This document shows positions 1-64,000 of a DNA stretch of 64,000 nucleotides, one piece after another. The notes under the pieces are model-generated. The model made no database searches. It worked only from the letters and a program-made list of their open reading frames with translations, and had not been told where the DNA came from. Positions within the stretch are counted from its first letter, which is position 1. Each line of letters opens with the position of its first letter. The translations under genes were made by a program, and so were the position numbers. This DNA comes from Tumebacillus sp. BK434 (GTDB lineage: Bacteria > Bacillota > Bacilli > Tumebacillales > Tumebacillaceae). The stretch is taken from contig NZ_SLXS01000001.1 in the NCBI RefSeq assembly GCF_004340785.1, positions 620,001 through 684,000 of the forward strand, in the 5' to 3' direction.

Positions 1-1
1 C

Positions 2-1369
2 TCCAACTCCGTGCTCGTTCCGGCGTGGGCGAACTGGGAGCACTTCCGCGAGCTGGAGCAAAAGGGCCTGATGATGTACGGCCAGATGACCGCCGGCTCC
101 TGGATCTACATCGGTACCCAAGGCATCCTGCAAGGCACCTATGAGACGTTTGCCGAAGCGGGCCGCCAGCAGACGGGCGGGACGCTCAAAGGCACTCTGA
201 CCCTGACCGCGGGCCTCGGCGGCATGGGCGGCGCGCAGCCGCTGGCCGTGACGATGAACGAAGGCGTCGTCATCGCCGTCGAGATCGACCCGACCCGCAT
301 CGAACGCCGCATCCAGCACCGCTACTGCGACGTGATGGCGACCACGCTCGACGAAGCGCTGGAACTGGCGAACGCCGCGAAAGCGGAAGGCCGCCCGCTG
401 TCGATCGGACTGCTTGGCAACGCGGCTGAGATCTACCCGGAATTTGTGCGCCGCGGCATCAAGCCGGATTTTGTCACCGACCAGACGTCGGCGCATGACC
501 CGCTGAACGGCTACGTCCCGGCCGGCTACACGCTGGAAGAGGCGGAAGCGCTCCGCAAGTCCGACCCGGACAAATTGATCGCGCTGGCGAAGCAAAGCAT
601 GGCGGTGCACGTCCAAGCGATGCTCGATCTGCAAAAGCTCGGCTGCACCGTGTTCGACTACGGCAACAACATCCGCCAAGTGGCGTTCGATGAAGGCGTG
701 AAAGACGCGTTTAACTTCCCGGGCTTCGTGCCGGCTTACATCCGCCCGCTGTTCTGCGAAGGCAAAGGCCCGTTCCGCTGGGCGGCGCTGTCCGGCGATC
801 CGGAAGACATCAAGAAGACGGACGAACTGATTCTCAAGCTGTTCCCGGAAAATGACCACCTGCGCCGCTGGATCACCATGGCGGGCGAGAAGATCGCCTT
901 CCAAGGTCTGCCGGCCCGCATCTGCTGGCTCGGCTATGGCGAGCGCGCGAAGTTCGGCCTCGCGATCAATGAGATGGTCAAAAACGGCGAGCTGAAAGCG
1001 CCGATCGTCATCGGCCGCGACCACCTCGACTGCGGTTCGGTCGCATCCCCGAACCGCGAGACGGAAGCGATGAAGGACGGCTCCGACGCTGTCGGCGACT
1101 GGGCGATCCTCAATGCGCTGATCAACACTTCCGCAGGCGCCTCCTGGGTATCCGTGCACCACGGCGGCGGTGTCGGCATGGGCTACTCGCTGCACGCAGG
1201 CATGGTCGTCGTCGCGGACGGCACCGACGCGGCGGCGGAACGCTTGCAGGCGGTCCTGACCTCCGACCCGGGCATGGGCGTCATTCGGCACGTGGACGCA
1301 GGCTATGACGAGGCGATCGAAACGGCAGAAGCACACGGCATCCGCATCCCGATGCACGCACAGGACTAA
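2..1369 (+). CDS. hutU: Urocanate hydratase, 5' end outside window
   Basis: Urocanase converts urocanate to 4-imidazolone-5-propionate in cytosolic histidine breakdown. The reading frame is open to the left edge, and the visible 455 codons match the part of the family that starts at [11 protein letters not shown]. Roughly the first 100 residues of a usual 550-residue protein are therefore missing. The NAD-binding glycine stretch [13 protein letters not shown] and the RDHLDCGS segment with its conserved cysteine are both present. hutI follows after about 30 bases and hutG follows hutI directly, which is the expected hut operon order. hutH presumably lies to the left, but that cannot be seen. 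Confidence 0.96.
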
Positions 1370-1402
1370 TTCCACAAGCAGCACAGAGCGAGGAGGATGA
1401 GC

Positions 1403-2695
1403 ATGGAACAATTGGATCTGCTGGTCAAAGGCATCGGGCGGCTGGTGACGCCGCAAGGCGTTGCCCCGCGCTTTGGCCGGGAAATGAATGAAGTGACCGA
1501 GATCGAGAACGCGGCAGTGGCGATTCACGAAGGCCGGTTCGTCCTGATCGGCACGGAAGCGGACGTGCTGGAGCAACTGACAGGCACCGTCATCCAAGAG
1601 ACGATCGACGTCGGCGGACGGCTCGTCACGCCGGGTCTCGTCGATCCGCACACACACCTCGTGCACGGCGGCTCGCGTGAACATGAGCTGGCGTTGAAGC
1701 GCTCCGGCGTGCCGTACCTGGAGATCCTCGCCCAAGGCGGCGGGATTCTCTCCACGGTCAAAGCCACCCGCGCAGCTTCCGAAGAAGAGCTGTACATCAA
1801 GGCGCGCAAGAGCCTCAATGAGATGCTGCTCAACGGCGTGACCACCGTCGAAGCGAAAAGTGGCTACGGCTTGACCACCGCAGATGAGCTGAAGCAGCTG
1901 CGCGTTGCGAAACGCCTGCATGACACCCATCCGGTCGACATCGTCTCGACCTTCATGGGCGGGCATGCGGTGCCGCCGGAGTACAAAGGCCGCACCGACG
2001 AGTATGTCGACCTGATCGTAAGTGAGATGCTGCCGAAAGTGGCGGACGAGTTCCTCGCCGAATTCTGCGACGTCTTCTGCGAACACGGCGTGTTCACCGT
2101 CGAGCAGTCCCGGCGCATCTTGATGGAAGGCAAGCGCAACGGCCTGATGCCGAAAATCCACGCCGACGAGATCGAACCGCTCGGCGGCGCACAGCTGGCC
2201 GGGGAGATCGGCGCGATTTCGGCCGAACATCTGCTGGCGGCGACAGACGAAGGCTTGCAGGAGATGGCCGACAACGGCGTGGCGCCGGTGCTCTTGCCGG
2301 GCACGTCGTTCAATCTCGGCCTGCAAAACCACGCCCGCGCCCGCGACATGATCGACAAATACAACTTGCCGGTCGCGCTGTCCACCGACTACAATCCGGG
2401 CTCCTGCCCGACCGAGTCGATCCAACTGATCATCATGCTGGCGTCGCTGAACTTGAAGATGACGCCGGAGGAGATCCTGACCGCCTGCACGCTCAATGCG
2501 GCCAACGCGCTGGGCCGCTCGACCGACATCGGCTCCGTTGAGCAGGGCAAGCGCGCCGACCTGGCGATTTTCGACGCGCCGAACATTCAGTACCTGCCGT
2601 ACCATTTCGGCATCAACCACACGTTTGGCGTGATCAAAAACGGCCAAGTCGCCGTCTGGGACCGCCAGATCGTCAGCAGCGGGGAGGAGAAGTAG
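1403..2695 (+). CDS. hutI: Imidazolonepropionase
   Basis: This is a cytosolic metal-dependent amidohydrolase that opens the ring of 4-imidazolone-5-propionate to formiminoglutamate, the third step of histidine degradation. Metal ligands are visible as HTH in DPHTHLVHGG, the histidine of KIHADE, and the aspartate of LSTDYNPGS. The length of 430 residues is normal. An ATG at 1397 touches the Shine-Dalgarno AGGAGG (1391-1396) with no spacer, whereas the ATG at 1403 is six bases away, so 1403 is the likelier start. The stop codon abuts the hutG start. Confidence 0.96.
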   Translation: MEQLDLLVKGIGRLVTPQGVAPRFGREMNEVTEIENAAVAIHEGRFVLIGTEADVLEQLTGTVIQETIDVGGRLVTPGLVDPHTHLVHGGSREHELALKRSGVPYLEILAQGGGILSTVKATRAASEEELYIKARKSLNEMLLNGVTTVEAKSGYGLTTADELKQLRVAKRLHDTHPVDIVSTFMGGHAVPPEYKGRTDEYVDLIVSEMLPKVADEFLAEFCDVFCEHGVFTVEQSRRILMEGKRNGLMPKIHADEIEPLGGAQLAGEIGAISAEHLLAATDEGLQEMADNGVAPVLLPGTSFNLGLQNHARARDMIDKYNLPVALSTDYNPGSCPTESIQLIIMLASLNLKMTPEEILTACTLNAANALGRSTDIGSVEQGKRADLAIFDAPNIQYLPYHFGINHTFGVIKNGQVAVWDRQIVSSGEEK

Positions 2696-3667
2696 ATGAG
2701 CCAGCCTATCCCGCATTTGAAAACGCCCGATGCGGCAGCCTTCCGCGACCAGATGGAAACGAAAGTCGCCCGCTGGATCGGCCAGTGGGACGGAACGGAA
2801 GAGCTGGTCGCCGGCGTGATCGGCATCCCGCTCTCCAAACCGTCGATCTCCGTCTCCGGTGCCTCGACGACGCCGGCTGCGATCCGCACGGCGTTCAAAT
2901 CGTTCACCACCTACTCGCTGGAGTACGGCGTCGACCTGCAGACCCTGGCTGTCCGCGACTTGGGCGACATCGCGATGCATGTGACCGACAACGCCGAATC
3001 ACACCGCCGGATCGAGGAAAGTCTGCGGGCGCTGTACCAGCAGCAGCCCGATCTGATCCCGATCATCTTTGGCGGCGACCATTCGATCACCTGTCCGTCG
3101 ATGAAGGCGTTCGTCGACCGCCATCCGGGGAAAAAGGTGGGCATCATCCATTTTGACGCCCACCATGACGTGCGCAACTTCGAAGACGGCGGCGTTTCGA
3201 ACGGCACTCCGTTCCGCGGCATCTTGGAGTCGGGCATCGTGAGCGGGAAAAACATCGTGCAGATCGGCATTCGCGGTTTTATGAACTCGAAGCCGTACCA
3301 CGACTATGTGACCGGACACGGCGTCACCGTCTTTACAGCGCGCGATGTGCATCGCCAAGGGATGGAGGCGATTCTGAACCAAGCGCTGGAGATCGCCGGG
3401 GACGGCACCGATGTGCTGTACGTCAGTTTTGATGTCGATGTGATCGACCAGGCTTTTGCGCCGGGCTGTCCGGCGATTGGCACGGGCGGCATGAACCCGT
3501 GGGACGCGATGGATGCGCTGCATCGTCTCGGCACACTGCCGCAAGTGCAAGGGCTTGATTTCGTTTGCATCGACCCGACCGTCGATGTGCGCAATGTGAC
3601 GTCGCGCCTGGCGGTGCAATTTATGCTGACTTTCCTTGCGGGCGTTGCTGCTCGTCCCGTTCGCTAG
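2696..3667 (+). CDS. hutG: Formimidoylglutamase
   Basis: This is an arginase/agmatinase-fold manganese enzyme that hydrolyses N-formimidoyl-glutamate to glutamate and formamide, ending the hut pathway. The metal-binding segments GGDHSITCP, HFDAHHDVR and SFDVDVID are intact. It is 323 residues long, the usual family length. The ATG at 2696 follows the hutI stop directly, with GGGGAGGA seven bases upstream inside hutI, so the two are probably co-translated. No clear terminator follows before the MFS gene. Confidence 0.95.
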   Translation: MSQPIPHLKTPDAAAFRDQMETKVARWIGQWDGTEELVAGVIGIPLSKPSISVSGASTTPAAIRTAFKSFTTYSLEYGVDLQTLAVRDLGDIAMHVTDNAESHRRIEESLRALYQQQPDLIPIIFGGDHSITCPSMKAFVDRHPGKKVGIIHFDAHHDVRNFEDGGVSNGTPFRGILESGIVSGKNIVQIGIRGFMNSKPYHDYVTGHGVTVFTARDVHRQGMEAILNQALEIAGDGTDVLYVSFDVDVIDQAFAPGCPAIGTGGMNPWDAMDALHRLGTLPQVQGLDFVCIDPTVDVRNVTSRLAVQFMLTFLAGVAARPVR

Positions 3668-3736
3668 ACAGAACGATCACCAAACGCTATTCTAAGATAT
3701 GGAAAGATAAGCTGCAGTGAGGGGAGTGGGAAGAAC

Positions 3737-4984
3737 GTGGCTGATACAGCAAGTTTCTTCCGCAACCGATTCGTACAAGTGATCGTGTTGTCTGGATTGT
3801 TTTTGCAAATCGGCATTTGGGTGCGCAACTTTGCGATCTTGTTGTTCGTAATGGATCAGACCGGAGGCGACGAGAAGGCTGTCTCGTTGATCTCGGTCGC
3901 CGAGTTTGCGCCGATCTTCATCTTTTCGTTCATCGGCGGCGCGTTTGCCGACCGCTGGCGACCGAAGCGGACGATGGTGTGGTCCGACCTGCTCAGCGCC
4001 TTGTCGGTGTTTGCGGTGATGGCGACGCTGATGACCGGCCTTTGGCAGGCGATCTTTTTCGCCACGCTGGTCTCGGCGATCTTGTCGCAGTTCTCGCAGC
4101 CGTCGATGCTGAAGCTGTTTAAGCAGCATGTGCCGGAGCAGCAGATGCAGATGGGCATGGCGATGTTTCAAACGATGATGTCGATCTTTATGATCATCGG
4201 GCCGTTTCTCGGCACGCTGGTCTACCAGAACTTCGGCATCAACGTCTCGATCGGGATCATGGGCATCGCATTCCTGCTGTCGGCAGGGGTATTGACGTTC
4301 ATCCCGGCCGACAAAAAAGAAGTGGTCGAGAACAAAGGGACCTCGATCTTCACCGAGATGAAGGAAGGCTTCCGCTACGTGATGGCCAAACCGGTGCTGA
4401 AAATCCTCGGCGGCAACTTTGCGGCAGCAGGGTTGGCGCTGGGCATCATGCAGCCGCTGACGATCTTCCTCGTCACGGAGAATCTGGGGATGCCGAAAGA
4501 AAATGTGCAATGGCTGATGATGACCAACGGCGTGGCGATGCTGCTCGGCGGCGGTCTGGTCATGGGGATCTCGAAAAAAGTGCCGCCGCATGCGCTGCTC
4601 GTCATCGGGATGGTCGCAGTGACGATCGCGACGGCGGTCACCGGCTTGTCGACCTACTTCCCGCTGACGCTCGGCTCGCAGTTCTTTGCCGGACTGTTCC
4701 TGCCGTGCATTCACATCGGGATCAACACGATCATGCTCAAGACGACCGAGTCGGAATTTATCGGTCGTGCCAACGGGATTCTGAACCCGCTGTTCATGGG
4801 GATGATGGTAGTGACGATGAGTATCGCCGGCTGGCTGAAAGTGACGTTCTCGCTGACCACAGCGTTCGAAATCGCGGCCGGGCTGTTCTTTATCGGCATC
4901 CTGCTGGCGTTGCCGCTCTTTAAGATGAATCTTCAACTCAAAGACGAACCGGCAAACGTTGCAAAACCTGCCGAGCAGGTGTAA
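3737..4984 (+). CDS. MFS exporter (MFS_3/EntS-like)
   Basis: This 415-residue polytopic inner-membrane protein of the major facilitator superfamily resembles the EntS / macrolide-efflux group. It has about 12 hydrophobic segments and the family cytoplasmic loop GGAFADRWRPKRTMVW after helix 2. A GTG start follows GGGGAGTGGG. It lies between hutG and the first NRPS gene and is closed by its own terminator. Export of the NRPS product is an inference from position, because its substrate cannot be read from sequence. A second exporter of the same general type follows the other NRPS. Confidence 0.85.
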   Translation: MADTASFFRNRFVQVIVLSGLFLQIGIWVRNFAILLFVMDQTGGDEKAVSLISVAEFAPIFIFSFIGGAFADRWRPKRTMVWSDLLSALSVFAVMATLMTGLWQAIFFATLVSAILSQFSQPSMLKLFKQHVPEQQMQMGMAMFQTMMSIFMIIGPFLGTLVYQNFGINVSIGIMGIAFLLSAGVLTFIPADKKEVVENKGTSIFTEMKEGFRYVMAKPVLKILGGNFAAAGLALGIMQPLTIFLVTENLGMPKENVQWLMMTNGVAMLLGGGLVMGISKKVPPHALLVIGMVAVTIATAVTGLSTYFPLTLGSQFFAGLFLPCIHIGINTIMLKTTESEFIGRANGILNPLFMGMMVVTMSIAGWLKVTFSLTTAFEIAAGLFFIGILLALPLFKMNLQLKDEPANVAKPAEQV

Positions 4985-5003
4985 CACCAAATACATGATT
5001 TAC

Positions 5004-5037
5004 AAAAGCCATCAGGATTGCCCTGATGGCTTTTTAT
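5004..5037 (+). terminator. Rho-independent terminator after MFS gene
   Basis: An inverted repeat AAAGCCATCAGG/CCTGATGGCTTT with a short loop is followed by a T-rich run. It separates the MFS transcript from the NRPS that starts about 60 bases later. Confidence 0.9.
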
Positions 5038-5099
5038 TTTAGTTATTTATTGTTATTATAAAGTAAGAGTTACCAGTGTTAGAGGAGGTCGCGGCTTCG

Positions 5100-8000
5100 A
5101 TGAGCGAACGTTGCATCTATCAACTTTTTGAAGAACAAGCAGTGCGGACGCCCGACCGCGTTGCGGTGGTGAGCGGCGGCGAGTCGCTGACGTACCGCGA
5201 ACTGAACCGTCTGGCCAACCGTCTGGCGGCGGATTTGCGTTCCAACGGCGTTGCATCTGAACAATTGGTCGGGATCTGTACCGACCGTTCGGTCTGGATG
5301 ATGGTCGGGTTGCTGGGCATTTGGAAAGCGGGCGGCGCGTATGTTCCGCTCGATCCGTCGTATCCGGCGGAGCGCCTGGCGCACATCATGAGCATGGCCG
5401 ATGTGCAAGTGCTGGTGACGCAGCAGGCACTGCAAGACGTGCTGCCCGCTCATCAGGCGGAACGCGTTTGGCTGGACGACCTGCGGGAAGAGCTGCCGAC
5501 GGGAATTTCAGAAAATTGGGATGAAAATGCGGGTGGTTCTGCGCATGCAGACGCTTTGGCGTATGTGATCTTCACATCCGGCTCGACCGGCAAGCCCAAA
5601 GGTGTCGCGGTGGAACACCGCTCTGTCTATTACTTATTGGAAGTGTTTGCTGACGTGATGAAGCTGGGTGCGGACGATGTGCAATTGTCTCTCGCTTCAT
5701 TTGCGTTCGATATGTCGGTGTTGGAACTGTACCTGCCGTTGACGCTGGGCGCCCGCTTGATTCTCGGCGAGCGCGGCCTGGCCGGGGACGGCGCGGGACT
5801 GCGCCGCTTGCTGGAGGAACAGCAGGTGACGATGCTGCAGGCGACGCCGGTCACGTGGCATCTGCTGCTCGATGCGGGCTGGGGAGGCACGCCGGAGATG
5901 CGCGTGGTCACAGGCGGGGAAGCTTTGCCTGCACCGCTGGCGCAGCGGCTGCTTGCGACCGATGCCCAGATTTGGAATGCGTACGGCCCGACCGAGTGCA
6001 CGGTGTGGGCGACTTTGCAGCGCGTGGAGGCGGCAGAGCGGGCTCATGTGATCGGGAAGGCGCTGCCGGGGACGGCTGTGTATGTGTTGGATCACGAGCT
6101 GCAGCCGGTCTCCCCAGGTGAGTCCGGCGAGCTTTTCATCGGCGGCGGGCAAGTGGCGCGCGGGTATCACGGAGCGCCCGATTTGACAGTGGAGCGTTTT
6201 TTGCCCGATCGGTTTTCTGCGGAGGAGGGGGCGCGGATGTACCGCACCGGCGACTTGGTGGAACTGTTGCCGGACGGATCGCTGGCTTTTGTCGGGCGTG
6301 CCGATGATCAGGTGAAGATTCGCGGGTACCGCGTGGAGCTGGGCGAGATCGAGCGCGTGCTGGAAACGTCACCGCTCGTGCGTCAGGCGGCGGCGGTGCT
6401 GCGCGAGGAGGTGCCGGGCGAGCAGCGTCTGGTCGCGTACGTGGTGCCGGAGCGCGGGACGGTGTGCGCGGCGGCCGATCTGCGGGCGGTGGCGGCAGAA
6501 CGGCTGCCGGAGTATATGGTGCCGTCGCGCTATGTGCTGCTCGACGCGCTCCCGTTGACGCCAAACGGCAAGGTGGACCGCAAAGGGTTGCCCGCGCCGG
6601 AACAAGGACGCCCGGAGCTGTCGGCCGGATATGTGGCGCCGACGACCCCGCTGGAGCTGGCTGTGGTGCAGGTCTGGGAGGAAGTGCTGGGGTTCGCGCC
6701 GGTCGGGATGCAGGATCGTTTCGGGGAGCTGGGCGTGCATTCGCTGCAAGCGACGCAGGCGGCCGCCCGGATTCGCGAGCGGCTGGGCGCTGAGCTGACG
6801 GTGCGCGACCTGTTTGCGGCGGAGACGGTGGAGGATGTGGCGCGCTTGGCGGCGGAGCGGTCCGGGCGTGAGGTTGTTCACCCGCTGCAGCCGATGCCGA
6901 AAGGGGAATGCGGGACGGCCGGCGTGTCATTCGCCCAGCAGCGCTTGTGGTTCCTCGACCGGCTGCAGCCGAACAGCGCGGCGTATAATATCCCGGTGGC
7001 GATCGAACTGCTGGGACGGCTGGAAGTGCAGGCGCTGCAGGCAGGCTTGACGGAGATCGTGCGCCGTCATGAGACGCTGCGCACCGTGTTTGCGGAAGTG
7101 GATGGCGAGCCGCTGCAGGTGATTGTGGACCCGATGCCGGTCGTTCTGCAAGTTGAGCAGCTGGACCGGGAGCAGGCGGACTTGGAGACGGAACGGGAGG
7201 CGGGCATGCCCTTTGATCTGGCGGCAGGTCCGCTGTTCCGGGCACGGCTGCTTCGCGTGACCGATGAGGAGCATGTGCTGCTGCTGACGATGCACCATAT
7301 CATTTCGGACGGCTGGTCGCAGGGGATTTTATATGCGGAGCTGGCGGCTTGGTACCGCTTCTTCACAGGCGCGACGGCAGAACGGCCGGCGGAGCTTGGT
7401 GTGCAGTATGCCGACTACGCGGCGTGGCAGCGGGTGCGGATGGCTGGCGAGCGGCTGGACGGGCAGGTGGCGTATTGGAAGGAAAAGCTGGGCGGAACGC
7501 TGCCCCTGTCGCAATTGCCGACCGACCGCCCGCGTCCGGCACAGCCGTCGCAGCGCGGGAAGCTAAAGACGTTCCGCTTGGAGCAGGAGCTGCTCGAACG
7601 CTTGCAGGCGTTGTCCCGACGCGAAGGGGTGACGCTGTACATGACGCTGTTGGCGGCGTTTCAGACGCTGCTGCACCGCTATTCGGGCGAGACGGACATC
7701 ATCGTCGGCTCACCGGTGGCGGGGCGCAATCATCCGGCGGTGGAGCGGCTGGTCGGCTTTTTTGTCAACACGCTGGTCTTGCGCACCGATCTGCAGGGGA
7801 ATCCGCCGTTTACGGAGCTGTTGCAGCGGGTGCGCGTGACGGCGCTGGAAGCGCTGGCGCATGGCGACGTGCCGTTTGAGCGCCTCGTCGAGGAGCTGCA
7901 GCCGGAGCGGAGCCCGGGTATTTCACCGCTCTGCCAGGTGGTGTTTGCGCTGCAAAATGTGCCGATGGCAGAATTGGAGCTGCCAGGGCTGAACGCGACG

Positions 8001-11000
8001 GTCACAGAGCTGGACAGCGGGACGGCGAAGTTTGATCTGACGGTGATGATGACCGAACAACCGGACGGGCTGTTGGCGCAGGTGGAATACAGCACGGAGC
8101 TGTTCGAGGAAGCGACGATCGACCGGCTGATGGCGCATTTCCGCGTGCTGCTGCATGGGATCGCGCAGGAGCCGGAGCGGGCGATCGGCGCGTTGCCGCT
8201 GTTGACGGACAAGGAGCGCGAGCAGGTGCTGTTCGGCTGGAATAAGACACAGGTGGAATTTGATGAGGAGCTGCTGTTGCACCAGCTGTTTGAGGCACAG
8301 GCGAATCGCACGCCGGATGCGGTGGCTGCGGTCTATGGGGAGCAGCAGCTCACCTATCGGGAGCTGGAGGAGCAGGCGAACCGTCTGGCACATCGGCTGA
8401 TCGAGCTGGGAACGGGGCCGGATGTGGCGGTTGGCGTTTGTTTGGAGCGCTCGCTGGAGCTGGTGGTCGCGCTGATCGGGATCTTGAAGGCGGGCGGGGC
8501 GTATGTGCCGCTCGATACGGATGCGCCGACGGCGAGGATTGAGCAGATTTTGACAGATGCAAAAGCGCCGGTCTGTTTGATCCAGAGCCGGTTACGGGAG
8601 AAGATGCCAGCGGCTGGTGTGGTGTATCTGGAGCTGGATCTGGCGGAGACGCTGCACGGCTGTCCGGATCACCCGCCCGTTTCGGCTGTGACGTCCGAAC
8701 ATCTGGTGTCGATCTATTATACGTCCGGCTCGACGGGCAAGCCGAAAGGGGTCTGCTCGACGCACAAGGGCTGGGTGAACCGGATGCTGTGGATGCAGCG
8801 GCACTATCGGCTGCAAGCGGGCGAAACCGTGTTGCAAAAGACGACGCTGACGTTTGATGATGCGGCTTGCGAGTTTTATTGGCCGCTGCTGGCCGGCGGT
8901 CGGATCGCGTTGCTGGAGCCGGGGCTGCATAAAGATCCGCGGGCGATTTTGGATGCGGCGATCGAGTATCAGGCGGCGTTCCTCACGTTTGTGCCGAGCA
9001 TGTTGGCGCTGTTCGTGGACGCGGTGACGGAAGCAGACCGCGTACAGTTGAAAGCGCTGCGGCACGTGGGCTCGTCCGGGGAAGCGCTGCGCTCCGACTT
9101 GGTGCGTGCGTTTCAGGAGAAGTTGGGCTGCCTCCTGCACAACACGTGGGGGGCGACGGAGGTGTCGATCGACTCGACGGTGCACACCTGCACAGAAGAG
9201 GATGCGCGGGAAACGGAGATCGTGTCGGTGGGACGTCCCCTCGATAACAACCGCTGCTACGTGCTGGATGGACAGCTGCAGCCGGTGCCGGTCGGGGTGC
9301 CGGGCGACTTGTATCTGGCCGGGATCGGGCTGGCACGCGGGTATTTGAATGACCCGGAGAAGACGGCGGCAGCGTTTGTGGCCGATCCGTTTGTGCCGGG
9401 CGAGCGGATGTACAAGACGGGCGACCGCGGATATTTCCGCCGCGATGGCCGGATCATGTTCCTCGGCCGCCTCGATGACCAGATCAAGGTGCGGGGACAG
9501 CGCGTGGAGGTCGGGGAGATCGAAGCGGTGTTGGCGGCGCATCCGGGTCTGGAACAGTCGTCGGTGAAGGCGTTTAAAGGCAGCGACGGGTATCGTCTGG
9601 CCGCTTATTGTGTGCCGCGCGCCGGGCAGGAGGACGACGTGACGCCGGAAGCGCTGCGGGCGTTTATGGGCGAACGTTTGCCGGAGTATATGGTGCCGTG
9701 GCGGTTTGTGAAGATGGAAGGTGCGTTGCCGACGACAGTTTCTGGGAAGATCGATCGCAAGGCGCTGCCCGATCCGGGGGAGGAGCGGCCAGACTTGCAT
9801 GTCGGGTTTGCAGCGCCAGAGACGGAGCTGCAGCGGGCAATAGCGGAGCTGTGGCAGGAACTGTTGAAGGTGAAGGAAGTTGGGATTTATGACAACTTCT
9901 TTGATCTGGGCGGCCACTCGCTGACGGCGACGCGGATCTTGTCGCGGATCAACCGGAAACTGGAGGTGCACGTGCCGCTGAAGGTGCTGTTTGAGGCGCC
10001 GACGGTGGCAGGCTTGGCGGAGTATGTGCAGAATCTGCACGGCCGCGGGGAACAACGCACTCCTGTTGCGATTGAACGCTTGGGCGGCCAGGGGGAGCAT
10101 GAGCTGTCTCATGCGCAGAAGCGGTTCTGGTTTCAGTATTTGATGGAACCGCTGAATGCATGCGGCGGGGTGAGTGCGAAGCGGATCGACGGTCCGCTCG
10201 ATGCACAGCGGTTCTTGAGGGCTTATGCGGCGCTGTGCGAGCGGCACAGCATCATGCGGGCGACGTTTGCGGAGCGCGACGGGCTGCCGGTGCAGGTGCT
10301 GCAGCAGACCTTGGAGCAGCCGATTGTGTATACGGATACTATGGAGTTGCCGGAGGAAGAGCGCTGGAAGGCGCTGGCTGAGGCGGTCAGACGGGAACAG
10401 GAAACACCGTTTCATCTGCGGGAAGAGACGGCGTTCCGCGCCGGGCTGTATAAGATGGCGGAGCAGGAGCATCTGCTGGTGATCACGCTGCATCCGATCG
10501 CGTATGACAGTTGGTCGGAAGCGGTGTTTATGCAGGATCTGAGCACGCTGTATCAGGAGAAGCCGATGGCTCCGGCGGTGCAATATACAGATTATGCGGC
10601 GTGGCAGAACCGGCTGCTCGGCAACCGGGAGCTGGAGGAGCAGCGGGCGTATTGGGCGAAACGGCTGCAGGAGGATGTTGGCGCGCCTGCTCTTCCCTAT
10701 GATTTTGCTGCTCCGCCAGCAGCGCCGGAAACGGAGTTTCTGCGGAATTGGAAACTTGATGCGGAGTTGACAGGGAAACTGCGTGAGCTGGCAGCAGCTC
10801 AAGGCACGACGATGTATGTGCTGCTCTTGGCCGGCTATAAGATCTGGCTGTCGCTGGTTTCTCGTCAGGAGCAGGTCACGGTGTGTGCGCCGCTGTCGGG
10901 GCGCAGTCATCCGGATTTGGAAGGCGTGCTTGGCGTGCTGGTGAATCCGGTGGCGATGCGGACAGACTTTTCGGGCAATCCGAGCGGGCTGCAGGCGATT

Positions 11001-11474
11001 GAACGGGTGAAGGAGACGGCGGTGGGGGCGTATGCTCATCAGGATTATCCGTTCGATCTGGTGCTGCAGGATCTGCGGGCGAACGGGCTGGCTGCGCAGG
11101 CGCTCTACAAGGTGGTGTTTGTGGGCCAGAATGCTCATCTCGATGAGATGGTGCTGGAGGCAGGCGTGACGCTGACCAACCGATCAATGCCTGAGCTGTT
11201 TGCGCCTTGGGGGCTGGATGTGCGGGATTATGTCCACAATCGGTTTGCGGGCGACCCTTCGGTGCAACTGGACTTGCATGTGGATGTGTTTGAAGGGGAA
11301 GCGGATGTTTTGGTGATGACCCGGTTTAATCCGCTGCGCTTTGCCGGGGAGACGATTGAAGGGTTTTTGGCGCAGTATACGCGGGTGTTGGAGCAACTGG
11401 CAGAAGACCCCTCGATGCGTCTTTCGCAGTTTGTGGTGGAGGAAGCAGCATTTGTGCTGGACGATCTTTTTTAA
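5100..11474 (+). CDS. Two-module NRPS, A-PCP-C-A-PCP-C*
   Basis: This is a cytosolic non-ribosomal peptide synthetase of 2124 residues. Domains in order: A1 (FTSGSTGKPKG near 158), PCP1 (Ser 548 in the variant core LGVHSL), C1 (HHIISDGWS near 732), A2 (YTSGSTGKPKG near 1208), PCP2 (LGGHSL, Ser 1607) and a terminal C-like domain (HPIAYDSWS near 1798). There is no starter C, epimerase or thioesterase domain. By-eye pocket residues after GrsA are DMLVVGAVWK for A1 (related to Gly-type codes, weak) and DDCSGSTIDK for A2 (no known match). A GTG at 5076 lies upstream of the Shine-Dalgarno AGAGGAGGT (5081-5089), so the ATG at 5100 is preferred. An AT-rich leader precedes it. The product is predicted to be a dipeptide. 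Confidence 0.93.
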   Translation: MSERCIYQLFEEQAVRTPDRVAVVSGGESLTYRELNRLANRLAADLRSNGVASEQLVGICTDRSVWMMVGLLGIWKAGGAYVPLDPSYPAERLAHIMSMADVQVLVTQQALQDVLPAHQAERVWLDDLREELPTGISENWDENAGGSAHADALAYVIFTSGSTGKPKGVAVEHRSVYYLLEVFADVMKLGADDVQLSLASFAFDMSVLELYLPLTLGARLILGERGLAGDGAGLRRLLEEQQVTMLQATPVTWHLLLDAGWGGTPEMRVVTGGEALPAPLAQRLLATDAQIWNAYGPTECTVWATLQRVEAAERAHVIGKALPGTAVYVLDHELQPVSPGESGELFIGGGQVARGYHGAPDLTVERFLPDRFSAEEGARMYRTGDLVELLPDGSLAFVGRADDQVKIRGYRVELGEIERVLETSPLVRQAAAVLREEVPGEQRLVAYVVPERGTVCAAADLRAVAAERLPEYMVPSRYVLLDALPLTPNGKVDRKGLPAPEQGRPELSAGYVAPTTPLELAVVQVWEEVLGFAPVGMQDRFGELGVHSLQATQAAARIRERLGAELTVRDLFAAETVEDVARLAAERSGREVVHPLQPMPKGECGTAGVSFAQQRLWFLDRLQPNSAAYNIPVAIELLGRLEVQALQAGLTEIVRRHETLRTVFAEVDGEPLQVIVDPMPVVLQVEQLDREQADLETEREAGMPFDLAAGPLFRARLLRVTDEEHVLLLTMHHIISDGWSQGILYAELAAWYRFFTGATAERPAELGVQYADYAAWQRVRMAGERLDGQVAYWKEKLGGTLPLSQLPTDRPRPAQPSQRGKLKTFRLEQELLERLQALSRREGVTLYMTLLAAFQTLLHRYSGETDIIVGSPVAGRNHPAVERLVGFFVNTLVLRTDLQGNPPFTELLQRVRVTALEALAHGDVPFERLVEELQPERSPGISPLCQVVFALQNVPMAELELPGLNATVTELDSGTAKFDLTVMMTEQPDGLLAQVEYSTELFEEATIDRLMAHFRVLLHGIAQEPERAIGALPLLTDKEREQVLFGWNKTQVEFDEELLLHQLFEAQANRTPDAVAAVYGEQQLTYRELEEQANRLAHRLIELGTGPDVAVGVCLERSLELVVALIGILKAGGAYVPLDTDAPTARIEQILTDAKAPVCLIQSRLREKMPAAGVVYLELDLAETLHGCPDHPPVSAVTSEHLVSIYYTSGSTGKPKGVCSTHKGWVNRMLWMQRHYRLQAGETVLQKTTLTFDDAACEFYWPLLAGGRIALLEPGLHKDPRAILDAAIEYQAAFLTFVPSMLALFVDAVTEADRVQLKALRHVGSSGEALRSDLVRAFQEKLGCLLHNTWGATEVSIDSTVHTCTEEDARETEIVSVGRPLDNNRCYVLDGQLQPVPVGVPGDLYLAGIGLARGYLNDPEKTAAAFVADPFVPGERMYKTGDRGYFRRDGRIMFLGRLDDQIKVRGQRVEVGEIEAVLAAHPGLEQSSVKAFKGSDGYRLAAYCVPRAGQEDDVTPEALRAFMGERLPEYMVPWRFVKMEGALPTTVSGKIDRKALPDPGEERPDLHVGFAAPETELQRAIAELWQELLKVKEVGIYDNFFDLGGHSLTATRILSRINRKLEVHVPLKVLFEAPTVAGLAEYVQNLHGRGEQRTPVAIERLGGQGEHELSHAQKRFWFQYLMEPLNACGGVSAKRIDGPLDAQRFLRAYAALCERHSIMRATFAERDGLPVQVLQQTLEQPIVYTDTMELPEEERWKALAEAVRREQETPFHLREETAFRAGLYKMAEQEHLLVITLHPIAYDSWSEAVFMQDLSTLYQEKPMAPAVQYTDYAAWQNRLLGNRELEEQRAYWAKRLQEDVGAPALPYDFAAPPAAPETEFLRNWKLDAELTGKLRELAAAQGTTMYVLLLAGYKIWLSLVSRQEQVTVCAPLSGRSHPDLEGVLGVLVNPVAMRTDFSGNPSGLQAIERVKETAVGAYAHQDYPFDLVLQDLRANGLAAQALYKVVFVGQNAHLDEMVLEAGVTLTNRSMPELFAPWGLDVRDYVHNRFAGDPSVQLDLHVDVFEGEADVLVMTRFNPLRFAGETIEGFLAQYTRVLEQLAEDPSMRLSQFVVEEAAFVLDDLF
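8265..11471 (+). other. Atypical terminal module A-PCP-C* of the two-module NRPS
   Basis: This module has the unusual A4 motif FDDAACEFYWPLL, NTWGATE in place of NxYGPTE, an otherwise intact A10 lysine (SGKIDRK), a normal PCP serine, and a last C-like domain whose active site reads H-P-IAY-D-S. The histidine that normally acts as general base is proline and the following glycine is serine. The same module design recurs at 32437-35642. Confidence 0.85.
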
Positions 11475-11483
11475 TCTGTATTC

Positions 11484-11517
11484 AAAAAGGGACTGTGCTT
11501 TCTGCACAGTCCTTTTT
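11484..11517. terminator. Terminator between convergent NRPS and aldehyde dehydrogenase
   Basis: A stem GACTGTGC/GCACAGTC is flanked by A- and T-runs, so it can act in both directions. It sits 10 bases after the NRPS stop and just before the end of the leftward aldehyde dehydrogenase gene. Confidence 0.9.
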
Positions 11518-11534
11518 ATGTGTCTGTGGGGGGG

Positions 11535-13121
11535 TTACATCGGGATCTGGTTGTTTTGTGGCGGTTGGGGGAGGGAGGAAGTTTGTGGTGCGGTTTTTTG
11601 GTTTTTGTAGGTGCGGAGCACCTGCGTGATCAAGTTCTTGAGTTTATAGAAGGGAGCGGAGCGGTTTTTTCCGTACAGAACACGCGTAAGCGTGTTGAAG
11701 GCGTCGTGGAGCTCAGGTGTGTAGGGGTGCCAGTTGATTTCTTGGGGCTTCGTGCCTTTGTTGACCATGACGGAGGTCTGATGGCTGAAGGTGTGCAGGC
11801 CTTCCGGACCGTGATAACGGCCCATGCCGCTGTGTTTAACACCGCCGAAAGGGAGATGCGGGTTGGCGACGGTGGTGATGACATCGTTGACGCATACGTT
11901 GCCGGAGATGAGCTGGGACGCGACGCGCTTGGCTTTCCGGAGGTCTTGGGACCAAACGGATGCGTTGAGGCCGTAGTCGGAGTCGTTGGCGAGAGCGATC
12001 ACCTCTTGCTCAGTTTGGAACGGCATGATCGGCAGCACGGGTCCGAACGTCTCTTCGCGCATGATCCGCATGCCGGGCGTCACGCCGGTCAGGACCGTCG
12101 GGGCAAAGTAAAGCCCTGGTTCTTGGCGGGCTCCACCGCACTCGATCTTGGCGCCTTGTTCAAGGGCATCGGCCAGATGCTCTTCCACGACTGCAAGCTG
12201 GGGCGGATAGGTCATGGAGCCGTAGTCGATGCCGGGGCGAAGGTTTTGCGTCGCGGCGATCGCTTTGCGGACGAATTCGTCATAGACGGATGCTTCGACG
12301 TAGACGCGTTCGACCGACATGCAGACTTGGCCGGCGTTGGTGAACGCGCCCCACAGCGCCCCTTTGACGGCGCGGTCGATGTTGGCGTCGGCGAAGACGA
12401 TCATCGGGTCTTTGCCGCCGAGTTCGAGCTCGACCGGGATGAGGTGCTCGGCAGCGGCGGCCATGATTTTTTTGCCGGTGGCGACGGAGCCGGTAAAGAA
12501 TAGTTTGTCAGGTCTGGCTGCGACGACCGCCTGGCCGGTCTCGCGGCCGCCGTGCAGGACTTGCACAACGTGGGGCGGAAATCCGGCCGCCGCAAACAGG
12601 TCTTCGATGACGGCGCCGACCAGCGGGGTGACTTCGGATGGCTTGAACAGTACGGTGTTGCCGGCGATCAGCGCGGACAGCACAGGCACGATCGACAGGT
12701 ACAGCGGGTAGTTCCACGGGGAGATCACACCGATGACGCCCATCGGCTTGTATTCGACGTACGAGCGGTTGCCGAAAAAGAGAAGTGGCGTTTTGACGCG
12801 CTGGGGCGCAAGGATGCGCGCCGCATTTTTTTCGATGTAGCGCAAGGTGTCGACCGTGGGGAAGATCTCGGCGATCACAGCCTCGACCTGGACTTTGCCG
12901 GTGGCTTTGGCGATGTCTTGGGCCACGGGATCCATCTGGTCGACGAGGTGTTCGCGCAGGCGCTTGAGACAGCCGAGCCGCACGTCAAGCGGCGTCCGGG
13001 ACCAGGCCGGGAACGCGTCGCGGGCGCGCTTCATCGCCGCTTGCACGGCAGAAGCGTCAGTCTCCGGGATCTCGGTGATCGCTTCGCCGGTGGCCGGGTT
13101 GTATTGAGTCATATATGTCAT
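11535..13121 (-). CDS. NAD(P)-dependent aldehyde dehydrogenase
   Basis: This 528-residue aldehyde dehydrogenase superfamily protein oxidises an aldehyde to its acid in the cytosol. Catalytic features are visible: Asn in SPWNYP, Glu in ELELGGK and the nucleophilic Cys in GQVCMS. The cofactor-binding TGSVATGKKI segment is also present. The C-terminus carries a hydrophilic extension of about 40 residues ending QPPQNNQIPM, beyond the family core. The ATG at 13121 has AAAGGAGTG eight bases upstream. Members with this architecture are often annotated as coniferyl-aldehyde dehydrogenases, but the substrate cannot be assigned. It converges on the NRPS. Confidence 0.92.
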   Translation of the reverse strand: MTYMTQYNPATGEAITEIPETDASAVQAAMKRARDAFPAWSRTPLDVRLGCLKRLREHLVDQMDPVAQDIAKATGKVQVEAVIAEIFPTVDTLRYIEKNAARILAPQRVKTPLLFFGNRSYVEYKPMGVIGVISPWNYPLYLSIVPVLSALIAGNTVLFKPSEVTPLVGAVIEDLFAAAGFPPHVVQVLHGGRETGQAVVAARPDKLFFTGSVATGKKIMAAAAEHLIPVELELGGKDPMIVFADANIDRAVKGALWGAFTNAGQVCMSVERVYVEASVYDEFVRKAIAATQNLRPGIDYGSMTYPPQLAVVEEHLADALEQGAKIECGGARQEPGLYFAPTVLTGVTPGMRIMREETFGPVLPIMPFQTEQEVIALANDSDYGLNASVWSQDLRKAKRVASQLISGNVCVNDVITTVANPHLPFGGVKHSGMGRYHGPEGLHTFSHQTSVMVNKGTKPQEINWHPYTPELHDAFNTLTRVLYGKNRSAPFYKLKNLITQVLRTYKNQKTAPQTSSLPQPPQNNQIPM

Positions 13122-13254
13122 AGGATGTTCACTCCTTTTAGACGCATAAGTTCAATTTTATTGTACTGGATCGTTCGAAAAAAGAGTATCATTTCTTTTT
13201 GCCATCGCCTGCGCATAAAATGTCTCAAGCACAAGTGCGGGGAGGGCTGGTCGC

Positions 13255-13368
13255 ATGGATATGAATGATCCGCTGGTCTGGACGGTCGCCGTCGGGATGC
13301 AGTTCGCATTCGCTTTTTTTCTGGTGATCGCCACGTTTGAAGTGGTGCTGAAAGCGAAGAAGAAGTAA
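13255..13368 (+). CDS. 37-residue single-span membrane peptide
   Basis: This small ORF encodes a short acidic N-terminus, one hydrophobic span (roughly residues 7-32) and a basic tail KAKKK. Its ATG lies about eight bases after GGGGAGGG, and a strong terminator follows at once, which argues for a real expressed gene. The charge pattern predicts an N-out/C-in single-span protein. I do not recognise a family. It reads away from the aldehyde dehydrogenase and towards the GGDEF gene. Confidence 0.6.
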   Translation: MDMNDPLVWTVAVGMQFAFAFFLVIATFEVVLKAKKK

Positions 13369-13399
13369 AAAACCGCTTCCGGTGAAGGAGGCGGTTTTT
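13369..13399. terminator. Bidirectional terminator
   Basis: The stem AAAACCGCTTCC/GGAGGCGGTTTT has one G-T pair and loop GGTGAA, with A- and T-runs on both sides. It ends the small membrane-peptide gene and overlaps the stop codon of the leftward GGDEF gene. Confidence 0.85.
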
Positions 13400-15071
13400 A
13401 TTGTGCGTCTTCAGGGGTGTCGTCCTGGCGGTACACTGCAACGCGGTTGCGGCCGGCTCGTTTCGCGCCGTAATACATGGCACGGTCGGCATAGCGGAGC
13501 AGTTGCTGACCGTCTTCCGCATCGCTCGGGTAGGTGGCGACACCGATCGAGACGGTCGTTTCGATGTGCAGCGTTTCGCCTTCCAGCGTCGGCACGGTGA
13601 ACTTCTCGGCCGCCATGCGCGCGCGGATCTGTTCGGCGATGCCGGCCGCCACGTCGCGGTTGGCGCCAGGCAGCAGCACGAGGAACTCCTCGCCGCCGTA
13701 GCGGGCGACAAAGTCGCTTTTGCGCACCGTATCTTCGAACAGGCGGGCGGCGCGCTCGAGCACAGCATTGCCGGCGAGGTGGCCGTAGCGGTCGTTGACC
13801 TGTTTGAAGTGGTCGAGATCGATCAGCAGCAGCGAGAGCGGCGCATCGGTGATCCGCTCCATCTCTTCAGCCAGTCGGCGCTCAAGAAAACGGTGATTCG
13901 GCAGTTCCGTCAGCTCGTCGTACAAGCTCTGCTTCTCCATGTTCGCATAGCGCATGGCGTTGCGGTAGGAGACGGTGAGCTGGTTGGCGAGGATGGAGAT
14001 CGCATCGAGCGTGGTCGCGTCGAACTCGCTTTTTTTCGTGCCGATCAAACAGCAGAAGCCGACATGGCGCTCCGTGCCTTTGAACGGGGAGATCAGCAAC
14101 GTGTTATAGCCGTGTTTGGCCAGCCCCTGGTCGAGGCACCCTTGGCGCAGTGTCGGCGCTTCCTGGTTCGGCACATACACGCGGAGGTACGCTTCCAGCG
14201 CCTGCACCTCCTTCGCTGTCATGCCGTCCGATGTCGAGCGCACGACCAGCTGGTCTTCTTCGCGCACGAAGATGACGCAGTGCACATGCTCAAACCACTT
14301 CGGCAGCTCTTTGGTGACGCGGCCAAACATCACGTCGGCCGCCAGCTCGCCGGAAAAGTAGCCGGTCAGCCGGGTCAGGTTGCGAAAGAGCGATGAAGAG
14401 CGATAGAGGTCGTTGAACAGCTTGAACACATAGACGCAGAGCACCAGCGGGAGCCCGAAGGCCAGCAGTCCTTGCAGTCCGTCCTGTTCGTAGAGCAGGA
14501 TCACGACGACGCCAAGCGAGGTCGCAAACAGCGTGGAAAACAGGTCGAACTTCACATTCATGACATAGGATTGATCCTGTGTGACGTGCATGGTGCGGTA
14601 GAACAGGTAAAGGAAGAGATGGTTGGCCAGATAGTGCACGCAGATATAAGACAGCAGCGGAACGTAGTTGTCATGCAACAGTGCCTGATGGGAACCGCCC
14701 GTCACATAAAAGGCGATCGCCGCACAGCCGGCCGCCGACAGGAACATGCCGCTGTTGGCGAGCACTTTCCAGAACTCCACTTTGCCCTCCTGGTACCAGC
14801 GCGCGAAAAAGAAGATAAATTGGCTCATCAGCACGACCGGTGCCAGACCAAATTTTAAAAAGATCAGCAGGTCTACGCTCAGCGACAAAGAGATGACGAA
14901 ATGATTGCGCTTGAGCCTGAACAACTCGGTCATCGCATACAGCACAAACAAGGTGAGCAAGATTGGTGCATCCGACAAGGAGACCACTGGCTGCGTGAAC
15001 CGGACAAGAGCGGTGACAAGCAGTGCAAGTCCGAACGCCGTGGACAACCCGGCCAGACGTGAAAATGTCAC
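13398..15071 (-). CDS. Membrane-bound GAF-GGDEF diguanylate cyclase
   Basis: This protein of 557 residues probably makes cyclic-di-GMP. The first 190 or so residues form about six to seven membrane helices (a MASE-like sensor), followed by a GAF-like region (roughly 225-375) and a GGDEF domain. The catalytic motif GGEEF is at about 459-463. It is preceded by RKSD, which fits the RxxD inhibitory site, so product inhibition is likely. There is no EAL domain. The start is GTG with GAAAGGAG about nine bases upstream. The gene stands alone. Confidence 0.92.
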   Translation of the reverse strand: MTFSRLAGLSTAFGLALLVTALVRFTQPVVSLSDAPILLTLFVLYAMTELFRLKRNHFVISLSLSVDLLIFLKFGLAPVVLMSQFIFFFARWYQEGKVEFWKVLANSGMFLSAAGCAAIAFYVTGGSHQALLHDNYVPLLSYICVHYLANHLFLYLFYRTMHVTQDQSYVMNVKFDLFSTLFATSLGVVVILLYEQDGLQGLLAFGLPLVLCVYVFKLFNDLYRSSSLFRNLTRLTGYFSGELAADVMFGRVTKELPKWFEHVHCVIFVREEDQLVVRSTSDGMTAKEVQALEAYLRVYVPNQEAPTLRQGCLDQGLAKHGYNTLLISPFKGTERHVGFCCLIGTKKSEFDATTLDAISILANQLTVSYRNAMRYANMEKQSLYDELTELPNHRFLERRLAEEMERITDAPLSLLLIDLDHFKQVNDRYGHLAGNAVLERAARLFEDTVRKSDFVARYGGEEFLVLLPGANRDVAAGIAEQIRARMAAEKFTVPTLEGETLHIETTVSIGVATYPSDAEDGQQLLRYADRAMYYGAKRAGRNRVAVYRQDDTPEDAQ

Positions 15072-15286
15072 GGCTGAAATCTCCTTTCAATAACAGCTAA
15101 TTAACTAGCTAAAGCATTCTACACAGATTTCTCAACACCTTTCTAAACAATAGAAAAATATAGATAAATAATACTGCTTATTAAAGTGGCATTTATTAAG
15201 TGTTTTCGGAAAAATAGGACTGGAATCTTGCGACGAAAACTGGTAATATTCCCAGTTAATAGAGGATTGTACAGGGGGTGAGCCCA

Positions 15287-15322
15287 TTGTTTTCGATGCT
15301 GAACGAGAGAAAAATTATTTAA
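15287..15322 (+). CDS. Possible 11-residue leader peptide
   Basis: A TTG-started frame, MFSMLNERKII by translation, follows GGGGGTGAG (15274-15282) and stops at 15322, one base before the GGGGAGGA of the next gene. It could be a leader ORF coupled to the beta-lactamase-family operon. The SD spacing is only four bases and there is no repeated codon to suggest attenuation, so this is tentative. Confidence 0.25.
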   Translation: MFSMLNERKII

Positions 15323-15335
15323 GGGGAGGATTTCC

Positions 15336-16922
15336 TTGTTAAATACCGCGGATTTGGAACGTGTGATCGCAGCGGAGATGGCGACCGGCGACGTGCCAGG
15401 TGCGGCGGTTGCCGTCGTGTTGGATCAAGCGATCGTCTATGCCAATGGGTTTGGCGTGACCGCTGCAGGCGAAGGCGGCATGGCGGTGACGGCCGATACG
15501 TTGTTTCGCATCGCCTCCTGCACGAAGCCGATGACGGGCACGCTGATCATGCGGCTGGTGCAGCAGGGCTTGGTCGACCTGGATGTGCCGATCCGGAACT
15601 ATGTGCCGGAGTTGGCGCTGCAGGACGATGCGGTGGCCGGGCAGATCACGTTGCGGATGCTGCTCGCACATACGGCAGGTTTTCGCGACGGAGGCACGTT
15701 TGTCGGCCGGCGCGACGCGAGCGGGCTGGCTGCGTTTGTGCGCGAGGAGCTGCCTCGGGAGCAGCTGTTTGCGGCGCCGGGAGAGATCTATTGCTACAGC
15801 AACCGCAACTCCTCGCTCGCCGGGTATGTGGCGGAGCGGGTGACCGGGCAGCGTTTTGCCGCGTTGATGGAAGCGGAGCTGTTTCGCCCGCTCGGGATGG
15901 CGCGCAGCACGCTCGATCCGCTGCAGGCGCTGACTTGGCCATGCGCACTGGCGCACGAGAAGCAGGCGGACGGGAAACTCACGCCAAAGCGGCACTATTT
16001 GGAAAGCGTGGAAGACGCCCCGGCGCTCGGCGTGATCTCGTCGGTGCGCGACATGGCCCGCTTTGCGCTGCTTCATTTGCAGGGCGGGGAGGTCGACGGA
16101 GCGCCGTATCTGACGCCGGAACTGCTCGCCGAGATGCACAAGCCGCAAGCGGATCTGCACACGGCCGTTCCGTCTGCGTCCGGGCTGCATGTCTTTCTGA
16201 GCTATGATCATAATCTTTTGCAAGTCCGGCACTTCGGCGGGATCGATTCGTTCGGCAGCGCCTGGGTTTCCGCTCCTCAGCAAAAAATCGCCGTGGTCGT
16301 GCTGCACAACCGGGACATGAATGTGATGAAGATCATCCATCATGTCTTTGACGCGCTCGTGCCGGACGCGAAGCGGCCGGAAGTTCAACACAATACGAAT
16401 GAGGCGGACATCGCGCAGTATGCGGGCGCCTATCTCGGGGAAAAGATCGGCCTTGCCGACGTGCAGGCGGAGCAGGGGAAATTGAGCATGACCCTGCACG
16501 GCGAGACGTACGCGCTGCAGCATGTGCGGGACGAGCTGTACATGGCTCGCGATGAGCAGGGGCAGGAGGCAGCGTCTGTCGGTTTTGTGACAGGCAGCAC
16601 TTCCTATCTGATGATCGACAAGACGCCGCTCAAGCGCATCGAGCGGGACGCGGCGTTCCGGCTGACATCCGAAGAGCTGGCCGCCTATGCGGGCACCTAT
16701 TCGCACGGCGGATACCTGAAGGTGACCGTGACGGTCGAGGGGGAGTCGGTGCTGCGTTTCACCGGTGTTCTGGGCGACGGCGTGCTGCAAGCGGTGGACG
16801 GTGCGCGCTTTGCCGGTACGGACATTCCTTATGTGGAGTTTTATCAGGATGAAACAGGACAGGTGAACGGCGTCGGCGTGCAAGGCGGCTGGCTGTTCAA
16901 ACGGGAGGCAAGCGCATGTTAA
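15336..16922 (+). CDS. Beta-lactamase-fold serine hydrolase (family S12-like), copy 1
   Basis: This 528-residue protein has a penicillin-binding/beta-lactamase-like catalytic domain, about residues 5-340, with the nucleophile motif SCTK (SxxK) and the second motif YSN in CYSNRNSS. It continues into beta-rich, lipocalin-like C-terminal repeats (AQYAGAYLG and AAYAGTYSH mark the two units). No signal peptide is seen, so a cytosolic esterase, D-aminopeptidase or amidase is more likely than a true beta-lactamase. The start is TTG, five bases after GGGGAGGA. Its stop overlaps the start of a paralogue. Confidence 0.87.
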   Translation: MLNTADLERVIAAEMATGDVPGAAVAVVLDQAIVYANGFGVTAAGEGGMAVTADTLFRIASCTKPMTGTLIMRLVQQGLVDLDVPIRNYVPELALQDDAVAGQITLRMLLAHTAGFRDGGTFVGRRDASGLAAFVREELPREQLFAAPGEIYCYSNRNSSLAGYVAERVTGQRFAALMEAELFRPLGMARSTLDPLQALTWPCALAHEKQADGKLTPKRHYLESVEDAPALGVISSVRDMARFALLHLQGGEVDGAPYLTPELLAEMHKPQADLHTAVPSASGLHVFLSYDHNLLQVRHFGGIDSFGSAWVSAPQQKIAVVVLHNRDMNVMKIIHHVFDALVPDAKRPEVQHNTNEADIAQYAGAYLGEKIGLADVQAEQGKLSMTLHGETYALQHVRDELYMARDEQGQEAASVGFVTGSTSYLMIDKTPLKRIERDAAFRLTSEELAAYAGTYSHGGYLKVTVTVEGESVLRFTGVLGDGVLQAVDGARFAGTDIPYVEFYQDETGQVNGVGVQGGWLFKREASAC

Positions 16923-18514
16923 ACATCCAGGAAATTGAAACGCTGATCGAGCAGGAGATGGCAGCCGCGAAAGTGCCGGGGCTGTCGATCGCCGTCGTCA
17001 AAGGGGGCGACGTGCTGTTGGCCCGCGGCTTTGGCGTGACCGATGCGGAAAACGGCGGACCGCCGGTGACGGCCGACACGATCTTTCGCGTCGGTTCGGT
17101 CTCCAAAGTGATCACCGGCACGATGATCATGAAATTGGTCGAGCAGGGCAAGATCGACCTCGACCGGCCGATTCAAGAGTATGTGCCAGAGTTCGCGCTG
17201 TCCGATGCGGACGCCGCCGGAAGCGTGACGATGCGGATGTTGCTCACGCACCGCGCCGGGTTTGTCAACGCAGGCACGTATCTCGGCAGCCGTGATCCGC
17301 AAGGTCTGCGCAACTTCGTGCGCGAAGAGCTGCCGCACGTCAAGCTGTATTCCCGGCCGGGCGAGCTGTTCAATTACAACTGTTACAGCCTCGACATCGC
17401 CGGATGGGTCGCAGAAGCGGTGACCGGACGCTATTTTGACGATCTGGTGCAGGAGCTGGTGTTTGCGCCGCTCGGCATGAAGCGCTCGACGTACGATCCG
17501 GCCGTGGCGATGACCTATCCGCTCGCCTTGCCGCACAACCTGACTCCTGACGGCTATGAAGTCGTTCACAAAATGCCGGAAAATGTGGCGCACCACCCGT
17601 CGTTCTATCTGATGACGACTGCCAACGACCTGCTGAACTTTATGCGCATGCATCTGCAAAACGGCACGTTTGACGGTCGTCAAGTGCTCCGACCGGAGAC
17701 GGTGCAGGAGATGCAGGCGCAGCAAGTGGAGCTGCAATCCTCGATCGGCTATGAAATGGGCCTGACTTTCTTCAAGGTGCAGCGCAAAGGCGTCTGGCTG
17801 GCAACTCATTTCGGTGACATTTCCACGTACAGCGCGAACTTCTACCTTGCGCCGGAAGACGAGGTGGCGGTGGTGATCATGAACAACCGCCCGTTCCCGC
17901 ACGACAAAGTGATCGCACCGATCCTCGACAGCCTGCTGCCCGACCGGGCGGCGGAGATGGCGGATAAACCGACGCTGGAAGCAGATCCGACCCTGTGGCC
18001 GTCCTATGCGGGGGCGTACCTCGGCAGCACGGCCGGGCTGATCGTCGTCGAGCAGGACGGCGAGGAGCTGCGTGCCGTCGTGAACGGCAATACGCTGCAG
18101 CTGCGCCCGTTCCAAGACCAGTATGCAGGCTACAATCAGCAGGGGGTGCGGGAACTGCTGCTCCGCTTTGTGCCGAACGGGGAACATCCGTGCGAGCATG
18201 TGATGGCAAACAATACCCGCTGCTGCCGCATCGAGTATGATCCGAAGTTCCGACCGGAGCCGCATTGGCTGGCCGCTTACGAAGGACTCTACTCGCATGA
18301 CCGCTACATCGGCCCGTATCGAATTGCCATCGAAGACGGAGCGCTCACCGTGGAAGAGTTGGAGCACGGCTCCGACTTTAAAGAGACGCTGCTGCCGGTG
18401 GCTCCGCACCTGTTCGTAGGACCGTATGCGAAGACGATCGAGTTCCGGATCGGCGCAGACGGCCGTGTCACCTCCTACCTGGCGATGATGGGCTGGGAGA
18501 TGACACGCCTCTAA
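16916..18514 (+). CDS. Beta-lactamase-fold serine hydrolase, copy 2
   Basis: This 532-residue paralogue of the preceding gene overlaps it by seven bases (ATGTTAA), so the two are translationally coupled. The SxxK motif is intact (SVSK in RVGSVSKVITG). At the position of YxN the sequence reads YNC (FNYNCYSLDIAGW), so the usual asparagine appears to be cysteine, which may alter or reduce activity. The C-terminal lipocalin-like repeats are kept (PSYAGAYLG, AAYEGLYSH). No signal peptide is evident. Substrate unknown. Confidence 0.85.
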   Translation: MLNIQEIETLIEQEMAAAKVPGLSIAVVKGGDVLLARGFGVTDAENGGPPVTADTIFRVGSVSKVITGTMIMKLVEQGKIDLDRPIQEYVPEFALSDADAAGSVTMRMLLTHRAGFVNAGTYLGSRDPQGLRNFVREELPHVKLYSRPGELFNYNCYSLDIAGWVAEAVTGRYFDDLVQELVFAPLGMKRSTYDPAVAMTYPLALPHNLTPDGYEVVHKMPENVAHHPSFYLMTTANDLLNFMRMHLQNGTFDGRQVLRPETVQEMQAQQVELQSSIGYEMGLTFFKVQRKGVWLATHFGDISTYSANFYLAPEDEVAVVIMNNRPFPHDKVIAPILDSLLPDRAAEMADKPTLEADPTLWPSYAGAYLGSTAGLIVVEQDGEELRAVVNGNTLQLRPFQDQYAGYNQQGVRELLLRFVPNGEHPCEHVMANNTRCCRIEYDPKFRPEPHWLAAYEGLYSHDRYIGPYRIAIEDGALTVEELEHGSDFKETLLPVAPHLFVGPYAKTIEFRIGADGRVTSYLAMMGWEMTRL

Positions 18515-18873
18515 TTCATACTTTCAGCTTGTTCGCAAACTGCCCGTTCGCGTGGGCGATTTTGATACCGGGGTACCAGAACCATCAAGTCGGTAAAGGG
18601 CATCAGGACGCATCTTCGGCCGTTCGTCAGGCTAGAAAATGATCGGTTGGCAGGAAGAGTCCCATGATCATCATGGGACTTTTTACTTATCGTTAATGTT
18701 GTTAAGTACATTTCACTTACGAAAAACGAGAAGAACTACTAAAAACGGGTTGACCGAATATTCTACATTGTTGTACTCTTACTCCAAGGACACGTTAGAT
18801 GTCCTGCGATTAAAGATGTGAGTGGGGTCATTTACAAACAGTAACGAGTGGTCAACGGGAATACCCCTTGCGG
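18515..18873. other. Intergenic region between the hydrolase pair and the metallo-hydrolase
   Basis: Apart from two hairpins (18655-18687 and 18860-18890) and a small inverted repeat AGGACA/TGTCCT (18787-18805), I see no gene here. A 60-codon rightward frame at 18639-18821 has no ribosome binding site and runs through the terminator, so it is not called. Confidence 0.6.
18655..18687 (+). terminator. Terminator of the hydrolase pair
   Basis: The stem GTCCCATGAT/ATCATGGGAC is followed by TTTTTAC. It lies about 140 bases after the second hydrolase stop codon, giving a long 3' untranslated stretch. Confidence 0.85.
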
Positions 18874-18890
18874 TCAGCAAGGGGTATTTT
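18860..18890. terminator. Hairpin overlapping the metallo-hydrolase 3' end
   Basis: A perfect 12-bp stem AATACCCCTTGC/GCAAGGGGTATT with loop GGTCA is present. On the leftward strand the stop codon of the metallo-hydrolase falls in the loop, so the last codons form one arm. The rightward strand has the better T-run (TATTTTC), so it may end rightward read-through or act on both strands. Confidence 0.7.
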
Positions 18891-19836
18891 CGTGCAGCAC
18901 GGCAGGTGTGAAAGTGAACGTCTCTCCATGTTCGCGAAGCAGGATGCGGGAGGCGTCCGCACCGGCGATCTGCAACAGCCGCTGCAACGGCTCGTCGACC
19001 GGCTCGTGCGACAACACGAACGTGTCCCAGTGGATCGGGACGAGGTGCTGCGCGCCGCTGTCCAAAAACATCTGCCAGGCCTGCTCCGGCGTGCAGTGAT
19101 TGCCTTGATAAGAATCGGGGGAATAGGCGCCGATCGGCAGGAACGCGATGTCGATCGGGCCGTAGCGGCGCAGCTCTTTAAATGAAGGGGTATACGCGGT
19201 GTCACCGGCGAAAAACAGCCGCACGCCGCAGTATTCGATCAGGTAGCCGGTCCAGCCGTAATCTGCGTTCCACGGAAAGCGCCGTCCCCAGTGTTTGACC
19301 GGCACCGCCGTGATCGTCAGCCCGTCGTCCAGTTCCACCCGCTCGCGGCCGCCGAGCTCCAGCACGCGCCGAAACGACAACTTCTGCAAGAGCCGCGACG
19401 TGTTCTGCGCGGTGATCACATCGGTGGAGCGGTTCTGCAGGCGTTTCAGCGACGGAAGATCGAAGTGGTCGAGATGCGCGTGCGACAACAAAATCAGGTC
19501 TGGTGCGCCGGTTTCTTCCACCGTCAAGGCAGCCGCCGTGTGCCGTTTCGGCCCGATCACCAGCGGTCCGCCGAGCGACACGCCGACTTTTTCCGAAAAG
19601 ACGGGGTCGGTGATGATCGTTTTCCCGAGGATGTTCAACACAAGCGTCGAGTGGCCGATCCAGCTCACCGTCACCTGCTCCTCGGACCACTCGTCGGGGG
19701 CGGGCTTGTGGCGGGGGTGTTTATAGATCGGTTGCGGTTGCATCCGGCGCAACCGCTTATATTGCAGCCAAACAAGCGCCGTCAAAGCGGTGATGAAGAA
19801 GACCAGAATCCCGAGCAGCCACAGCAAGACTTTCAT
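18874..19836 (-). CDS. MBL-fold metal-dependent hydrolase (UlaG/NAPE-PLD-like)
   Basis: This 320-residue protein has one N-terminal hydrophobic anchor (residues about 3-22) followed by a metallo-beta-lactamase fold. Metal ligands are visible in SHAHLDHFD (HxHxDH), FAGDTAYT and PIHWDTF. The WIGHSTLVLN and DPVFSE segments are typical of the L-ascorbate-6-phosphate lactonase / N-acyl-phosphatidylethanolamine phospholipase D branch, so a phospholipid or lactone ester could be its substrate. The ATG is well placed behind AAAAGGAG. It is a single gene, and its end is folded into a hairpin. Confidence 0.85.
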   Translation of the reverse strand: MKVLLWLLGILVFFITALTALVWLQYKRLRRMQPQPIYKHPRHKPAPDEWSEEQVTVSWIGHSTLVLNILGKTIITDPVFSEKVGVSLGGPLVIGPKRHTAAALTVEETGAPDLILLSHAHLDHFDLPSLKRLQNRSTDVITAQNTSRLLQKLSFRRVLELGGRERVELDDGLTITAVPVKHWGRRFPWNADYGWTGYLIEYCGVRLFFAGDTAYTPSFKELRRYGPIDIAFLPIGAYSPDSYQGNHCTPEQAWQMFLDSGAQHLVPIHWDTFVLSHEPVDEPLQRLLQIAGADASRILLREHGETFTFTPAVLHENTPC

Positions 19837-19903
19837 CGCTTTGCTCCTTTTTTCTCTTTTTCGGTGCTTCTATTGTATCATGTATCTAAAGGGGTGAACG
19901 ATG

Positions 19904-20428
19904 ATGGCGAAACGTTCAAAACTGGTCGACTACGGGCACAGCGAAGGCGAAGCGGTGGAAAAAGGCACGCTGTTCGTGCTGGATTCCTTTGAAGGGTTCG
20001 AAGAAGCGGACTTGGCGAGAATCGTGGAGCTGGCGGAGACGCGGCGGTTTACGAAGGTCGTGCTGTTCCCGCACAACGAGAAGACGCTGCGGACGATGGG
20101 CGAAGATGGAGTGTCAGCGTTCCACACGCGGGTGAAGCATCTGATGTATTTGGCGGATGACTCGCCATCCACGCTGCCGATCGTTGTGGACAAATGGGAG
20201 GAGAAGCGCAAGAAGTACACGCCGATGGAGTTGATCGTGCGCTATTTTGAGGAAAGCTACCGCGCACCGTATTTCTTGTATCTGACCGACCGCTATGCGA
20301 ACCTCTTCTCGACGTTCGCTTCGTTCGAGGAAGTGATCAAAAAAGTCCGCTTGGTCATCGACCGCAAACAAGGGCTTCTCCCGACCTCCCGGCTTGACGA
20401 GTACCAGAGCCGCTGGGATTATGTGTGA
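19904..20428 (+). CDS. Hypothetical protein of 174 residues
   Basis: I do not recognise this protein. It is soluble and charged, with an alternating strand/helix pattern in the first half (TLFVLDSFEGF, KVVLFPHNEKTLR, STLPIVVDKW) and a helical second half (KYTPMELIVRYFEESYRAPYF). The pattern suggests a Rossmann- or nucleotidyltransferase-like fold, but no catalytic motif is clear. ATGs at 19901 and 19904 are both possible; GGGGTGA at 19891-19897 gives better spacing to 19904. It diverges from the metallo-hydrolase across a short gap of under 70 bases. Confidence 0.7.
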   Translation: MAKRSKLVDYGHSEGEAVEKGTLFVLDSFEGFEEADLARIVELAETRRFTKVVLFPHNEKTLRTMGEDGVSAFHTRVKHLMYLADDSPSTLPIVVDKWEEKRKKYTPMELIVRYFEESYRAPYFLYLTDRYANLFSTFASFEEVIKKVRLVIDRKQGLLPTSRLDEYQSRWDYV

Positions 20429-20477
20429 CGCTGGATCTGCAAGTTCGATTTAGGTTGAAAAATGGCGATTTTTTGAC

Positions 20478-20508
20478 AAAGAACGAGAAATAGCTCGTTC
20501 TTTTTTTA
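20478..20508 (+). terminator. Terminator after the 174-residue protein
   Basis: The stem AAAGAACGAG/CTCGTTCTTT with loop AAATAG is followed by a long T-run. It isolates the desaturase promoter from upstream transcription. Confidence 0.9.
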
Positions 20509-20513
20509 TTTGC

Positions 20514-20542
20514 TTGACACTTTGGATAAAGGAAGAGACAAT
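20514..20542 (+). promoter_or_regulatory. Sigma-A type promoter of the desaturase operon
   Basis: TTGACA (20514-20519), a 17-base spacer and GACAAT (20537-20542) lie immediately after the terminator. The resulting leader of about 110 bases contains repeated TTTTTGGTC units (around 20552-20580), of unknown role. Confidence 0.65.
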
Positions 20543-20658
20543 GGGAACAGGCTTTTTTGGTCTTTTTGGTCTTTTTGTGTTTTTGGGTATATCTGCTGAA
20601 ACTGCGCCCAAGAATTGAAAATATCGAAACACACACAGAAATGAGGAATTGACACACA

Positions 20659-21543
20659 ATGATCCTGCTTCCGAACCTCGACGTACGACTCGAACAAAAA
20701 ATCATCGACTTATACGAAGAGCACAAGAAACGTGCCGCCAACATCGACTGGAGCTATCATGAATTTGTCCCGTGGGAGTTAGGTCGCAGTTTCAAAGAGA
20801 TTCCTTGGAGCATCGAACAGCGGACCCTGCCGCCGGCCGTGGCGATGGCGATTGAAACGGCGCTGCTGACCGAAGTCAACCTGCCATGGTTCACCACCTA
20901 CCTCAGCTCGACCTTTACCGGTTCGCTTGGCGTTATGCAGGAATTCATCCACACTTGGGTCGCCGAAGAGGATCAGCACAGCAACCTGCTGGAGAACTAT
21001 CTGCTTCTGACCCGCAACGCCGATCCGCAGCAACTGCACAAGCTGCGCCGCACGGTGGTGGAAAGCGGGTTTGAGTCGAGCTTCACCACGCCGATCGAAG
21101 CGATCACGTACGCGTCGTTCCAAGAGCTGGCGACGCTGGTGTTCTACACGAACGTGGCCAAAGTGGCCTCGCCGTACGATGAGACCCTGGCCGTGCTGCT
21201 GCGCCGTCTGGCGAAAGACGAATCGCTGCACTACTCCTTCTACCGCGATGTCGTCAAAGCGCATCTGGAGCTGGAGCCGAACTACCTGATGTACGTAGCC
21301 CGCGTGCTGCTCGGCTTCTTCATGCCGGGGAACAACATTCCGGACTACGACGAACGGATGAAGGTGATCGCCCGCGAAGTCGGCTACGGCCCGTCCCATT
21401 ATTACAACCAGGTCGTGATGAAACTGGTCGAGTACTGGGATATCGAAGCGCTGCGCCCGACGACCGTCGAGGCGGAGAAGGCCCGGCTGGACATCCTGAA
21501 GCACTGCGACCGCCTGGGCCGCATCGCAAGACGTTTCGCGTAA
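20659..21543 (+). CDS. Acyl-ACP desaturase-like diiron protein
   Basis: This 294-residue all-helical protein of the soluble stearoyl-ACP desaturase family would introduce a double bond into an ACP-bound acyl chain using O2 and reduced ferredoxin. The diiron ligands are in place: Glu in LLTEVNLPW, EEDQH (ExxH) near residue 107 and DESLH (ExxH) near 193. Its length is close to actinobacterial DesA2. Bacilli better known to me use membrane-bound lipid desaturases, so the soluble type is notable here. Its stop overlaps the start of a regulator by one base. The ribosome binding site GAGGA is rather distant (about 11 bases). Confidence 0.85.
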   Translation: MILLPNLDVRLEQKIIDLYEEHKKRAANIDWSYHEFVPWELGRSFKEIPWSIEQRTLPPAVAMAIETALLTEVNLPWFTTYLSSTFTGSLGVMQEFIHTWVAEEDQHSNLLENYLLLTRNADPQQLHKLRRTVVESGFESSFTTPIEAITYASFQELATLVFYTNVAKVASPYDETLAVLLRRLAKDESLHYSFYRDVVKAHLELEPNYLMYVARVLLGFFMPGNNIPDYDERMKVIAREVGYGPSHYYNQVVMKLVEYWDIEALRPTTVEAEKARLDILKHCDRLGRIARRFA

Positions 21544-22238
21544 TGGCGATCAAGCTCACGAAGCGCCGACTGGAGTTCCTGGAACATCTGGTGCGACTGT
21601 TTCAGGTGGAGCAAGAACCGGTGCACTACGCGGCGGTCGCCGATTCGGTCGGCGTCAGCAAATGGACAGCCTACGATGTGTTGAAAGAATTGGAGAAAGC
21701 GGGCTTTTTGGCGCGCTCCTATTCGGTCAACGAAAACGAGACGGGGCGCTCGGTGGTGCTGTATTCGCCGACACAGGCGGCGTTTGAACTTTTCCGCCCG
21801 GTGCGCCGCAGCTTGTCGGCGCTGGCCGACTGGAACACGGTGCGGGAACAGGTGTCACACATCGCCCAAGCGCTGGAAAAGCGTTCGGTGCGCGAGGCGC
21901 AGAACCGCATCCTGCAGGCATCTCCGGGCGTCGAGCAGAATCTGGAATTTTGCGTGTGGATGCTCGGCGGGCTGATTCACTACATGTCGCGGATGGACGA
22001 TCGAATGAAGCGTGTGGTGATCGAGGTCTCGTCGGGCATCAAACAGCCGGAAGTGCTCTTGGCGATGTTCGTCGGCACCGTCTCCGGCGTGGTGATCCGC
22101 TCGGTCGGCCGGGAGCTCGACCCGAAGATGAGCGGCTTGGTACAGCAGTTCCACCACAGCCTGCCCGACCTGAACCAGGAGGAAGTGCAGGTCATGGCCG
22201 AATTCTTGCGCCAGAAGATGGACGATTCGTTTCAGTAA
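21543..22238 (+). CDS. Winged-helix transcriptional regulator, likely of the desaturase
   Basis: This 231-residue protein has an N-terminal winged helix-turn-helix (residues about 15-75, with VHYAAVADSVGVSKWTAYDVLKEL as the HTH). A helical C-terminal domain includes a hydrophobic stretch around EFCVWMLGGLIHYMSR. The start codon shares its A with the desaturase stop (TAATG), so the two are co-translated. The arrangement suggests it senses membrane or acyl state and controls the upstream gene. That role is inferred from context, because I cannot name the subfamily. Confidence 0.75.
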   Translation: MAIKLTKRRLEFLEHLVRLFQVEQEPVHYAAVADSVGVSKWTAYDVLKELEKAGFLARSYSVNENETGRSVVLYSPTQAAFELFRPVRRSLSALADWNTVREQVSHIAQALEKRSVREAQNRILQASPGVEQNLEFCVWMLGGLIHYMSRMDDRMKRVVIEVSSGIKQPEVLLAMFVGTVSGVVIRSVGRELDPKMSGLVQQFHHSLPDLNQEEVQVMAEFLRQKMDDSFQ

Positions 22239-22267
22239 GCAGGAAGCTTCAGCAAGATCAACATGGC

Positions 22268-22302
22268 AAAACACTCGACCCTGAACAGGGTCGGGTGTTT
22301 TT
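22268..22302 (+). terminator. Terminator of the desaturase-regulator operon
   Basis: A long stem AAAACACTCGACCC/GGGTCGGGTGTTTT, with one G-T pair, is followed by TTGATTTTT. Confidence 0.9.
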
Positions 22303-22314
22303 GATTTTTGATGA

Positions 22315-22842
22315 GATGACAAGATTTCCAAAATTGGCGTGGCGGTGCTGGTCGGCTGGGATGCACAGAGCGGGGAAAAAGGACTGTTGCTGCCGGCCGG
22401 CTGTTCACTGGTAGCGGCACTGTTTTACGGTGTGGCCGGCGTGTTTTCGGCACGGCAGTTTAAAGGCGAGCGGTCGCTTGACATGGCGATCGGACAACAG
22501 CTGGCCGCTGCGCTGCTCTTGCTCCCGTTTGCCGCCGTGACGTTGCCGGAGCAGGTGCCGGGGGTTGAAGTGACGCTGTCGGTGCTGGCATTGGCGATTT
22601 TTTGCACGGCGCTGGCCTACCTGCTGTATTTTGCGCTGATTCAAAACGTCGGGGCGGTCAAAACGCTGAGCGTGACCTTTCTTGTCCCGGTGTTCGGCAT
22701 CTTGTGGGGGGCCTTGTTCCTGAACGAACAAGTAACGTTGGCGACGGCAGGCGGTCTGCTGATCATCTTGCTGAGCATCGCCTTGGTTATGAATGCGCGG
22801 TTTTTCGGCAAAAGTATTTTGTTCAAATTTTCAACGAAATGA
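22315..22842 (+). pseudogene. C-terminal half of an EamA/DMT-family transporter
   Basis: The readable 167-codon frame (GTG 22339) encodes about five membrane helices matching the second EamA repeat of a drug/metabolite transporter (LVAALFYGVAGVFS, AYLLYFALIQNVGA, TFLVPVFGILWGALFLNE). The frame stays open upstream to a TGA at 22312-22314 and still reads like the inter-repeat linker (KIGVAVLVGW). The first repeat is absent: a regulator terminator lies directly upstream and no ribosome binding site is seen. I call it a remnant left by a deletion or insertion next to the large NRPS. A five-helix paired SMR-like transporter is less likely. Confidence 0.75.
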
Positions 22843-22916
22843 TATTGTTCTCCCTTGCGATATTTATTAAAATGTTAAATAACTATATGTAATTTATATC
22901 GCGGGGAGTGGTCAAA

Positions 22917-25900
22917 ATGATTTCGATGAACGAGCGCGGTGCTCAATGGTGGTTTGAAGAGCAGGCGGCGCAGCGGCCCGATGCTCTTGCGGTTGTGTTT
23001 GCAGATAAAGAAGTGACCTATGCGGAACTAAACGGCCTGGCGGACCGGCTGGCGCACAACTTGCGCCGGCTGGGTGTCGGGCCGGATGTGTTGGTCGGCA
23101 TCTGCGCTGAGCGCTCGGTGGAGATGGTCGCCGGGCTGCTCGGCATCTTAAAAGCGGGCGGGGCGTACGTTCCGCTCGACCCGGCGTATCCGGCCGACCG
23201 CCTGCGCTACATGCTGGAGGACGCGGCGGTACCGGTGCTGTTGACACAGGCGCACTTGGCCGACCGTCTGCCAGATTGTGGAGCGGAGGTCGTCTGTCTG
23301 GAGCAAGCGATGCAAGGGGAGGAACAGCCGCTTCCCCAGACGGTGCGCGCTGATGATCTGGCCTACGTGATCTACACGTCAGGCTCGACAGGGCGGCCGA
23401 AAGGGGTCATGCTGACCCACCGCGGGATGTGCAACATGATCCGGGCGACGGTGCAACTGTTCGACGTGCGGGAGGATAGCCGTCTGCTGCAGTTTGCTTC
23501 GTTTAGCTTTGATGCGGCGACCAATGAGATTTTCACCGCGCTGTCGGCGGGCGGTACGCTGTATCTGGCGCGCCAAGAAGAACTGATGCCAGGCCCCGGA
23601 CTGATCGGCCTGCTCAAGAATCTGGCGATCACTCATGTGACGCTGCCGCCTTCGGTGTTGGCGATGCTCCCGGATGAGTTTCCACACCTGCGCACCGTCG
23701 TCTCGGCAGGGGAGAACTGCCCGCTGGAAACGGCGTCGCGGTGGGCGCGGGGGCGGCGTTTCGTCAACGCGTACGGACCGACGGAAGCGACGGTGTGCGC
23801 TTCGGCAGCCGTGTACGTTGGCGAATGCCAGAATGTGACGATCGGGCAGGCGATCGAAGGAGTGGAGCTGTTCGTGCTCGACAGGCAGATGCGGCAGGTG
23901 CAGGCCGGCGCGGAAGGGGAGCTGCACATCGGCGGTCCGGGGCTGGCGCGAGGGTATCTGCACCGCCCGGAGCTGACGGCGGAGAAGTTCGTGCCGCATC
24001 CGTTTTCAGAAGACTCAGAACAACGCTTGTATAAAACGGGAGACTTGGTGCGCCTGCTCACAGACGGAACGCTGGAGTTTTTGGGGCGGATCGACCAGCA
24101 GGTGAAGATCAGAGGCTTTCGGATAGAGCTCGGCGAGATCGAGGCAACGCTGGTCGGGCATGAACGGCTTCGCGAAGCGGTGCTGCTGGCTCGGGAGGAT
24201 GCGCCGGGGGAGCCCAAATTGGTGGCGTACGTGGTTCCGCATGCTGGGCAGGAAGCGCCGCGGGCGGTAGAGCTGCGCCGTTTTTTGCAGGACAAGCTGC
24301 CCGATTATATGGTGCCGGCGTTCTTTGTGGTGCTCGACCGCTTTCCACTGACGCCAAACGGCAAGGTGGACCGCCGCGCTTTGCCTGCGCCCGATGCCCG
24401 GCGCGGGGAGTTGGAGAGCGAGTTCGTGCGGCCGCGCACGCCGCTGGAGGTGTCGCTGCAGCAGATCTGGCAGGACGTGCTGGGGCTGGACGGACTTGGC
24501 GTGCACGACCCGTTTTTGGAACTGGGCGGCCATTCGTTGCAGGCGGTGCAGATTTTGGCGCGGGTGCGGGAGCAGTTGGATGTTGAGATCGGGCTGCATG
24601 AGCTGTTTGCCAAGCAGACGATCGCGCTTTTGGCGGAGGAGCTGGAAGCGAAGCGTCTGGCGGGAACAGGCGTGTCAAACAGCTTCATCCCGCGCGTGCC
24701 GCGCAAGGAGGAGATCCCGGTGTCATCTGCGCAAGAGCGGGTGTGGTTCGTGCACAAGATGAACCCGGACAACCGTGCGTATGCGGCGCAGGCGATGATG
24801 CGCTTGCAGGGGGATCTGCGCCGGGATGTGCTGGAGCGGGCGTTGACGGCGGTCGTGGAGCGGCATGAGATGTTTCGCACGACGTTTCAGGAAGCGGACG
24901 GCAGGCCGGCGCAGAAGATCCATCCGCCCTTTGCAGTAAAGGTACCGGTGGTCAGCTTACTCGCGGTGCCGGTAGCGGAGCGGGAAAGCTGCTTGACCGG
25001 TCTGATGCAGGACGAGATGGCGCGGCCGTTCGACATGCGGGAGCTGCCGTTGGTGCGCTGGACGCTGTATCAGGTCGGAGCGCAGGAGCACGTGCTGCTG
25101 CACATCGAACACCACATGGTGCATGACGGCTGGTCGTACAACGTGTTTTTGCGGGAGTTTACGGCGCTGTATAACGCATTTCGGAACGGACAGGCTTCAC
25201 CGCTTGCCGAGATGCCGGTGCAGTTTGCCGATTTTGCTCATTGGCAGCGATCGTGGCTGCAAAGCGTGCAGGCACAAGAGCAGGTGCAGTATTGGCAGCA
25301 AAAGCTGGCCGGGTGCAATCCCGTGCTGGAGCTGCCAAGCGACCGCCCGCGACCTGCCCTGCCGAGCCATCGCGGCGGCGCGGTGCGGGTGGATCTGCCT
25401 GCAAAGCTGTGCGAGCGGCTGACGGCGATGGGGCGGCAGGAAGGCGTGACGCTGTATGTGACGCTGCTCACGGCGTTCAAGGTGCTCCTGTACCGCTATA
25501 CGGGTCAGAACGATCTGCTCGTCGGGTCGGCGGTGGCGAATCGCCGTCTGCGCGATACGGAAGGCCTGATCGGGATGATTGTCAACAACGTGGTGCTGCG
25601 GACGCAGCTGGACGGGGATGTGCCGTTTCGGGAACTGCTCGGCCAGGTGCGGGCGATGGCGTATGAGGCGTTTGCCCACGAGGACTTGCCGTTCGACAAG
25701 CTGGTCGAAGCGGTGAACCCGGTGCGGGATACGAGCCGCAATCCGCTGATCCAAGTGATGTTTTCGTTCCACGACTCGCCGTTGCCAAAGCTGGACCTGC
25801 AGGATCTGACCGTTCAGGTGAAAGAAGCGCTGAATAACGGTTCGGCGAAGTTCGACCTGAACGTCGTGGGGCTTCCTTTGCAGGAGGCGCGCCTTGGTGA

Positions 25901-28900
25901 ATCTGAGCACGGGGCGGGCGGTCTGACGCTGATCTGGGAGTACAGTTCCGATCTGTTCGAGGAAGCGACGATCCGGCGGATGATCGGGCATTATCTGAAC
26001 CTGCTGGAGCATGCCGTCGCTGAGCCGGAGACGCAAGTGGCGTTGATGCGGTTGCTGGAAGAGCGGGAGGCGGAGCAGATCATGACCGCATGGAACCGAA
26101 CGGAAGCGGGCGGCGTGCCGGATCTGCCGCTTCATGCGCTGTTTGAGGCGCAGGCGGCTCGGACGCCAGATCGGACAGCCGTCGTGTTTCAGGAACAGTG
26201 CCTGACCTATCGCGAGCTGAACAGGCAGGCGAACCGCTTGGCCCGCCATCTGCGCAAGCTCGGCATTGCGGCGGAGGAGAAGGTCGGACTGTGTGCCGAG
26301 CGGTCGCCGCAGATGCTCGTCGGGCTGCTCGGCATCTTAAAAGCGGGCGGCGCATATGTGCCGCTGGACCCGGAGTACCCGCAGGAGCGCTTGGCGTTTC
26401 TGATGCGGGACGCACGAATGGCCGTGGTGGTGACGGAGAGCAGTCAGACGGAGTGGCTGAAAGCAGTGGCTGTAGAGGCGCATCAGTCGGAACTCGATGG
26501 GCTCCAGGCAGAAAAGCCGGACGCAGAGGCAAGGATCGGCAACCTGCAGCTCGTATGTTTAGACGGCGGGATGGAGCTCTGGTCGCAAGGGCAGGGCGCC
26601 GATCTTGAACTTCCCATCACAGCCGACCGGCTCGCCTACATGATCTATACCTCCGGCTCGACAGGGAAGCCGAAAGGGGTGCAGGTGGAGCATCGAAATG
26701 TGGTGAACTTCCTGCACAGCATGCAACAACGACCGGGTGTCGAAATGGACGATGTGCTGCTGGCGGTGACGTCGCTGTCGTTTGACATCGCGGCGCTGGA
26801 GCTGTTCTTGCCGCTGGTGACGGGGGCAAAAACGGTCTTGGCCGACCGGGCGACCGCTGCGGACGGGAAGAAGCTCGCCGCCTTGCTTGCGCGCTCCGGC
26901 GCGACGATGATGCAAGCGACGCCTGTCACTTGGCGGCTGCTCGTCGAGGCTGGTTGGCGCAGCGCAGGGCGTGTGAAAATGCTCTGCGGCGGGGAAGCAT
27001 TGCCTGCCGACTTGGCGCGGAGCTTGACGGCAGACGACTCGGAGCTGTGGAATCTGTACGGTCCAACGGAGACGACGATCTGGTCGACTTGCACCCGCAT
27101 CGAGCCGGATTTTGTCGGTACCCCCTCGATCGGCAGTCCGATTGCGAACACGAACGTGTATGTGCTGGACGCGCGCTTGCAGCCGGTGCCGGTCGGCGTG
27201 CCCGGCGAACTGTGCATCGGCGGGGCCGGTGTGGCGCGCGGGTATTGGAACCGCGCCGAGTTGACGGCGGAGACGTTTATCTCCCACGAATTGGGCCGCT
27301 TGTACCGGACGGGTGACCGCGTGCGCCTGCTGACAGACGGGAGGTTGCAGTATCTGGAGCGGATGGATCATCAGATCAAACTGCGCGGGCTGCGCATTGA
27401 GCTGGGCGAGATCGAGGCGAGGCTGCACCTGCATCCCCGCGTGCAACACGCGGTGGTGGCCGTCCAAGGGGACTCGCATTCCGACAAGCGACTGGTCGGC
27501 TACGTGGTGCCACGCGGTCTGGAAGCGCCGACCGCGCAAGAGCTGCGCACTTATTTGAAGGCAAGCCTCCCGGAGTATATGGTTCCTTCTGCTGTGCTCA
27601 TGCTCGACGCCCTTCCGCTCACGCCAAACGGGAAAGTGGACCGCCGCGCATTGCCGGCACCGGATGCACAGGCCGCAACAGGTGAATACCTCGCGCCGCG
27701 CAATGAACGGGAGCGGCAGGCGGCGGAGATTTTTGCCCAGCTGCTGAAACGGGAGCGGGTCGGCGTCACCGACAATTTCTTTGCGCTCGGCGGGCACTCG
27801 TTGCTGGCGCTACAGGCTGTGTCGAGGCTGAGCATCGCACTCGGCGTCGAAGTGCCGTTCCGTGCGGTGTTTGAGGAGCCGACGGTGGCCGGGCTGCTGG
27901 AAAGTCTGGACGGGCTTGCGCAGCAGCAACGTGCTGCGCACATGCCGATGCAACTGCCGCAGATTGACCCATTGCCGCGCGGCGATGACGAAGTGCTGCC
28001 CTTGTCGTTTGCCCAACAGCGACTGTGGGTGCTGGAGCAGATGTTAGGCGGAAGTGCGGCGTATCATTTCCCGTACGCGATGCGCTTACAGGGGGAACTG
28101 GAGGTCAGTACCCTTGCGCGCAGTGTGCAGGCATTGGTGCACAGGCATGAAGCGCTGCGCACGACGTTTCAAGAGCGCAACGGGCAACTGGTGCAGGTGA
28201 TCGGAGCCGCAGAGCCGATGTTGCTTCCTGCTGTTACCGTTCACGAAGACGACCTGCCGGAGCTGATGCAGGCGGAGGCAGGGCGTCCGTTTGATCTCCG
28301 GCGCGGCCCGCTGTTCCGCGCGTCGCTCTGGAGAATCAGCGAGACGGAGCATGTCCTGCTGTTCAACATGCACCATATCATCACCGATGGCTGGTCGTAC
28401 GGCGTGCTGGCCCATGAATTGTCGGCGCTGTATGCGAACGAGCCGCTTGCTCCCTTGCCGGTGCAATACGCCGACTTTGCGGCGGCGCAGCGCAACTGGA
28501 TGCAGGGCGAGGTGCTGGAAACGCAGCTCGCTTACTGGAAACGGCAACTGGACGGCGAACTGCCCGTCCTCGAGCTCCCGACCGACCATCCGCGCCCGGC
28601 GGTGCAGACTTATAACGGCACGTTCTGCAAACGAGAGCTGCCAAGCCGGCTGACCGAACGGCTGCGCGCCTTCAGCCAACAGCGCGGCGTGACGCTGTAC
28701 ATGACCCTGCTCGCCGCGTTTCAAACGCTGTTGCACCGCTACACCGGCCAAGAGGATCTGCTGGTCGGCTCCCCGATCGCAGGACGCAATCGCCAGGAAG
28801 TGGAAGGGCTGATCGGCTTTTTCGTGAACACGCTGGTTCTGCGTACCGACTTGGCGGGCAACCCGTCCTTTGACGAACTGCTCCGCCGGGTGCGGGAAAC

Positions 28901-31900
28901 GGTGCTCGGGGCGTTTGCGCATCAGGACGTGCCGTTTGAACGCCTGGTGGAAGAGCTGCAGCCGGAGCGGGTGCTGAGCCATTCGCCGCTCTTTCAGGTC
29001 TCGTTTCAACTGCTTTCCGCCTGGCAGGTCGAACTGCAGGGCTTGGACGTGCAGTCCCTCGAAGTGCAGACCTCCACGGCCAAATACGACCTGTCTGTCG
29101 CCGTGATCGAAGAGGGGGATCAACTGGCCTTGCGCTTTGACTACAACACCGATCTGTTCGAGCGGGCTATGAACACACGGATGATGGAGCATTTCCGCGT
29201 CCTGCTCGAAGGCATCGTCGCCGAGCCGGATCAGCGAATCGGAATGTTGCCGTTGTTAACGGCGGAGGAGCGGGAACTCGTGCTCGGCAAATGGAATGAG
29301 ACGGCTGTGCAATATCCAAGGGAGTGTACGGTGCACGAACTGTTTGAGCGGCAGGCGGAGCGGACGCCCGATGCGGTGGCGGTGGTGTACGGGGAGCAGA
29401 CTTTGACGTATGCGGAGCTGAATCGCCGGGCGAATCGAGTGGCGCACGAACTGCGTGCGCGCGGCGTGGCACCCGACCAGCCGGTGGCGATCTACATGGA
29501 GCGGTCAGCAGAGCTGATCATCGGCTTGCTTGCGATCATGAAAGCAGGGGGCGCGTATCTCCCGCTCGACCCGGAGTATCCGCAAGAGCGCATCGCCCTG
29601 ATGCTGGAAGACGCCGCAGCAGCCCTGTTGCTGACACAATCTCATCTGGCGAACAGTCTTCCTGCGCATACCGTGCAGATTGTCTGCCTCGATGCGAGAT
29701 GGGAGAAATCAATCGGTGACTGCGATACCAATCTGCAGTCTGGCACCACCGCCGAACATCTGGCGTACATCACCTACACCTCCGGCTCGACCGGGCGTCC
29801 GAAAGGCGTTTGCATCCCGCACCGTGCAGTGGTGCGGTTGGTGACGGGAACCGACTACGCGGAGTTTGCGCCGGAAGATGTTTTCTTGCAGTTCGCTTCG
29901 ATCTCCTTCGACGCGGCGACGTATGAGATCTGGGGCAGTCTGCTGAACGGTGCGCGGCTTGTCGTGTATCCGGCAGGGAAGGCAACGCTGCAGGAACTTG
30001 GCCGTGTGATTCAAGCGCAGCGCGTGACGACGCTGTGGCTGACAGCCGGGCTGTTTCATCAGATGGTCGAGGAGCAACTGCCGCAATTGGCAGCGGTCAA
30101 ACAGCTGCTCGCCGGAGGTGATGTCTTGTCCGTGCCCCACGTCAAACGCGTGTTGCAACATCTGCCGGGGCTCACACTGATCAATGGCTATGGCCCGACG
30201 GAAAGCACCACGTTTGCCTGCTGTTACAGCATGACGCATGCGGAGCAAGCGGGGACTGCGGTGCCGATTGGGCGTCCGATCGCCAATACGCAAGTCTATG
30301 TGCTGGACCGCCGCCTGCAGCCGGTGCCGGTCGGCGTGCCGGGCGAGCTGTATCTCGGCGGTGACGGCTTGGCGCGGGAGTACTTGAATCTGCCGGAAAT
30401 CACGGCGGAGAAGTTCATCGAACATCCGTTCTCTTCTGTTGCGGACGCCAAGCTGTACCGTACCGGCGATCAGGTGAAATACCTGCCCGACGGCAACCTT
30501 GAATTCCTCGGCCGCCTTGACCAGCAGGTGAAGATCCGCGGCTTTCGCATCGAAACGGGGGAAGTCGAGGCTCAGCTTTTGGCTTCCTCCAGCGTACGGG
30601 AAACGGTTGTAACCGTGTATGAGCCGAATGTAGGGGATAAGCGCTTGGCCGCCTATGTGGTGCCCGCGCACGGAGTCGATTTTGACGAGTCGGCCCTGCG
30701 GCAGGAATTGAAAGGCAGACTGCCCGGCTATATGCTCCCATCCGTATTTGTGGCGTTGGAGCGGCTGCCGCTGACCCGCAACGGAAAAGTGGATCTGCAG
30801 GCATTGCCGGAGCCGCAGCAAGCGGTGTCAGAACTGATGGCGGAACCCCGCAATCAGGACGAAGCATGGGGAGCTGACCTGTTTGCCGAGCTGTTGGGCA
30901 CGCGCGTCGGGATCACCGACAACTTTTTCGAGCGGGGCGGCCATTCGCTGGCGGCGACGAGGGCGATCTCCCGCCTGCGCGCGGTCTACGGTGTCGAGTT
31001 GTCGCTGCAGGCGTTTTTTGAAGACCCGACCGTGGCCGGCGTGATGCAGAAGGTGCAGGCGCTGCAAGGTGCCGCGGCACAGATGCGGATCGTCCCGGTG
31101 CCGAGAGAGCAGACGCTGCCGCTTTCCTTCGCCCAGCGCAGGCTGTGGTTCTTCGATCAGTTTGAGCCGGGCAACCCGGTGTACAACATCCCGGTCGCGC
31201 TGCGCCTGACTGGGGATCTGGATGTGCCTGCTTTGGCACGCAGCCTGCAGGAGATCGCTGCGCGCCACGAAGCTTTGCGCACGGTGTTTGCCGATCAGCT
31301 CGGAGAGCCGTCGCAGGTCATTCTATCGGCACCTGACTCTTTTTTGACGCTTGAGACACGTGACGTTGAGACGCTGATCGGGGAAGAGCAGCGCCATGCG
31401 TTTGATCTGCAAAACGGGCCTTTGTTCCGTGCCCGCTTGGTGCAGGCCGGGGAGCGGGAGCATGTGCTGATCCTGAACCTGCACCACATCGCAGCGGATG
31501 GCTGGTCGATCGGTGTGCTGGCCCGGGAGCTGTCGGCGCTTTATTCGTCGCGGTCGCTGGAGAGCCTGCCCGTCCAGTACGCCGACTTCGCGGTCTGGCA
31601 GCGCGAGTGGCTGCAAGGTGCCGTCTTGGAACGGCAGCTCGGCTATTGGAGAGAGCAGCTCGGCGGCAACTTGCCGCTCCTGCAACTGCCCGCCGACCGC
31701 CCTCGTCCGGCGGTGCGGACGTATCACGGAGCGGGGCATCGGATGACGCTCGCTGCCGGATTGAGCCAGGCGATCCACGCGCTTTGCAAACAGGAAGGCG
31801 TCACGCTGTTCATGACGCTGCTCACCGCCTTCAAGACTTTGCTGCACCGCTACAGCGGCCTGCAGGACATCCTCGTCGGCTCCCCAGTCGCAGGGCGCAA

Positions 31901-34900
31901 CCGGGCGGAGATCGAAGGGCTGATCGGCTTTTTCGTCAAAACGCTCGTCCTGCGCTCCGATCTGTCCGGCGACCCTTCGTTCCGCGAGCTGCTGGGACGG
32001 GTGCGGAAGATGACCTTGGCGGCGTTCGACCATCAGGATGTGCCGTTTGAGCGGCTGGTCGATGAGCTGCAGCCGGAACGCCACGCGAGCATTTCGCCGT
32101 TGTTCCAAGTGATGTTCGTCCTGCAAAACGCGGTGAACGAGCGTTGGGAGCTGCCCGGCCTCGCAGTAGAGCAGCTGAAACTCGAGCAGCAGACCGCCAA
32201 GTTCGACCTGACGCTGAGCGTGGCGGAAGACGGAGCGGAGCTCGGCGTGCATGTCGAGTACAACACCGATCTGTACGACCGCGCGACGATCGAGCGGCTC
32301 TGCGGACACTACGAGACCCTGCTGCAGGGCATCGTCGCCGATCCGGGGCAAAAGATTTCCGCACTGCCCTTGTTGACCGCGTCGGAGCGGTATCAGGTAC
32401 TTGTGGAATGGAATTCGACTGAAATTCCTATTGCGAACGTTTGTTTGCATGAGCTGATCGAAGAGCAGGTGCAGTGTACTCCTCATCTTGTGGCAGCGGT
32501 GTACGGGGAGCAGGAGCTGACGTACGCGGAACTGGATGAGCAGGCGAACCGCTTGGCGCACCATCTGATCGCGCATGGCGTCGGGCCGAATGTGCCGGTT
32601 GGCGTGTGCATGGAGCGGTCGCTGGAGCTCGTCGTGGCGCTGGTCGGGATCTTAAAAGCGGGCGGCGCGTACGTTCCGCTGGACACAGATGCTCCGACGG
32701 CCAGAATTCGTCAGGTGCTGGAAGATTCCCGCGCTGCCGTGTGCGTGACGCAGATGAGCTTGCTGGCTAAGCTGCCTGTGGAGACTATTCAGTACGTGTG
32801 CCTCGACCCGGGTTCCCAAGTTCTGCAGACCTATCCTGTTCATGCGCCGCACACGGCGGTCACACCCGACAATCTCATCTCCATCTACTACACCTCCGGC
32901 TCCACAGGCAAGCCCAAAGGCGTCTGCTCCACACATCGCGGCTGGGTCAACCGCATGCTCTGGATGCAGCGCCAGTATCAGCTGCAGCCAAAGGAGACCG
33001 TTTTGCAAAAAACGACTTTGACCTTCGACGATGCCGCCTGCGAGTTCTACTGGCCGCTGCTTGTCGGCGGGCGCATCGCGCTACTGGAGCCGGGTCTGCA
33101 CAAAGACCCGCGGGCGATCTTGGACGCGGCAATCCGTGATCGGGCGGCATTCCTCACCTTCGTGCCGAGCATGCTCGCCCTGTTCGTCGAGGCGGTCACG
33201 CCGGAAGACCGCGCGAGACTGCAGCATCTGCGCCACGTCGGCTCCTCCGGCGAAGCGTTGCGCTCCGACCTCGTGCGCCGCTTCCGGGAACAAATCGGCT
33301 GTGCGCTCCACAACACGTGGGGTGCGACAGAAGTGTCGATCGACTCCACGATTCACACCTGTACCGCAGAAGATGAACATGCTGCCGAGATCGTCTCGGT
33401 GGGGCATCCGATTGACAATAACAGATGTTATGTTCTCGATGAGCAGCTGCAGCCCGTTCCGATCGGCGTGCCCGGCGACTTGTATCTCGGCGGGATCGGC
33501 TTGGCCGTCGGCTATCTGAACGACCCGGAGCGCACGGCAGCAGCGTTTTTGCCCAATCCGTTCGTCGAAGGGGAACGTCTGTACAAAACGGGCGACCGCG
33601 GCTTTTTCCGCGCGGACGGCAGCATCATGTTCCTCGGCCGCCGCGATGATCAGATCAAAGTCCGGGGGCAGCGCGTGGAGCTCGCCGAGATCGAAGCGGT
33701 GCTGGCGACTCACCCCGATCTGCAGCAAGCTGCGGTGGCGGCGTTCAAACGCCCGGACGGCTATCTGCTGGCCGCCTATTGCGTGCTGACCGACCCGTTG
33801 GCACAGGTAAACACTGAAAGCCTGCGCGCGTTCATGAGCGACCGCCTGCCTGATTACATGGTGCCGTGGCGGTTTGTCAGACTTGACACGCTGCCGACGA
33901 CGGTCAGCGGCAAAGTCGACCGCAAACAGCTCCCCGACCCGGGCGATGAGCGTCCCGAGCTGGAAGAGGCGTTTGTCGCGCCGGGCACGCACGCCGAACG
34001 GACGGTGGCGACGATCTGGCAGGAGATTCTCGAAGTGAACCAAGTGGGCGTCCGCGACAATTTCTTTGCGCTCGGCGGGCACTCCCTGTCCGCGACGCGC
34101 ATCATCTCCCGGGTCAACCGCGAGCTGGAGGTGCAGCTGCCGCTGCGCGACCTGTTTGAGTCGCCGACGGTGGCCGGACTGGCGGAAAAAGCGGACCGGA
34201 GCGCAGGAGCTGGGCAAGCGCCGATTCCCCGCTTTCCAAAGCGGACAGAGTTCCCGCTGTCGCACGCTCAGCAGCGATTCTGGTTCCAGTATCAATTCGA
34301 TCCGGAAAGCATGGCGGCAGGTGCGATGAACCTGCACCTGCTGGACGGGCCACTGGACGCGGAGCAGCTGTTGCGCGCCTACCGCGCCCTCACCAAGCGC
34401 CACAGCATCATGCGCACGATGCTGGCAGAGCGGGCCGGGGAAGGGACGTTGCAAATCGTGCACGAGGAAGTTGCGGAGCCGATCCGTTTTGTTGACCTGA
34501 CCGAACTGCCTGAAGCGGAACGGGGAAACCGTCTGCTGCGCATCCTGGCTGACGCGAAGAACGCGCCGTTTGATCTCACGCGCGACTTCTTTTTCCGCGC
34601 CTGCCTGCTCAAGCTTAGCGACCGTCAGCACGTCCTGCTGTGCAACATTCACCCGATCGCGTATGACGGCTGGTCGATCACCGTTTTCTTCCGCGATTTG
34701 GCAGCATTGTACCAAGGGGCGGAACTTCCGGCCGCGTTGCAGTATGGCGAATACGCCCTCTGGCAGCACGAGCAGTTGGCGGATGGGAAATTGAACGGGC
34801 AAAAGGCGTACTGGCTGCAGCAACTGGCGCTGGAGACGGGGCCTCCTGCGCTGACGCATGACTTTGCAATGCTGCCAGAACAGACGGAGCGGGTGACCGA

Positions 34901-35645
34901 CCGGCGTCTGACGCTTGGGCCGGCTCTGGCCGCGAAACTGCGCGTATTGGCGGCAGAACAGGGCACGACGCTGTATTTGACGCTGTTGACCGGCTTGAAA
35001 ATCTGGCTGGCGCTGACCTCCCGCCAAGAGCTGATCACCGTCTGCTCGCCGATCGCCGGCCGCAGCCATCCCGACTTGGAGAGCGTCTTGGGCCTGATGG
35101 TCAACCCGCTCGCCCTGCGCACCGATCTTGCTGACAACCCGACCGCGCTGCAGGTGCTGGAGCGGGTCAAAGAGACCGCGTTTGGCGCCTATGCCAACCA
35201 GGACTACCCGTTCGACCTCATCTTGCACGATCTGCGCGCCCGCCGGGGCGGAGAGCTGGGCGAGAGCTTGTACAACATCGTGTTCGTCGGCCAAAATGCG
35301 CACCTCGACGCGGTCGAACTGGCACCGGGCGTGACGCTTCGCTATTGCTCCTTTGAGGAGCTGATCGGCAGCATCGGCATCGACCCAAGCGCTGAACAGG
35401 CGCAAGCGGCGAAGGAGAGAGACGACTTCGCAGACGACCCGACGGTGGAGTTCGACCTGCATATCGAAGCGTACGATACCGAAGACAGCCTGACCCTCGT
35501 CGCTGCTTACAACGCCAAACGATTCACCTCAGAAACGGTCGACAGGCTGCTCAGCGAATACGAATCGGTGCTGCAGCAATTCGCCAATGACTGCACGCTG
35601 CGCCTGTCGCAGATGCAATTGCCGGAGCCGATCGACCTGTTTTAA
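22917..35645 (+). CDS. Four-module NRPS, (A-PCP-C)x3-A-PCP-C*
   Basis: This cytosolic non-ribosomal peptide synthetase has 4242 residues. Landmarks by residue: A1 core 153, PCP1 Ser 540, C1 HHMVHDG 732, A2 core 1244, PCP2 Ser 1628, C2 HHIITDG 1819, A3 core 2287, PCP3 Ser 2677, C3 HHIAADG 2856, A4 core 3325, PCP4 Ser 3723, terminal C-like HPIAYDG 3912. There is no starter C, epimerase or TE domain. By-eye pocket residues are DANSVAAVCK (aromatic, near Phe/Tyr codes), DILVLGLIWK (one change from the Gly code I recall), DAYGLGGTFK (partly Val/Ile-like, uncertain) and DDCSGSTIDK (unknown). The predicted product is aromatic-Gly-aliphatic?-X. A GTG at 22908 overlaps the GGGGAG ribosome binding site, so the ATG at 22917 is preferred. 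All residue calls need alignment software. Confidence 0.94.
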   Translation: MISMNERGAQWWFEEQAAQRPDALAVVFADKEVTYAELNGLADRLAHNLRRLGVGPDVLVGICAERSVEMVAGLLGILKAGGAYVPLDPAYPADRLRYMLEDAAVPVLLTQAHLADRLPDCGAEVVCLEQAMQGEEQPLPQTVRADDLAYVIYTSGSTGRPKGVMLTHRGMCNMIRATVQLFDVREDSRLLQFASFSFDAATNEIFTALSAGGTLYLARQEELMPGPGLIGLLKNLAITHVTLPPSVLAMLPDEFPHLRTVVSAGENCPLETASRWARGRRFVNAYGPTEATVCASAAVYVGECQNVTIGQAIEGVELFVLDRQMRQVQAGAEGELHIGGPGLARGYLHRPELTAEKFVPHPFSEDSEQRLYKTGDLVRLLTDGTLEFLGRIDQQVKIRGFRIELGEIEATLVGHERLREAVLLAREDAPGEPKLVAYVVPHAGQEAPRAVELRRFLQDKLPDYMVPAFFVVLDRFPLTPNGKVDRRALPAPDARRGELESEFVRPRTPLEVSLQQIWQDVLGLDGLGVHDPFLELGGHSLQAVQILARVREQLDVEIGLHELFAKQTIALLAEELEAKRLAGTGVSNSFIPRVPRKEEIPVSSAQERVWFVHKMNPDNRAYAAQAMMRLQGDLRRDVLERALTAVVERHEMFRTTFQEADGRPAQKIHPPFAVKVPVVSLLAVPVAERESCLTGLMQDEMARPFDMRELPLVRWTLYQVGAQEHVLLHIEHHMVHDGWSYNVFLREFTALYNAFRNGQASPLAEMPVQFADFAHWQRSWLQSVQAQEQVQYWQQKLAGCNPVLELPSDRPRPALPSHRGGAVRVDLPAKLCERLTAMGRQEGVTLYVTLLTAFKVLLYRYTGQNDLLVGSAVANRRLRDTEGLIGMIVNNVVLRTQLDGDVPFRELLGQVRAMAYEAFAHEDLPFDKLVEAVNPVRDTSRNPLIQVMFSFHDSPLPKLDLQDLTVQVKEALNNGSAKFDLNVVGLPLQEARLGESEHGAGGLTLIWEYSSDLFEEATIRRMIGHYLNLLEHAVAEPETQVALMRLLEEREAEQIMTAWNRTEAGGVPDLPLHALFEAQAARTPDRTAVVFQEQCLTYRELNRQANRLARHLRKLGIAAEEKVGLCAERSPQMLVGLLGILKAGGAYVPLDPEYPQERLAFLMRDARMAVVVTESSQTEWLKAVAVEAHQSELDGLQAEKPDAEARIGNLQLVCLDGGMELWSQGQGADLELPITADRLAYMIYTSGSTGKPKGVQVEHRNVVNFLHSMQQRPGVEMDDVLLAVTSLSFDIAALELFLPLVTGAKTVLADRATAADGKKLAALLARSGATMMQATPVTWRLLVEAGWRSAGRVKMLCGGEALPADLARSLTADDSELWNLYGPTETTIWSTCTRIEPDFVGTPSIGSPIANTNVYVLDARLQPVPVGVPGELCIGGAGVARGYWNRAELTAETFISHELGRLYRTGDRVRLLTDGRLQYLERMDHQIKLRGLRIELGEIEARLHLHPRVQHAVVAVQGDSHSDKRLVGYVVPRGLEAPTAQELRTYLKASLPEYMVPSAVLMLDALPLTPNGKVDRRALPAPDAQAATGEYLAPRNERERQAAEIFAQLLKRERVGVTDNFFALGGHSLLALQAVSRLSIALGVEVPFRAVFEEPTVAGLLESLDGLAQQQRAAHMPMQLPQIDPLPRGDDEVLPLSFAQQRLWVLEQMLGGSAAYHFPYAMRLQGELEVSTLARSVQALVHRHEALRTTFQERNGQLVQVIGAAEPMLLPAVTVHEDDLPELMQAEAGRPFDLRRGPLFRASLWRISETEHVLLFNMHHIITDGWSYGVLAHELSALYANEPLAPLPVQYADFAAAQRNWMQGEVLETQLAYWKRQLDGELPVLELPTDHPRPAVQTYNGTFCKRELPSRLTERLRAFSQQRGVTLYMTLLAAFQTLLHRYTGQEDLLVGSPIAGRNRQEVEGLIGFFVNTLVLRTDLAGNPSFDELLRRVRETVLGAFAHQDVPFERLVEELQPERVLSHSPLFQVSFQLLSAWQVELQGLDVQSLEVQTSTAKYDLSVAVIEEGDQLALRFDYNTDLFERAMNTRMMEHFRVLLEGIVAEPDQRIGMLPLLTAEERELVLGKWNETAVQYPRECTVHELFERQAERTPDAVAVVYGEQTLTYAELNRRANRVAHELRARGVAPDQPVAIYMERSAELIIGLLAIMKAGGAYLPLDPEYPQERIALMLEDAAAALLLTQSHLANSLPAHTVQIVCLDARWEKSIGDCDTNLQSGTTAEHLAYITYTSGSTGRPKGVCIPHRAVVRLVTGTDYAEFAPEDVFLQFASISFDAATYEIWGSLLNGARLVVYPAGKATLQELGRVIQAQRVTTLWLTAGLFHQMVEEQLPQLAAVKQLLAGGDVLSVPHVKRVLQHLPGLTLINGYGPTESTTFACCYSMTHAEQAGTAVPIGRPIANTQVYVLDRRLQPVPVGVPGELYLGGDGLAREYLNLPEITAEKFIEHPFSSVADAKLYRTGDQVKYLPDGNLEFLGRLDQQVKIRGFRIETGEVEAQLLASSSVRETVVTVYEPNVGDKRLAAYVVPAHGVDFDESALRQELKGRLPGYMLPSVFVALERLPLTRNGKVDLQALPEPQQAVSELMAEPRNQDEAWGADLFAELLGTRVGITDNFFERGGHSLAATRAISRLRAVYGVELSLQAFFEDPTVAGVMQKVQALQGAAAQMRIVPVPREQTLPLSFAQRRLWFFDQFEPGNPVYNIPVALRLTGDLDVPALARSLQEIAARHEALRTVFADQLGEPSQVILSAPDSFLTLETRDVETLIGEEQRHAFDLQNGPLFRARLVQAGEREHVLILNLHHIAADGWSIGVLARELSALYSSRSLESLPVQYADFAVWQREWLQGAVLERQLGYWREQLGGNLPLLQLPADRPRPAVRTYHGAGHRMTLAAGLSQAIHALCKQEGVTLFMTLLTAFKTLLHRYSGLQDILVGSPVAGRNRAEIEGLIGFFVKTLVLRSDLSGDPSFRELLGRVRKMTLAAFDHQDVPFERLVDELQPERHASISPLFQVMFVLQNAVNERWELPGLAVEQLKLEQQTAKFDLTLSVAEDGAELGVHVEYNTDLYDRATIERLCGHYETLLQGIVADPGQKISALPLLTASERYQVLVEWNSTEIPIANVCLHELIEEQVQCTPHLVAAVYGEQELTYAELDEQANRLAHHLIAHGVGPNVPVGVCMERSLELVVALVGILKAGGAYVPLDTDAPTARIRQVLEDSRAAVCVTQMSLLAKLPVETIQYVCLDPGSQVLQTYPVHAPHTAVTPDNLISIYYTSGSTGKPKGVCSTHRGWVNRMLWMQRQYQLQPKETVLQKTTLTFDDAACEFYWPLLVGGRIALLEPGLHKDPRAILDAAIRDRAAFLTFVPSMLALFVEAVTPEDRARLQHLRHVGSSGEALRSDLVRRFREQIGCALHNTWGATEVSIDSTIHTCTAEDEHAAEIVSVGHPIDNNRCYVLDEQLQPVPIGVPGDLYLGGIGLAVGYLNDPERTAAAFLPNPFVEGERLYKTGDRGFFRADGSIMFLGRRDDQIKVRGQRVELAEIEAVLATHPDLQQAAVAAFKRPDGYLLAAYCVLTDPLAQVNTESLRAFMSDRLPDYMVPWRFVRLDTLPTTVSGKVDRKQLPDPGDERPELEEAFVAPGTHAERTVATIWQEILEVNQVGVRDNFFALGGHSLSATRIISRVNRELEVQLPLRDLFESPTVAGLAEKADRSAGAGQAPIPRFPKRTEFPLSHAQQRFWFQYQFDPESMAAGAMNLHLLDGPLDAEQLLRAYRALTKRHSIMRTMLAERAGEGTLQIVHEEVAEPIRFVDLTELPEAERGNRLLRILADAKNAPFDLTRDFFFRACLLKLSDRQHVLLCNIHPIAYDGWSITVFFRDLAALYQGAELPAALQYGEYALWQHEQLADGKLNGQKAYWLQQLALETGPPALTHDFAMLPEQTERVTDRRLTLGPALAAKLRVLAAEQGTTLYLTLLTGLKIWLALTSRQELITVCSPIAGRSHPDLESVLGLMVNPLALRTDLADNPTALQVLERVKETAFGAYANQDYPFDLILHDLRARRGGELGESLYNIVFVGQNAHLDAVELAPGVTLRYCSFEELIGSIGIDPSAEQAQAAKERDDFADDPTVEFDLHIEAYDTEDSLTLVAAYNAKRFTSETVDRLLSEYESVLQQFANDCTLRLSQMQLPEPIDLF
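32437..35642 (+). other. Atypical terminal module A-PCP-C* of the four-module NRPS
   Basis: It shows the same features as the last module of the two-module NRPS: FDDAACEFYWPLL, NTWGATEVSIDST, SGKVDRK, a normal PCP serine, and a C-terminal C-like domain reading H-P-IAY-D-G. The two A domains share all ten pocket residues, so both synthetases should load the same last monomer. The C-like domains also share an unusual tail around VFVGQNAHLD. Confidence 0.85.
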
Positions 35646-35658
35646 ACAACATTTGCAT

Positions 35659-35697
35659 GGGCAGTGTCAGCATGGCTGACACTGCCCGTTTTATTTT
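35659..35697 (+). terminator. Terminator of the four-module NRPS
   Basis: A perfect 13-bp stem GGGCAGTGTCAGC/GCTGACACTGCCC with loop ATG is followed by GTTTTATTTTTAT, 14 bases after the stop codon. Confidence 0.93.
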
Positions 35698-35711
35698 TAT
35701 AGAAGGAATCA

Positions 35712-35727
35712 TTCGAATAATATCGAA
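35712..35727. promoter_or_regulatory. Candidate operator upstream of the ArsR-type gene
   Basis: The inverted repeat TTCGA-ATAATA-TCGAA lies in AT-rich DNA, 45 bases before the start of an ArsR-family regulator. Its position fits autoregulation of the regulator-exporter pair. Binding is inferred. Confidence 0.4.
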
Positions 35728-35771
35728 AATAAAGAGTGAGGAAAAAGTTCCAAAGGAAAGAAGGAAAACTG

Positions 35772-36830
35772 ATGAAGGTGCTGGACTTGAGCATCGGCCG
35801 GCCAGCTTATGAAGTGGAAGTGCAAGCCTCGTTGTTGTTTGAAGCGGCGCTGGGGCTGGCGGCGGTGACGTATGATGAGATTCGAGATACATTGGAGCGC
35901 AAGACCCCGGAATGGGAGGAGATCCTCCGGCGGATGAAGCCGGAAGCGCAACAAGAAGTGGAGTACTGTGCAAAGCACAATACGTGGCAGACATTGCTTC
36001 GGCTGTTGCATGGCGGGGAATTTACAGCGCTCGAGGCGTTTCTGCAGCATCTGCGTTCGATGACGGTCGAACAGTTGCGCTATCAGGTCTTGCCGGCGCT
36101 TTGTGAGCCGCGTGAAGAGGAGCTGCGCCGCCTTGCAGCGGCCGGAGACAAAGGAGCTGCCGACATTTTGATCGCGGCTGCGGCAGGGCATGGATTTCTT
36201 GCCGCGTATGTCCCTTTTATCCTGAATGTGGACGGGGAGGTGCTGAAGCGTCATCTGCTGCTGCTGACAGAAAGTTGGTATGAAGCGGCGATCTCGCCTC
36301 GCGAAACAGAATGGGCGGAGATCCTGATGCGGGAAGTGAAAGTGAAACGGGAGATGCAAGGGCGTTTGTCGCGAGAGGCGTTCGTTGAATGGACGATCGG
36401 AAAGGCGTATCAGCCCGATCCGGGGCTGCGGCGCGTACTGCTCGTGCCGAACATCGCCTACCGCCCGTGGACGATTCAAGCGGATTTGCCCGGTACCCGG
36501 GTCTTTTACTATCCGGTGAGCGAGGAAAGCCTGTTCGGAGATGATGACCCGTATCGTCCGCCTGCGTCGCTGGTGCTGCTGCACAAAGCGCTAGGCGATG
36601 AGAACCGCCTGAGGCTCTTGAAACTGCTCGATGAAGGGGAGCGCACTTTGCAGGAGCTGACCGTGACGCTGGATCTGGCCAAGTCGACCGTCCACCATCA
36701 TCTCGCCCTGCTGCGTTCGGCCGGACTCGTGGTGTCGGACGGCAGTACATACGCGCTGCGGCCAGCGCTCCTGCAACAGATGGAGCGTCAGCTGGCCGCG
36801 TATTTCGAACGAGGGGGTCAGGGGGGCTGA
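35772..36830 (+). CDS. ArsR-type winged-helix regulator with long N-terminal domain
   Basis: This protein has 352 residues from the ATG behind AAGGAAAA; a GTG at 35736 lacks a ribosome binding site. The C-terminal 80 or so residues are an ArsR helix-turn-helix (LHKALGDENRLRLLKLL, then LDLAKSTVHHHLALLRSAGLV). The N-terminal 250 residues are helical and of a type found in larger ArsR-like proteins, perhaps ligand-sensing. The stop overlaps the start of an MFS exporter (TGATG), so it very probably represses that exporter. The location right after the NRPS suggests control by the peptide product, which is unproven. Confidence 0.85.
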   Translation: MKVLDLSIGRPAYEVEVQASLLFEAALGLAAVTYDEIRDTLERKTPEWEEILRRMKPEAQQEVEYCAKHNTWQTLLRLLHGGEFTALEAFLQHLRSMTVEQLRYQVLPALCEPREEELRRLAAAGDKGAADILIAAAAGHGFLAAYVPFILNVDGEVLKRHLLLLTESWYEAAISPRETEWAEILMREVKVKREMQGRLSREAFVEWTIGKAYQPDPGLRRVLLVPNIAYRPWTIQADLPGTRVFYYPVSEESLFGDDDPYRPPASLVLLHKALGDENRLRLLKLLDEGERTLQELTVTLDLAKSTVHHHLALLRSAGLVVSDGSTYALRPALLQQMERQLAAYFERGGQGG

Positions 36831-38128
36831 TGGGAAAGCAAACAAACCTTGGCGCCGGGGAGCAACTGTCTGCGGCTGCAACTACAGGTGAATCATCCGC
36901 CGCTGGAAATTCTTCGTCAAAGCCTGCTTCAGTTTGGGGCAACCGCGATTTTTTCTGGCTGTTCGTCGGGCGGACGATCGCACAGGCCGGAACGGCGGTA
37001 ACTTCGATCGCCATCCCCTGGCTGATCTTGGAGCTGACCGGCTCGGCCACGCAGACCGGGTTGGCTTTTGCGGTCGGGTTCATCCCGTATTTGCTGCTGT
37101 CGCTGCCCGCAGGCGTCTGGGCGGACACTTGGAATCGGAAAACGCTGATGGTCGCAGCCGACAGCGGGCGCTTGCTCCTGCTGCTGTTGATTCCGCTCGT
37201 GTTGTGGCTTTTCGGCGACATCCCGATCCTCTTGCTGTTTGCAGTGCAGGCGGGCATCAGCCTGTTGTCAGCCTTGTTCGATGCAGCATACAGCGCCTGC
37301 CTGCCGAATGTAGTGCAGGCAGAGCACTTGCAGCAGGCGAATGCGGCGCTGCAGATGGGAGCTTCCTTCAGCCGCATCGGCGGCCGGGTGGGCGGGGGCC
37401 TGCTGATCGTAGTGTTCGACGCGGCGAATACGCTGCTGGTCGATGTGAGTACGTACGCGATCTCGATCCTGACGATCTATTTCATCCGGGCGTCTTTTTC
37501 AAAAGAAAGGCAGGGCAAAGCTCCGGCGAGCCTATTTGACGGGATGCGGGAAGGGCTGCGATATGTCTGGGAGCGGAAGACCCTGCGCATGCTGGCCCTG
37601 TTTTCCATGCTTGTGAATCTGGTCGGTCCGGGGATGGATCTCGCGCTGATCTACCGGGCCAATCAGGAGTTGCACCTGTCGGCCCACTGGGCAGGCTACA
37701 TCATGGCCGGATTGAGCGGCGGCATGCTCGCCGGATCGTTCTTCCTCGCACGGATCAAAAATCGGTTCAGCACGCGAAGCCTGCTCACAGTCTCCACGCT
37801 CTTGCAGGTCATTCCGCCTTTTCTGTTTGCCATCACGCACGCACCGGTGGTGTTGGTGCTGGGTCAGGTGATGATCGGATGCCTGATCATCGTCTGGAGT
37901 GTCACGACAACTACGCTCCGCCAGTCCACCGTCCCGGATGAGCTGCAGGGGAGATGCGCCAGCGTCTTTCGGATCATCGCCTGGGTGACCATTCCCCTTG
38001 GCAGCACCGTCGCAGGTGTTGTCAATGAAGCGTGGGGATCGGCCGTATTTTTCCTGATCGCCGGTAGCGTGCTTTGCCTCGTATGTTTCAGCTTTTTGCA
38101 GACGAGAAGCAAACTTGTCCTGAACTAA
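36830..38128 (+). CDS. MFS exporter downstream of the four-module NRPS
   Basis: This 432-residue protein has about 12 membrane helices and a hydrophilic N-terminus of about 40 residues. The motif AGVWADTWNRKTLMV after helix 2 and the overall order match the MFS_3/macrolide-efflux group, as in the exporter upstream of the other NRPS. It is translationally coupled to the ArsR-type regulator. Export of, or self-resistance to, the NRPS product is a reasonable inference from position and regulation. Confidence 0.87.
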   Translation: MGKQTNLGAGEQLSAAATTGESSAAGNSSSKPASVWGNRDFFWLFVGRTIAQAGTAVTSIAIPWLILELTGSATQTGLAFAVGFIPYLLLSLPAGVWADTWNRKTLMVAADSGRLLLLLLIPLVLWLFGDIPILLLFAVQAGISLLSALFDAAYSACLPNVVQAEHLQQANAALQMGASFSRIGGRVGGGLLIVVFDAANTLLVDVSTYAISILTIYFIRASFSKERQGKAPASLFDGMREGLRYVWERKTLRMLALFSMLVNLVGPGMDLALIYRANQELHLSAHWAGYIMAGLSGGMLAGSFFLARIKNRFSTRSLLTVSTLLQVIPPFLFAITHAPVVLVLGQVMIGCLIIVWSVTTTTLRQSTVPDELQGRCASVFRIIAWVTIPLGSTVAGVVNEAWGSAVFFLIAGSVLCLVCFSFLQTRSKLVLN

Positions 38129-38172
38129 AAACACGCCAACATGCACAGCACGTGCAAGATTGGCGTGTTTTT
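38127..38172. terminator. Bidirectional terminator
   Basis: Arms AAAAACACGCCAA and TTGGCGTGTTTTT enclose a loop with a smaller nested GCAC/GTGC pairing. It serves the rightward MFS gene and the leftward XRE-cupin gene, which ends 20 bases away. Confidence 0.88.
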
Positions 38173-38192
38173 CTGTCTGTTTATGCTCTGTT

Positions 38193-38711
38193 TTATTCTT
38201 TGTAGCTGGCGATCAGCAGCAGCCCGTCGGTGTCGCCGATGTTGATCACGTTGTGCGGGATGCTGGCGTTCCAGGAGAAGGCGTCGCCTTCCTCGAGAAT
38301 GACCGAATCGGAGCCGTGCTCGGCCCGGTAGCGCCCTTTGAGCACAAGGTGGCATTCGTAGCCTTCGTGAAAATGCGTCTCGCCGGTCACATCGCCCGGT
38401 TTCGACCCGACCAGCATCACGCGCAGCGGGCCGTTGGTGGTCAGGTATTCGATGTTGAAGATGCCAAACGTTTTCACCTTGCGCTCGTCCTTGCGCACGA
38501 CCGTCATCCGTTCCTTTTCGGTCATAAAAAAGTAGGTGATCGGGACGTTCAAATAGTTGGCGATCAGCTCCAAAGAGGCGATTGAAGGGGAGGTTTTGTT
38601 ATTTTCAACATTCGAGATAAACCCGCGCGACAACCCGGTCCCTTCGCAGAGCTGGGGGATGGTGATGCCTTTGCGCTTGCGGATCGCCCGAATTGTGCAG
38701 CCAATGTCCAT
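38193..38711 (-). CDS. XRE-family regulator with C-terminal cupin domain
   Basis: This 172-residue protein has an N-terminal helix-turn-helix (residues about 5-60; ITIPQLCEGTGLSRGFISNVEN) joined to a cupin sensor domain (residues about 95-170). The cupin motifs are seen as HFHEGYECHLVLKGRY and EEGDAFSWNASIPHNVIN. Such proteins bind a small ligand in the cupin barrel. It diverges from doxX, and the shared intergenic region carries three similar palindromes, so it probably controls both itself and doxX. The ATG has AAAGGAATG upstream. Confidence 0.92.
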   Translation of the reverse strand: MDIGCTIRAIRKRKGITIPQLCEGTGLSRGFISNVENNKTSPSIASLELIANYLNVPITYFFMTEKERMTVVRKDERKVKTFGIFNIEYLTTNGPLRVMLVGSKPGDVTGETHFHEGYECHLVLKGRYRAEHGSDSVILEEGDAFSWNASIPHNVINIGDTDGLLLIASYKE

Positions 38712-38745
38712 CGCAGGTCACATTCCTTTATCTGAGTGTACTTTC

Positions 38746-38754
38746 ACTATAGCA
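38746..38754 (-). promoter_or_regulatory. Extended -10 promoter of the XRE-cupin gene
   Basis: Read leftwards the sequence is TGCTATAGT, an extended -10 element about 35 bases before the start codon. No good -35 is visible, which suits an extended -10 promoter. Confidence 0.5.
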
Positions 38755-38781
38755 GACGGGGAGCAAGTTTCGCTAGTTCGT

Positions 38782-38818
38782 AGTTCATAATGGTGAACTT
38801 AGTTTCACTTGGGTGAAA
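38782..38818. promoter_or_regulatory. Two adjacent palindromic operators upstream of doxX
   Basis: AGTTCA-TAATGG-TGAACT (38782-38799) and TTTCAC-TTGG-GTGAAA (38803-38818) are perfect inverted repeats with related half-sites, AGTT(T)CA / TGAA(A)CT. They lie directly upstream of the doxX -35 box and between the divergent genes, so they are probable sites for the XRE-cupin regulator. Confidence 0.65.
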
Positions 38819-38824
38819 ATGTGT

Positions 38825-38854
38825 TTGACAGCCTGCGGGGGAGGGTGATATGCT
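38825..38854 (+). promoter_or_regulatory. Promoter of doxX
   Basis: TTGACA (38825-38830), an 18-base spacer and TATGCT (38849-38854) are visible. Operator-like palindromes stand on both sides. Confidence 0.65.
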
Positions 38855-38876
38855 TTTTGTGCGAAATACAAAACTT

Positions 38877-38895
38877 AGTTCACTTACATGAAACT
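38877..38895. promoter_or_regulatory. Third operator-like repeat, in the doxX leader
   Basis: AGTTCACTTACATGAAACT is an imperfect inverted repeat with the same half-sites as the two palindromes upstream. It lies just after the predicted transcription start, where bound protein would block transcription. Confidence 0.55.
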
Positions 38896-38916
38896 ATTTG
38901 GAGGATGATTTTGAAG

Positions 38917-39333
38917 ATGAATAAAAACACCTTAGCGTTAACGCTGCTGCGGGTTGTGTTTGGATTGACGTTCCTGTTCCACGGCTGGCAAAAGATGCAG
39001 ATGGGGCTCGGAAACGTCGGCGGTTACTTCGCCAGCCTCGGTCTGCCGTCCTGGCTGGCTTACGTGGTCGGCAACCTGGAGCTCTTCGGCGGGCTTTTGC
39101 TGATTATCGGTCTCCTGACCCGCTACATCTCGCTGTCGTTCGTGATCGTGATGATCGGTGCCATCTTCTCGGCGAAGCTCGGCAACGGCTTCCTCGGCGC
39201 AGACGGCCAGCCGGGCTATGAGATCGACATCGTGCTACTGACGATCGGCGCATTCTTCGCGATCTCCGGCAGCACCGGCTACTCGGCCGATGCGCTGTTT
39301 AAAAATCAAGGCAAAGAGTCGATCAAAGCATAG
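38917..39333 (+). CDS. DoxX-family membrane protein
   Basis: This 138-residue protein has four membrane helices, beginning MNKNTLALTLLRVVFGLTF and showing the family segment FHGWQKMQMG after helix 1 and NLELFGGLLLIIGLLTR. DoxX-like proteins are linked to redox or thiosulfate/quinone processes, but many have no defined role. The frame extends further upstream, but the GGAGGA at 38900-38905 points to the ATG at 38917. Control by the adjacent XRE-cupin regulator is strongly suggested by operator placement. Confidence 0.88.
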   Translation: MNKNTLALTLLRVVFGLTFLFHGWQKMQMGLGNVGGYFASLGLPSWLAYVVGNLELFGGLLLIIGLLTRYISLSFVIVMIGAIFSAKLGNGFLGADGQPGYEIDIVLLTIGAFFAISGSTGYSADALFKNQGKESIKA

Positions 39334-39341
39334 GGAGTAAG

Positions 39342-39374
39342 AAAAGGCAGGGCCTCGCGGCTCTGCCTTTTTTC
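39342..39374 (+). terminator. Terminator of doxX
   Basis: AAAAGGCAG-GGCC-TCGC-GGCT-CTGCCTTTTTT forms a stem with one G-T pair, nine bases after the stop. A further hairpin GCTGATC/GATCAGC with TTTTCTTTT lies at about 39394-39423. Confidence 0.85.
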
Positions 39375-39486
39375 TGTATACACTTGTGGTGTTGCTGATC
39401 GACTGATGATCAGCTTTTCTTTTCAGTTAACATAATATATATTATCGGACGTAATATGAAATCCACAAATCATAGCAACATACAGT

Positions 39487-39519
39487 AAAAAGCCCCTGCT
39501 TACCTGCAGGGGCTTTTTT
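39487..39519. terminator. Terminator of the leftward oxidoreductase operon
   Basis: The perfect stem AAAAGCCCCTGC/GCAGGGGCTTTT has loop TTACCT with A- and T-runs on both strands. It lies just beyond the oxidoreductase stop codon. Confidence 0.9.
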
Positions 39520-39520
39520 A

Positions 39521-40432
39521 TTATGCCAGCGAGATGATGATATTCCCCTTCTTGTGCCCGGTCTCGACATAGCGGTGCGCGTCGGGGATCTGATCCAGCG
39601 GGTAGCGGCGGTCGATGACCGGTTGCAGCTTTCCTTGTGCCAGCAGATCGGTCAGGAACAGCAGATCTTCCATCAGCACTTTGGCAATTCCTTGCCCGTC
39701 GACCGTCACGTAGGTGCCGTTCGGTGTCAACGACTGCGTGCAGTGCGATTTCTTGGTTTTCCCGACGGCATCAAAGACGAGATCGTACTGCATGCCGCTT
39801 TTGGTAAAATCGTCCGTTCGGTAATCGATGACCCGATCGGCTCCGAGCGATTGCACCAATTCGTGATTGGCAGCGCTGCAGACAGCTGTCACGTGCGCTC
39901 CGAAATGCTTGGCAAGCTGGACCACAGAAGTCCCGACAGCTCCGGAAGCGCCGTAAACGAGAATGTTATGACCGATCTGGAGCTTTCCCTTCCTGAGAAA
40001 ATGCATGGCGGTCGTTCCGCCAAATAGAATGGCCACAGCGTCCTCATCGGCCACGCTTGCCGGTGTGCTCGCCACCAGACCGGCTTCCGGCAGGCAGATG
40101 TACTCGGCATGTGCGCCAAAGCGCATCCCTGTAAAGGCGAACACGCGGTCTCCTTTCTTGTATCGGGTTACATGCTTGCCGGTTTCCTCGACTTCCCCTG
40201 CCAGTTCGACCCCGAGTATCGCCTTTCTTGGTTTGCGGAGACCTAAAAAGAGCCGCATCGGGAGCCAGAGCAAGAGCGGACTCTTGAAGCCCCGCACTCG
40301 GCAATCTCCTGACGTGACGGTTGTCGCATGAATGCGGATTAGGATCTCATTGTCCTTGGGCACAGGTTTTGCCACCTCTTGGAGCTTCAACACGTCCGGC
40401 GATCCGTATTGCGTACAGACCATTGCTTGCAT
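39521..40432 (-). CDS. NAD(P)-dependent quinone oxidoreductase-like (MDR family)
   Basis: This 303-residue medium-chain dehydrogenase/reductase of the zinc-independent quinone-oxidoreductase type would reduce quinones or enones with NAD(P)H. The cofactor fingerprint is VYGASGAVGTSVVQLAKHFGAHVTAVCS-like, and the N-terminal GroES-like domain reads GSPDVLKLQEVAKPVP. No structural zinc cysteine cluster is seen. The frame opens 30 codons earlier, but GGGGAGA about seven bases before the ATG at 40432 sets the start. It follows a small XRE regulator by about 20 bases and is probably in the same operon. Confidence 0.88.
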   Translation of the reverse strand: MQAMVCTQYGSPDVLKLQEVAKPVPKDNEILIRIHATTVTSGDCRVRGFKSPLLLWLPMRLFLGLRKPRKAILGVELAGEVEETGKHVTRYKKGDRVFAFTGMRFGAHAEYICLPEAGLVASTPASVADEDAVAILFGGTTAMHFLRKGKLQIGHNILVYGASGAVGTSVVQLAKHFGAHVTAVCSAANHELVQSLGADRVIDYRTDDFTKSGMQYDLVFDAVGKTKKSHCTQSLTPNGTYVTVDGQGIAKVLMEDLLFLTDLLAQGKLQPVIDRRYPLDQIPDAHRYVETGHKKGNIIISLA

Positions 40433-40451
40433 CAGGATCTCTCCCCTTCTT

Positions 40452-40682
40452 TCATTTATCTTCGTCAAGTTCATCTTCATAAGAGAACACTTCTTCCAGC
40501 GGCAAGCCGAACACGCGGGCAATGCGGAACGCCAGCTCCAGCGAGGGCGAGTATTTTTCTTTTTCGATCGCGACGATCGTTTGGCGCGTCACCCCGACAC
40601 GGTCGGCCAATTGCTGCTGTGTCATTTCCTGGTGATGAAAACGCAAGCTGCGAATCTGGTTGCGGATTAAACTCTTGCCCAT
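40452..40682 (-). CDS. Small XRE-family regulator (YgzD-like)
   Basis: This 76-residue helix-turn-helix protein has the HTH at MTQQQLADRVGVTRQTIVAIEKEKYSPSLELAFRIA, followed by the acidic tail EVFSYEDELDEDK. The start ATG is one base after the stop of the membrane-protein gene, with GGAGAGGAG about six bases upstream. Small regulators of this kind are commonly paired with short membrane proteins in Firmicutes, where the pair behaves as one unit. Its target is probably its own operon. Confidence 0.88.
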   Translation of the reverse strand: MGKSLIRNQIRSLRFHHQEMTQQQLADRVGVTRQTIVAIEKEKYSPSLELAFRIARVFGLPLEEVFSYEDELDEDK

Positions 40683-40683
40683 T

Positions 40684-41130
40684 TCAGACTCCTCTCCGAT
40701 AGTAGTAAAGCTGGACGACCGTTCCGACCATCGCTGCCGCAAAGCCGGAGACAAGTAAGATCATGAACATCGCCGCGACAGGCAGCTCCAGTACCAAGGC
40801 GATCATCGCCGCCAAGAAACCGAAGACAAACACATAGTTGGAAATACGGGTTGATTTCAGCTCGATGATCCGGTCGAGCTCATCGATGATCAGCGGGGCC
40901 TTTTCACCCGATACGACCGCGTGCAGAATCGAGAACAGAATCGAAATGATGAGGTTGAAGATAATCGACACGATGATCAGCTTTAAGACGAAAGCGCCCC
41001 AGAATTTCAACGAGCTTTCTTGAAACAGACTCCCGCCTTCGTAGGTCTGTATCGCATACCACACGTACAGGACAAAAATCAGGACGGTGCTGAGCAGGGT
41101 CACGATCCCCTTTTTTTCTTGATAGGACAT
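40684..41130 (-). CDS. Four-helix membrane protein paired with the XRE regulator
   Basis: This 148-residue protein has two membrane helices at the N-terminus (TLLSTVLIFVLYVWYAI and FVLKLIIVSIIFNLIISILFSIL), a charged middle segment (IIDELDRIIELKSTRISNYVF) and two more helices. It resembles the DUF2178-type partners of small XRE regulators. GGGGGAG precedes the ATG at 41130; the frame extends further upstream without a ribosome binding site. Function unknown. Confidence 0.8.
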   Translation of the reverse strand: MSYQEKKGIVTLLSTVLIFVLYVWYAIQTYEGGSLFQESSLKFWGAFVLKLIIVSIIFNLIISILFSILHAVVSGEKAPLIIDELDRIIELKSTRISNYVFVFGFLAAMIALVLELPVAAMFMILLVSGFAAAMVGTVVQLYYYRRGV

Positions 41131-41447
41131 TCGCAGTTCTCCCCCTTCTTGCGTAAAATGAATTGTACATGATGACATGTATAACGTACTTGATGTAAAA
41201 AATATATTACATATACCCAAATTTAGCAAGCATGCAGTTCACCAAACGTTTTTTCTGCGAGTGGACGAGACTGCGCTTTTCCTTTGATCTGGCTCATGAA
41301 CAGCAGGGTCAAGAGCGCCAGGAACAGCACCAGTGCCTCGGAGCCGAACGCAGGGGTTCCTTCGCAGACACAAAGAAAACAAAACGAACATTCATGGTTT
41401 GACAAAATCTACACATCCTAGAAAAAACACCAACGCGAGGTGCCTGA
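41131..41447. other. Intergenic region between divergent operons
   Basis: It holds the promoters of the leftward membrane-protein operon and the rightward germination operon, which I cannot place with confidence. A leftward 60-codon frame (41223-41405) contains one hydrophobic segment (ALVLFLALLTLLFM) but lacks a convincing ribosome binding site and start. I do not call it a gene. Confidence 0.5.
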
Positions 41448-42554
41448 ATGAGTCAACCGAAAGAGCGCATCTCTACCCTGCAAATGGCAATGATCTTGAT
41501 CTCGTTTGTCGGGATCAGCGATCATGTGGTGATCATCCCTGTTCTGTTGCGAACGGGCGGTCGGGATGCCTGGATCTCCGTCTTAGCGGCAGCGCTCCTG
41601 ATGGCGCTGTGGATTCTGCTGTTGCACCTGATCATGAAAAAGAGCGGGCAGCAACACGTGGTAGATTGGGTGCAAGAGAAAGCGGGACGGCTGCTTTCCG
41701 TTCCGCTGACGGCGATCTTGGTGCTGCAGATGGCGATCATCGCCTACATCACGATTCAGGACACTACGACCTGGCTGTATCTGATGTATCTCTATCTGAC
41801 ACCAAGACCGATCTTGTTCATTCTGTTTACCCTGCTTTGCGTGTTTCAGGCATCGTTTGGCATCCGCGCGATCGCGATCGCCAACGGAATCCTGCTGCCC
41901 TTTGTCATCGTGCTCGGCTTCTTTGTGATGAGCGCCAACATCCCCAACAAGGACTACGCGCTGTTGCTGCCGATCTTGGAGAACGGTCCGGCTCCGGTGC
42001 TGAAAGGAATCGTTCCGGCAGCTTCCGGAATGTTCGAGCTCATCCTCTTCATGCTGCTCCAGCATCGGATCAAAAAGCAGGTCAAGAAACGCGCGCTGTA
42101 TTTGGTAGGCTTCTTTACCGTCATGCTGACCCTCGGTCCGTTGACCGGGGCGATCGCCGAATTTGGTCCCTATGAAGGCGGCAATCTGCGCTATACGGCG
42201 TCAGAGGAATGGAGGATCGTCTCCCTGTCCCGCGTCTTTGAACATGTGGATTTTCTGGCGGTCTACCAATGGATGGTCGGCAGCTTTATCCGCAGTTCGG
42301 TCGCCATCTTCTTGATTCCAGAGCTGCTCCGGCTGCCGAAGCCGAAGCAGCGCAAGCGCGCCATCTGGATCATCGGCGCCTTGCTGATCGCCGTCTTATT
42401 TATCCCCGTTGAAGATGATCCGCTGCAAAGGGTGATCGAGCACTACCTGATCCCCTATAATTTCTGGTTGGCGCTCGGTGTGACGGCTGTGCTGCTGCCC
42501 TTGTGCTTTGTCAAACGATCCAAGAAAGGAGGCGAGACATATCAACGATCCTAA
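41448..42554 (+). CDS. Spore germination receptor B subunit (GerB/YndE-type permease)
   Basis: This 368-residue integral membrane protein of the endospore amino-acid permease family would form the germinant-binding subunit of a nutrient receptor in the spore inner membrane. It has about ten hydrophobic helices beginning with STLQMAMILISFVGISDHVVIIP. A GAGGTG ribosome binding site lies about five bases before the ATG. It is the first gene of a B-A-C ordered receptor operon, and the following gene starts inside or just after its 3' end. The germinant cannot be predicted. Confidence 0.92.
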   Translation: MSQPKERISTLQMAMILISFVGISDHVVIIPVLLRTGGRDAWISVLAAALLMALWILLLHLIMKKSGQQHVVDWVQEKAGRLLSVPLTAILVLQMAIIAYITIQDTTTWLYLMYLYLTPRPILFILFTLLCVFQASFGIRAIAIANGILLPFVIVLGFFVMSANIPNKDYALLLPILENGPAPVLKGIVPAASGMFELILFMLLQHRIKKQVKKRALYLVGFFTVMLTLGPLTGAIAEFGPYEGGNLRYTASEEWRIVSLSRVFEHVDFLAVYQWMVGSFIRSSVAIFLIPELLRLPKPKQRKRAIWIIGALLIAVLFIPVEDDPLQRVIEHYLIPYNFWLALGVTAVLLPLCFVKRSKKGGETYQRS

Positions 42555-44058
42555 TCTTCAATCGGGCGACCATCGGTCGCCGGTGCATACCAAGCTGTCT
42601 GACAACGAGGCATGGGTCAAGCAGGCATTTGGGAAAACAGAAGAAGTAATGATTCAATCGATGCAGCTCCCGGAACAAAATCAGATCCGCCGCGTGCTGA
42701 TCGTTTACAGTGCCGAGCTGTGTGACCTGCAGCGATTGAATCAGCAGGTGCTTCCCAGTGCGCAGACGATGTTTCAGACCGGCGCTTTGTCCAAGGGCGA
42801 CCCACAGGAGATCGTGTCCGCATGGACTTTTTCCCCTCTTCGGTACGAGCGGGAGTTGGAAAACATGATCGTTCCAATTTTTGAAGGCATGGCCGTCCTG
42901 TTTTTCGACGGCATCCCGTACGCCTTTCTCGCTGGAATCTCCAAACCTCCACAGCGGGAACCTGCTGAACCGAACACGGAGATCTCGGTCAAAGGACCGC
43001 GCGACGGATTTACAGAAGAGCTGTTCATCAATCTGGGATTGATCCGCAAGCGGTTGAAAACCAACTCGCTGGAAGTTGAGATGTTTCGGGTGGGCAAGCG
43101 CAGCCAAACCCGTATCTCGCTCCTGTATCTGCGGGATGTTGCAAAAGAGTCGGTCATCTCCGATGTGCGGGAGCGGATCAACAAAATCGACTCGGACGGA
43201 GTGTACAGCACTTCGCAACTCGAAGAGCAGATCGTCGACTCCAAATTGTCGATCTTCCCGCAGATGGACTATACCGGGCGGCCCGATTATGCGACAGATT
43301 CGCTGCTCAAGGGCCGGTTCGTGCTGGTGATCGACGGCGTTCCGGTCGTGCTGATCGCTCCATGCAACCTGTTTTTGATGCTCAAAGCTTCTGAAGACCT
43401 GTATACCAACTACTTCTACGGCGCGTTTGAGCGGGCGCTGCGCATCTTGGGCTTGCTGATCGCCGTGCTGCTTCCGGGTTTTTATGTCGCGATCACCAGC
43501 TTTCATCAGGACCAGATTCCGCTCACCCTGCTCGCCACCTTGCTGATCGCGCGCAAAGGGATCCCGTTCACGGTGCCGCTGGAATCGTTTCTGATGCTCT
43601 TGCTCTTTGAGCTGTTCCGGGAAGCGGGCATGCGGCTGCCGGGCAAAGTCGGACAAACGCTGGCGGTGGTCGGCGGCCTGATCATCGGAGATGCGGCGAT
43701 TCGCGCCGGAATTGCCAGCCCTTCGCTGCTGGTCGTCGCCGGGACGACCGCTGTGACCACGTTTACCCTGATCAACCAGTCGCTGGCTGGTGCCGTCTCG
43801 ATTTTGCGCTTTTTGATCATGGTGTTGTGCTCGTTTTTGGGACTGTTTGGTTTCTTCATCGGGGTGTTTGCGGTCATCGCTTACATGTCCAGCCTTCGCT
43901 CATTCGGTGCCCCCTATCTGGCGCCGGCCGCTCCTTTGTACTGGAAGGACCTCCACGGAATCCTCCTGCGCATGCCGGGAACCAAGATGCAGCGTCGTCC
44001 CGGTTTTTTGAAACTGAAGGACAAGACGAGAAAAGGCGGGACGTACGATGAAGAATAA
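42508..44058 (+). CDS. Spore germination receptor A subunit (GerA family)
   Basis: This is the A subunit of a nutrient germination receptor: a hydrophilic N-terminal domain (about residues 1-290, with MDYTGRPDYATDSLLKGRFVLVIDG near its end) followed by about five membrane helices. The start is unresolved. The open frame begins with TTG 42508, which has no ribosome binding site. The strong AAAGGAGG at 42525-42532 lies inside that frame and is correctly spaced (8 bases) only to ATC 42541. The next standard starts, GTG 42583 and ATG 42649, lack a ribosome binding site. The gene overlaps gerB, and its 3' end overlaps the C-subunit gene by 11 bases. Confidence 0.9.
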   Translation: MSNDPRKEARHINDPNLQSGDHRSPVHTKLSDNEAWVKQAFGKTEEVMIQSMQLPEQNQIRRVLIVYSAELCDLQRLNQQVLPSAQTMFQTGALSKGDPQEIVSAWTFSPLRYERELENMIVPIFEGMAVLFFDGIPYAFLAGISKPPQREPAEPNTEISVKGPRDGFTEELFINLGLIRKRLKTNSLEVEMFRVGKRSQTRISLLYLRDVAKESVISDVRERINKIDSDGVYSTSQLEEQIVDSKLSIFPQMDYTGRPDYATDSLLKGRFVLVIDGVPVVLIAPCNLFLMLKASEDLYTNYFYGAFERALRILGLLIAVLLPGFYVAITSFHQDQIPLTLLATLLIARKGIPFTVPLESFLMLLLFELFREAGMRLPGKVGQTLAVVGGLIIGDAAIRAGIASPSLLVVAGTTAVTTFTLINQSLAGAVSILRFLIMVLCSFLGLFGFFIGVFAVIAYMSSLRSFGAPYLAPAAPLYWKDLHGILLRMPGTKMQRRPGFLKLKDKTRKGGTYDEE

Positions 44059-45208
44059 GCGGCGGGTCTTGGTTCTTTTGCTGCTGGTCATGTCCCTTTC
44101 CCTGTCCGGGTGTTGGAGCTACAAAACGCTGGAACACTTGAGTTACATTCACTCGATCGGCATTGATTATCGGGACGGGAAGTTTTTTATCTACGCCCAA
44201 TTTCCCAATTTCACACTGCTTAGCAAGGTGGAAGGTGCGGGGCAGTCTGAGAACGCCACTCCGATCTTTGTGGGCAAAGGCGTTGGCGAGACGTTTAACA
44301 TGGCGTTGTATGATCTGTATCATACGATGCAGCGCCGCCTGTTTTGGAGCCATCTGACCACGATTGTGATGACCGAGGCGACGATGAAGATGGAAGTGGA
44401 TCAGATCCTCGATCTTTTCCAGCGTTTTGGGGAGTATCGGCCGACATTCTGGGTCTATATCACCGATGAGAATCTGGAAGATATTTTTCTGTCCACCCAT
44501 GTGTTTGACTCGTCCCCTGTCTTTTCCAAACTGGGTGATCCGATCGACATGAACAGACAGGACTCTTACCCGGTACTGCCACAGCGCATGTTCCGCTATA
44601 TGGCGATGCAGAGGGAGCCCGCTCACACGATGATCGTGCCAAGCTTAGGCAGCACGAAGACACGGTGGTTTGATGAGAATAGAAAGTACCGAGTGATGCA
44701 CTTTGACGGCTATACGATATTCAAGAACAAGAAATGGAAAGGGCGCTTGTCTTACGATGAGGCGCAAGGGCTTCTGTGGCTCAATCCGGATCTGGTACGC
44801 TCCCCGCTGACGATCAAATTAAACAAAAAAAGCGTGTTCACCATAGTGATCCTCAAGCCGGACGTGAAGATCATTCCGATCCTCAAGCCTGACCGGGTCC
44901 AATTTGCGCTCAAGATTCGCCTAAAAGGGCATGTCACCCAACTGAGCGGCGTCCGCGATGAGAAACGCTTGGTCGAGGCGGCCATCAATCAGATCAAAAA
45001 GCAGATTCGGTTGACCTATAACAAGGGGCTGGAGATCGACGCCGATGTGCTCAACCTCTCCGATTCGGTCTATCGCAAGCACCCGCAGGCGTGGAAGAAG
45101 TTTGCGAAAAACAACGAACTGCCACTGCAGGAAGATACGCTGGCTGACGTCAAGGTGCATTTGGAAGTGATGCACTATGGCAAGAAGCTGCATTTTGATC
45201 AGAAATAA
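44048..45208 (+). CDS. Spore germination lipoprotein, Ger(x)C family
   Basis: This 386-residue C subunit of the germination receptor is anchored by lipid to the spore inner membrane. The signal peptide ends in a lipobox LSGC (Cys about residue 22) followed by WSYKTLEHLSYIHSIGIDY, the typical GerC start. Its ATG lies within the last codons of the A-subunit gene, so translation is coupled. A strong terminator follows at once, which closes the three-gene operon. Confidence 0.93.
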   Translation: MKNKRRVLVLLLLVMSLSLSGCWSYKTLEHLSYIHSIGIDYRDGKFFIYAQFPNFTLLSKVEGAGQSENATPIFVGKGVGETFNMALYDLYHTMQRRLFWSHLTTIVMTEATMKMEVDQILDLFQRFGEYRPTFWVYITDENLEDIFLSTHVFDSSPVFSKLGDPIDMNRQDSYPVLPQRMFRYMAMQREPAHTMIVPSLGSTKTRWFDENRKYRVMHFDGYTIFKNKKWKGRLSYDEAQGLLWLNPDLVRSPLTIKLNKKSVFTIVILKPDVKIIPILKPDRVQFALKIRLKGHVTQLSGVRDEKRLVEAAINQIKKQIRLTYNKGLEIDADVLNLSDSVYRKHPQAWKKFAKNNELPLQEDTLADVKVHLEVMHYGKKLHFDQK

Positions 45209-45236
45209 AAAAACCGGAGGTTCTCCTCCGGTTTTT
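45209..45236. terminator. Terminator of the germination operon
   Basis: The stem AAAACCGGAGG/CCTCCGGTTTT with loop TTCT has A- and T-runs on both strands. It can also end the leftward GNAT fragment gene that stops at 45247. Confidence 0.92.
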
Positions 45237-45246
45237 GTGCTGTGTG

Positions 45247-45435
45247 CTACAGCTTTAATTCCCATGTCTCCCCGACCAAATCGGCGCAGACCTGCGCCAC
45301 CAGCGCTTCAAATCGCTGATCCCAGCCGTATTCCCGGGCATACAGCACACCGTGGCGGTGAATCACCCAACCGATGTCACCCGGCTTGGGCTGACGCAGC
45401 GTGATGGGGGCGGCTGCTTTTGCGGTGTCAGACAT
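45247..45435 (-). pseudogene. N-terminal fragment of a GNAT acetyltransferase
   Basis: The 62-codon frame starts well (ATG with AAGGAGGT upstream), and residues 11-50 read like the start of the GNAT domain found in MarR-GNAT proteins (RQPKPGDIGWVIHRHGVLYAREYGWDQRF). It stops after VGETWELKL, before the acetyl-CoA binding motif. A complete domain needs about 150 residues, and the operon terminator lies immediately beyond. It is most simply a truncated gene. The intact ribosome binding site leaves open that a short protein is still made. Confidence 0.65.
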
Positions 45436-45472
45436 GTTCTTACCTCCTTTCTCGTGCTGTGGTATAATCTGC

Positions 45473-46189
45473 CTATTCTAAATAGATCATTTTGCGCGTC
45501 ATGCCGCCGTCGATGACAAGGTTGGCGCCGGTGATGAAATCGTTGGCCGGATCGGTCAGATAGATGCAGGCGTTGGCGATATCTGCCGGTCGCCCGACGC
45601 GTCCGGACGGATGCTGAGTATGGTCTTCCTCGCGCAGCTGGCTGTAGTCGCCCGTTTCGATCCAGCCGGGCGAGATCGCATTCACCTGGATTCGATCCGG
45701 ACCGAGCGAGACGGCGAGAGCATGTGTCAGCGCGAGGATGCCGCCTTTGGATGCAGCGTACGCTTCGGTGTTCGGTTCGGACATCAAAGCGCGTGTCGAG
45801 CACATGTTGATGATTTTGCCACCCCCACCCACTTTCATCAGCCTGGCTGCTTCGCGGGCGCAGAGGAACGTGCCGCGCAGGTTGAGGTTGAGAATATCGT
45901 CCCACTCCCCCACGCTGAGTTCGTAAGGAGATTTCCAAACGGAGACCCCGGCGTTGTTGATCAGAACATCCAGTCGGCCGAACTGTTCGCGGATTTTCCG
46001 AAACATACGTTCGATCTCCTGCGGATCTCGCAGGTCGGTCTGCATCGCGGTGGTCTGTTCCGGCGCAAACGGTTCCTTGTCGGCCGCGATCACCGTGGCA
46101 CCTTGTGCGGCATACGTCTCGGCGATCGAGCGGCCGATGCCTTGCGCGGCACCGGTGACGAGCACGACGCGGTTGAGTTGAGTTTTCAT
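45473..46189 (-). CDS. SDR-family oxidoreductase
   Basis: This 238-residue classical short-chain dehydrogenase/reductase has a Rossmann fold that binds NAD(P) through TGAAQGIG (residues about 12-19). NNAG is present and the catalytic pair is in YAASK, with the serine position in NMCSTRA. It ends with the usual FITGANLVIDGGMT. Substrate unknown; an acidic residue after strand 2 (AADKE) favours NAD. The ATG at 46189 has GGAGT about six bases upstream; the frame extends nine codons further without a ribosome binding site. Confidence 0.92.
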   Translation of the reverse strand: MKTQLNRVVLVTGAAQGIGRSIAETYAAQGATVIAADKEPFAPEQTTAMQTDLRDPQEIERMFRKIREQFGRLDVLINNAGVSVWKSPYELSVGEWDDILNLNLRGTFLCAREAARLMKVGGGGKIINMCSTRALMSEPNTEAYAASKGGILALTHALAVSLGPDRIQVNAISPGWIETGDYSQLREEDHTQHPSGRVGRPADIANACIYLTDPANDFITGANLVIDGGMTRKMIYLE

Positions 46190-46273
46190 CGTAGCACTCC
46201 TTTGTAGCACACTCATTGGTATTTACGGTACCGAAATCCAATCGGAGAATCAAGTGAAGAGAAGGTGTTCCCC

Positions 46274-47266
46274 ATGAGTCGAAAAGCGATCCATCTGCTG
46301 ACCACCGAGGTTCTGCAGTCTGCATCCTCCAAATACGGACTTGATCCTGCCCGCCTCGTCGATCTCGGCAGCGGCAATGTCAACACGGTGTATGACTGCC
46401 AGGCGGATGGTCAGTCGTGCATCCTCCGTTTGACCCACAACTCGCGCCGAGAGCAGCGCGAGCTGGCGAGCGAAGCCGATTATGTCAATTACCTCGCCCA
46501 AAACGGGGCGGCGGTGTCGAGGGTCATCCCGTCAAAGGACGGCAACTTGGCGGAAGCGCTGCCGAACGGCTTTAGCGCCGTGCTGTTCGAAAAAGCGCCT
46601 GGGCAGCTGCCGGACGAAGCAGACTGGAACGATGATTTTTATTACCGCTGGGGCAAGCTGACCGGCGCGCTGCATCGGATCAGCCGTTCCTACACGCCCC
46701 CGTCAGGCTTGAAACGACATGCCTGGCACGAAGACGGATGGTTTCAGTTCCGAAGCTACATCCCGGCTGACCAGACAACCGTTTTGCAGCAGGCTGATGA
46801 GCTGCTGGCCGAACTGAACAGCCTGCCCCGTGATGCGGCAGGATACGGGCTGATACACAACGACCTCCATTCCCGCAACTTCCTGCAGCACGGGGAGCAG
46901 TTGACCGCTTTTGACTTTGACGACTGTTGCTACAACTGGTATGTCAACGACATCGCGGTGATCCTCTACCATGCGCTGACCCGCTTTTCCAGACCGCCCC
47001 GCAGCGGCGCGGAAGAAAAAGCGTTCGGCGAGCGGTTCATGCAGCAGTTTCTGACCGGGTATCGCACCGAACATGAACTGGATGCGGCGTGGGTGGCGCG
47101 ACTGCCCCTGTTTCTGAAAATGCGCCGCATGTTGTTATACGTGTTTTATCATCAGGAATTTGATCTGGACAACCTCTCGGCACTGATGTCCGGCCGCATC
47201 GCCGACACGCGGCAGGCGATCGAACAAGATACGCCGCTAACCGACATTCGTTTTGCATCTTTGTGA
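46274..47266 (+). CDS. Aminoglycoside phosphotransferase-family kinase
   Basis: This 330-residue protein with an APH/choline-kinase fold has the catalytic loop HNDLHSRNFL and the metal-binding FDFDDC, with the N-terminal nucleotide loop LGSGNVNTVYDC. Related proteins phosphorylate small molecules such as homoserine or sugars, or are spore-coat CotS-like. The substrate cannot be read here. The ATG at 46274, six bases from GAAGGTG, is preferred over GTG 46265. It diverges from the SDR gene. Confidence 0.82.
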   Translation: MSRKAIHLLTTEVLQSASSKYGLDPARLVDLGSGNVNTVYDCQADGQSCILRLTHNSRREQRELASEADYVNYLAQNGAAVSRVIPSKDGNLAEALPNGFSAVLFEKAPGQLPDEADWNDDFYYRWGKLTGALHRISRSYTPPSGLKRHAWHEDGWFQFRSYIPADQTTVLQQADELLAELNSLPRDAAGYGLIHNDLHSRNFLQHGEQLTAFDFDDCCYNWYVNDIAVILYHALTRFSRPPRSGAEEKAFGERFMQQFLTGYRTEHELDAAWVARLPLFLKMRRMLLYVFYHQEFDLDNLSALMSGRIADTRQAIEQDTPLTDIRFASL

Positions 47267-47282
47267 TAGAGATGCCGAATAA

Positions 47283-47317
47283 GCAAAAGACCAGGGAGTT
47301 CCTCCCTGGTCTTTTGC
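47283..47317. terminator. Bidirectional terminator
   Basis: A perfect 16-bp stem GCAAAAGACCAGGGAG/CTCCCTGGTCTTTTGC lies between the convergent kinase and YugP-type protease genes. Confidence 0.93.
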
Positions 47318-47324
47318 ATGCTGC

Positions 47325-48011
47325 TTACTCATCACGCTGCTGCCCGGCGAAGATCATCACGAATTTCAACAGCTGCAGAATCGAAATCAACGCCGCGGCA
47401 ACATAGGTCAACGCGGCAGCATTCAGCACTTTGTTGACACCGTGCTCTTCGTCATTGCGGATGAACCCTTCCGCCACCATCAGCGCTTTCGCCCGAGAGC
47501 TGGCGTTAAACTCCACCGGCAGTGTGATCACCTGAAACGCCACCGCCACGGAAAACAGCACGATGCCAAATCCGGTCAGCCCCGTCGCGCCAAGCAATAG
47601 CCCGGCGATCAACAGGTATGGCGCCGCGCCGGAGGCGATGCGCACCACCGGGAAGATGCGGTGGCGGAGCACGAGCATCGGGTAGGACATTTTGTGCTGA
47701 ATGGCGTGACCGACCTCATGGCAGGCGACCGACAGCGATGCGATCGAGTGGCCGTAATAAACCGGCTCGGATAGGCGGACGATGCGATGGATCGGGTCAT
47801 AATGGTCGCTGAGCCGCCCCGGCACCGGCTCGACGGGAACGTCGCGCAGTCCCTGACGGTCGAGCAGCGTTCGTGCCGCCTGTTCCCCGGTCATGCCGGA
47901 CGAAGCCGGGACTTGCTCCCAGCGTTTAAATTTCCCCGAGACTTGAAACTGCGCCCACAAGGACAGCCCGAAGGCGATGAAGATCACAATGTCCAGCGGA
48001 TGGAAAAACAA
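47325..48011 (-). CDS. YugP-family zinc metallopeptidase
   Basis: This 228-residue membrane protein has one N-terminal helix, a catalytic segment with HEVGHAIQH (HExxH, near residue 98) and about three further helices, ending in LNAAALTYVAAALISILQLLKFVMIF. The order matches YugP-type neutral zinc metallopeptidases. Its physiological substrate is unknown in the family. It is a single gene between two hairpins. Confidence 0.9.
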   Translation of the reverse strand: MFFHPLDIVIFIAFGLSLWAQFQVSGKFKRWEQVPASSGMTGEQAARTLLDRQGLRDVPVEPVPGRLSDHYDPIHRIVRLSEPVYYGHSIASLSVACHEVGHAIQHKMSYPMLVLRHRIFPVVRIASGAAPYLLIAGLLLGATGLTGFGIVLFSVAVAFQVITLPVEFNASSRAKALMVAEGFIRNDEEHGVNKVLNAAALTYVAAALISILQLLKFVMIFAGQQRDE

Positions 48012-48056
48012 TCGGAACCCTCCTACAGATCATGATCGCTTCCCCTATGTTGCCCA

Positions 48057-48104
48057 AAACGCAAGAAAACCGCTCGTGGAAGAACGGATTTCTTGCGTTT
48101 TAAT
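48057..48104. terminator. Terminator after the HipA-like gene
   Basis: Arms AAAACGCAAGAAAACCG and CGGATTTCTTGCGTTTT enclose a loop of about 13 bases, with T-runs on both strands. It lies just beyond the end of the leftward HipA-like gene. Confidence 0.85.
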
Positions 48105-48149
48105 TTACGTAATATTTTTTATGTGAACACTATGTGGTGTTATGAGCGT

Positions 48150-48947
48150 TCATGTGTTGCATTCTTTCTGTCCTTCATAGGCCAGCCAGCGCTCGATGAT
48201 CGTTCGAATCCGCTTTTGGCGATACAAGAGCAGCCGTTTGATGAACTGGCGGTCGCGCATCTGCAGGTGACCGCGCGGCACGGCGCGCAAGGCTGCATCG
48301 ATCTCCCACATGCGCAGTTTTTCGATCTTTTGGATCATCGGCTCCAGCCGCTCGTTGTCCGATTGTGCAGCGAGCAGGCCCTGTGGCACGTTGTAAAAGC
48401 GCCAGAGCTGCTCCCACAAAGGCGCGTTCCATGCCCCGCGCTTCCATTTGCGCGGCGAGCCGAACAAGGTGTGGCCATGGTCGATCAGGTACCAGTGATA
48501 CCGTTCACCGGGGGTGTTGCGATACAGGACCAAGTTCTTGCCTTTCGCCCGGTCGATGTTGGCGATCCAGGCGTCGAACACGACCATCTGGGCGAGCAGG
48601 TCAAACTGTTCGATATGCTGTTCGGGGGCAGTTTTGACCTCTGCCGCCGCTTCGCGCCACGTGATCACTTCATCCGCCTCGGCCTGTACCGAAACGATCC
48701 CTTCCTGCGGGATGCCGCCCGGCCCCCAGACGGTCGCCATCTCCAGTTTGCCGACCGGAAACCCGAGCCGCTTGGCCAGCGCCGCAGCTATGATTTCGTT
48801 GGCGATCATCGGACCCGAATAATACCACTGCTCTTTGGTTGCGAACTTAAAATACCCGCGCGTGTTGCGTTCGTCGCGCACCACCCAGACCTGCCCTTGA
48901 CGCTTCTCTTTCCAAGGGCGTTCCAGAATCCAATGGTGTCTAGGCAT
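48150..48947 (-). CDS. HipA-like kinase-domain protein
   Basis: This 265-residue protein carries segments typical of HipA-related kinase domains: an N-terminal ATP-binding-like part (YFKFATKEQWYYSGPMIANEIIAAALAKRLGFPV), the catalytic-type DAWIANIDRAKGKNLVLY and the metal-binding-type YLIDHGHTLFG. The DRxxxN pattern of HipA kinases is recognisable as D-R-A-K-G-K-N. No HipB-like antitoxin partner adjoins it, so a toxin role is unlikely. It overlaps the glycosyltransferase gene by eight bases; GGGGGAG points to the ATG at 48947. Confidence 0.75.
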   Translation of the reverse strand: MPRHHWILERPWKEKRQGQVWVVRDERNTRGYFKFATKEQWYYSGPMIANEIIAAALAKRLGFPVGKLEMATVWGPGGIPQEGIVSVQAEADEVITWREAAAEVKTAPEQHIEQFDLLAQMVVFDAWIANIDRAKGKNLVLYRNTPGERYHWYLIDHGHTLFGSPRKWKRGAWNAPLWEQLWRFYNVPQGLLAAQSDNERLEPMIQKIEKLRMWEIDAALRAVPRGHLQMRDRQFIKRLLLYRQKRIRTIIERWLAYEGQKECNT

Positions 48948-50058
48948 TCCTGCTCCCCCTTTCCGCAATCAACGCTTGAAACAGCGCTCCGTACCGGAAA
49001 GCGATCTTCGTCCAATCATACTCGCCAGCCAACTTCCGCCCTGCTTCCCTCCGTGCCGCTGTGCGCTCCGGGTCCTGCCACATCGATCGGATCGCGTCGG
49101 CGATCGTCTGTGGAGCAACGGCAGGGATCAGCGTTGCGGTCGTTTCATTAACGCTGTGCTGCAGTCCGCCGCTTTGGGTGGAGACGAGCGGAATACCGGC
49201 GGCCAGCGCTTCCAAGGCGACCAGGCCGAACGATTCACTGCGGCTTGGCAAGACGAGCGCACCTGCCGTGCGATACGCCCGCTGCACCTCGCGATGCGTG
49301 CGCGGCCCCAGCCAGCGCACCGCGCCGGTCACTCCGAGGCGTTCACACAGACTATGCAGGTGCAAGGTATAGCGTTCAGCACCGCCGCCGACCACGGTGA
49401 GCCGGACGCGCGGCTCCGTTTGGCGCAGCAGGGCGAGCGCGTGCAGCAGCTCTTCGATCCCCTTGTCCCGCACCAGCCGGCCGACGAACAAAAGCTGATC
49501 GAGCGGCGCACGGCGCCTGTCCGTTTCTGGTGGCAGAATGACCCCGTTTGGAATCACCGTCGTCTTCTCGGGACGACCGATTTCTTGCTGCAGCCAGGCG
49601 CTGGGCGCGGTGATCCGATCGGCAAACGTGAACAGCAGCTCCTGCCGTTTGGCCATTTTGTCCCGCGCCAAGGACGATCTTTCATGCCGCACAAGCGAAT
49701 GGCAGCTGTAGACGAGCGGGATGTTCCAGTTTGACTGCAGAAGCAGCGCGAGTTCTTGGCACTGCACGCTGTGCACGTGGAGCAGTTCTGGTGGCGAAGT
49801 TCCTTGTTCGCGCAGCCAGTTGAGGATCGGTTCAGGGAAAAAATGCGTTCGCGATGTATAGTTCGAGTGCCGGGGGAAGCGCACTACTTTTAGGTTGTCA
49901 TGCCGCTTGACCTGGCCAAAGCGCTTATGGCCTTTGGTCAGTACGGTGACTTCATTTGCCGGATCTTGGACCAGCCGCTGCGTCAGCTCTGTGGCGACGA
50001 TACCCAAGCCGCCGATGATCAGCGGGTGAAATTCGTTGCTCAGTACGAAGATCCGCAT
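48940..50058 (-). CDS. Glycosyltransferase family 4 protein
   Basis: This 372-residue GT-B fold enzyme transfers a sugar from a nucleotide donor. The N-terminal acceptor domain starts MRIFVLSNEFHPLIIGGLG, and the donor-binding part contains LLFVGRLVRDKGIEEL and the EX7E-type segment SESFGLVALEALAAG. The acceptor is unknown; a teichoic, spore-coat or surface glycan is possible. The ATG at 50058 follows GGGAGGTGA. It forms a two-gene operon with the overlapping HipA-like gene. Confidence 0.9.
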   Translation of the reverse strand: MRIFVLSNEFHPLIIGGLGIVATELTQRLVQDPANEVTVLTKGHKRFGQVKRHDNLKVVRFPRHSNYTSRTHFFPEPILNWLREQGTSPPELLHVHSVQCQELALLLQSNWNIPLVYSCHSLVRHERSSLARDKMAKRQELLFTFADRITAPSAWLQQEIGRPEKTTVIPNGVILPPETDRRRAPLDQLLFVGRLVRDKGIEELLHALALLRQTEPRVRLTVVGGGAERYTLHLHSLCERLGVTGAVRWLGPRTHREVQRAYRTAGALVLPSRSESFGLVALEALAAGIPLVSTQSGGLQHSVNETTATLIPAVAPQTIADAIRSMWQDPERTAARREAGRKLAGEYDWTKIAFRYGALFQALIAERGSRNA

Positions 50059-50254
50059 CCGCTCACCTCCCTTGAAGTTCACTCCCTCATTCCGGCACCG
50101 TCCAATTGTCGGTTGCCTTTCTGTCCGTTTCCTATTATCTTATGGAAAGAGCCGCCATTTCGGGATCACGGAAAGTTGAAATAGGCTTGTCTGCAACTTT
50201 TATTCTTGAGCTGCGTACTAGTAGATGGAGTTCGAAAAAGGAGAGGATCTTCAG

Positions 50255-50773
50255 TTGGGTACTGCAATCTTGTGGCTGCTGGCTGTCATCATCGCTTCGC
50301 TGTTTATGCTGGCCGCGATGTTCACCACGCTGGTGCCGGTGTTACCTGGCGGTGCGCTGCTGGTCATTCCCGGCGCGCTGATCTATGGCTGGATGGTTGA
50401 TTTTGAACCGTTTACCATGGCGTTTTGGATTGGGCAGGCTGTGCTTGTCGTCGTCAACATGCTGTCAGACAACGTGGCGCAGATACTTGGGATCAAGAAG
50501 ATGGGCGGTTCGAAAGCCGGCATGATCGGCGGCACGATCGGGATGTTTGTCCTGCCGATGCTGATCTCGTTCCTCGGTCCGCTGGCGTTGATCTTTGGCC
50601 CGCTGCTGGGCGCGATCATCGGGGCGATGGCCGGCGAAATGTACATGCGCCGGAAGAGCAACGAAGTGGTCAAAGTCGGCTTCGGTTCGGCGCTGAGCTT
50701 CCTGGCTGGCACGTTTTTCAAAGTGATTTTGGTCGGCATCCAGATCGCTTGGTTCTACATCGCGATTTTTTAA
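50255..50773 (+). CDS. DUF456-family membrane protein
   Basis: This 172-residue protein has about five to six hydrophobic segments. The two similar glycine-rich stretches LVPVLPGGALLVIPGALIYGW and MIGGTIGMFVLPMLISFLGPLALIFGPLLGA are typical of DUF456. Function unknown. AAAGGAGAGGA (50237-50247) lies seven bases before TTG 50255, which I take as the start in place of an ATG at 50225 that precedes the ribosome binding site. Confidence 0.85.
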   Translation: MGTAILWLLAVIIASLFMLAAMFTTLVPVLPGGALLVIPGALIYGWMVDFEPFTMAFWIGQAVLVVVNMLSDNVAQILGIKKMGGSKAGMIGGTIGMFVLPMLISFLGPLALIFGPLLGAIIGAMAGEMYMRRKSNEVVKVGFGSALSFLAGTFFKVILVGIQIAWFYIAIF

Positions 50774-50844
50774 AAACATCCCGTTTTTACGGTTTGCCCT
50801 CCTCGATCTTGGGTATAGTACCAAGAAAAGGAGGGCGTTTCTCT

Positions 50845-51102
50845 ATGGGCATGGGCTTTTGGTCGGAAGCAAAAGAGCATCGGGAAGCAACCGAACACCT
50901 TCACGATACCGCCTGGTGGCAGGGCTTGATGAACGACCCCCACTTTGCGAACTCGTTTCAACGAAACTATGATGTGAGGCTCAAACTGAGCAGCACCGCA
51001 TACATACGCAAGCTGATGAACTCCGAAATGGAGCGCCGGGCCTTTATCGAAGAGGTGCTGCATCCGAACCCCGAACACCTCGCCAACCCTGATCAGGATT
51101 GA
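50845..51102 (+). CDS. Hypothetical protein of 85 residues
   Basis: This small soluble, charged, mostly helical protein (WSEAKEHREATEHLHDTAWWQGLMNDPHFANSF) matches nothing I recognise. The ribosome binding site AAGGAGGG lies about 11 bases before the ATG, and base composition matches its neighbours, so it is probably real. It sits between the DUF456 gene and murC without a clear terminator on either side. Confidence 0.65.
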   Translation: MGMGFWSEAKEHREATEHLHDTAWWQGLMNDPHFANSFQRNYDVRLKLSSTAYIRKLMNSEMERRAFIEEVLHPNPEHLANPDQD

Positions 51103-51213
51103 CTTTCCAGCGCCATAGGCACATCGTTTGGGCGTTGTGCGTACTATGTAACACCACTCCCCCATCTCACCATTCGCAGGAGCTCGCTCCTTTAGAAGAA
51201 AGGGTGCAAAGCG

Positions 51214-52584
51214 ATGAAAAAAATTCATTTTGTAGGCATTAAAGGGACTGGAATGAGCGCGTTGGCGCAGTTGTACGCTCGGATGGGTTATGAGGTGTCC
51301 GGATCGGACAGTCAGGAAGTGTTTTTTACGGACGAACTGCTCTCGAATGCGGGAATCACATATATCGGCTTACCGTCTCCTGAAAAGGTCGACCACGTGG
51401 ACCTCGTCGTTCACTCTTCTGCTTACAATCATGAGCACATCGAGATCAGACGGGCGCTGGAGCTCGGACTTCCCGTGTACACGTATCCGGAATTGCTCGG
51501 TCAGATCACGAAGGAACGGCCGGCCGTGCTGATTTCCGGCACACACGGCAAGACGACCACCACTTCGATGATCGGCGCACTGCTGACACACCACGATCTC
51601 GATCCGATGGTGGTGATCGGCAGCAAAAACTACAACATCGGCAGCAATGCGCGCTTTGGCGACGGGATGCTGGTCGCGGAAGCATGTGAGTACAAGCGCA
51701 ACTTCCTCAACTACAGCCCGAAAATGCTGATCGTCAACAACATCGACTTCGACCACCCGGACTACTTCAAAGATCATGACGATGTGCACCTGGCCTTTCA
51801 GCAGATGGTCGACAAACTGCCCGATGACGGTCTACTCATCGCCTGCGGAGATGATAGCCGCTGCCGGATGCTAAAGACGAATGCAAAAGTGCTTTACTTC
51901 GGCCTGCAGGCGAACAATGACATCTACGCCACGAACATTGACGAGGCGCGAGGCGTGCTGCGCTTCGAAGTGTGGGCGGGAAGCGAGCCGCTCGGAACGG
52001 TGCAATTCCGCTCGCTTGGGCAGCACAATGTACTGAATGCTCTGGCAACGATCGCGCTGGCCCGGCATTTAAACATTCCATTTGCGAAGGTGCAGGCGTC
52101 GCTGAAAGATTTCCAAGGCGTCTATCGCCGCTTCGACTATCTCGGCCGGCTCGGGAAGATGGAGCTGTACGATGATTACGCACACCATCCCAACGAGATT
52201 CAGACTACGCTGCGCGCAGTGAAGAACTCGTTCCCGGACGATCGCCTGATCACCGTGTTTCAGCCGCACACCTATTCGCGGACGAAAAAGTTTCTGCAGG
52301 AGTTTGCCGATTCGCTGACACTGTCCGACGAGGTCCTGCTGGTCAAATTGTTCTCGTCGGCCCGTGAAGCCGATCCTGGCGATCAACTCTCCGAACAGTT
52401 GGCCGACGCGATCCGCGAGCGCGGCAAAGCGGTGACATTTGTAGAAGATCTGGATCAAGGCAGCGCCTATTTGCGCCAGTACGCTCAAGACAGGCAAGGC
52501 ATCGTGCTCACTATGGGCGCAGGCAACGTTCGGGGCATTGGAGAAGACTCGCTTTCCCTGCTCATGGAGTCCAAATCGGAGTAA
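51214..52584 (+). CDS. murC: UDP-N-acetylmuramate-L-alanine ligase-like Mur ligase
   Basis: This 456-residue cytosolic Mur ligase joins an amino acid to UDP-MurNAc at the expense of ATP in peptidoglycan synthesis. The N-terminal UDP-binding domain has GIKGTGMSALA, the central domain carries the P-loop GTHGKTTTTSM, and the C-terminal domain has DDYAHHPNEI and FQPHTYSR. All fit MurC. A Mpl-type muropeptide ligase is the main alternative, but its typical length and neighbours differ. AAAGGGTG precedes the ATG. Confidence 0.82.
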   Translation: MKKIHFVGIKGTGMSALAQLYARMGYEVSGSDSQEVFFTDELLSNAGITYIGLPSPEKVDHVDLVVHSSAYNHEHIEIRRALELGLPVYTYPELLGQITKERPAVLISGTHGKTTTTSMIGALLTHHDLDPMVVIGSKNYNIGSNARFGDGMLVAEACEYKRNFLNYSPKMLIVNNIDFDHPDYFKDHDDVHLAFQQMVDKLPDDGLLIACGDDSRCRMLKTNAKVLYFGLQANNDIYATNIDEARGVLRFEVWAGSEPLGTVQFRSLGQHNVLNALATIALARHLNIPFAKVQASLKDFQGVYRRFDYLGRLGKMELYDDYAHHPNEIQTTLRAVKNSFPDDRLITVFQPHTYSRTKKFLQEFADSLTLSDEVLLVKLFSSAREADPGDQLSEQLADAIRERGKAVTFVEDLDQGSAYLRQYAQDRQGIVLTMGAGNVRGIGEDSLSLLMESKSE

Positions 52585-52592
52585 ATCTAGTG

Positions 52593-52617
52593 AAAGGCCG
52601 CCTACGGGCGGCTTTTC
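52593..52617 (+). terminator. Terminator of murC
   Basis: A short GC-rich stem GCCGCC/GGCGGC with loop TACG and flanking AAA/TTTTC lies about 10 bases after the stop. Confidence 0.85.
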
Positions 52618-52767
52618 TTGTTTTCTATCAGAGGGTACCAGAGGTATTACCCTCCATCTAAAAACGGCGTAGAAAGGAAAATAGAAGGCAGTATTATGTG
52701 AACTGCGCAAAAAACAATCACCTTTCGGTGCAAAAAGATCTCAAAAACTATTTTCCTAATATATATG

Positions 52768-52794
52768 GCGATAATAACCTGTTATCGCTATAAT
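52768..52794 (+). promoter_or_regulatory. Recombinase promoter with overlapping palindrome
   Basis: A perfect -10 box TATAAT (52789-52794) is abutted by the inverted repeat GCGATAA-TAACCTG-TTATCGC (52768-52788), which fills the spacer region. The arrangement suggests an operator that blocks RNA polymerase. No good -35 is visible. Confidence 0.55.
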
Positions 52795-52831
52795 AAGAAC
52801 ATAAAGACTTGACAAGAAAGGAATGGTAGTT

Positions 52832-53791
52832 ATGACAGATGATACGCGCAATCTTCCAGCACTGAGCGGAACGTATGTTCCTAGTGTAGCACAAGAGATG
52901 GGGATCTTGCATGATGAGCATCTGATTACCCTCTTCCTCAATCGCCCCCGACCAAAGCAATGGTCGAAAATGACACGCAAGGCTTATCACCGCGATCTGG
53001 AAGCGTTTTTGAAATTTATAGATGGCACTCCCCTCGCCCAAGTGACATATGTGCAGTTGGTCGAGTACTGCTACACCCTGCAGCACTATGCGTCTGCCAC
53101 GCAGCAGCGCATGATCAATGTGATGCGCTCTTTGTTCCTCTTTGCGCATCGTCTCGGGTACCTTCAGAAAAATCCCTCCGTCTTGATCGCCGCCCCCCGG
53201 GTGCCGATCCGGGCGACGCACAAACGTTCGCTGTCGGTGGCCGAAGCGCAACAGCTGATCGAAACGGCCAAACGGATCGACCGTGCCTACCTGATCGTCG
53301 TGCTGCTGATCACCACCGGCGTCCGAGTCGAGGAACTTTGTCAGGGCAACTGGGGCGATCTGTATGAAGACATGCGGGGCAACATCGGCTGGATGGTGCG
53401 CGGGAAAGGCGACAAAGACCGCCCGGTGTTGATCCGTCCTGATGTCTGGGCGCTGTTGCAAGAGTTCCGCTTGAAAAACGGGTTAAGCCCGGAACTCGAC
53501 CACCGTGATAAAACCCCACTGCTCTTCACCCGCCGCATGACGCGCTACCGCCAGAACGGAGTGCGTGACATCATGTACCGCCTCTCCGATGCGGCCGGCC
53601 TCTCCCGGCGGATCTCGCCGCACATTTTACGCCATACCTGTGCCACGTTTTCCCTGGAGGCGGAAGCGCCGCTTTTGCAAGTGCAGCGGCAGATGGGCCA
53701 TGAGAGTCTGCGGACGACGGAGCGTTATTTGCACGATATTCGCGAGCTTTCGGAAAGCGCCGGCGCGTATATTAACCAAGTCAATATTTAG
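52832..53791 (+). CDS. Stand-alone tyrosine recombinase (XerC/D-like)
   Basis: This 319-residue site-specific recombinase has an N-terminal SAM-like core-binding domain (about 25-130) and a C-terminal catalytic domain. The catalytic residues are visible: Arg in TTGVRVEEL, HxxR in SPHILRHTCAT, His in MGHES and the nucleophilic Tyr in TERYLHD. ATG 52823 overlaps the ribosome binding site AAAGGAATGG; ATG 52832 has correct spacing. No excisionase, relaxase or flanking direct repeats were seen, so it is not clearly part of a mobile element. Confidence 0.9.
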   Translation: MTDDTRNLPALSGTYVPSVAQEMGILHDEHLITLFLNRPRPKQWSKMTRKAYHRDLEAFLKFIDGTPLAQVTYVQLVEYCYTLQHYASATQQRMINVMRSLFLFAHRLGYLQKNPSVLIAAPRVPIRATHKRSLSVAEAQQLIETAKRIDRAYLIVVLLITTGVRVEELCQGNWGDLYEDMRGNIGWMVRGKGDKDRPVLIRPDVWALLQEFRLKNGLSPELDHRDKTPLLFTRRMTRYRQNGVRDIMYRLSDAAGLSRRISPHILRHTCATFSLEAEAPLLQVQRQMGHESLRTTERYLHDIRELSESAGAYINQVNI

Positions 53792-53854
53792 TAGTCTGTA
53801 ATTATGTTATGTCAATTAATAAAAGCCCGGCTCGTATAATGAGAGCAAGGTCTT

Positions 53855-55057
53855 TTATTTGTTAAGCTTTTTAACTTCATTCCAACGTGAACGTAGCAGC
53901 GTCCACAACCCCGGATCTTCCACCCCCAAGCGCCACATGGTGATCCCCGCAAGACCATAACGGTCAACCAAGGTGATTTTTTGCGACATGCTGGACGTAT
54001 TTTCGAACCAGACTTGATGCTCCGCCCCGCTGCCATCGGTGTAGCGGCAGGTCGGCGTTTGGCTTTTGGCGTCGAACTGGACGTTGGTGCGGTATTGACG
54101 GGCGCGGTTCAGCGCCCCTTCGAAGGACAGGTATTCGGGCGTTTCGCTGCGCCCTTTCCAGTCATAAGCATACCCGGCGACGCCAAGCAGAAGTTTGTGC
54201 GGCGGGACGCCTTTTTCCAGCGCGTGGCGGATGCCATTTTCCGTCCAGCTGATCGAAGACAAAGGTCCCGCCCCTGTGTACATGCGGTGTTCGGTGTTGA
54301 GCAGCAGGCAGACGAGGTCGGCCAATTGCCCGGCAAGTTCCAGATCGAGCGCTGCCGTCGGCCGTCCTTCCCCATCGGGAAAGAGCGGGATGTTCACGGC
54401 CAGCTTCAGCCCGGATCGGCGGCACATGTCTGCCATTTTGAACAGAAAGACGGTGAAGAGTTCGTGATCGTCTGCGTAGAGATCAAACCAGTCGAGCAGA
54501 ACGCCGTCGAGCCCGCAGCGGGTATAGGTAGCGAACAGGTTGTTCAGCAGGCGGTCAGGATCGGCCGTCATCACTTGGTGCGCGACCTCTTTGCTGGAAA
54601 CGGATCCTGTGTAGTAGGAGTTGGTGAGCATCGCCCACACTTGTACGTTGCGCTCGCGGGCGGCCGCCGTCGTCGCTGCGATCACATCGGGTGTCACGAA
54701 CGACTGCAGCTCCCACGGTTCGGTCGGCGAGGGCTGAAACCAGACGGGGAAAATGCCGCTCAGCCCTTCCGCCCCTACTTTGAGCAGCGCTTTGTCGCTG
54801 CCGGGGTAGACGCCTTCCCGTCCGGTGTGCACAGCGAATGCATAGCGCGGGATCCGCGGCCGGAACAGCTTTTGTTTCGGTTCCTGCTTGGGCGGGATCT
54901 TCGGGACGTGCAGCAGCGTTCCCGGGATCGGCACGGCATCTTTTTGCAGGCCGTTCAGCCGGGCAATCGTCCCAACGGTCGTGAAATAACGCTTCGCAAT
55001 CGCAGCCAAAGTATCGCCCGCCTGCACGATCACATACGTCAACTGCTTCTGGGACAC
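53855..55057 (-). CDS. LysM-GH18 spore hydrolase paralogue lacking the catalytic Glu
   Basis: This 400-residue protein has an N-terminal LysM (residues about 7-52, YVIVQAGDTLAAIAKRYF) and a GH18 barrel. The barrel resembles SleL/YaaH enzymes that cut spore cortex fragments. At the active site the expected DGxxxDxE reads DGVLLDWF, so the acid/base glutamate appears to be phenylalanine, followed by Asp. It may be inactive, altered in mechanism, or a glycan-binding protein. The start is GTG about seven bases after GGAGGTG. It lies about 20 bases downstream of an intact paralogue, probably in one operon. Confidence 0.85.
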   Translation of the reverse strand: MSQKQLTYVIVQAGDTLAAIAKRYFTTVGTIARLNGLQKDAVPIPGTLLHVPKIPPKQEPKQKLFRPRIPRYAFAVHTGREGVYPGSDKALLKVGAEGLSGIFPVWFQPSPTEPWELQSFVTPDVIAATTAAARERNVQVWAMLTNSYYTGSVSSKEVAHQVMTADPDRLLNNLFATYTRCGLDGVLLDWFDLYADDHELFTVFLFKMADMCRRSGLKLAVNIPLFPDGEGRPTAALDLELAGQLADLVCLLLNTEHRMYTGAGPLSSISWTENGIRHALEKGVPPHKLLLGVAGYAYDWKGRSETPEYLSFEGALNRARQYRTNVQFDAKSQTPTCRYTDGSGAEHQVWFENTSSMSQKITLVDRYGLAGITMWRLGVEDPGLWTLLRSRWNEVKKLNK

Positions 55058-55076
55058 ATGCCCACCTCCGCTTCCT

Positions 55077-56243
55077 TTAGATGATCGGCCCCAGTTTGGC
55101 CTGGATCACGCCCCAGGCGGCCGGGTCTTCCAGTCCGAGACGCCAAAACAGGATGCCCGCCAGATTGTGCCGGCGCACGAGATCGAGCTTCAGCGCGATG
55201 CTGCGCGCGTCTTCATACCAGACTTCGTGCGGCTGCCCTTTTTTGTCAGTATAGGTGAAGAAGGGCACTTTATGAGACGGATGAAACTGTACGACCGCAT
55301 TTTCACGGCGGCGCAGACTTTCGGCCGCACTGTGCGACAGAGCGCGCGGATTGGGCTGCCCCACCGTCCAGTCGTAGCCGTAACTGCCGATGCCGAGCAA
55401 GATTTTCTCCGGGGCAACACCTTCGTTCAGGGCGGCTTGGATCGTGCCCGCCACCCAAGGAAGCCCGGCGACGGGACCCGGTACCGCTTGGGTCGGCCTG
55501 AATTGGTCATAGGTCATGATCCCGAGGTGATCGACCGACTCAGCCACCCCCGGATAGTCGAAGTCGAGTGAGTATGGCGTTTTGGCCACATCGCCCAGCA
55601 CGTCGACCGTCAACGTGTAATTTTGAGCGCGGGCCCGATTGGACAGGTCGCGCACAAAGTCGGTGTAGAGGTGTTTATCACCCGGTCTCAGGTGTTCAAA
55701 ATCGAGGTTGATGCCGTCAAAACCGTATTCTTTGAGCAAGGCGAACAAATGGTTATAAAATGGCATCCGGTGCGCCCGCAACACGCTGTGCAAGGCATCG
55801 TTGCCGGAGATGTTCGGATGTTTGTCGGTGTTGTGGATCGAAGCGAGCACTTTCACACCCCGCTGATGCGCGTCGCGAATCGTCTCTTTGATCAGCTGCG
55901 GCGAGACGCGCGCTTTGATCTGCCCTGACCGGCTGCGGTCGATGTCAAAGTAGTACGGCGCGATCGCGCTCAATTTACCCGCCTGACGTTCCAGCGTTCC
56001 TTGGCTGCCCGGCATCGTCACGCCCATCGGGCCGGTATAAAAGCCGAGCACATAGTGCGCGCGGCGGCGATGCTTGAAGTGCGGCGCTTCCTGGATGACT
56101 TTGACGAGGTCGCCTTCGGTGACCTCGCGGACGCCGCGGTTCAGTTGTAGCAACTCCTCGATGCTGACTTCATAGCGTGTTGCGAGATCTCCCCATGTCT
56201 CTCCAGCTTTGACGATCGCATAGGTGATCTTGGACCCCTCCAT
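55077..56243 (-). CDS. Cortex-fragment lytic enzyme, LysM-GH18 (SleL/YaaH-like)
   Basis: This 388-residue protein has an N-terminal LysM (YAIVKAGETWGDLATRYEVS, about residues 7-51) and a GH18 barrel with an intact active site DGINLDFE (near residue 180). MTYDQF and ILFWRLGLED are also typical of the family. SleL-type enzymes are N-acetylglucosaminidases that digest cortex peptidoglycan during germination. There is no secretion signal, as is usual for enzymes deposited in the spore coat from the mother cell. It is followed by a paralogue that has lost the glutamate. Confidence 0.9.
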   Translation of the reverse strand: MEGSKITYAIVKAGETWGDLATRYEVSIEELLQLNRGVREVTEGDLVKVIQEAPHFKHRRRAHYVLGFYTGPMGVTMPGSQGTLERQAGKLSAIAPYYFDIDRSRSGQIKARVSPQLIKETIRDAHQRGVKVLASIHNTDKHPNISGNDALHSVLRAHRMPFYNHLFALLKEYGFDGINLDFEHLRPGDKHLYTDFVRDLSNRARAQNYTLTVDVLGDVAKTPYSLDFDYPGVAESVDHLGIMTYDQFRPTQAVPGPVAGLPWVAGTIQAALNEGVAPEKILLGIGSYGYDWTVGQPNPRALSHSAAESLRRRENAVVQFHPSHKVPFFTYTDKKGQPHEVWYEDARSIALKLDLVRRHNLAGILFWRLGLEDPAAWGVIQAKLGPII

Positions 56244-56350
56244 GTTGCCTTGCCCCCATTTCCTTCTCGTAAAATCGCACGGATTCCAGCTGTCGACCTA
56301 TCTTATGCAGGCGTTTGCCTTGGTGACATAAGACATGTTATGGAAAGAAA

Positions 56351-56380
56351 AAAGGCACCCCGCTCAGTCGGAGTGCCTTT
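56351..56380 (-). terminator. Terminator overlapping the nagA 3' end
   Basis: Read leftwards the arms AAAGGCAC..CGG and CCG..GTGCCTTT are followed by a T-run. The first arm contains the last nagA codons, and the stop codon lies in the hairpin. It closes the sugar-recovery operon. Confidence 0.88.
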
Positions 56381-57518
56381 GATGGATCAGTTGACCGCCC
56401 CGGTAGACGGCGCTGACGTTCAGTTGTCGGTCGAGCAGCAGAAAGTCGGCATCAAAGCCTGATGCCAAACGCCCTTTGCGCTCCCCTGCCCCGATGACAC
56501 GGGCCGGAGTTTCGGAGGCCATTTTCACCGCATCGGGCAGCGGGACACCGCAGAGGTTGACCATGTTTTGTACCGCTTTCTCCAGCGTCAAGGTGCTCCC
56601 GGCCAAGGTGCCGTCTTCGAGGCGCGCTTCGCCATTTTGCATCACCACGTTCAGCCCGCCGAGGTCGTAGGAGCCGTCCTCCATGCCGACGGCGCGCATC
56701 CCGTCTGAGACGAGCACGAGGCCGTCACTGTGCTTCAAGCGATAGAGTATGCTCATCGCCACCGGATGGACGTGGATGCCGTCGGCGATCAGTTCGGCAG
56801 TCAGCTCGTCGTGGTACATCGCCGCACCGACGACGCCCGGCTCCCGGTGGTGCAGCGGGCGCATCGCGTTGTAGCAGTGCGTGACATGCCCGAGGCCGTG
56901 TGGGATCGCAGCTTTGACCTGCTCGTAAGTGGCGTCAGAATGTCCGACGGAGACATTGACACCTTGGCTGGTCAGGTATGCGATGACAGCGGAGGCGTTG
57001 GGGGTCTCCGGGGCCATGGTGACCAGTTTGACGAGACCTTCTCCCGATTGCAGGAGCGCCTGAGCCTCCTCCAAGGTCGGGCCGATGACGTGACTGCCGT
57101 TTTGCGCGCCTTTGTGCTTGGGGTTGATCCACGGACCTTCGAGGTGCACGCCGAGCAGTTCGGCCCCGCCAACTGCGCTCTGGGCTGCCTGTTTGCAGGC
57201 GGTGAGAACAGCGTGCAACTGTTCGATCCCGGCTGTCAGCGTAGTGGCGAGGAACGAGGTGACACCGTATGCGGAAAGCGACTTCGCGATGTCGTGCACG
57301 GCGGCCGTGGTGCCGTCCATCACGTCAGATCCGTTGGCCCCGTGGACGTGGATGTCCACATAGCCGGGCACGATGTAGCCGGAACTGTGCGTCAGATCGG
57401 GGCGTTCCCCGCGCGATGGGCCGGCATACGTGATTTTGCCTTCCTCGCAGATGAGAACTCCGGGGTCGAGCACCGCGCCGTCGTAAACCAATTTGCCTTG
57501 CAGTATGAATTTGCTCAC
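56364..57518 (-). CDS. nagA: N-acetylglucosamine-6-phosphate deacetylase
   Basis: This 384-residue amidohydrolase removes acetate from GlcNAc-6-phosphate in the cytosol. Metal-site and substrate segments are visible: DIHVHGANGSDVMD, GVHLEGPWINPKHKGAQ, GHSDATYEQV, HCYNAM and the catalytic Asp in LVSDGMRAVG. The start is GTG inside the nagB stop (GTGA overlap), with AAGGAGGTGG upstream. It is the last gene of the operon, and its final codons form part of the terminator. Confidence 0.95.
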   Translation of the reverse strand: MSKFILQGKLVYDGAVLDPGVLICEEGKITYAGPSRGERPDLTHSSGYIVPGYVDIHVHGANGSDVMDGTTAAVHDIAKSLSAYGVTSFLATTLTAGIEQLHAVLTACKQAAQSAVGGAELLGVHLEGPWINPKHKGAQNGSHVIGPTLEEAQALLQSGEGLVKLVTMAPETPNASAVIAYLTSQGVNVSVGHSDATYEQVKAAIPHGLGHVTHCYNAMRPLHHREPGVVGAAMYHDELTAELIADGIHVHPVAMSILYRLKHSDGLVLVSDGMRAVGMEDGSYDLGGLNVVMQNGEARLEDGTLAGSTLTLEKAVQNMVNLCGVPLPDAVKMASETPARVIGAGERKGRLASGFDADFLLLDRQLNVSAVYRGGQLIHQRHSD

Positions 57519-58096
57519 TTCGCCACCTCCTTGTTTTGCCGGAACGCGGCGGGAAGTTCGGCCGCAGCGGCGTCATCCAGCACGAACACGCAGTTGGGAT
57601 GCAGTTTCAGCACCGAGGCAGGATGCGCTTCGCTCACGTCGCCGCAGACTGCGCGACAGACCGCTGAACTTTTGTCGGCGCCGGCGGCGAGCAGCAGGAC
57701 GCGGCGTGCGTTCATGATGCTTTTCAGTCCCATCGTGATCGCGTAGGTCGGCACTTCTTCTTGCTGTGAGAAAAAGCGGGCATTCGCTTGACGCGTGCTG
57801 TCCGACAGTGTGACGCGGTGGGTCAGCCGGCCGAACGCTTCCCCCGGTTCGTTAAATCCGATATGTCCGTTGCGGCCGATGCCGAGCACTTGGATGTCGA
57901 TCCCGCCGTGTTCGGCGATCTGCCGTTCGTAGTCTGCACAGTGGGCGGCCACATCTTGGGGCAGCCCAAGCGGAATGTGGGTCCTGTCTGTGAAGATGTC
58001 GATGTGGCGAAACAGCTTTGCTTCCATAAAAGTACGATAACTTTGCTCGATGCCTTCGATCACCAGCCCGCGCAGTTGAGCCGGCAAGCCCGTCAT
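57515..58096 (-). CDS. nagB: Glucosamine-6-phosphate deaminase, N-terminally truncated
   Basis: This 193-residue protein matches residues from about 75 onward of NagB (usually about 240), starting at SYRTFMEAKLFRHID and including the catalytic loop GIGRNGHIGFNEP, THRVTLSDSTRQANARFF and PASVLKLH. The first part is absent: there is no GLATGGTPxGxY phosphate loop and no NLDEY with its proton-abstracting Asp. The ATG overlaps the permease stop (ATGA), so no room exists upstream for the missing codons. Normal deaminase activity is unlikely. The overlap with nagA keeps translational coupling through the gap. Confidence 0.85.
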   Translation of the reverse strand: MTGLPAQLRGLVIEGIEQSYRTFMEAKLFRHIDIFTDRTHIPLGLPQDVAAHCADYERQIAEHGGIDIQVLGIGRNGHIGFNEPGEAFGRLTHRVTLSDSTRQANARFFSQQEEVPTYAITMGLKSIMNARRVLLLAAGADKSSAVCRAVCGDVSEAHPASVLKLHPNCVFVLDDAAAAELPAAFRQNKEVAK

Positions 58097-59058
58097 TCCT
58101 TCACGCCGCCCAAGGTCAAGCCGCGGATGAAGTAGCGCTGGAAGGCGATAAACACGATGATCATCGGCACCGCCGCCACCGCTGCGCCGCTCATCAGCAG
58201 CTTAAAGATCGCCAGGTTCTGATCCTGCAGCGTCTTCAGCCCGACCGGCAGCGTATAAAGGTCGGCATTATCGAGCACGATGATCGGCCACAAAAACGAG
58301 TTCCACACGCTCATAAACGTAAAAATCCCCAAGGTCGCCAACGCCGGTTTGGCCAGCGGCACGACGATCTTCCAGAACGTCTTCCACTCCGAAGCGCCGT
58401 CGATGCGCGCCGCCTCAATCAGCTCCGTCGGGATCGACAGCATGTACTGGCGCATCAGGAACACCCCGAACACCATCGACAAGTCGGGCAGGATCAACGC
58501 CCAGTGCGTGTTCATCAAGTTGAGTTTCCCTACCATCATAAACAGCGGCACCAAGGTGATCTGCCCCGGAATCATCATCGTGGCGATGATCAGCCAGAAG
58601 ATGAAATTCCGGCCCGGAAACCGCTTTTTCGCCAACACATACCCGGCCATCGTATCGAGCAGCAAAATGCCCAGCGTCACCACGATCGCAATGTACGCCG
58701 AGTTGAAGAACCAACGCCAGATGTTCGTCCCCGCAAACAATGTCTTGAATCCGGAGAACGTGTCCTCGACGATCATGTCCATCCGCTCGCGGTAATGCTC
58801 CGCCTGTGCCACATCTCCGGCAGCTTCCGCATCGCGCGCCTTGCCCCACTCTTCAAAATACTTCGGTATCCCCATCGGATACAGCTTCGGCGGCTCCGAC
58901 TCGACGTACGAGATCACTTGTCCCGTCGTTTCATCATGGTATTCGGAAAGCTGCAGCGCGGTCGTGAATACCCAGTACAGCGGAAGCAAGGAGATGATCG
59001 CCCAGACCACCAAGACGGTGTAGGTGATGAAATTTGAAGATGCGCGTCTCAATTCCAT
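58093..59058 (-). CDS. Carbohydrate ABC transporter permease (MalG-type)
   Basis: This 321-residue inner-membrane permease has about six helices and the EAA loop EAARIDGASEWKTFWKIVVPLAKP that docks the ATPase. A large hydrophilic loop after helix 1 (about residues 35-105, rich in acidic residues) is longer than usual for MalG-type proteins. GGAGGGG lies about five bases before the ATG. It is paired with the upstream permease and a binding protein; no ATPase gene is in the cluster, so a shared MsmX-type ATPase is likely. Confidence 0.92.
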   Translation of the reverse strand: MELRRASSNFITYTVLVVWAIISLLPLYWVFTTALQLSEYHDETTGQVISYVESEPPKLYPMGIPKYFEEWGKARDAEAAGDVAQAEHYRERMDMIVEDTFSGFKTLFAGTNIWRWFFNSAYIAIVVTLGILLLDTMAGYVLAKKRFPGRNFIFWLIIATMMIPGQITLVPLFMMVGKLNLMNTHWALILPDLSMVFGVFLMRQYMLSIPTELIEAARIDGASEWKTFWKIVVPLAKPALATLGIFTFMSVWNSFLWPIIVLDNADLYTLPVGLKTLQDQNLAIFKLLMSGAAVAAVPMIIVFIAFQRYFIRGLTLGGVKE

Positions 59059-59070
59059 GGTATTCCCCTC

Positions 59071-59961
59071 CTACTCTTCCCCTTTGCGGTACATGATGCG
59101 GTATTGCACGACCCCAAAGATCAGCGTGATGATAAACAGCACAACCGCCTGCGCAGATGCCAAACCAAACTCCAGATCGCGGAACGCCGTCTTGTAGATC
59201 AGATGCACGATCGTCTCTGTCGCATCGCCGGGCCCGCCGCCCGTCATCAGGATGACCTGGATGAACACTTGAAACGAGCCGATCAGCGACAGCATCATCA
59301 GGTACAGCGTGGTCGGTTTGAGCAGCGGCACCGTGATCCGCCACCAGCGCTGGAACGCGTTGGCGCCGTCGATCTTCGCCGACTCATAGAGCGTCTCCGG
59401 GATCGAACCCATCGCCGCCAGATACATGATGACCCCCACGCCCGGCGGGATCAGCACGCTCATGATGATCAGCGCCCACAGCGCCGTATCCGACTGGTTC
59501 AGCCAGTCTTGGGGCGGAATCCCCAAGAAGTCCAGAAAGTAGTTGAACAGACCAAACCGATAGTTATAGACCCAGCGCCAGACCATCGCGATGATGACCA
59601 TCGAGGTGACAGTTGGCAGATAGAACGCGCCGCGGAAGAAACTCTGCGACCATTTGCCGAGCGGATAGATCAGCGTCGCGAGTCCGAGGGCCAGAAAAAT
59701 CGTAACCGGCACCGTAAAGACCGTATATTTTAGCGTATTGAGCAGCGCGACATGGAACGTCGAGCTGGTAAAGGTTGTCATAAAATTTTTAAATCCAACC
59801 CATTCGCTTCCCGAGTATCCATACTCCTGAAAGGCGATGAGAAAAGCCCAGAACACGGGGATCAGGATAAACAGAACGAACAGAATTAACTTTGGCAGTA
59901 AAAACAGGTAGGCGGCCCGCTGTTTCCACATCTCTTTCAGCAGCCCATTGGAGGCCTTCAC
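59071..59961 (-). CDS. Carbohydrate ABC transporter permease (MalF-type)
   Basis: This 296-residue protein has six membrane helices and the EAA-type loop YESAKIDGANAFQRWWRITVPLLKP. With the MalG-type partner it would form the channel for a sugar, probably an amino sugar or muropeptide sugar given the neighbours. The start is GTG about seven bases after GGGGG. It is separated from the binding-protein gene by a strong hairpin without a T-run. Confidence 0.93.
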   Translation of the reverse strand: MKASNGLLKEMWKQRAAYLFLLPKLILFVLFILIPVFWAFLIAFQEYGYSGSEWVGFKNFMTTFTSSTFHVALLNTLKYTVFTVPVTIFLALGLATLIYPLGKWSQSFFRGAFYLPTVTSMVIIAMVWRWVYNYRFGLFNYFLDFLGIPPQDWLNQSDTALWALIIMSVLIPPGVGVIMYLAAMGSIPETLYESAKIDGANAFQRWWRITVPLLKPTTLYLMMLSLIGSFQVFIQVILMTGGGPGDATETIVHLIYKTAFRDLEFGLASAQAVVLFIITLIFGVVQYRIMYRKGEE

Positions 59962-59994
59962 ATCGATTCCCCCCGATGTTCAGAATTTTAGTGT

Positions 59995-60025
59995 GAGGGG
60001 GACCCCGGCAAGCAGGGTCCCCCTC
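59995..60025. promoter_or_regulatory. Intercistronic stem-loop between binding protein and permeases
   Basis: A perfect 11-bp stem GAGGGGGACCC/GGGTCCCCCTC with a nine-base loop lies in the gap after the binding-protein stop. The leftward 3' side has no T-run. This suits an mRNA-stabilising or partial terminator element that keeps binding protein more abundant than permeases. Confidence 0.75.
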
Positions 60026-60046
60026 AGCGTACAGGCGTGTGAGAAA

Positions 60047-61357
60047 TTACTTCAGCAGCCCGTCAACTTTGGATTTTGCTTCTTTCATCGCTGCCTCAGG
60101 CGTTTTCTCGCCGTTGAGCACGAGTTGCAGCTGCTGCTGGATCGCTTCGTCGATCTTCTTCCAGTTCTCGTGGCGCGGAACCATCACAGCGTACTCGGTC
60201 AGCTTTTGTGCTTGCTGCATTTGTACGTTCTCTGCAAACGGGTCTTGCTCCATCGCCGACAAGCGGGAGGGGAAGGTGCCGTAGCTTTTCGCGGACAGCA
60301 CTTGGTTCTCGGTGGAGGTCAGCTCTTTCAACAGGTCGGCCAGCACTTTCTTCTTGCCTTCTTCTTCCTGATGGAACATCGTCCAGCCGCCCACGCCGCC
60401 GATGGTGACCGGCTTGCCATCCTTGCTCGGGTAGGAAGCGACCATGAAGTTCATCTTCGCGCCTTGCGCAGCGGAGATCGCCCAGGTCGCCCATGGCTCA
60501 ACAGCAACCGTTTTGCCGTTCGCAAACGCTTTCCAGGTGCCGCCGACATCGCCGGAGCCCATCTCTTTCGGAGCGACTTTCGCGGACGTCTTCAAGTCGG
60601 CCAGATCTTTCATCGCCGACAGCGCTTCCGGAGCGTCGAACGTGAACTTCGAAGCGTCGTCGCTGAGCGGACGGCCACCGTTCATGTACAAGAACGGCCA
60701 AGCTTCGTAGTAGCCGTTTTTGATGTAGGTCGAGAAGCCGTAGACGTCGGTGGTGCCGTCTCCGTTTTTGTCGTAGGTCAGCTTCTTCATCTTCTCGGTG
60801 AACTCATCCCACGTCCAAAGGCCGTCTTTCGGCGGCTCGACGTTGCGCTCTCTGAAGATGTCGAGGTTGAGCAGCAGAGAGTGCACCGTCATCGCCGCCG
60901 GCACGCCGTACATCTTGCCGTCTGTGGTGTACGCTTCCAATGCGTTCGGGTAGAAGTCTTTCTTCTCTTCCGCCGTGAAGTAGGCATCGAGCGGCTCGAC
61001 CGCTTTTTGCTTGATGAACATCGGGTTAACGCCGTTGCCGGAGATGTCGACCGGTGCGATGTCCGGCAGTTTTTTGCCGGCGAGAGATACGCCGAGCTTG
61101 TCGTTCAGCTCCGCCCACGGAACCTGCACGATCTCCACGTCTACGCCTTGGTGGCTCTTTTCGAAGTCGGCCGCCACCTTTTCCAGCCAGTGATATTTGT
61201 TTTCTTTGTCATCCTTCCAGCGCGGACCGTCCCAGATCGTGATCTTGCCGGTCCAGTTGGCCGTTTCTTCTTTTTTCTCTTCGCTGCTGCAGCCGACCAG
61301 TGCGGTACCCAGCAAAGAGACGGCTGTGACGACCGCCACAGTCTTGAACGTTTTCAT
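60047..61357 (-). CDS. Extracellular sugar-binding lipoprotein
   Basis: This 436-residue solute-binding protein of the MalE/UgpB-like family has a signal peptide ending in lipobox LVGC (Cys about residue 23) followed by a charged linker. Family features include ITIWDGPRW, PDIAPVDISG, YGVPAAM and a C-terminal AMKEAKSKVDGLLK. It captures sugar at the cell surface for the two permeases. ATG 61357 is ten bases from AAGGGGG; a TTG at 61363 is the alternative. Neighbouring genes suggest GlcNAc, MurNAc or small muropeptide sugars as substrate. Confidence 0.92.
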   Translation of the reverse strand: MKTFKTVAVVTAVSLLGTALVGCSSEEKKEETANWTGKITIWDGPRWKDDKENKYHWLEKVAADFEKSHQGVDVEIVQVPWAELNDKLGVSLAGKKLPDIAPVDISGNGVNPMFIKQKAVEPLDAYFTAEEKKDFYPNALEAYTTDGKMYGVPAAMTVHSLLLNLDIFRERNVEPPKDGLWTWDEFTEKMKKLTYDKNGDGTTDVYGFSTYIKNGYYEAWPFLYMNGGRPLSDDASKFTFDAPEALSAMKDLADLKTSAKVAPKEMGSGDVGGTWKAFANGKTVAVEPWATWAISAAQGAKMNFMVASYPSKDGKPVTIGGVGGWTMFHQEEEGKKKVLADLLKELTSTENQVLSAKSYGTFPSRLSAMEQDPFAENVQMQQAQKLTEYAVMVPRHENWKKIDEAIQQQLQLVLNGEKTPEAAMKEAKSKVDGLLK

Positions 61358-61398
61358 CTTCAAATTGCCCCCTTAACGAGTCATGAATGATCGATGAT

Positions 61399-62553
61399 TT
61401 ATGAATATAAAAAGTTGGAAGAACTGGCGGAACGGAACGCTTCCGCCTCTCCTTCCCATTTTTCATACAGCGAGGTGATGTCCTGTCCGCTGTCGATCGC
61501 CGCACGCAGTTCGGAAGTGCCGCACAACAGGTCGATAAAATGGCGGCCGCGCACAGGGTCGGTCCAACGAAGATCGTCCGGGTAGAGCTCTTTGATCACT
61601 TCCAGCAGATGCACCGCCGTGCGCACCGGCCGGAATTGCTCGCGGTCGGTGACGTGCACCTGAGCCCCGCGGCACACTTCGTCTTTGTACTTGGAGAACG
61701 TCGGCACGAACGAAACTTCGCGCAGGCGCACCCCCGGCAGCCCCTTCTCGTGGAAGCGGCCGATCAGCACGGACGGCTCGATCCACGGCGCGCCGAAATA
61801 CTCAAACGGCCGCGTCGTGCCCCGCCCTTCGGTGACGTTGGTGCCTTCGAAAAGCGTCATGCCCGGATAGACGATCGCCGTCGACAATGACGGCATGTTC
61901 GGCGAGGTCGGTACCCAGTCCCGCCCGGTCTGATCGAACCATAGCGAACGCTGCCAGCCCACCATTGGCACGATGATCAGACAGACGGAAAGCTGCGCCT
62001 GCTTGGCGATCCACAGCGACAACTCGCCGATCGTCATGCCGTAGCGGATCGGGATCGGGTAGCGTCCGACATAGGAGACATGCTCCGGGGTCAGGACCGG
62101 CCCTTCGACCAGGCGGCCCCCGACCGGATTCGGCCGGTCAAGCACAAACACCGGCAAGCCGGCTTCTGCTGCCGCTTCCAGCATGTAGCCGAGCGCAGAT
62201 ATGTAAGTATAGAAGCGCGCTCCGACATCTTGAAAGTCGATCAGGAGCAGGTCGAGTCCGTTCAGCATCTTCGCGGTCGGCTTCTCCCGCGTGCCGTACA
62301 GCGAGAAGATCGGCACTTTGTAGCGCGGGTGAATCTCATCGACGATCTGCTCCCCCGCCTGCGCCACGCCGTACAAGCCGTGCTCCGGCGTGAACAGCGC
62401 TTTCAGCTGCAGGTCGGGATGTGTCGCCACGAGGTCGATCGACGTGACAAACTGGCTGTCGACGGCGGGCAGGTGGCTGAGCAAGCCGACCTTGGACCCT
62501 CGAAACTGATCCAGATATTCTTCAAAAAATCCTTCGATCCCGATGCGTATCAT
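61399..62553 (-). CDS. namZ: Exo-beta-N-acetylmuramidase (NamZ, DUF1343)
   Basis: This 384-residue protein of the former DUF1343 family, whose characterised member NamZ/YbbC of Bacillus subtilis removes terminal MurNAc from peptidoglycan fragments. Recognisable segments are FTPEHGLYG, DLLLIDFQDVGARFYTYIS, LDRPNPVGG, and EGTNVTEGRGTTRPFEYFGAPW. No signal peptide is evident from ATG 62553 (behind GGAGGAGG). The frame upstream belongs to anmK, whose stop overlaps this start (ATGA). Its place with nagZ, anmK and nagA supports a muropeptide recovery role. Confidence 0.9.
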   Translation of the reverse strand: MIRIGIEGFFEEYLDQFRGSKVGLLSHLPAVDSQFVTSIDLVATHPDLQLKALFTPEHGLYGVAQAGEQIVDEIHPRYKVPIFSLYGTREKPTAKMLNGLDLLLIDFQDVGARFYTYISALGYMLEAAAEAGLPVFVLDRPNPVGGRLVEGPVLTPEHVSYVGRYPIPIRYGMTIGELSLWIAKQAQLSVCLIIVPMVGWQRSLWFDQTGRDWVPTSPNMPSLSTAIVYPGMTLFEGTNVTEGRGTTRPFEYFGAPWIEPSVLIGRFHEKGLPGVRLREVSFVPTFSKYKDEVCRGAQVHVTDREQFRPVRTAVHLLEVIKELYPDDLRWTDPVRGRHFIDLLCGTSELRAAIDSGQDITSLYEKWEGEAEAFRSASSSNFLYS

Positions 62554-63737
62554 GAACGTGCCTCCTCCCCCCATACGACCTTGCCCAGCACGACCGGGCG
62601 CGTTGCCCCGGTCGCCGAGGGGAGATTGTTCGGCCGATGGTGATAACACTCATATCCCAAGACTGCAAAACAGACCGCTTCTTTTGCGTCGCCCGGTATC
62701 CCGGTCGCTTCCTGCTGTTGTACCTTCAGCCCGGGCAGCTGCGCCCGAATGCTGTCCATCAATACCGGGTTGTAGGCGCCACCGCCACCGACAAACAGTT
62801 CCGCCACCTCATGCTCGGGCAGCACGAACGCTTTCACGGCGTCGGCGAACGTCCGGGCGGTATATTCGGTCGCCGTCCGCACCAGATCCTCCGGCCTCAG
62901 TCCGGCTTCCTGCCCCTCCTGCCACCACGCTTCGACGCATTGCGCGCCAAACAGCTCGCGCCCCGTCGATTTTGGCGGCCGGGCTGCAAAATACGGCACT
63001 GCCAGCTGTTTGGCGAGAAACGCTTCGTCGACGCTGCCCCTCCCGGCCAGCCGGCCGTCGCGGTCATAGCGCTCCGCACCGCCGGTGATCTTCTGCACCA
63101 GTCCGTCGATGATCATGTTGCCGGGGCCGGTGTCAAAGCCGAGCGGACCGGTCGCGCCGCCAGCGGGCAGCAAGGTCAGGTTGGCGATACCGCCGATGTT
63201 GGCAGCGATCCGCCCGCGGTCGGGCGAGGTGAACAGCAATTTGTCGACAAACGGCACCAAAGGCGCCCCTTGTCCGCCAGCCGCCATATCGGCGACGCGG
63301 AAGTCGGAGATCGTCGTGATCCCCGTCTTTTCGGCGATCACCGACGCTTCGCCGATCTGCAGGGTCGAGGTGATCTCATACCCGGCGACAGGCACCGGCA
63401 CCGGGCTGTGGTAGATCGTCTGCCCATGCGAAGCGATCAGCGTGACATCTTGCGGCGCGATCCCAGCGCGGCGCAGGGCGAGCAGCGTCGCATCGGCAAA
63501 CACATGGCCGAGCAAAACGTTCATCGTGCTGAGTTCCGGCACCGTCGCCTGCTCAGGATCGAACAGCCGGAAGATGCGCTTGCGCACTTCATCCGCAAAA
63601 GGCACCGTTTCAAAATGCACCACCTGTACCGCCAGCTCCGGAGGCGCGCCTGCGATCTCCACAACCGCGACGTCAATGCCGTCCACCGAGGTGCCGGACA
63701 TCAGACCGACACAGATCAGATTCTCAAATGCGGTCAT
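62550..63737 (-). CDS. anmK: Anhydro-N-acetylmuramic acid kinase
   Basis: This 395-residue sugar kinase of the ASKHA fold phosphorylates 1,6-anhydro-MurNAc, opening the ring to MurNAc-6-phosphate. The start GLMSGTSVDGIDVAVVEI is diagnostic, and SHGQTIYH, FDTGPGNMIIDG and ELFVGGGGAYNP follow in order. It overlaps nagZ upstream and namZ downstream, each by an ATGA junction. In Gram-positives its substrate source is less obvious because lytic transglycosylases are fewer. Confidence 0.95.
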   Translation of the reverse strand: MTAFENLICVGLMSGTSVDGIDVAVVEIAGAPPELAVQVVHFETVPFADEVRKRIFRLFDPEQATVPELSTMNVLLGHVFADATLLALRRAGIAPQDVTLIASHGQTIYHSPVPVPVAGYEITSTLQIGEASVIAEKTGITTISDFRVADMAAGGQGAPLVPFVDKLLFTSPDRGRIAANIGGIANLTLLPAGGATGPLGFDTGPGNMIIDGLVQKITGGAERYDRDGRLAGRGSVDEAFLAKQLAVPYFAARPPKSTGRELFGAQCVEAWWQEGQEAGLRPEDLVRTATEYTARTFADAVKAFVLPEHEVAELFVGGGGAYNPVLMDSIRAQLPGLKVQQQEATGIPGDAKEAVCFAVLGYECYHHRPNNLPSATGATRPVVLGKVVWGEEARS

Positions 63738-64000
63738 CGCCCTTCCCCCCGGCTGTGTGCTCGATGCCCGCGGGCGGCCGCGCCCGGGATGGTCACCGGC
63801 AGCCGTCCTTGCAGTTCGCGCTTGCCAAAGACTGCTTCGACGGCGATCTCCAAGGCGGCCGGCGTAAATTCGTACGCCGCGATGTGCGTCGCCACCTCCG
63901 GGAACACCGCCAGATCATACGGCGTGCGCATCGAGATCACGACCAGCGGGAGGCCCGATCCGTTCAAGCGGTTGACCAGCTCGGCCTGCCCCGGCGCCAG
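63734..64000 (-). CDS. nagZ: Beta-N-acetylhexosaminidase C-terminal part, cut by window edge
   Basis: The 88 visible codons are open to the right edge and read like the end of a GH3 C-terminal domain: LPLVVISMRTPYDLAVFPEVATHIAAYEFTP, then FGKRELQGRLPVTIPG. With namZ and anmK next to it, NagZ, which releases GlcNAc from muropeptides, is the best fit. The stop overlaps the anmK start by four bases. The catalytic domain lies outside the window, so the call rests on domain and context. Confidence 0.8.
   Translation of the reverse strand: MAPGQAELVNRLNGSGLPLVVISMRTPYDLAVFPEVATHIAAYEFTPAALEIAVEAVFGKRELQGRLPVTIPGAAARGHRAHSRGEGR

Follow-up and report, generated by a model that had tools for sequence, protein, structure and literature searches.

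The window examined here is a stretch of 64,000 nucleotides corresponding to positions 620001 to 684000 of contig C1 in a 4.65-Mb genome, which also carries spore-germination genes. Two forward-strand genes in this window encode nonribosomal peptide synthetases (NRPSs), each as one uninterrupted open frame. NRPS1 (positions 5076 to 11474) is a protein of 2132 aa with the domain order A-T-C-A-T-C*, and NRPS2 (22908 to 35645) is a protein of 4245 aa with the order A-T-C-A-T-C-A-T-C-A-T-C*, as established by Pfam matches and by a parse based on motifs and HMMs. We use C* for the terminal C domain of NRPS1, NRPS2, and their relatives in one clade. At E ≤ 0.001, the only Pfam families matched are Condensation, AMP-binding, AMP-binding_C, and PP-binding, each found twice in NRPS1 and four times in NRPS2 and far above the cut-offs, such that each protein has the A, T, and C domains expected of an NRPS within a single frame. 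Neither matches a thioesterase (TE) family in Pfam at this threshold. Both proteins begin with an A domain rather than a starter C domain, and an A domain comes after every C domain but the last, which leaves no E domain in either protein. Thus, Pfam and domain order bear out the claim of a preliminary description of this DNA that both synthetases lack starter C, epimerase, and TE domains. Its claim that the modules before the last differ also holds, wherein the earlier domains are not mutual best matches among the sequences fetched; NRPS1 A1 and NRPS2 A2 are mutual second-best matches in this set.

The terminal unit of NRPS1 consists of an A domain (8277 to 9800), a carrier (T) domain (9813 to 10019), and C* (10095 to 11471), and the equivalent domains of NRPS2 span 32442 to 33965, 33978 to 34184, and 34248 to 35642. 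The A-T pairs of the two genes are 73% identical (422/575) and the terminal C domains 49% identical (220/450). An alignment with columns anchored on motifs gives both terminal A domains the pocket code DDCTVSTID plus the A10 lysine, at positions that we take to follow GrsA numbering. The preliminary description was therefore correct that the last modules share their order and their pocket, whereas its letters for the code (DDCSGSTIDK) were misread at two of ten positions (278 and 299). Among 148 A domains in the stretches fetched, this code occurs in only three, namely in NRPS1, in NRPS2, and in a third NRPS on contig C2 (C2:339820-344451) that has a single module, C-A-T-C. A fourth C*-ended NRPS of the same genome (C5:201687-208826), with the order half-C-A-T-C-A-T-C, carries DDVQVSQID in its terminal A domain, so DDCTVSTID is present in three of the four.

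Phylogeny, which the preliminary description named both as a check and as a possible refutation, places the two terminal modules as sisters. Their A domains pair with support of 94/89 in a tree of 35 rows, which the third NRPS joins at 100/98, and a larger clade (100/99) adds the fourth paralogue and another module from Tumebacillus avium. Their C domains pair at 99/97, and the third NRPS joins them at only 83/67. The agreement between the A and C trees suggests that the terminal unit was duplicated as a whole. Recent gene conversion between the two modules was considered and set aside, in that block-wise DNA identity ranges from 0.48 to 0.80 with no tract of high identity. The codes DDVQVS, DDCTVSTID, DIWEMSTDD, DIWEMPADD, and DDVQASLID do not occur in the literature text searched.

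The genes around NRPS1 and NRPS2 indicate that the two synthetases belong to separate loci. An MFS exporter gene (3737 to 4984, forward strand; MFS_1, 1.4e-37) is paired with NRPS1. NRPS2 is followed on the same strand by a regulator with a C-terminal ArsR-type HTH (35736 to 36830; HTH_5, 3.7e-11, residues 288 to 332) and by its own MFS exporter gene (36830 to 38128; MFS_1, 4.3e-34). The closest named record among the matches listed is T. avium AR23208, wherein the orthologues of NRPS1 and NRPS2 are 85% and 79% identical, respectively. Immediately preceding NRPS1, an orthologue of the NRPS1-side exporter is found both in T. avium (92%) and in G002 (83%), a same-genus genome that consists of a single contig and is listed as 100% complete. 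The NRPS2-side regulator is found beside NRPS2 in T. avium (74%), whereas G002 has only a 29% relative elsewhere. A relative of the NRPS2-side exporter lies behind NRPS2 in T. avium, where the gene appears split over two frames, and the syntenic stretch of G002 holds no match.

Six genes between the two synthetases (ALDH, GGDEF, metallo-hydrolase, a 175-aa ORF, desaturase-like, and regulator genes) are kept in all three genomes, but a pair of PF00144 genes and an EamA gene in the same interval are not. In G002, NRPS1, its MFS gene, and the background genes that follow are found at the same position, but this stretch lacks NRPS2, the EamA gene, and the NRPS2-side regulator and exporter, and the flanking regulator and DoxX genes are only 1,120 bp apart. 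When 150 of 182 candidates from G002 were scored, the only C* domains recovered were those of NRPS1 (718 bits) and of the C5-type NRPS (492 bits), and the next C domain reached 306 bits. Because NRPS1 and its MFS gene are present where NRPS2 is absent, NRPS1 is independent of NRPS2. The suggestion that the two proteins could be halves of one assembly line is therefore unlikely, given that each has its own MFS gene and that G002 lacks NRPS2. With conserved background genes lying between them and NRPS1 alone in G002, the region from 3.7 to 38.2 kb is better described as two small loci. The EamA-type transporter gene of the window (22339 to 22842) matches only residues 138 to 293 of a 305-aa T. 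avium protein and thus looks truncated.

The pocket codes permit a tentative description of the products. The first three A domains of NRPS2 have the codes DANTVSAVC (A1, 22950 to 24419), DILQMCLIW (A2, 26130 to 27689), and DAYWLAGTF (A3, 29328 to 30839), which we take to be Phe-like, Gly-like, and Val-like, respectively; all were read by alignment within HMM bounds. The T. avium orthologue has DANTVSAVC, DILQMCLIW, DAFWLAGTF, and DDCTVSTID. If these presumed assignments are correct, the codes of both genomes agree with the tetrapeptide aromatic-Gly-aliphatic-X that had been proposed. NRPS1 A1 has the code DMLQVTAVW and clusters with the Gly-like A2 of NRPS2 (99/97 in the 35-row A tree), which predicts a product of the type (small residue)-X. 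We infer from these codes that NRPS1 would make a dipeptide and NRPS2 a tetrapeptide, Phe-Gly-Val-X. The identical terminal codes and sister modules are likewise in accord with the earlier proposal of two related peptides, a dipeptide and a tetrapeptide, sharing one C-terminal monomer.

The identity 2,3-diaminopropionate for X had been suggested by the second Asp of the terminal code, which we presume to be position 236, but the evidence is not enough: the SbnA/SbnB pair of this genome stands in a siderophore-like setting, and SbnB is distributed unevenly across genomes with C*. SbnB scores above the cut-off in all three genus genomes and in three of five more distant C* genomes, falling below it in G039 and G062. 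SbnA scores above the cut-off in six of seven family genomes, the exception (G005) being the sole one without a C* match. The SbnA/SbnB-family pair lies on contig C3 (L169:8973-17560) in an operon that by eye resembles staphyloferrin-B-type siderophore genes. This type of A domain is not tied to C*, as the last modules of three other NRPSs in this genome carry the code DDVQVSTID.

A feature absent from the preliminary description is the loss of the second His of the HHxxxDG motif in the terminal C domains. This motif reads HPIAYDS in NRPS1 (HPIAYDSW at position 10491) and HPIAYDG in NRPS2 (HPIAYDGW at 34650), wherein Pro replaces the second His and the canonical catalytic motif is lost. The third NRPS reads YQIAYDG at this site and the fourth reads HAIVYDG. 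Orthologues were found in the genus genomes for NRPS1 (3/3), NRPS2 (2/3), the third NRPS (2/3), and the fourth (3/3), with all four present in T. avium. These agree with their counterparts, showing HP in all five NRPS1 and NRPS2 sequences, YQ in both of the third type, and HA in all three of the fourth. When C-like domains of this genome were aligned, with weak ones included and contig C5 left out, the second His was kept in 147 of 153. The six exceptions comprise the three C* domains, one domain with HQ, one with HG (degenerate and of uncertain alignment), and one other terminal C domain, in which the motif is SYLFMDGW. The last of these ends another NRPS, L020 (C1:535970-542044), and is only distantly related to C*. 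The earlier view of this ending as atypical must be adjusted accordingly: the order A-PCP-C simply denotes a terminal C domain, and the lost His is the atypical trait.

According to passages of PMC11546977, the second His is usually held to be catalytic or to position substrates, and yet not all C domains strictly depend on it, wherein its mutation sometimes leaves activity. Thus, C* could still condense. C* keeps most of the other core motifs of C domains, and an AlphaFold model of NRPS1 C* has a mean pLDDT of 88.8 with an acidic tail of low confidence. A structure search with this model gave ordinary C domains as the best matches, with Z scores of 39.4 to the C domain of Txo2 (PDB 6p1j) and 37.8 to that of SrfA-C, and X domains somewhat lower. 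As judged from the model, the C-domain fold is intact. The structure search was of no use for discriminating elongation C domains from X domains, both of which fall within a few Z units.

Relatives of C* form a clade with support of 100/100 comprising 29 rows, two identical pairs among them. All score at least 374 bits; among the 75 terminal C rows compared, the best one outside the clade reaches 287 bits. Across the class, a C* member is found at E ≤ 1e-95 in at least 17 of 398 genomes, of which three belong to the genus, three to a sister genus, and 11 to three other families; 17 is a lower bound because the four best candidates per genome were scored. Among the matches listed, the named C* relatives include Paenibacillus and Brevibacillus species. 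The HH pair is retained in 19 rows, and another NRPS gene lies within 600 bp downstream in 18 of these; for the nineteenth (L052), the NRPS gene is 819 bp away. By comparison, in all 10 His-less rows the 600 bp downstream are devoid of an NRPS gene; NRPS2 lies 11.4 kb behind NRPS1. A Fisher test of this association, which ignores kinship, gives p = 5e-7. Independent losses of the His do not serve as a statistical argument, as the tree needs two changes and a single His-less clade has a p-AU of 0.285. The association accordingly rests on one or two events, but it is anatomically clean despite this. The best reading of these observations is that the ancestor of C* was an elongation-type C domain, which in relatives is the last domain of a subunit and precedes a gene for a further NRPS subunit.

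All 29 C* rows end in an acidic [DE][LI]F sequence (…VLDDLF in NRPS1 and …EPIDLF in NRPS2), which is also present in some other C-ended subunits. In the stretches fetched from this genome, such an end is found in seven of 14 NRPS ORFs that end in a C domain, in none of 32 that end in a T domain, and in none of 18 others. Several of the downstream subunits start with a half or degenerate C domain. A junction with a C-[DE]LF tail upstream and a half or degenerate C domain downstream was seen at C1:565851-579842 and in L051, L053, L157, and L159-L161, and this is possibly an undescribed docking arrangement. Docking domains are described as recognizing short linear motifs in passages of PMC11186497. 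By analogy, the [DE][LI]F tail may function in docking here, and a partner may still dock onto it.

C* is under purifying selection, with dN/dS values of 0.11 to 0.21 in six comparisons, which are far less than 1 and mostly like those of neighboring domains. For NRPS1, the values are 0.19 against T. avium and 0.11 against G002 (ordinary C domain, 0.16 and 0.12); for NRPS2, 0.21 (0.15-0.21); for the third NRPS, 0.12 (0.16); and for the C5 type, 0.19 and 0.14 (0.08 and 0.08). Because the value for C* tops all NRPS1 domains in the comparison with T. avium and, for the C5 type, is roughly double the value of the ordinary C domain, the constraint appears somewhat looser. No stops interrupt any of the 10 His-less C* matches.

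It is commonly assumed that a terminal C domain is catalytic, and release by bacterial NRPSs without a thioesterase is understood in few cases. Among known systems, elongation C domains such as TycC PCP-C (PDB 2jgp) and Txo2 share the fold and most core motifs of C* and are its best matches in sequence and structure, with a profile of 25 C* sequences scoring 285.7 bits against the TycC C domain. C* differs from them by the Pro at the second His, by ending the protein, and by the lack of an acceptor module behind it. The glycopeptide X domain (Tcp12, PDB 4tx2; Z 35.7) resembles C* in belonging to the last module and in having the second His replaced. Passages of PMC11546977 and PMC8949500 describe X domains as carrying HRxxxDx and recruiting P450s. 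However, an X domain precedes a TE domain in the last module, whereas NRPS1 and NRPS2 match no TE family, and no P450 family was detected by Pfam or NCBIfam among the flanking ORFs scanned.

The fungal CT domain (TqaA, PDB 5dij) is like C* in ending an NRPS that has no TE domain, but it keeps HxxxDxxS, whereas C* has Pro in NRPS1 and NRPS2 and Gln or Ala in the two paralogues. It is also distant from C*, scoring 64.7 bits with the profile noted above. Fungal cyclodipeptide synthetases share the A-T-C-A-T-C order of NRPS1 and, in passages of PMC11610984, end in CT domains. A C domain likewise takes the place of a working release TE in bacterial NRPSs that add an amine, as set out in passages of PMC10587159, wherein this activity is shown for module 13 of the glidonin synthetase and proposed for bicornutin and malleobactin. 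Unlike C*, the glidonin terminal C domain has HHxxxDG. The thaxtomin synthetases TxtA and TxtB are also A-T-C-A-T-C dipeptide synthetases.

The reading that we favor, to which we assign a probability of slightly less than one half (about 0.48), is that NRPS1 and NRPS2 are separate synthetase-exporter loci, one for a dipeptide and one for a tetrapeptide, and that both synthetases end in a C domain that was kept but probably does not condense. The two would belong to a Tumebacillus family of NRPSs that have a duplicated A-T-C* ending in common. A broader version, which we regard as rather doubtful at present, holds that C* is a new non-condensing terminal class of Bacillota NRPSs, wherein a junction C domain lost its His along with the downstream subunit and then persisted as a platform offering the last T domain to a release enzyme in trans; together with its A-T pair, it would have been duplicated into several short synthetases that are not otherwise related. 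In the favored reading itself, no further subunit follows NRPS1 or NRPS2, and the second His of the former junction C domain has become Pro. C* would no longer join peptides but would serve the last carrier domain as a structural or recruiting end-piece, by analogy with the X domain of glycopeptide synthetases though not as an X domain itself. Release of the chain would occur through cyclization or through a trans-acting enzyme, the leading candidate being a serine hydrolase of the PF00144 family, and the released peptide would be exported via the neighboring MFS protein.

A serious rival, which is possible but which we would not favor, is that C*, despite the missing His, acts as the releasing enzyme, with a free amine, water, or the N-terminus of the peptide as acceptor, such that NRPS1 would yield a diketopiperazine and NRPS2 a cyclic tetrapeptide. 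The terminal position without a TE domain is as expected for such an activity, as is the constraint indicated by dN/dS. Cyclizing or amine-adding terminal C domains are moreover known or proposed in passages of PMC11546977, PMC10587159, and PMC11610984. The rival gains weight from the fact that His mutants are sometimes active (passages of PMC11546977) and that a bacterial C domain adding putrescine is known (passages of PMC10587159). It is harder to reconcile with the disappearance of the His precisely in those forms that have no following subunit. In addition, the fungal CT domain is described in passages of PMC11546977 with HxxxDxxS, the H of which is Pro in NRPS1 and NRPS2, and the C* profile prefers the TycC C domain to the TqaA CT domain by the bit scores given above.

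The tails and junctions raise a different prospect, namely that the acidic [DE]LF ends of NRPS1, NRPS2, and the third NRPS serve to dock these proteins onto a downstream NRPS encoded at another locus, for example the half-C-initiated C5 NRPS, to make longer peptides. The 18 HH relatives that have a C-[DE][LI]F end and precede an NRPS gene, several of these genes being half-C-initiated, fit this idea, as does the restriction of such ends to ORFs that end in a C domain. The C5 NRPS starts with a half C domain, stands alone as an NRPS within the 50 kb fetched at its locus, and occurs in each of the three genus genomes. We nonetheless consider such a hand-over unlikely, in that normal transfer needs condensation whereas the C domains at these ends are without the second His, and NRPS1 and NRPS2 have their own exporters. 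Furthermore, the terminal domain of the C5 NRPS is likewise a His-less C*, and no part of this protein is less constrained than its half C domain (dN/dS 0.28-0.32). It is similarly improbable that C* is a functionless remnant decaying after the downstream subunits were lost. The coincidence of the His loss with the missing subunit could be so explained, as could the larger divergence between NRPS1 and NRPS2 in C* than in the A-T pair and the somewhat raised dN/dS of some comparisons. A decaying domain would not be expected to have between-species dN/dS values that are still only 0.11-0.21, reading frames free of stops, and a modeled fold that appears intact.

The trait deserving follow-up is that a terminal C domain has been retained although its second His is gone, and the C* ending is a testable variant of a well-known kind of enzyme. 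The clade provides a natural paired set, wherein related C domains have the His where a subunit follows and are without it where the protein ends. Moreover, given that the synthetases sharing this ending are short and separate, the question can be addressed experimentally with small proteins. Were C* indeed an interchangeable end-piece, the A-T-C* unit would be useful for small-peptide engineering, and were it a platform, one interchangeable ending would serve several peptides. This genome (G000) is rich in NRPS genes, and its condensation-domain matches number at least 111, most of them on contig C1 (1.22 Mb); this count is a lower bound because the additional NRPS on contig C5 was found only afterwards.

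The locus is undescribed in the parts of the literature searched on Tumebacillus nonribosomal peptides, terminal C domains, interface or X domains, and NRPS release. The matches listed for Tumebacillus and nonribosomal peptides include no paper on such a product, and passages of PMC11546977, PMC8949500, PMC11186497, PMC10587159, PMC11610984, and PMC10212144 contain no description of the locus.

Two adjacent PF00144 serine hydrolase genes of the window (15336 to 18514, forward strand), each with SxxK at residue 61, are candidates for release or processing. The second gene of the pair has a counterpart in T. avium (79%), which has one copy, and the pair has no match in G002 at E ≤ 1e-60; its absence from G002, where NRPS1 persists, weakens the case for PF00144-mediated release of the NRPS1 product. 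No tailoring gene common to all four C* loci was found among the neighbors looked at. Genes of the YcaO, nitroreductase, and MFS families lie directly upstream of the third NRPS (L031:1199-4478; C2:336199-339478). YcaO and nitroreductase genes were dismissed as a trait of the family, as the 20-kb stretch at the T. avium orthologue gave no match at E ≤ 1e-15. The gene immediately behind the C5 NRPS (L146:15479-16609, reverse strand) encodes a further PF00144 serine hydrolase, with orthologues in the same place in the other two genus genomes (84% and 92%), which speaks for a hydrolase of this family as the release candidate. Beyond this gene lie a GDSL hydrolase gene and then a gene that by eye encodes a GntR-like regulator.
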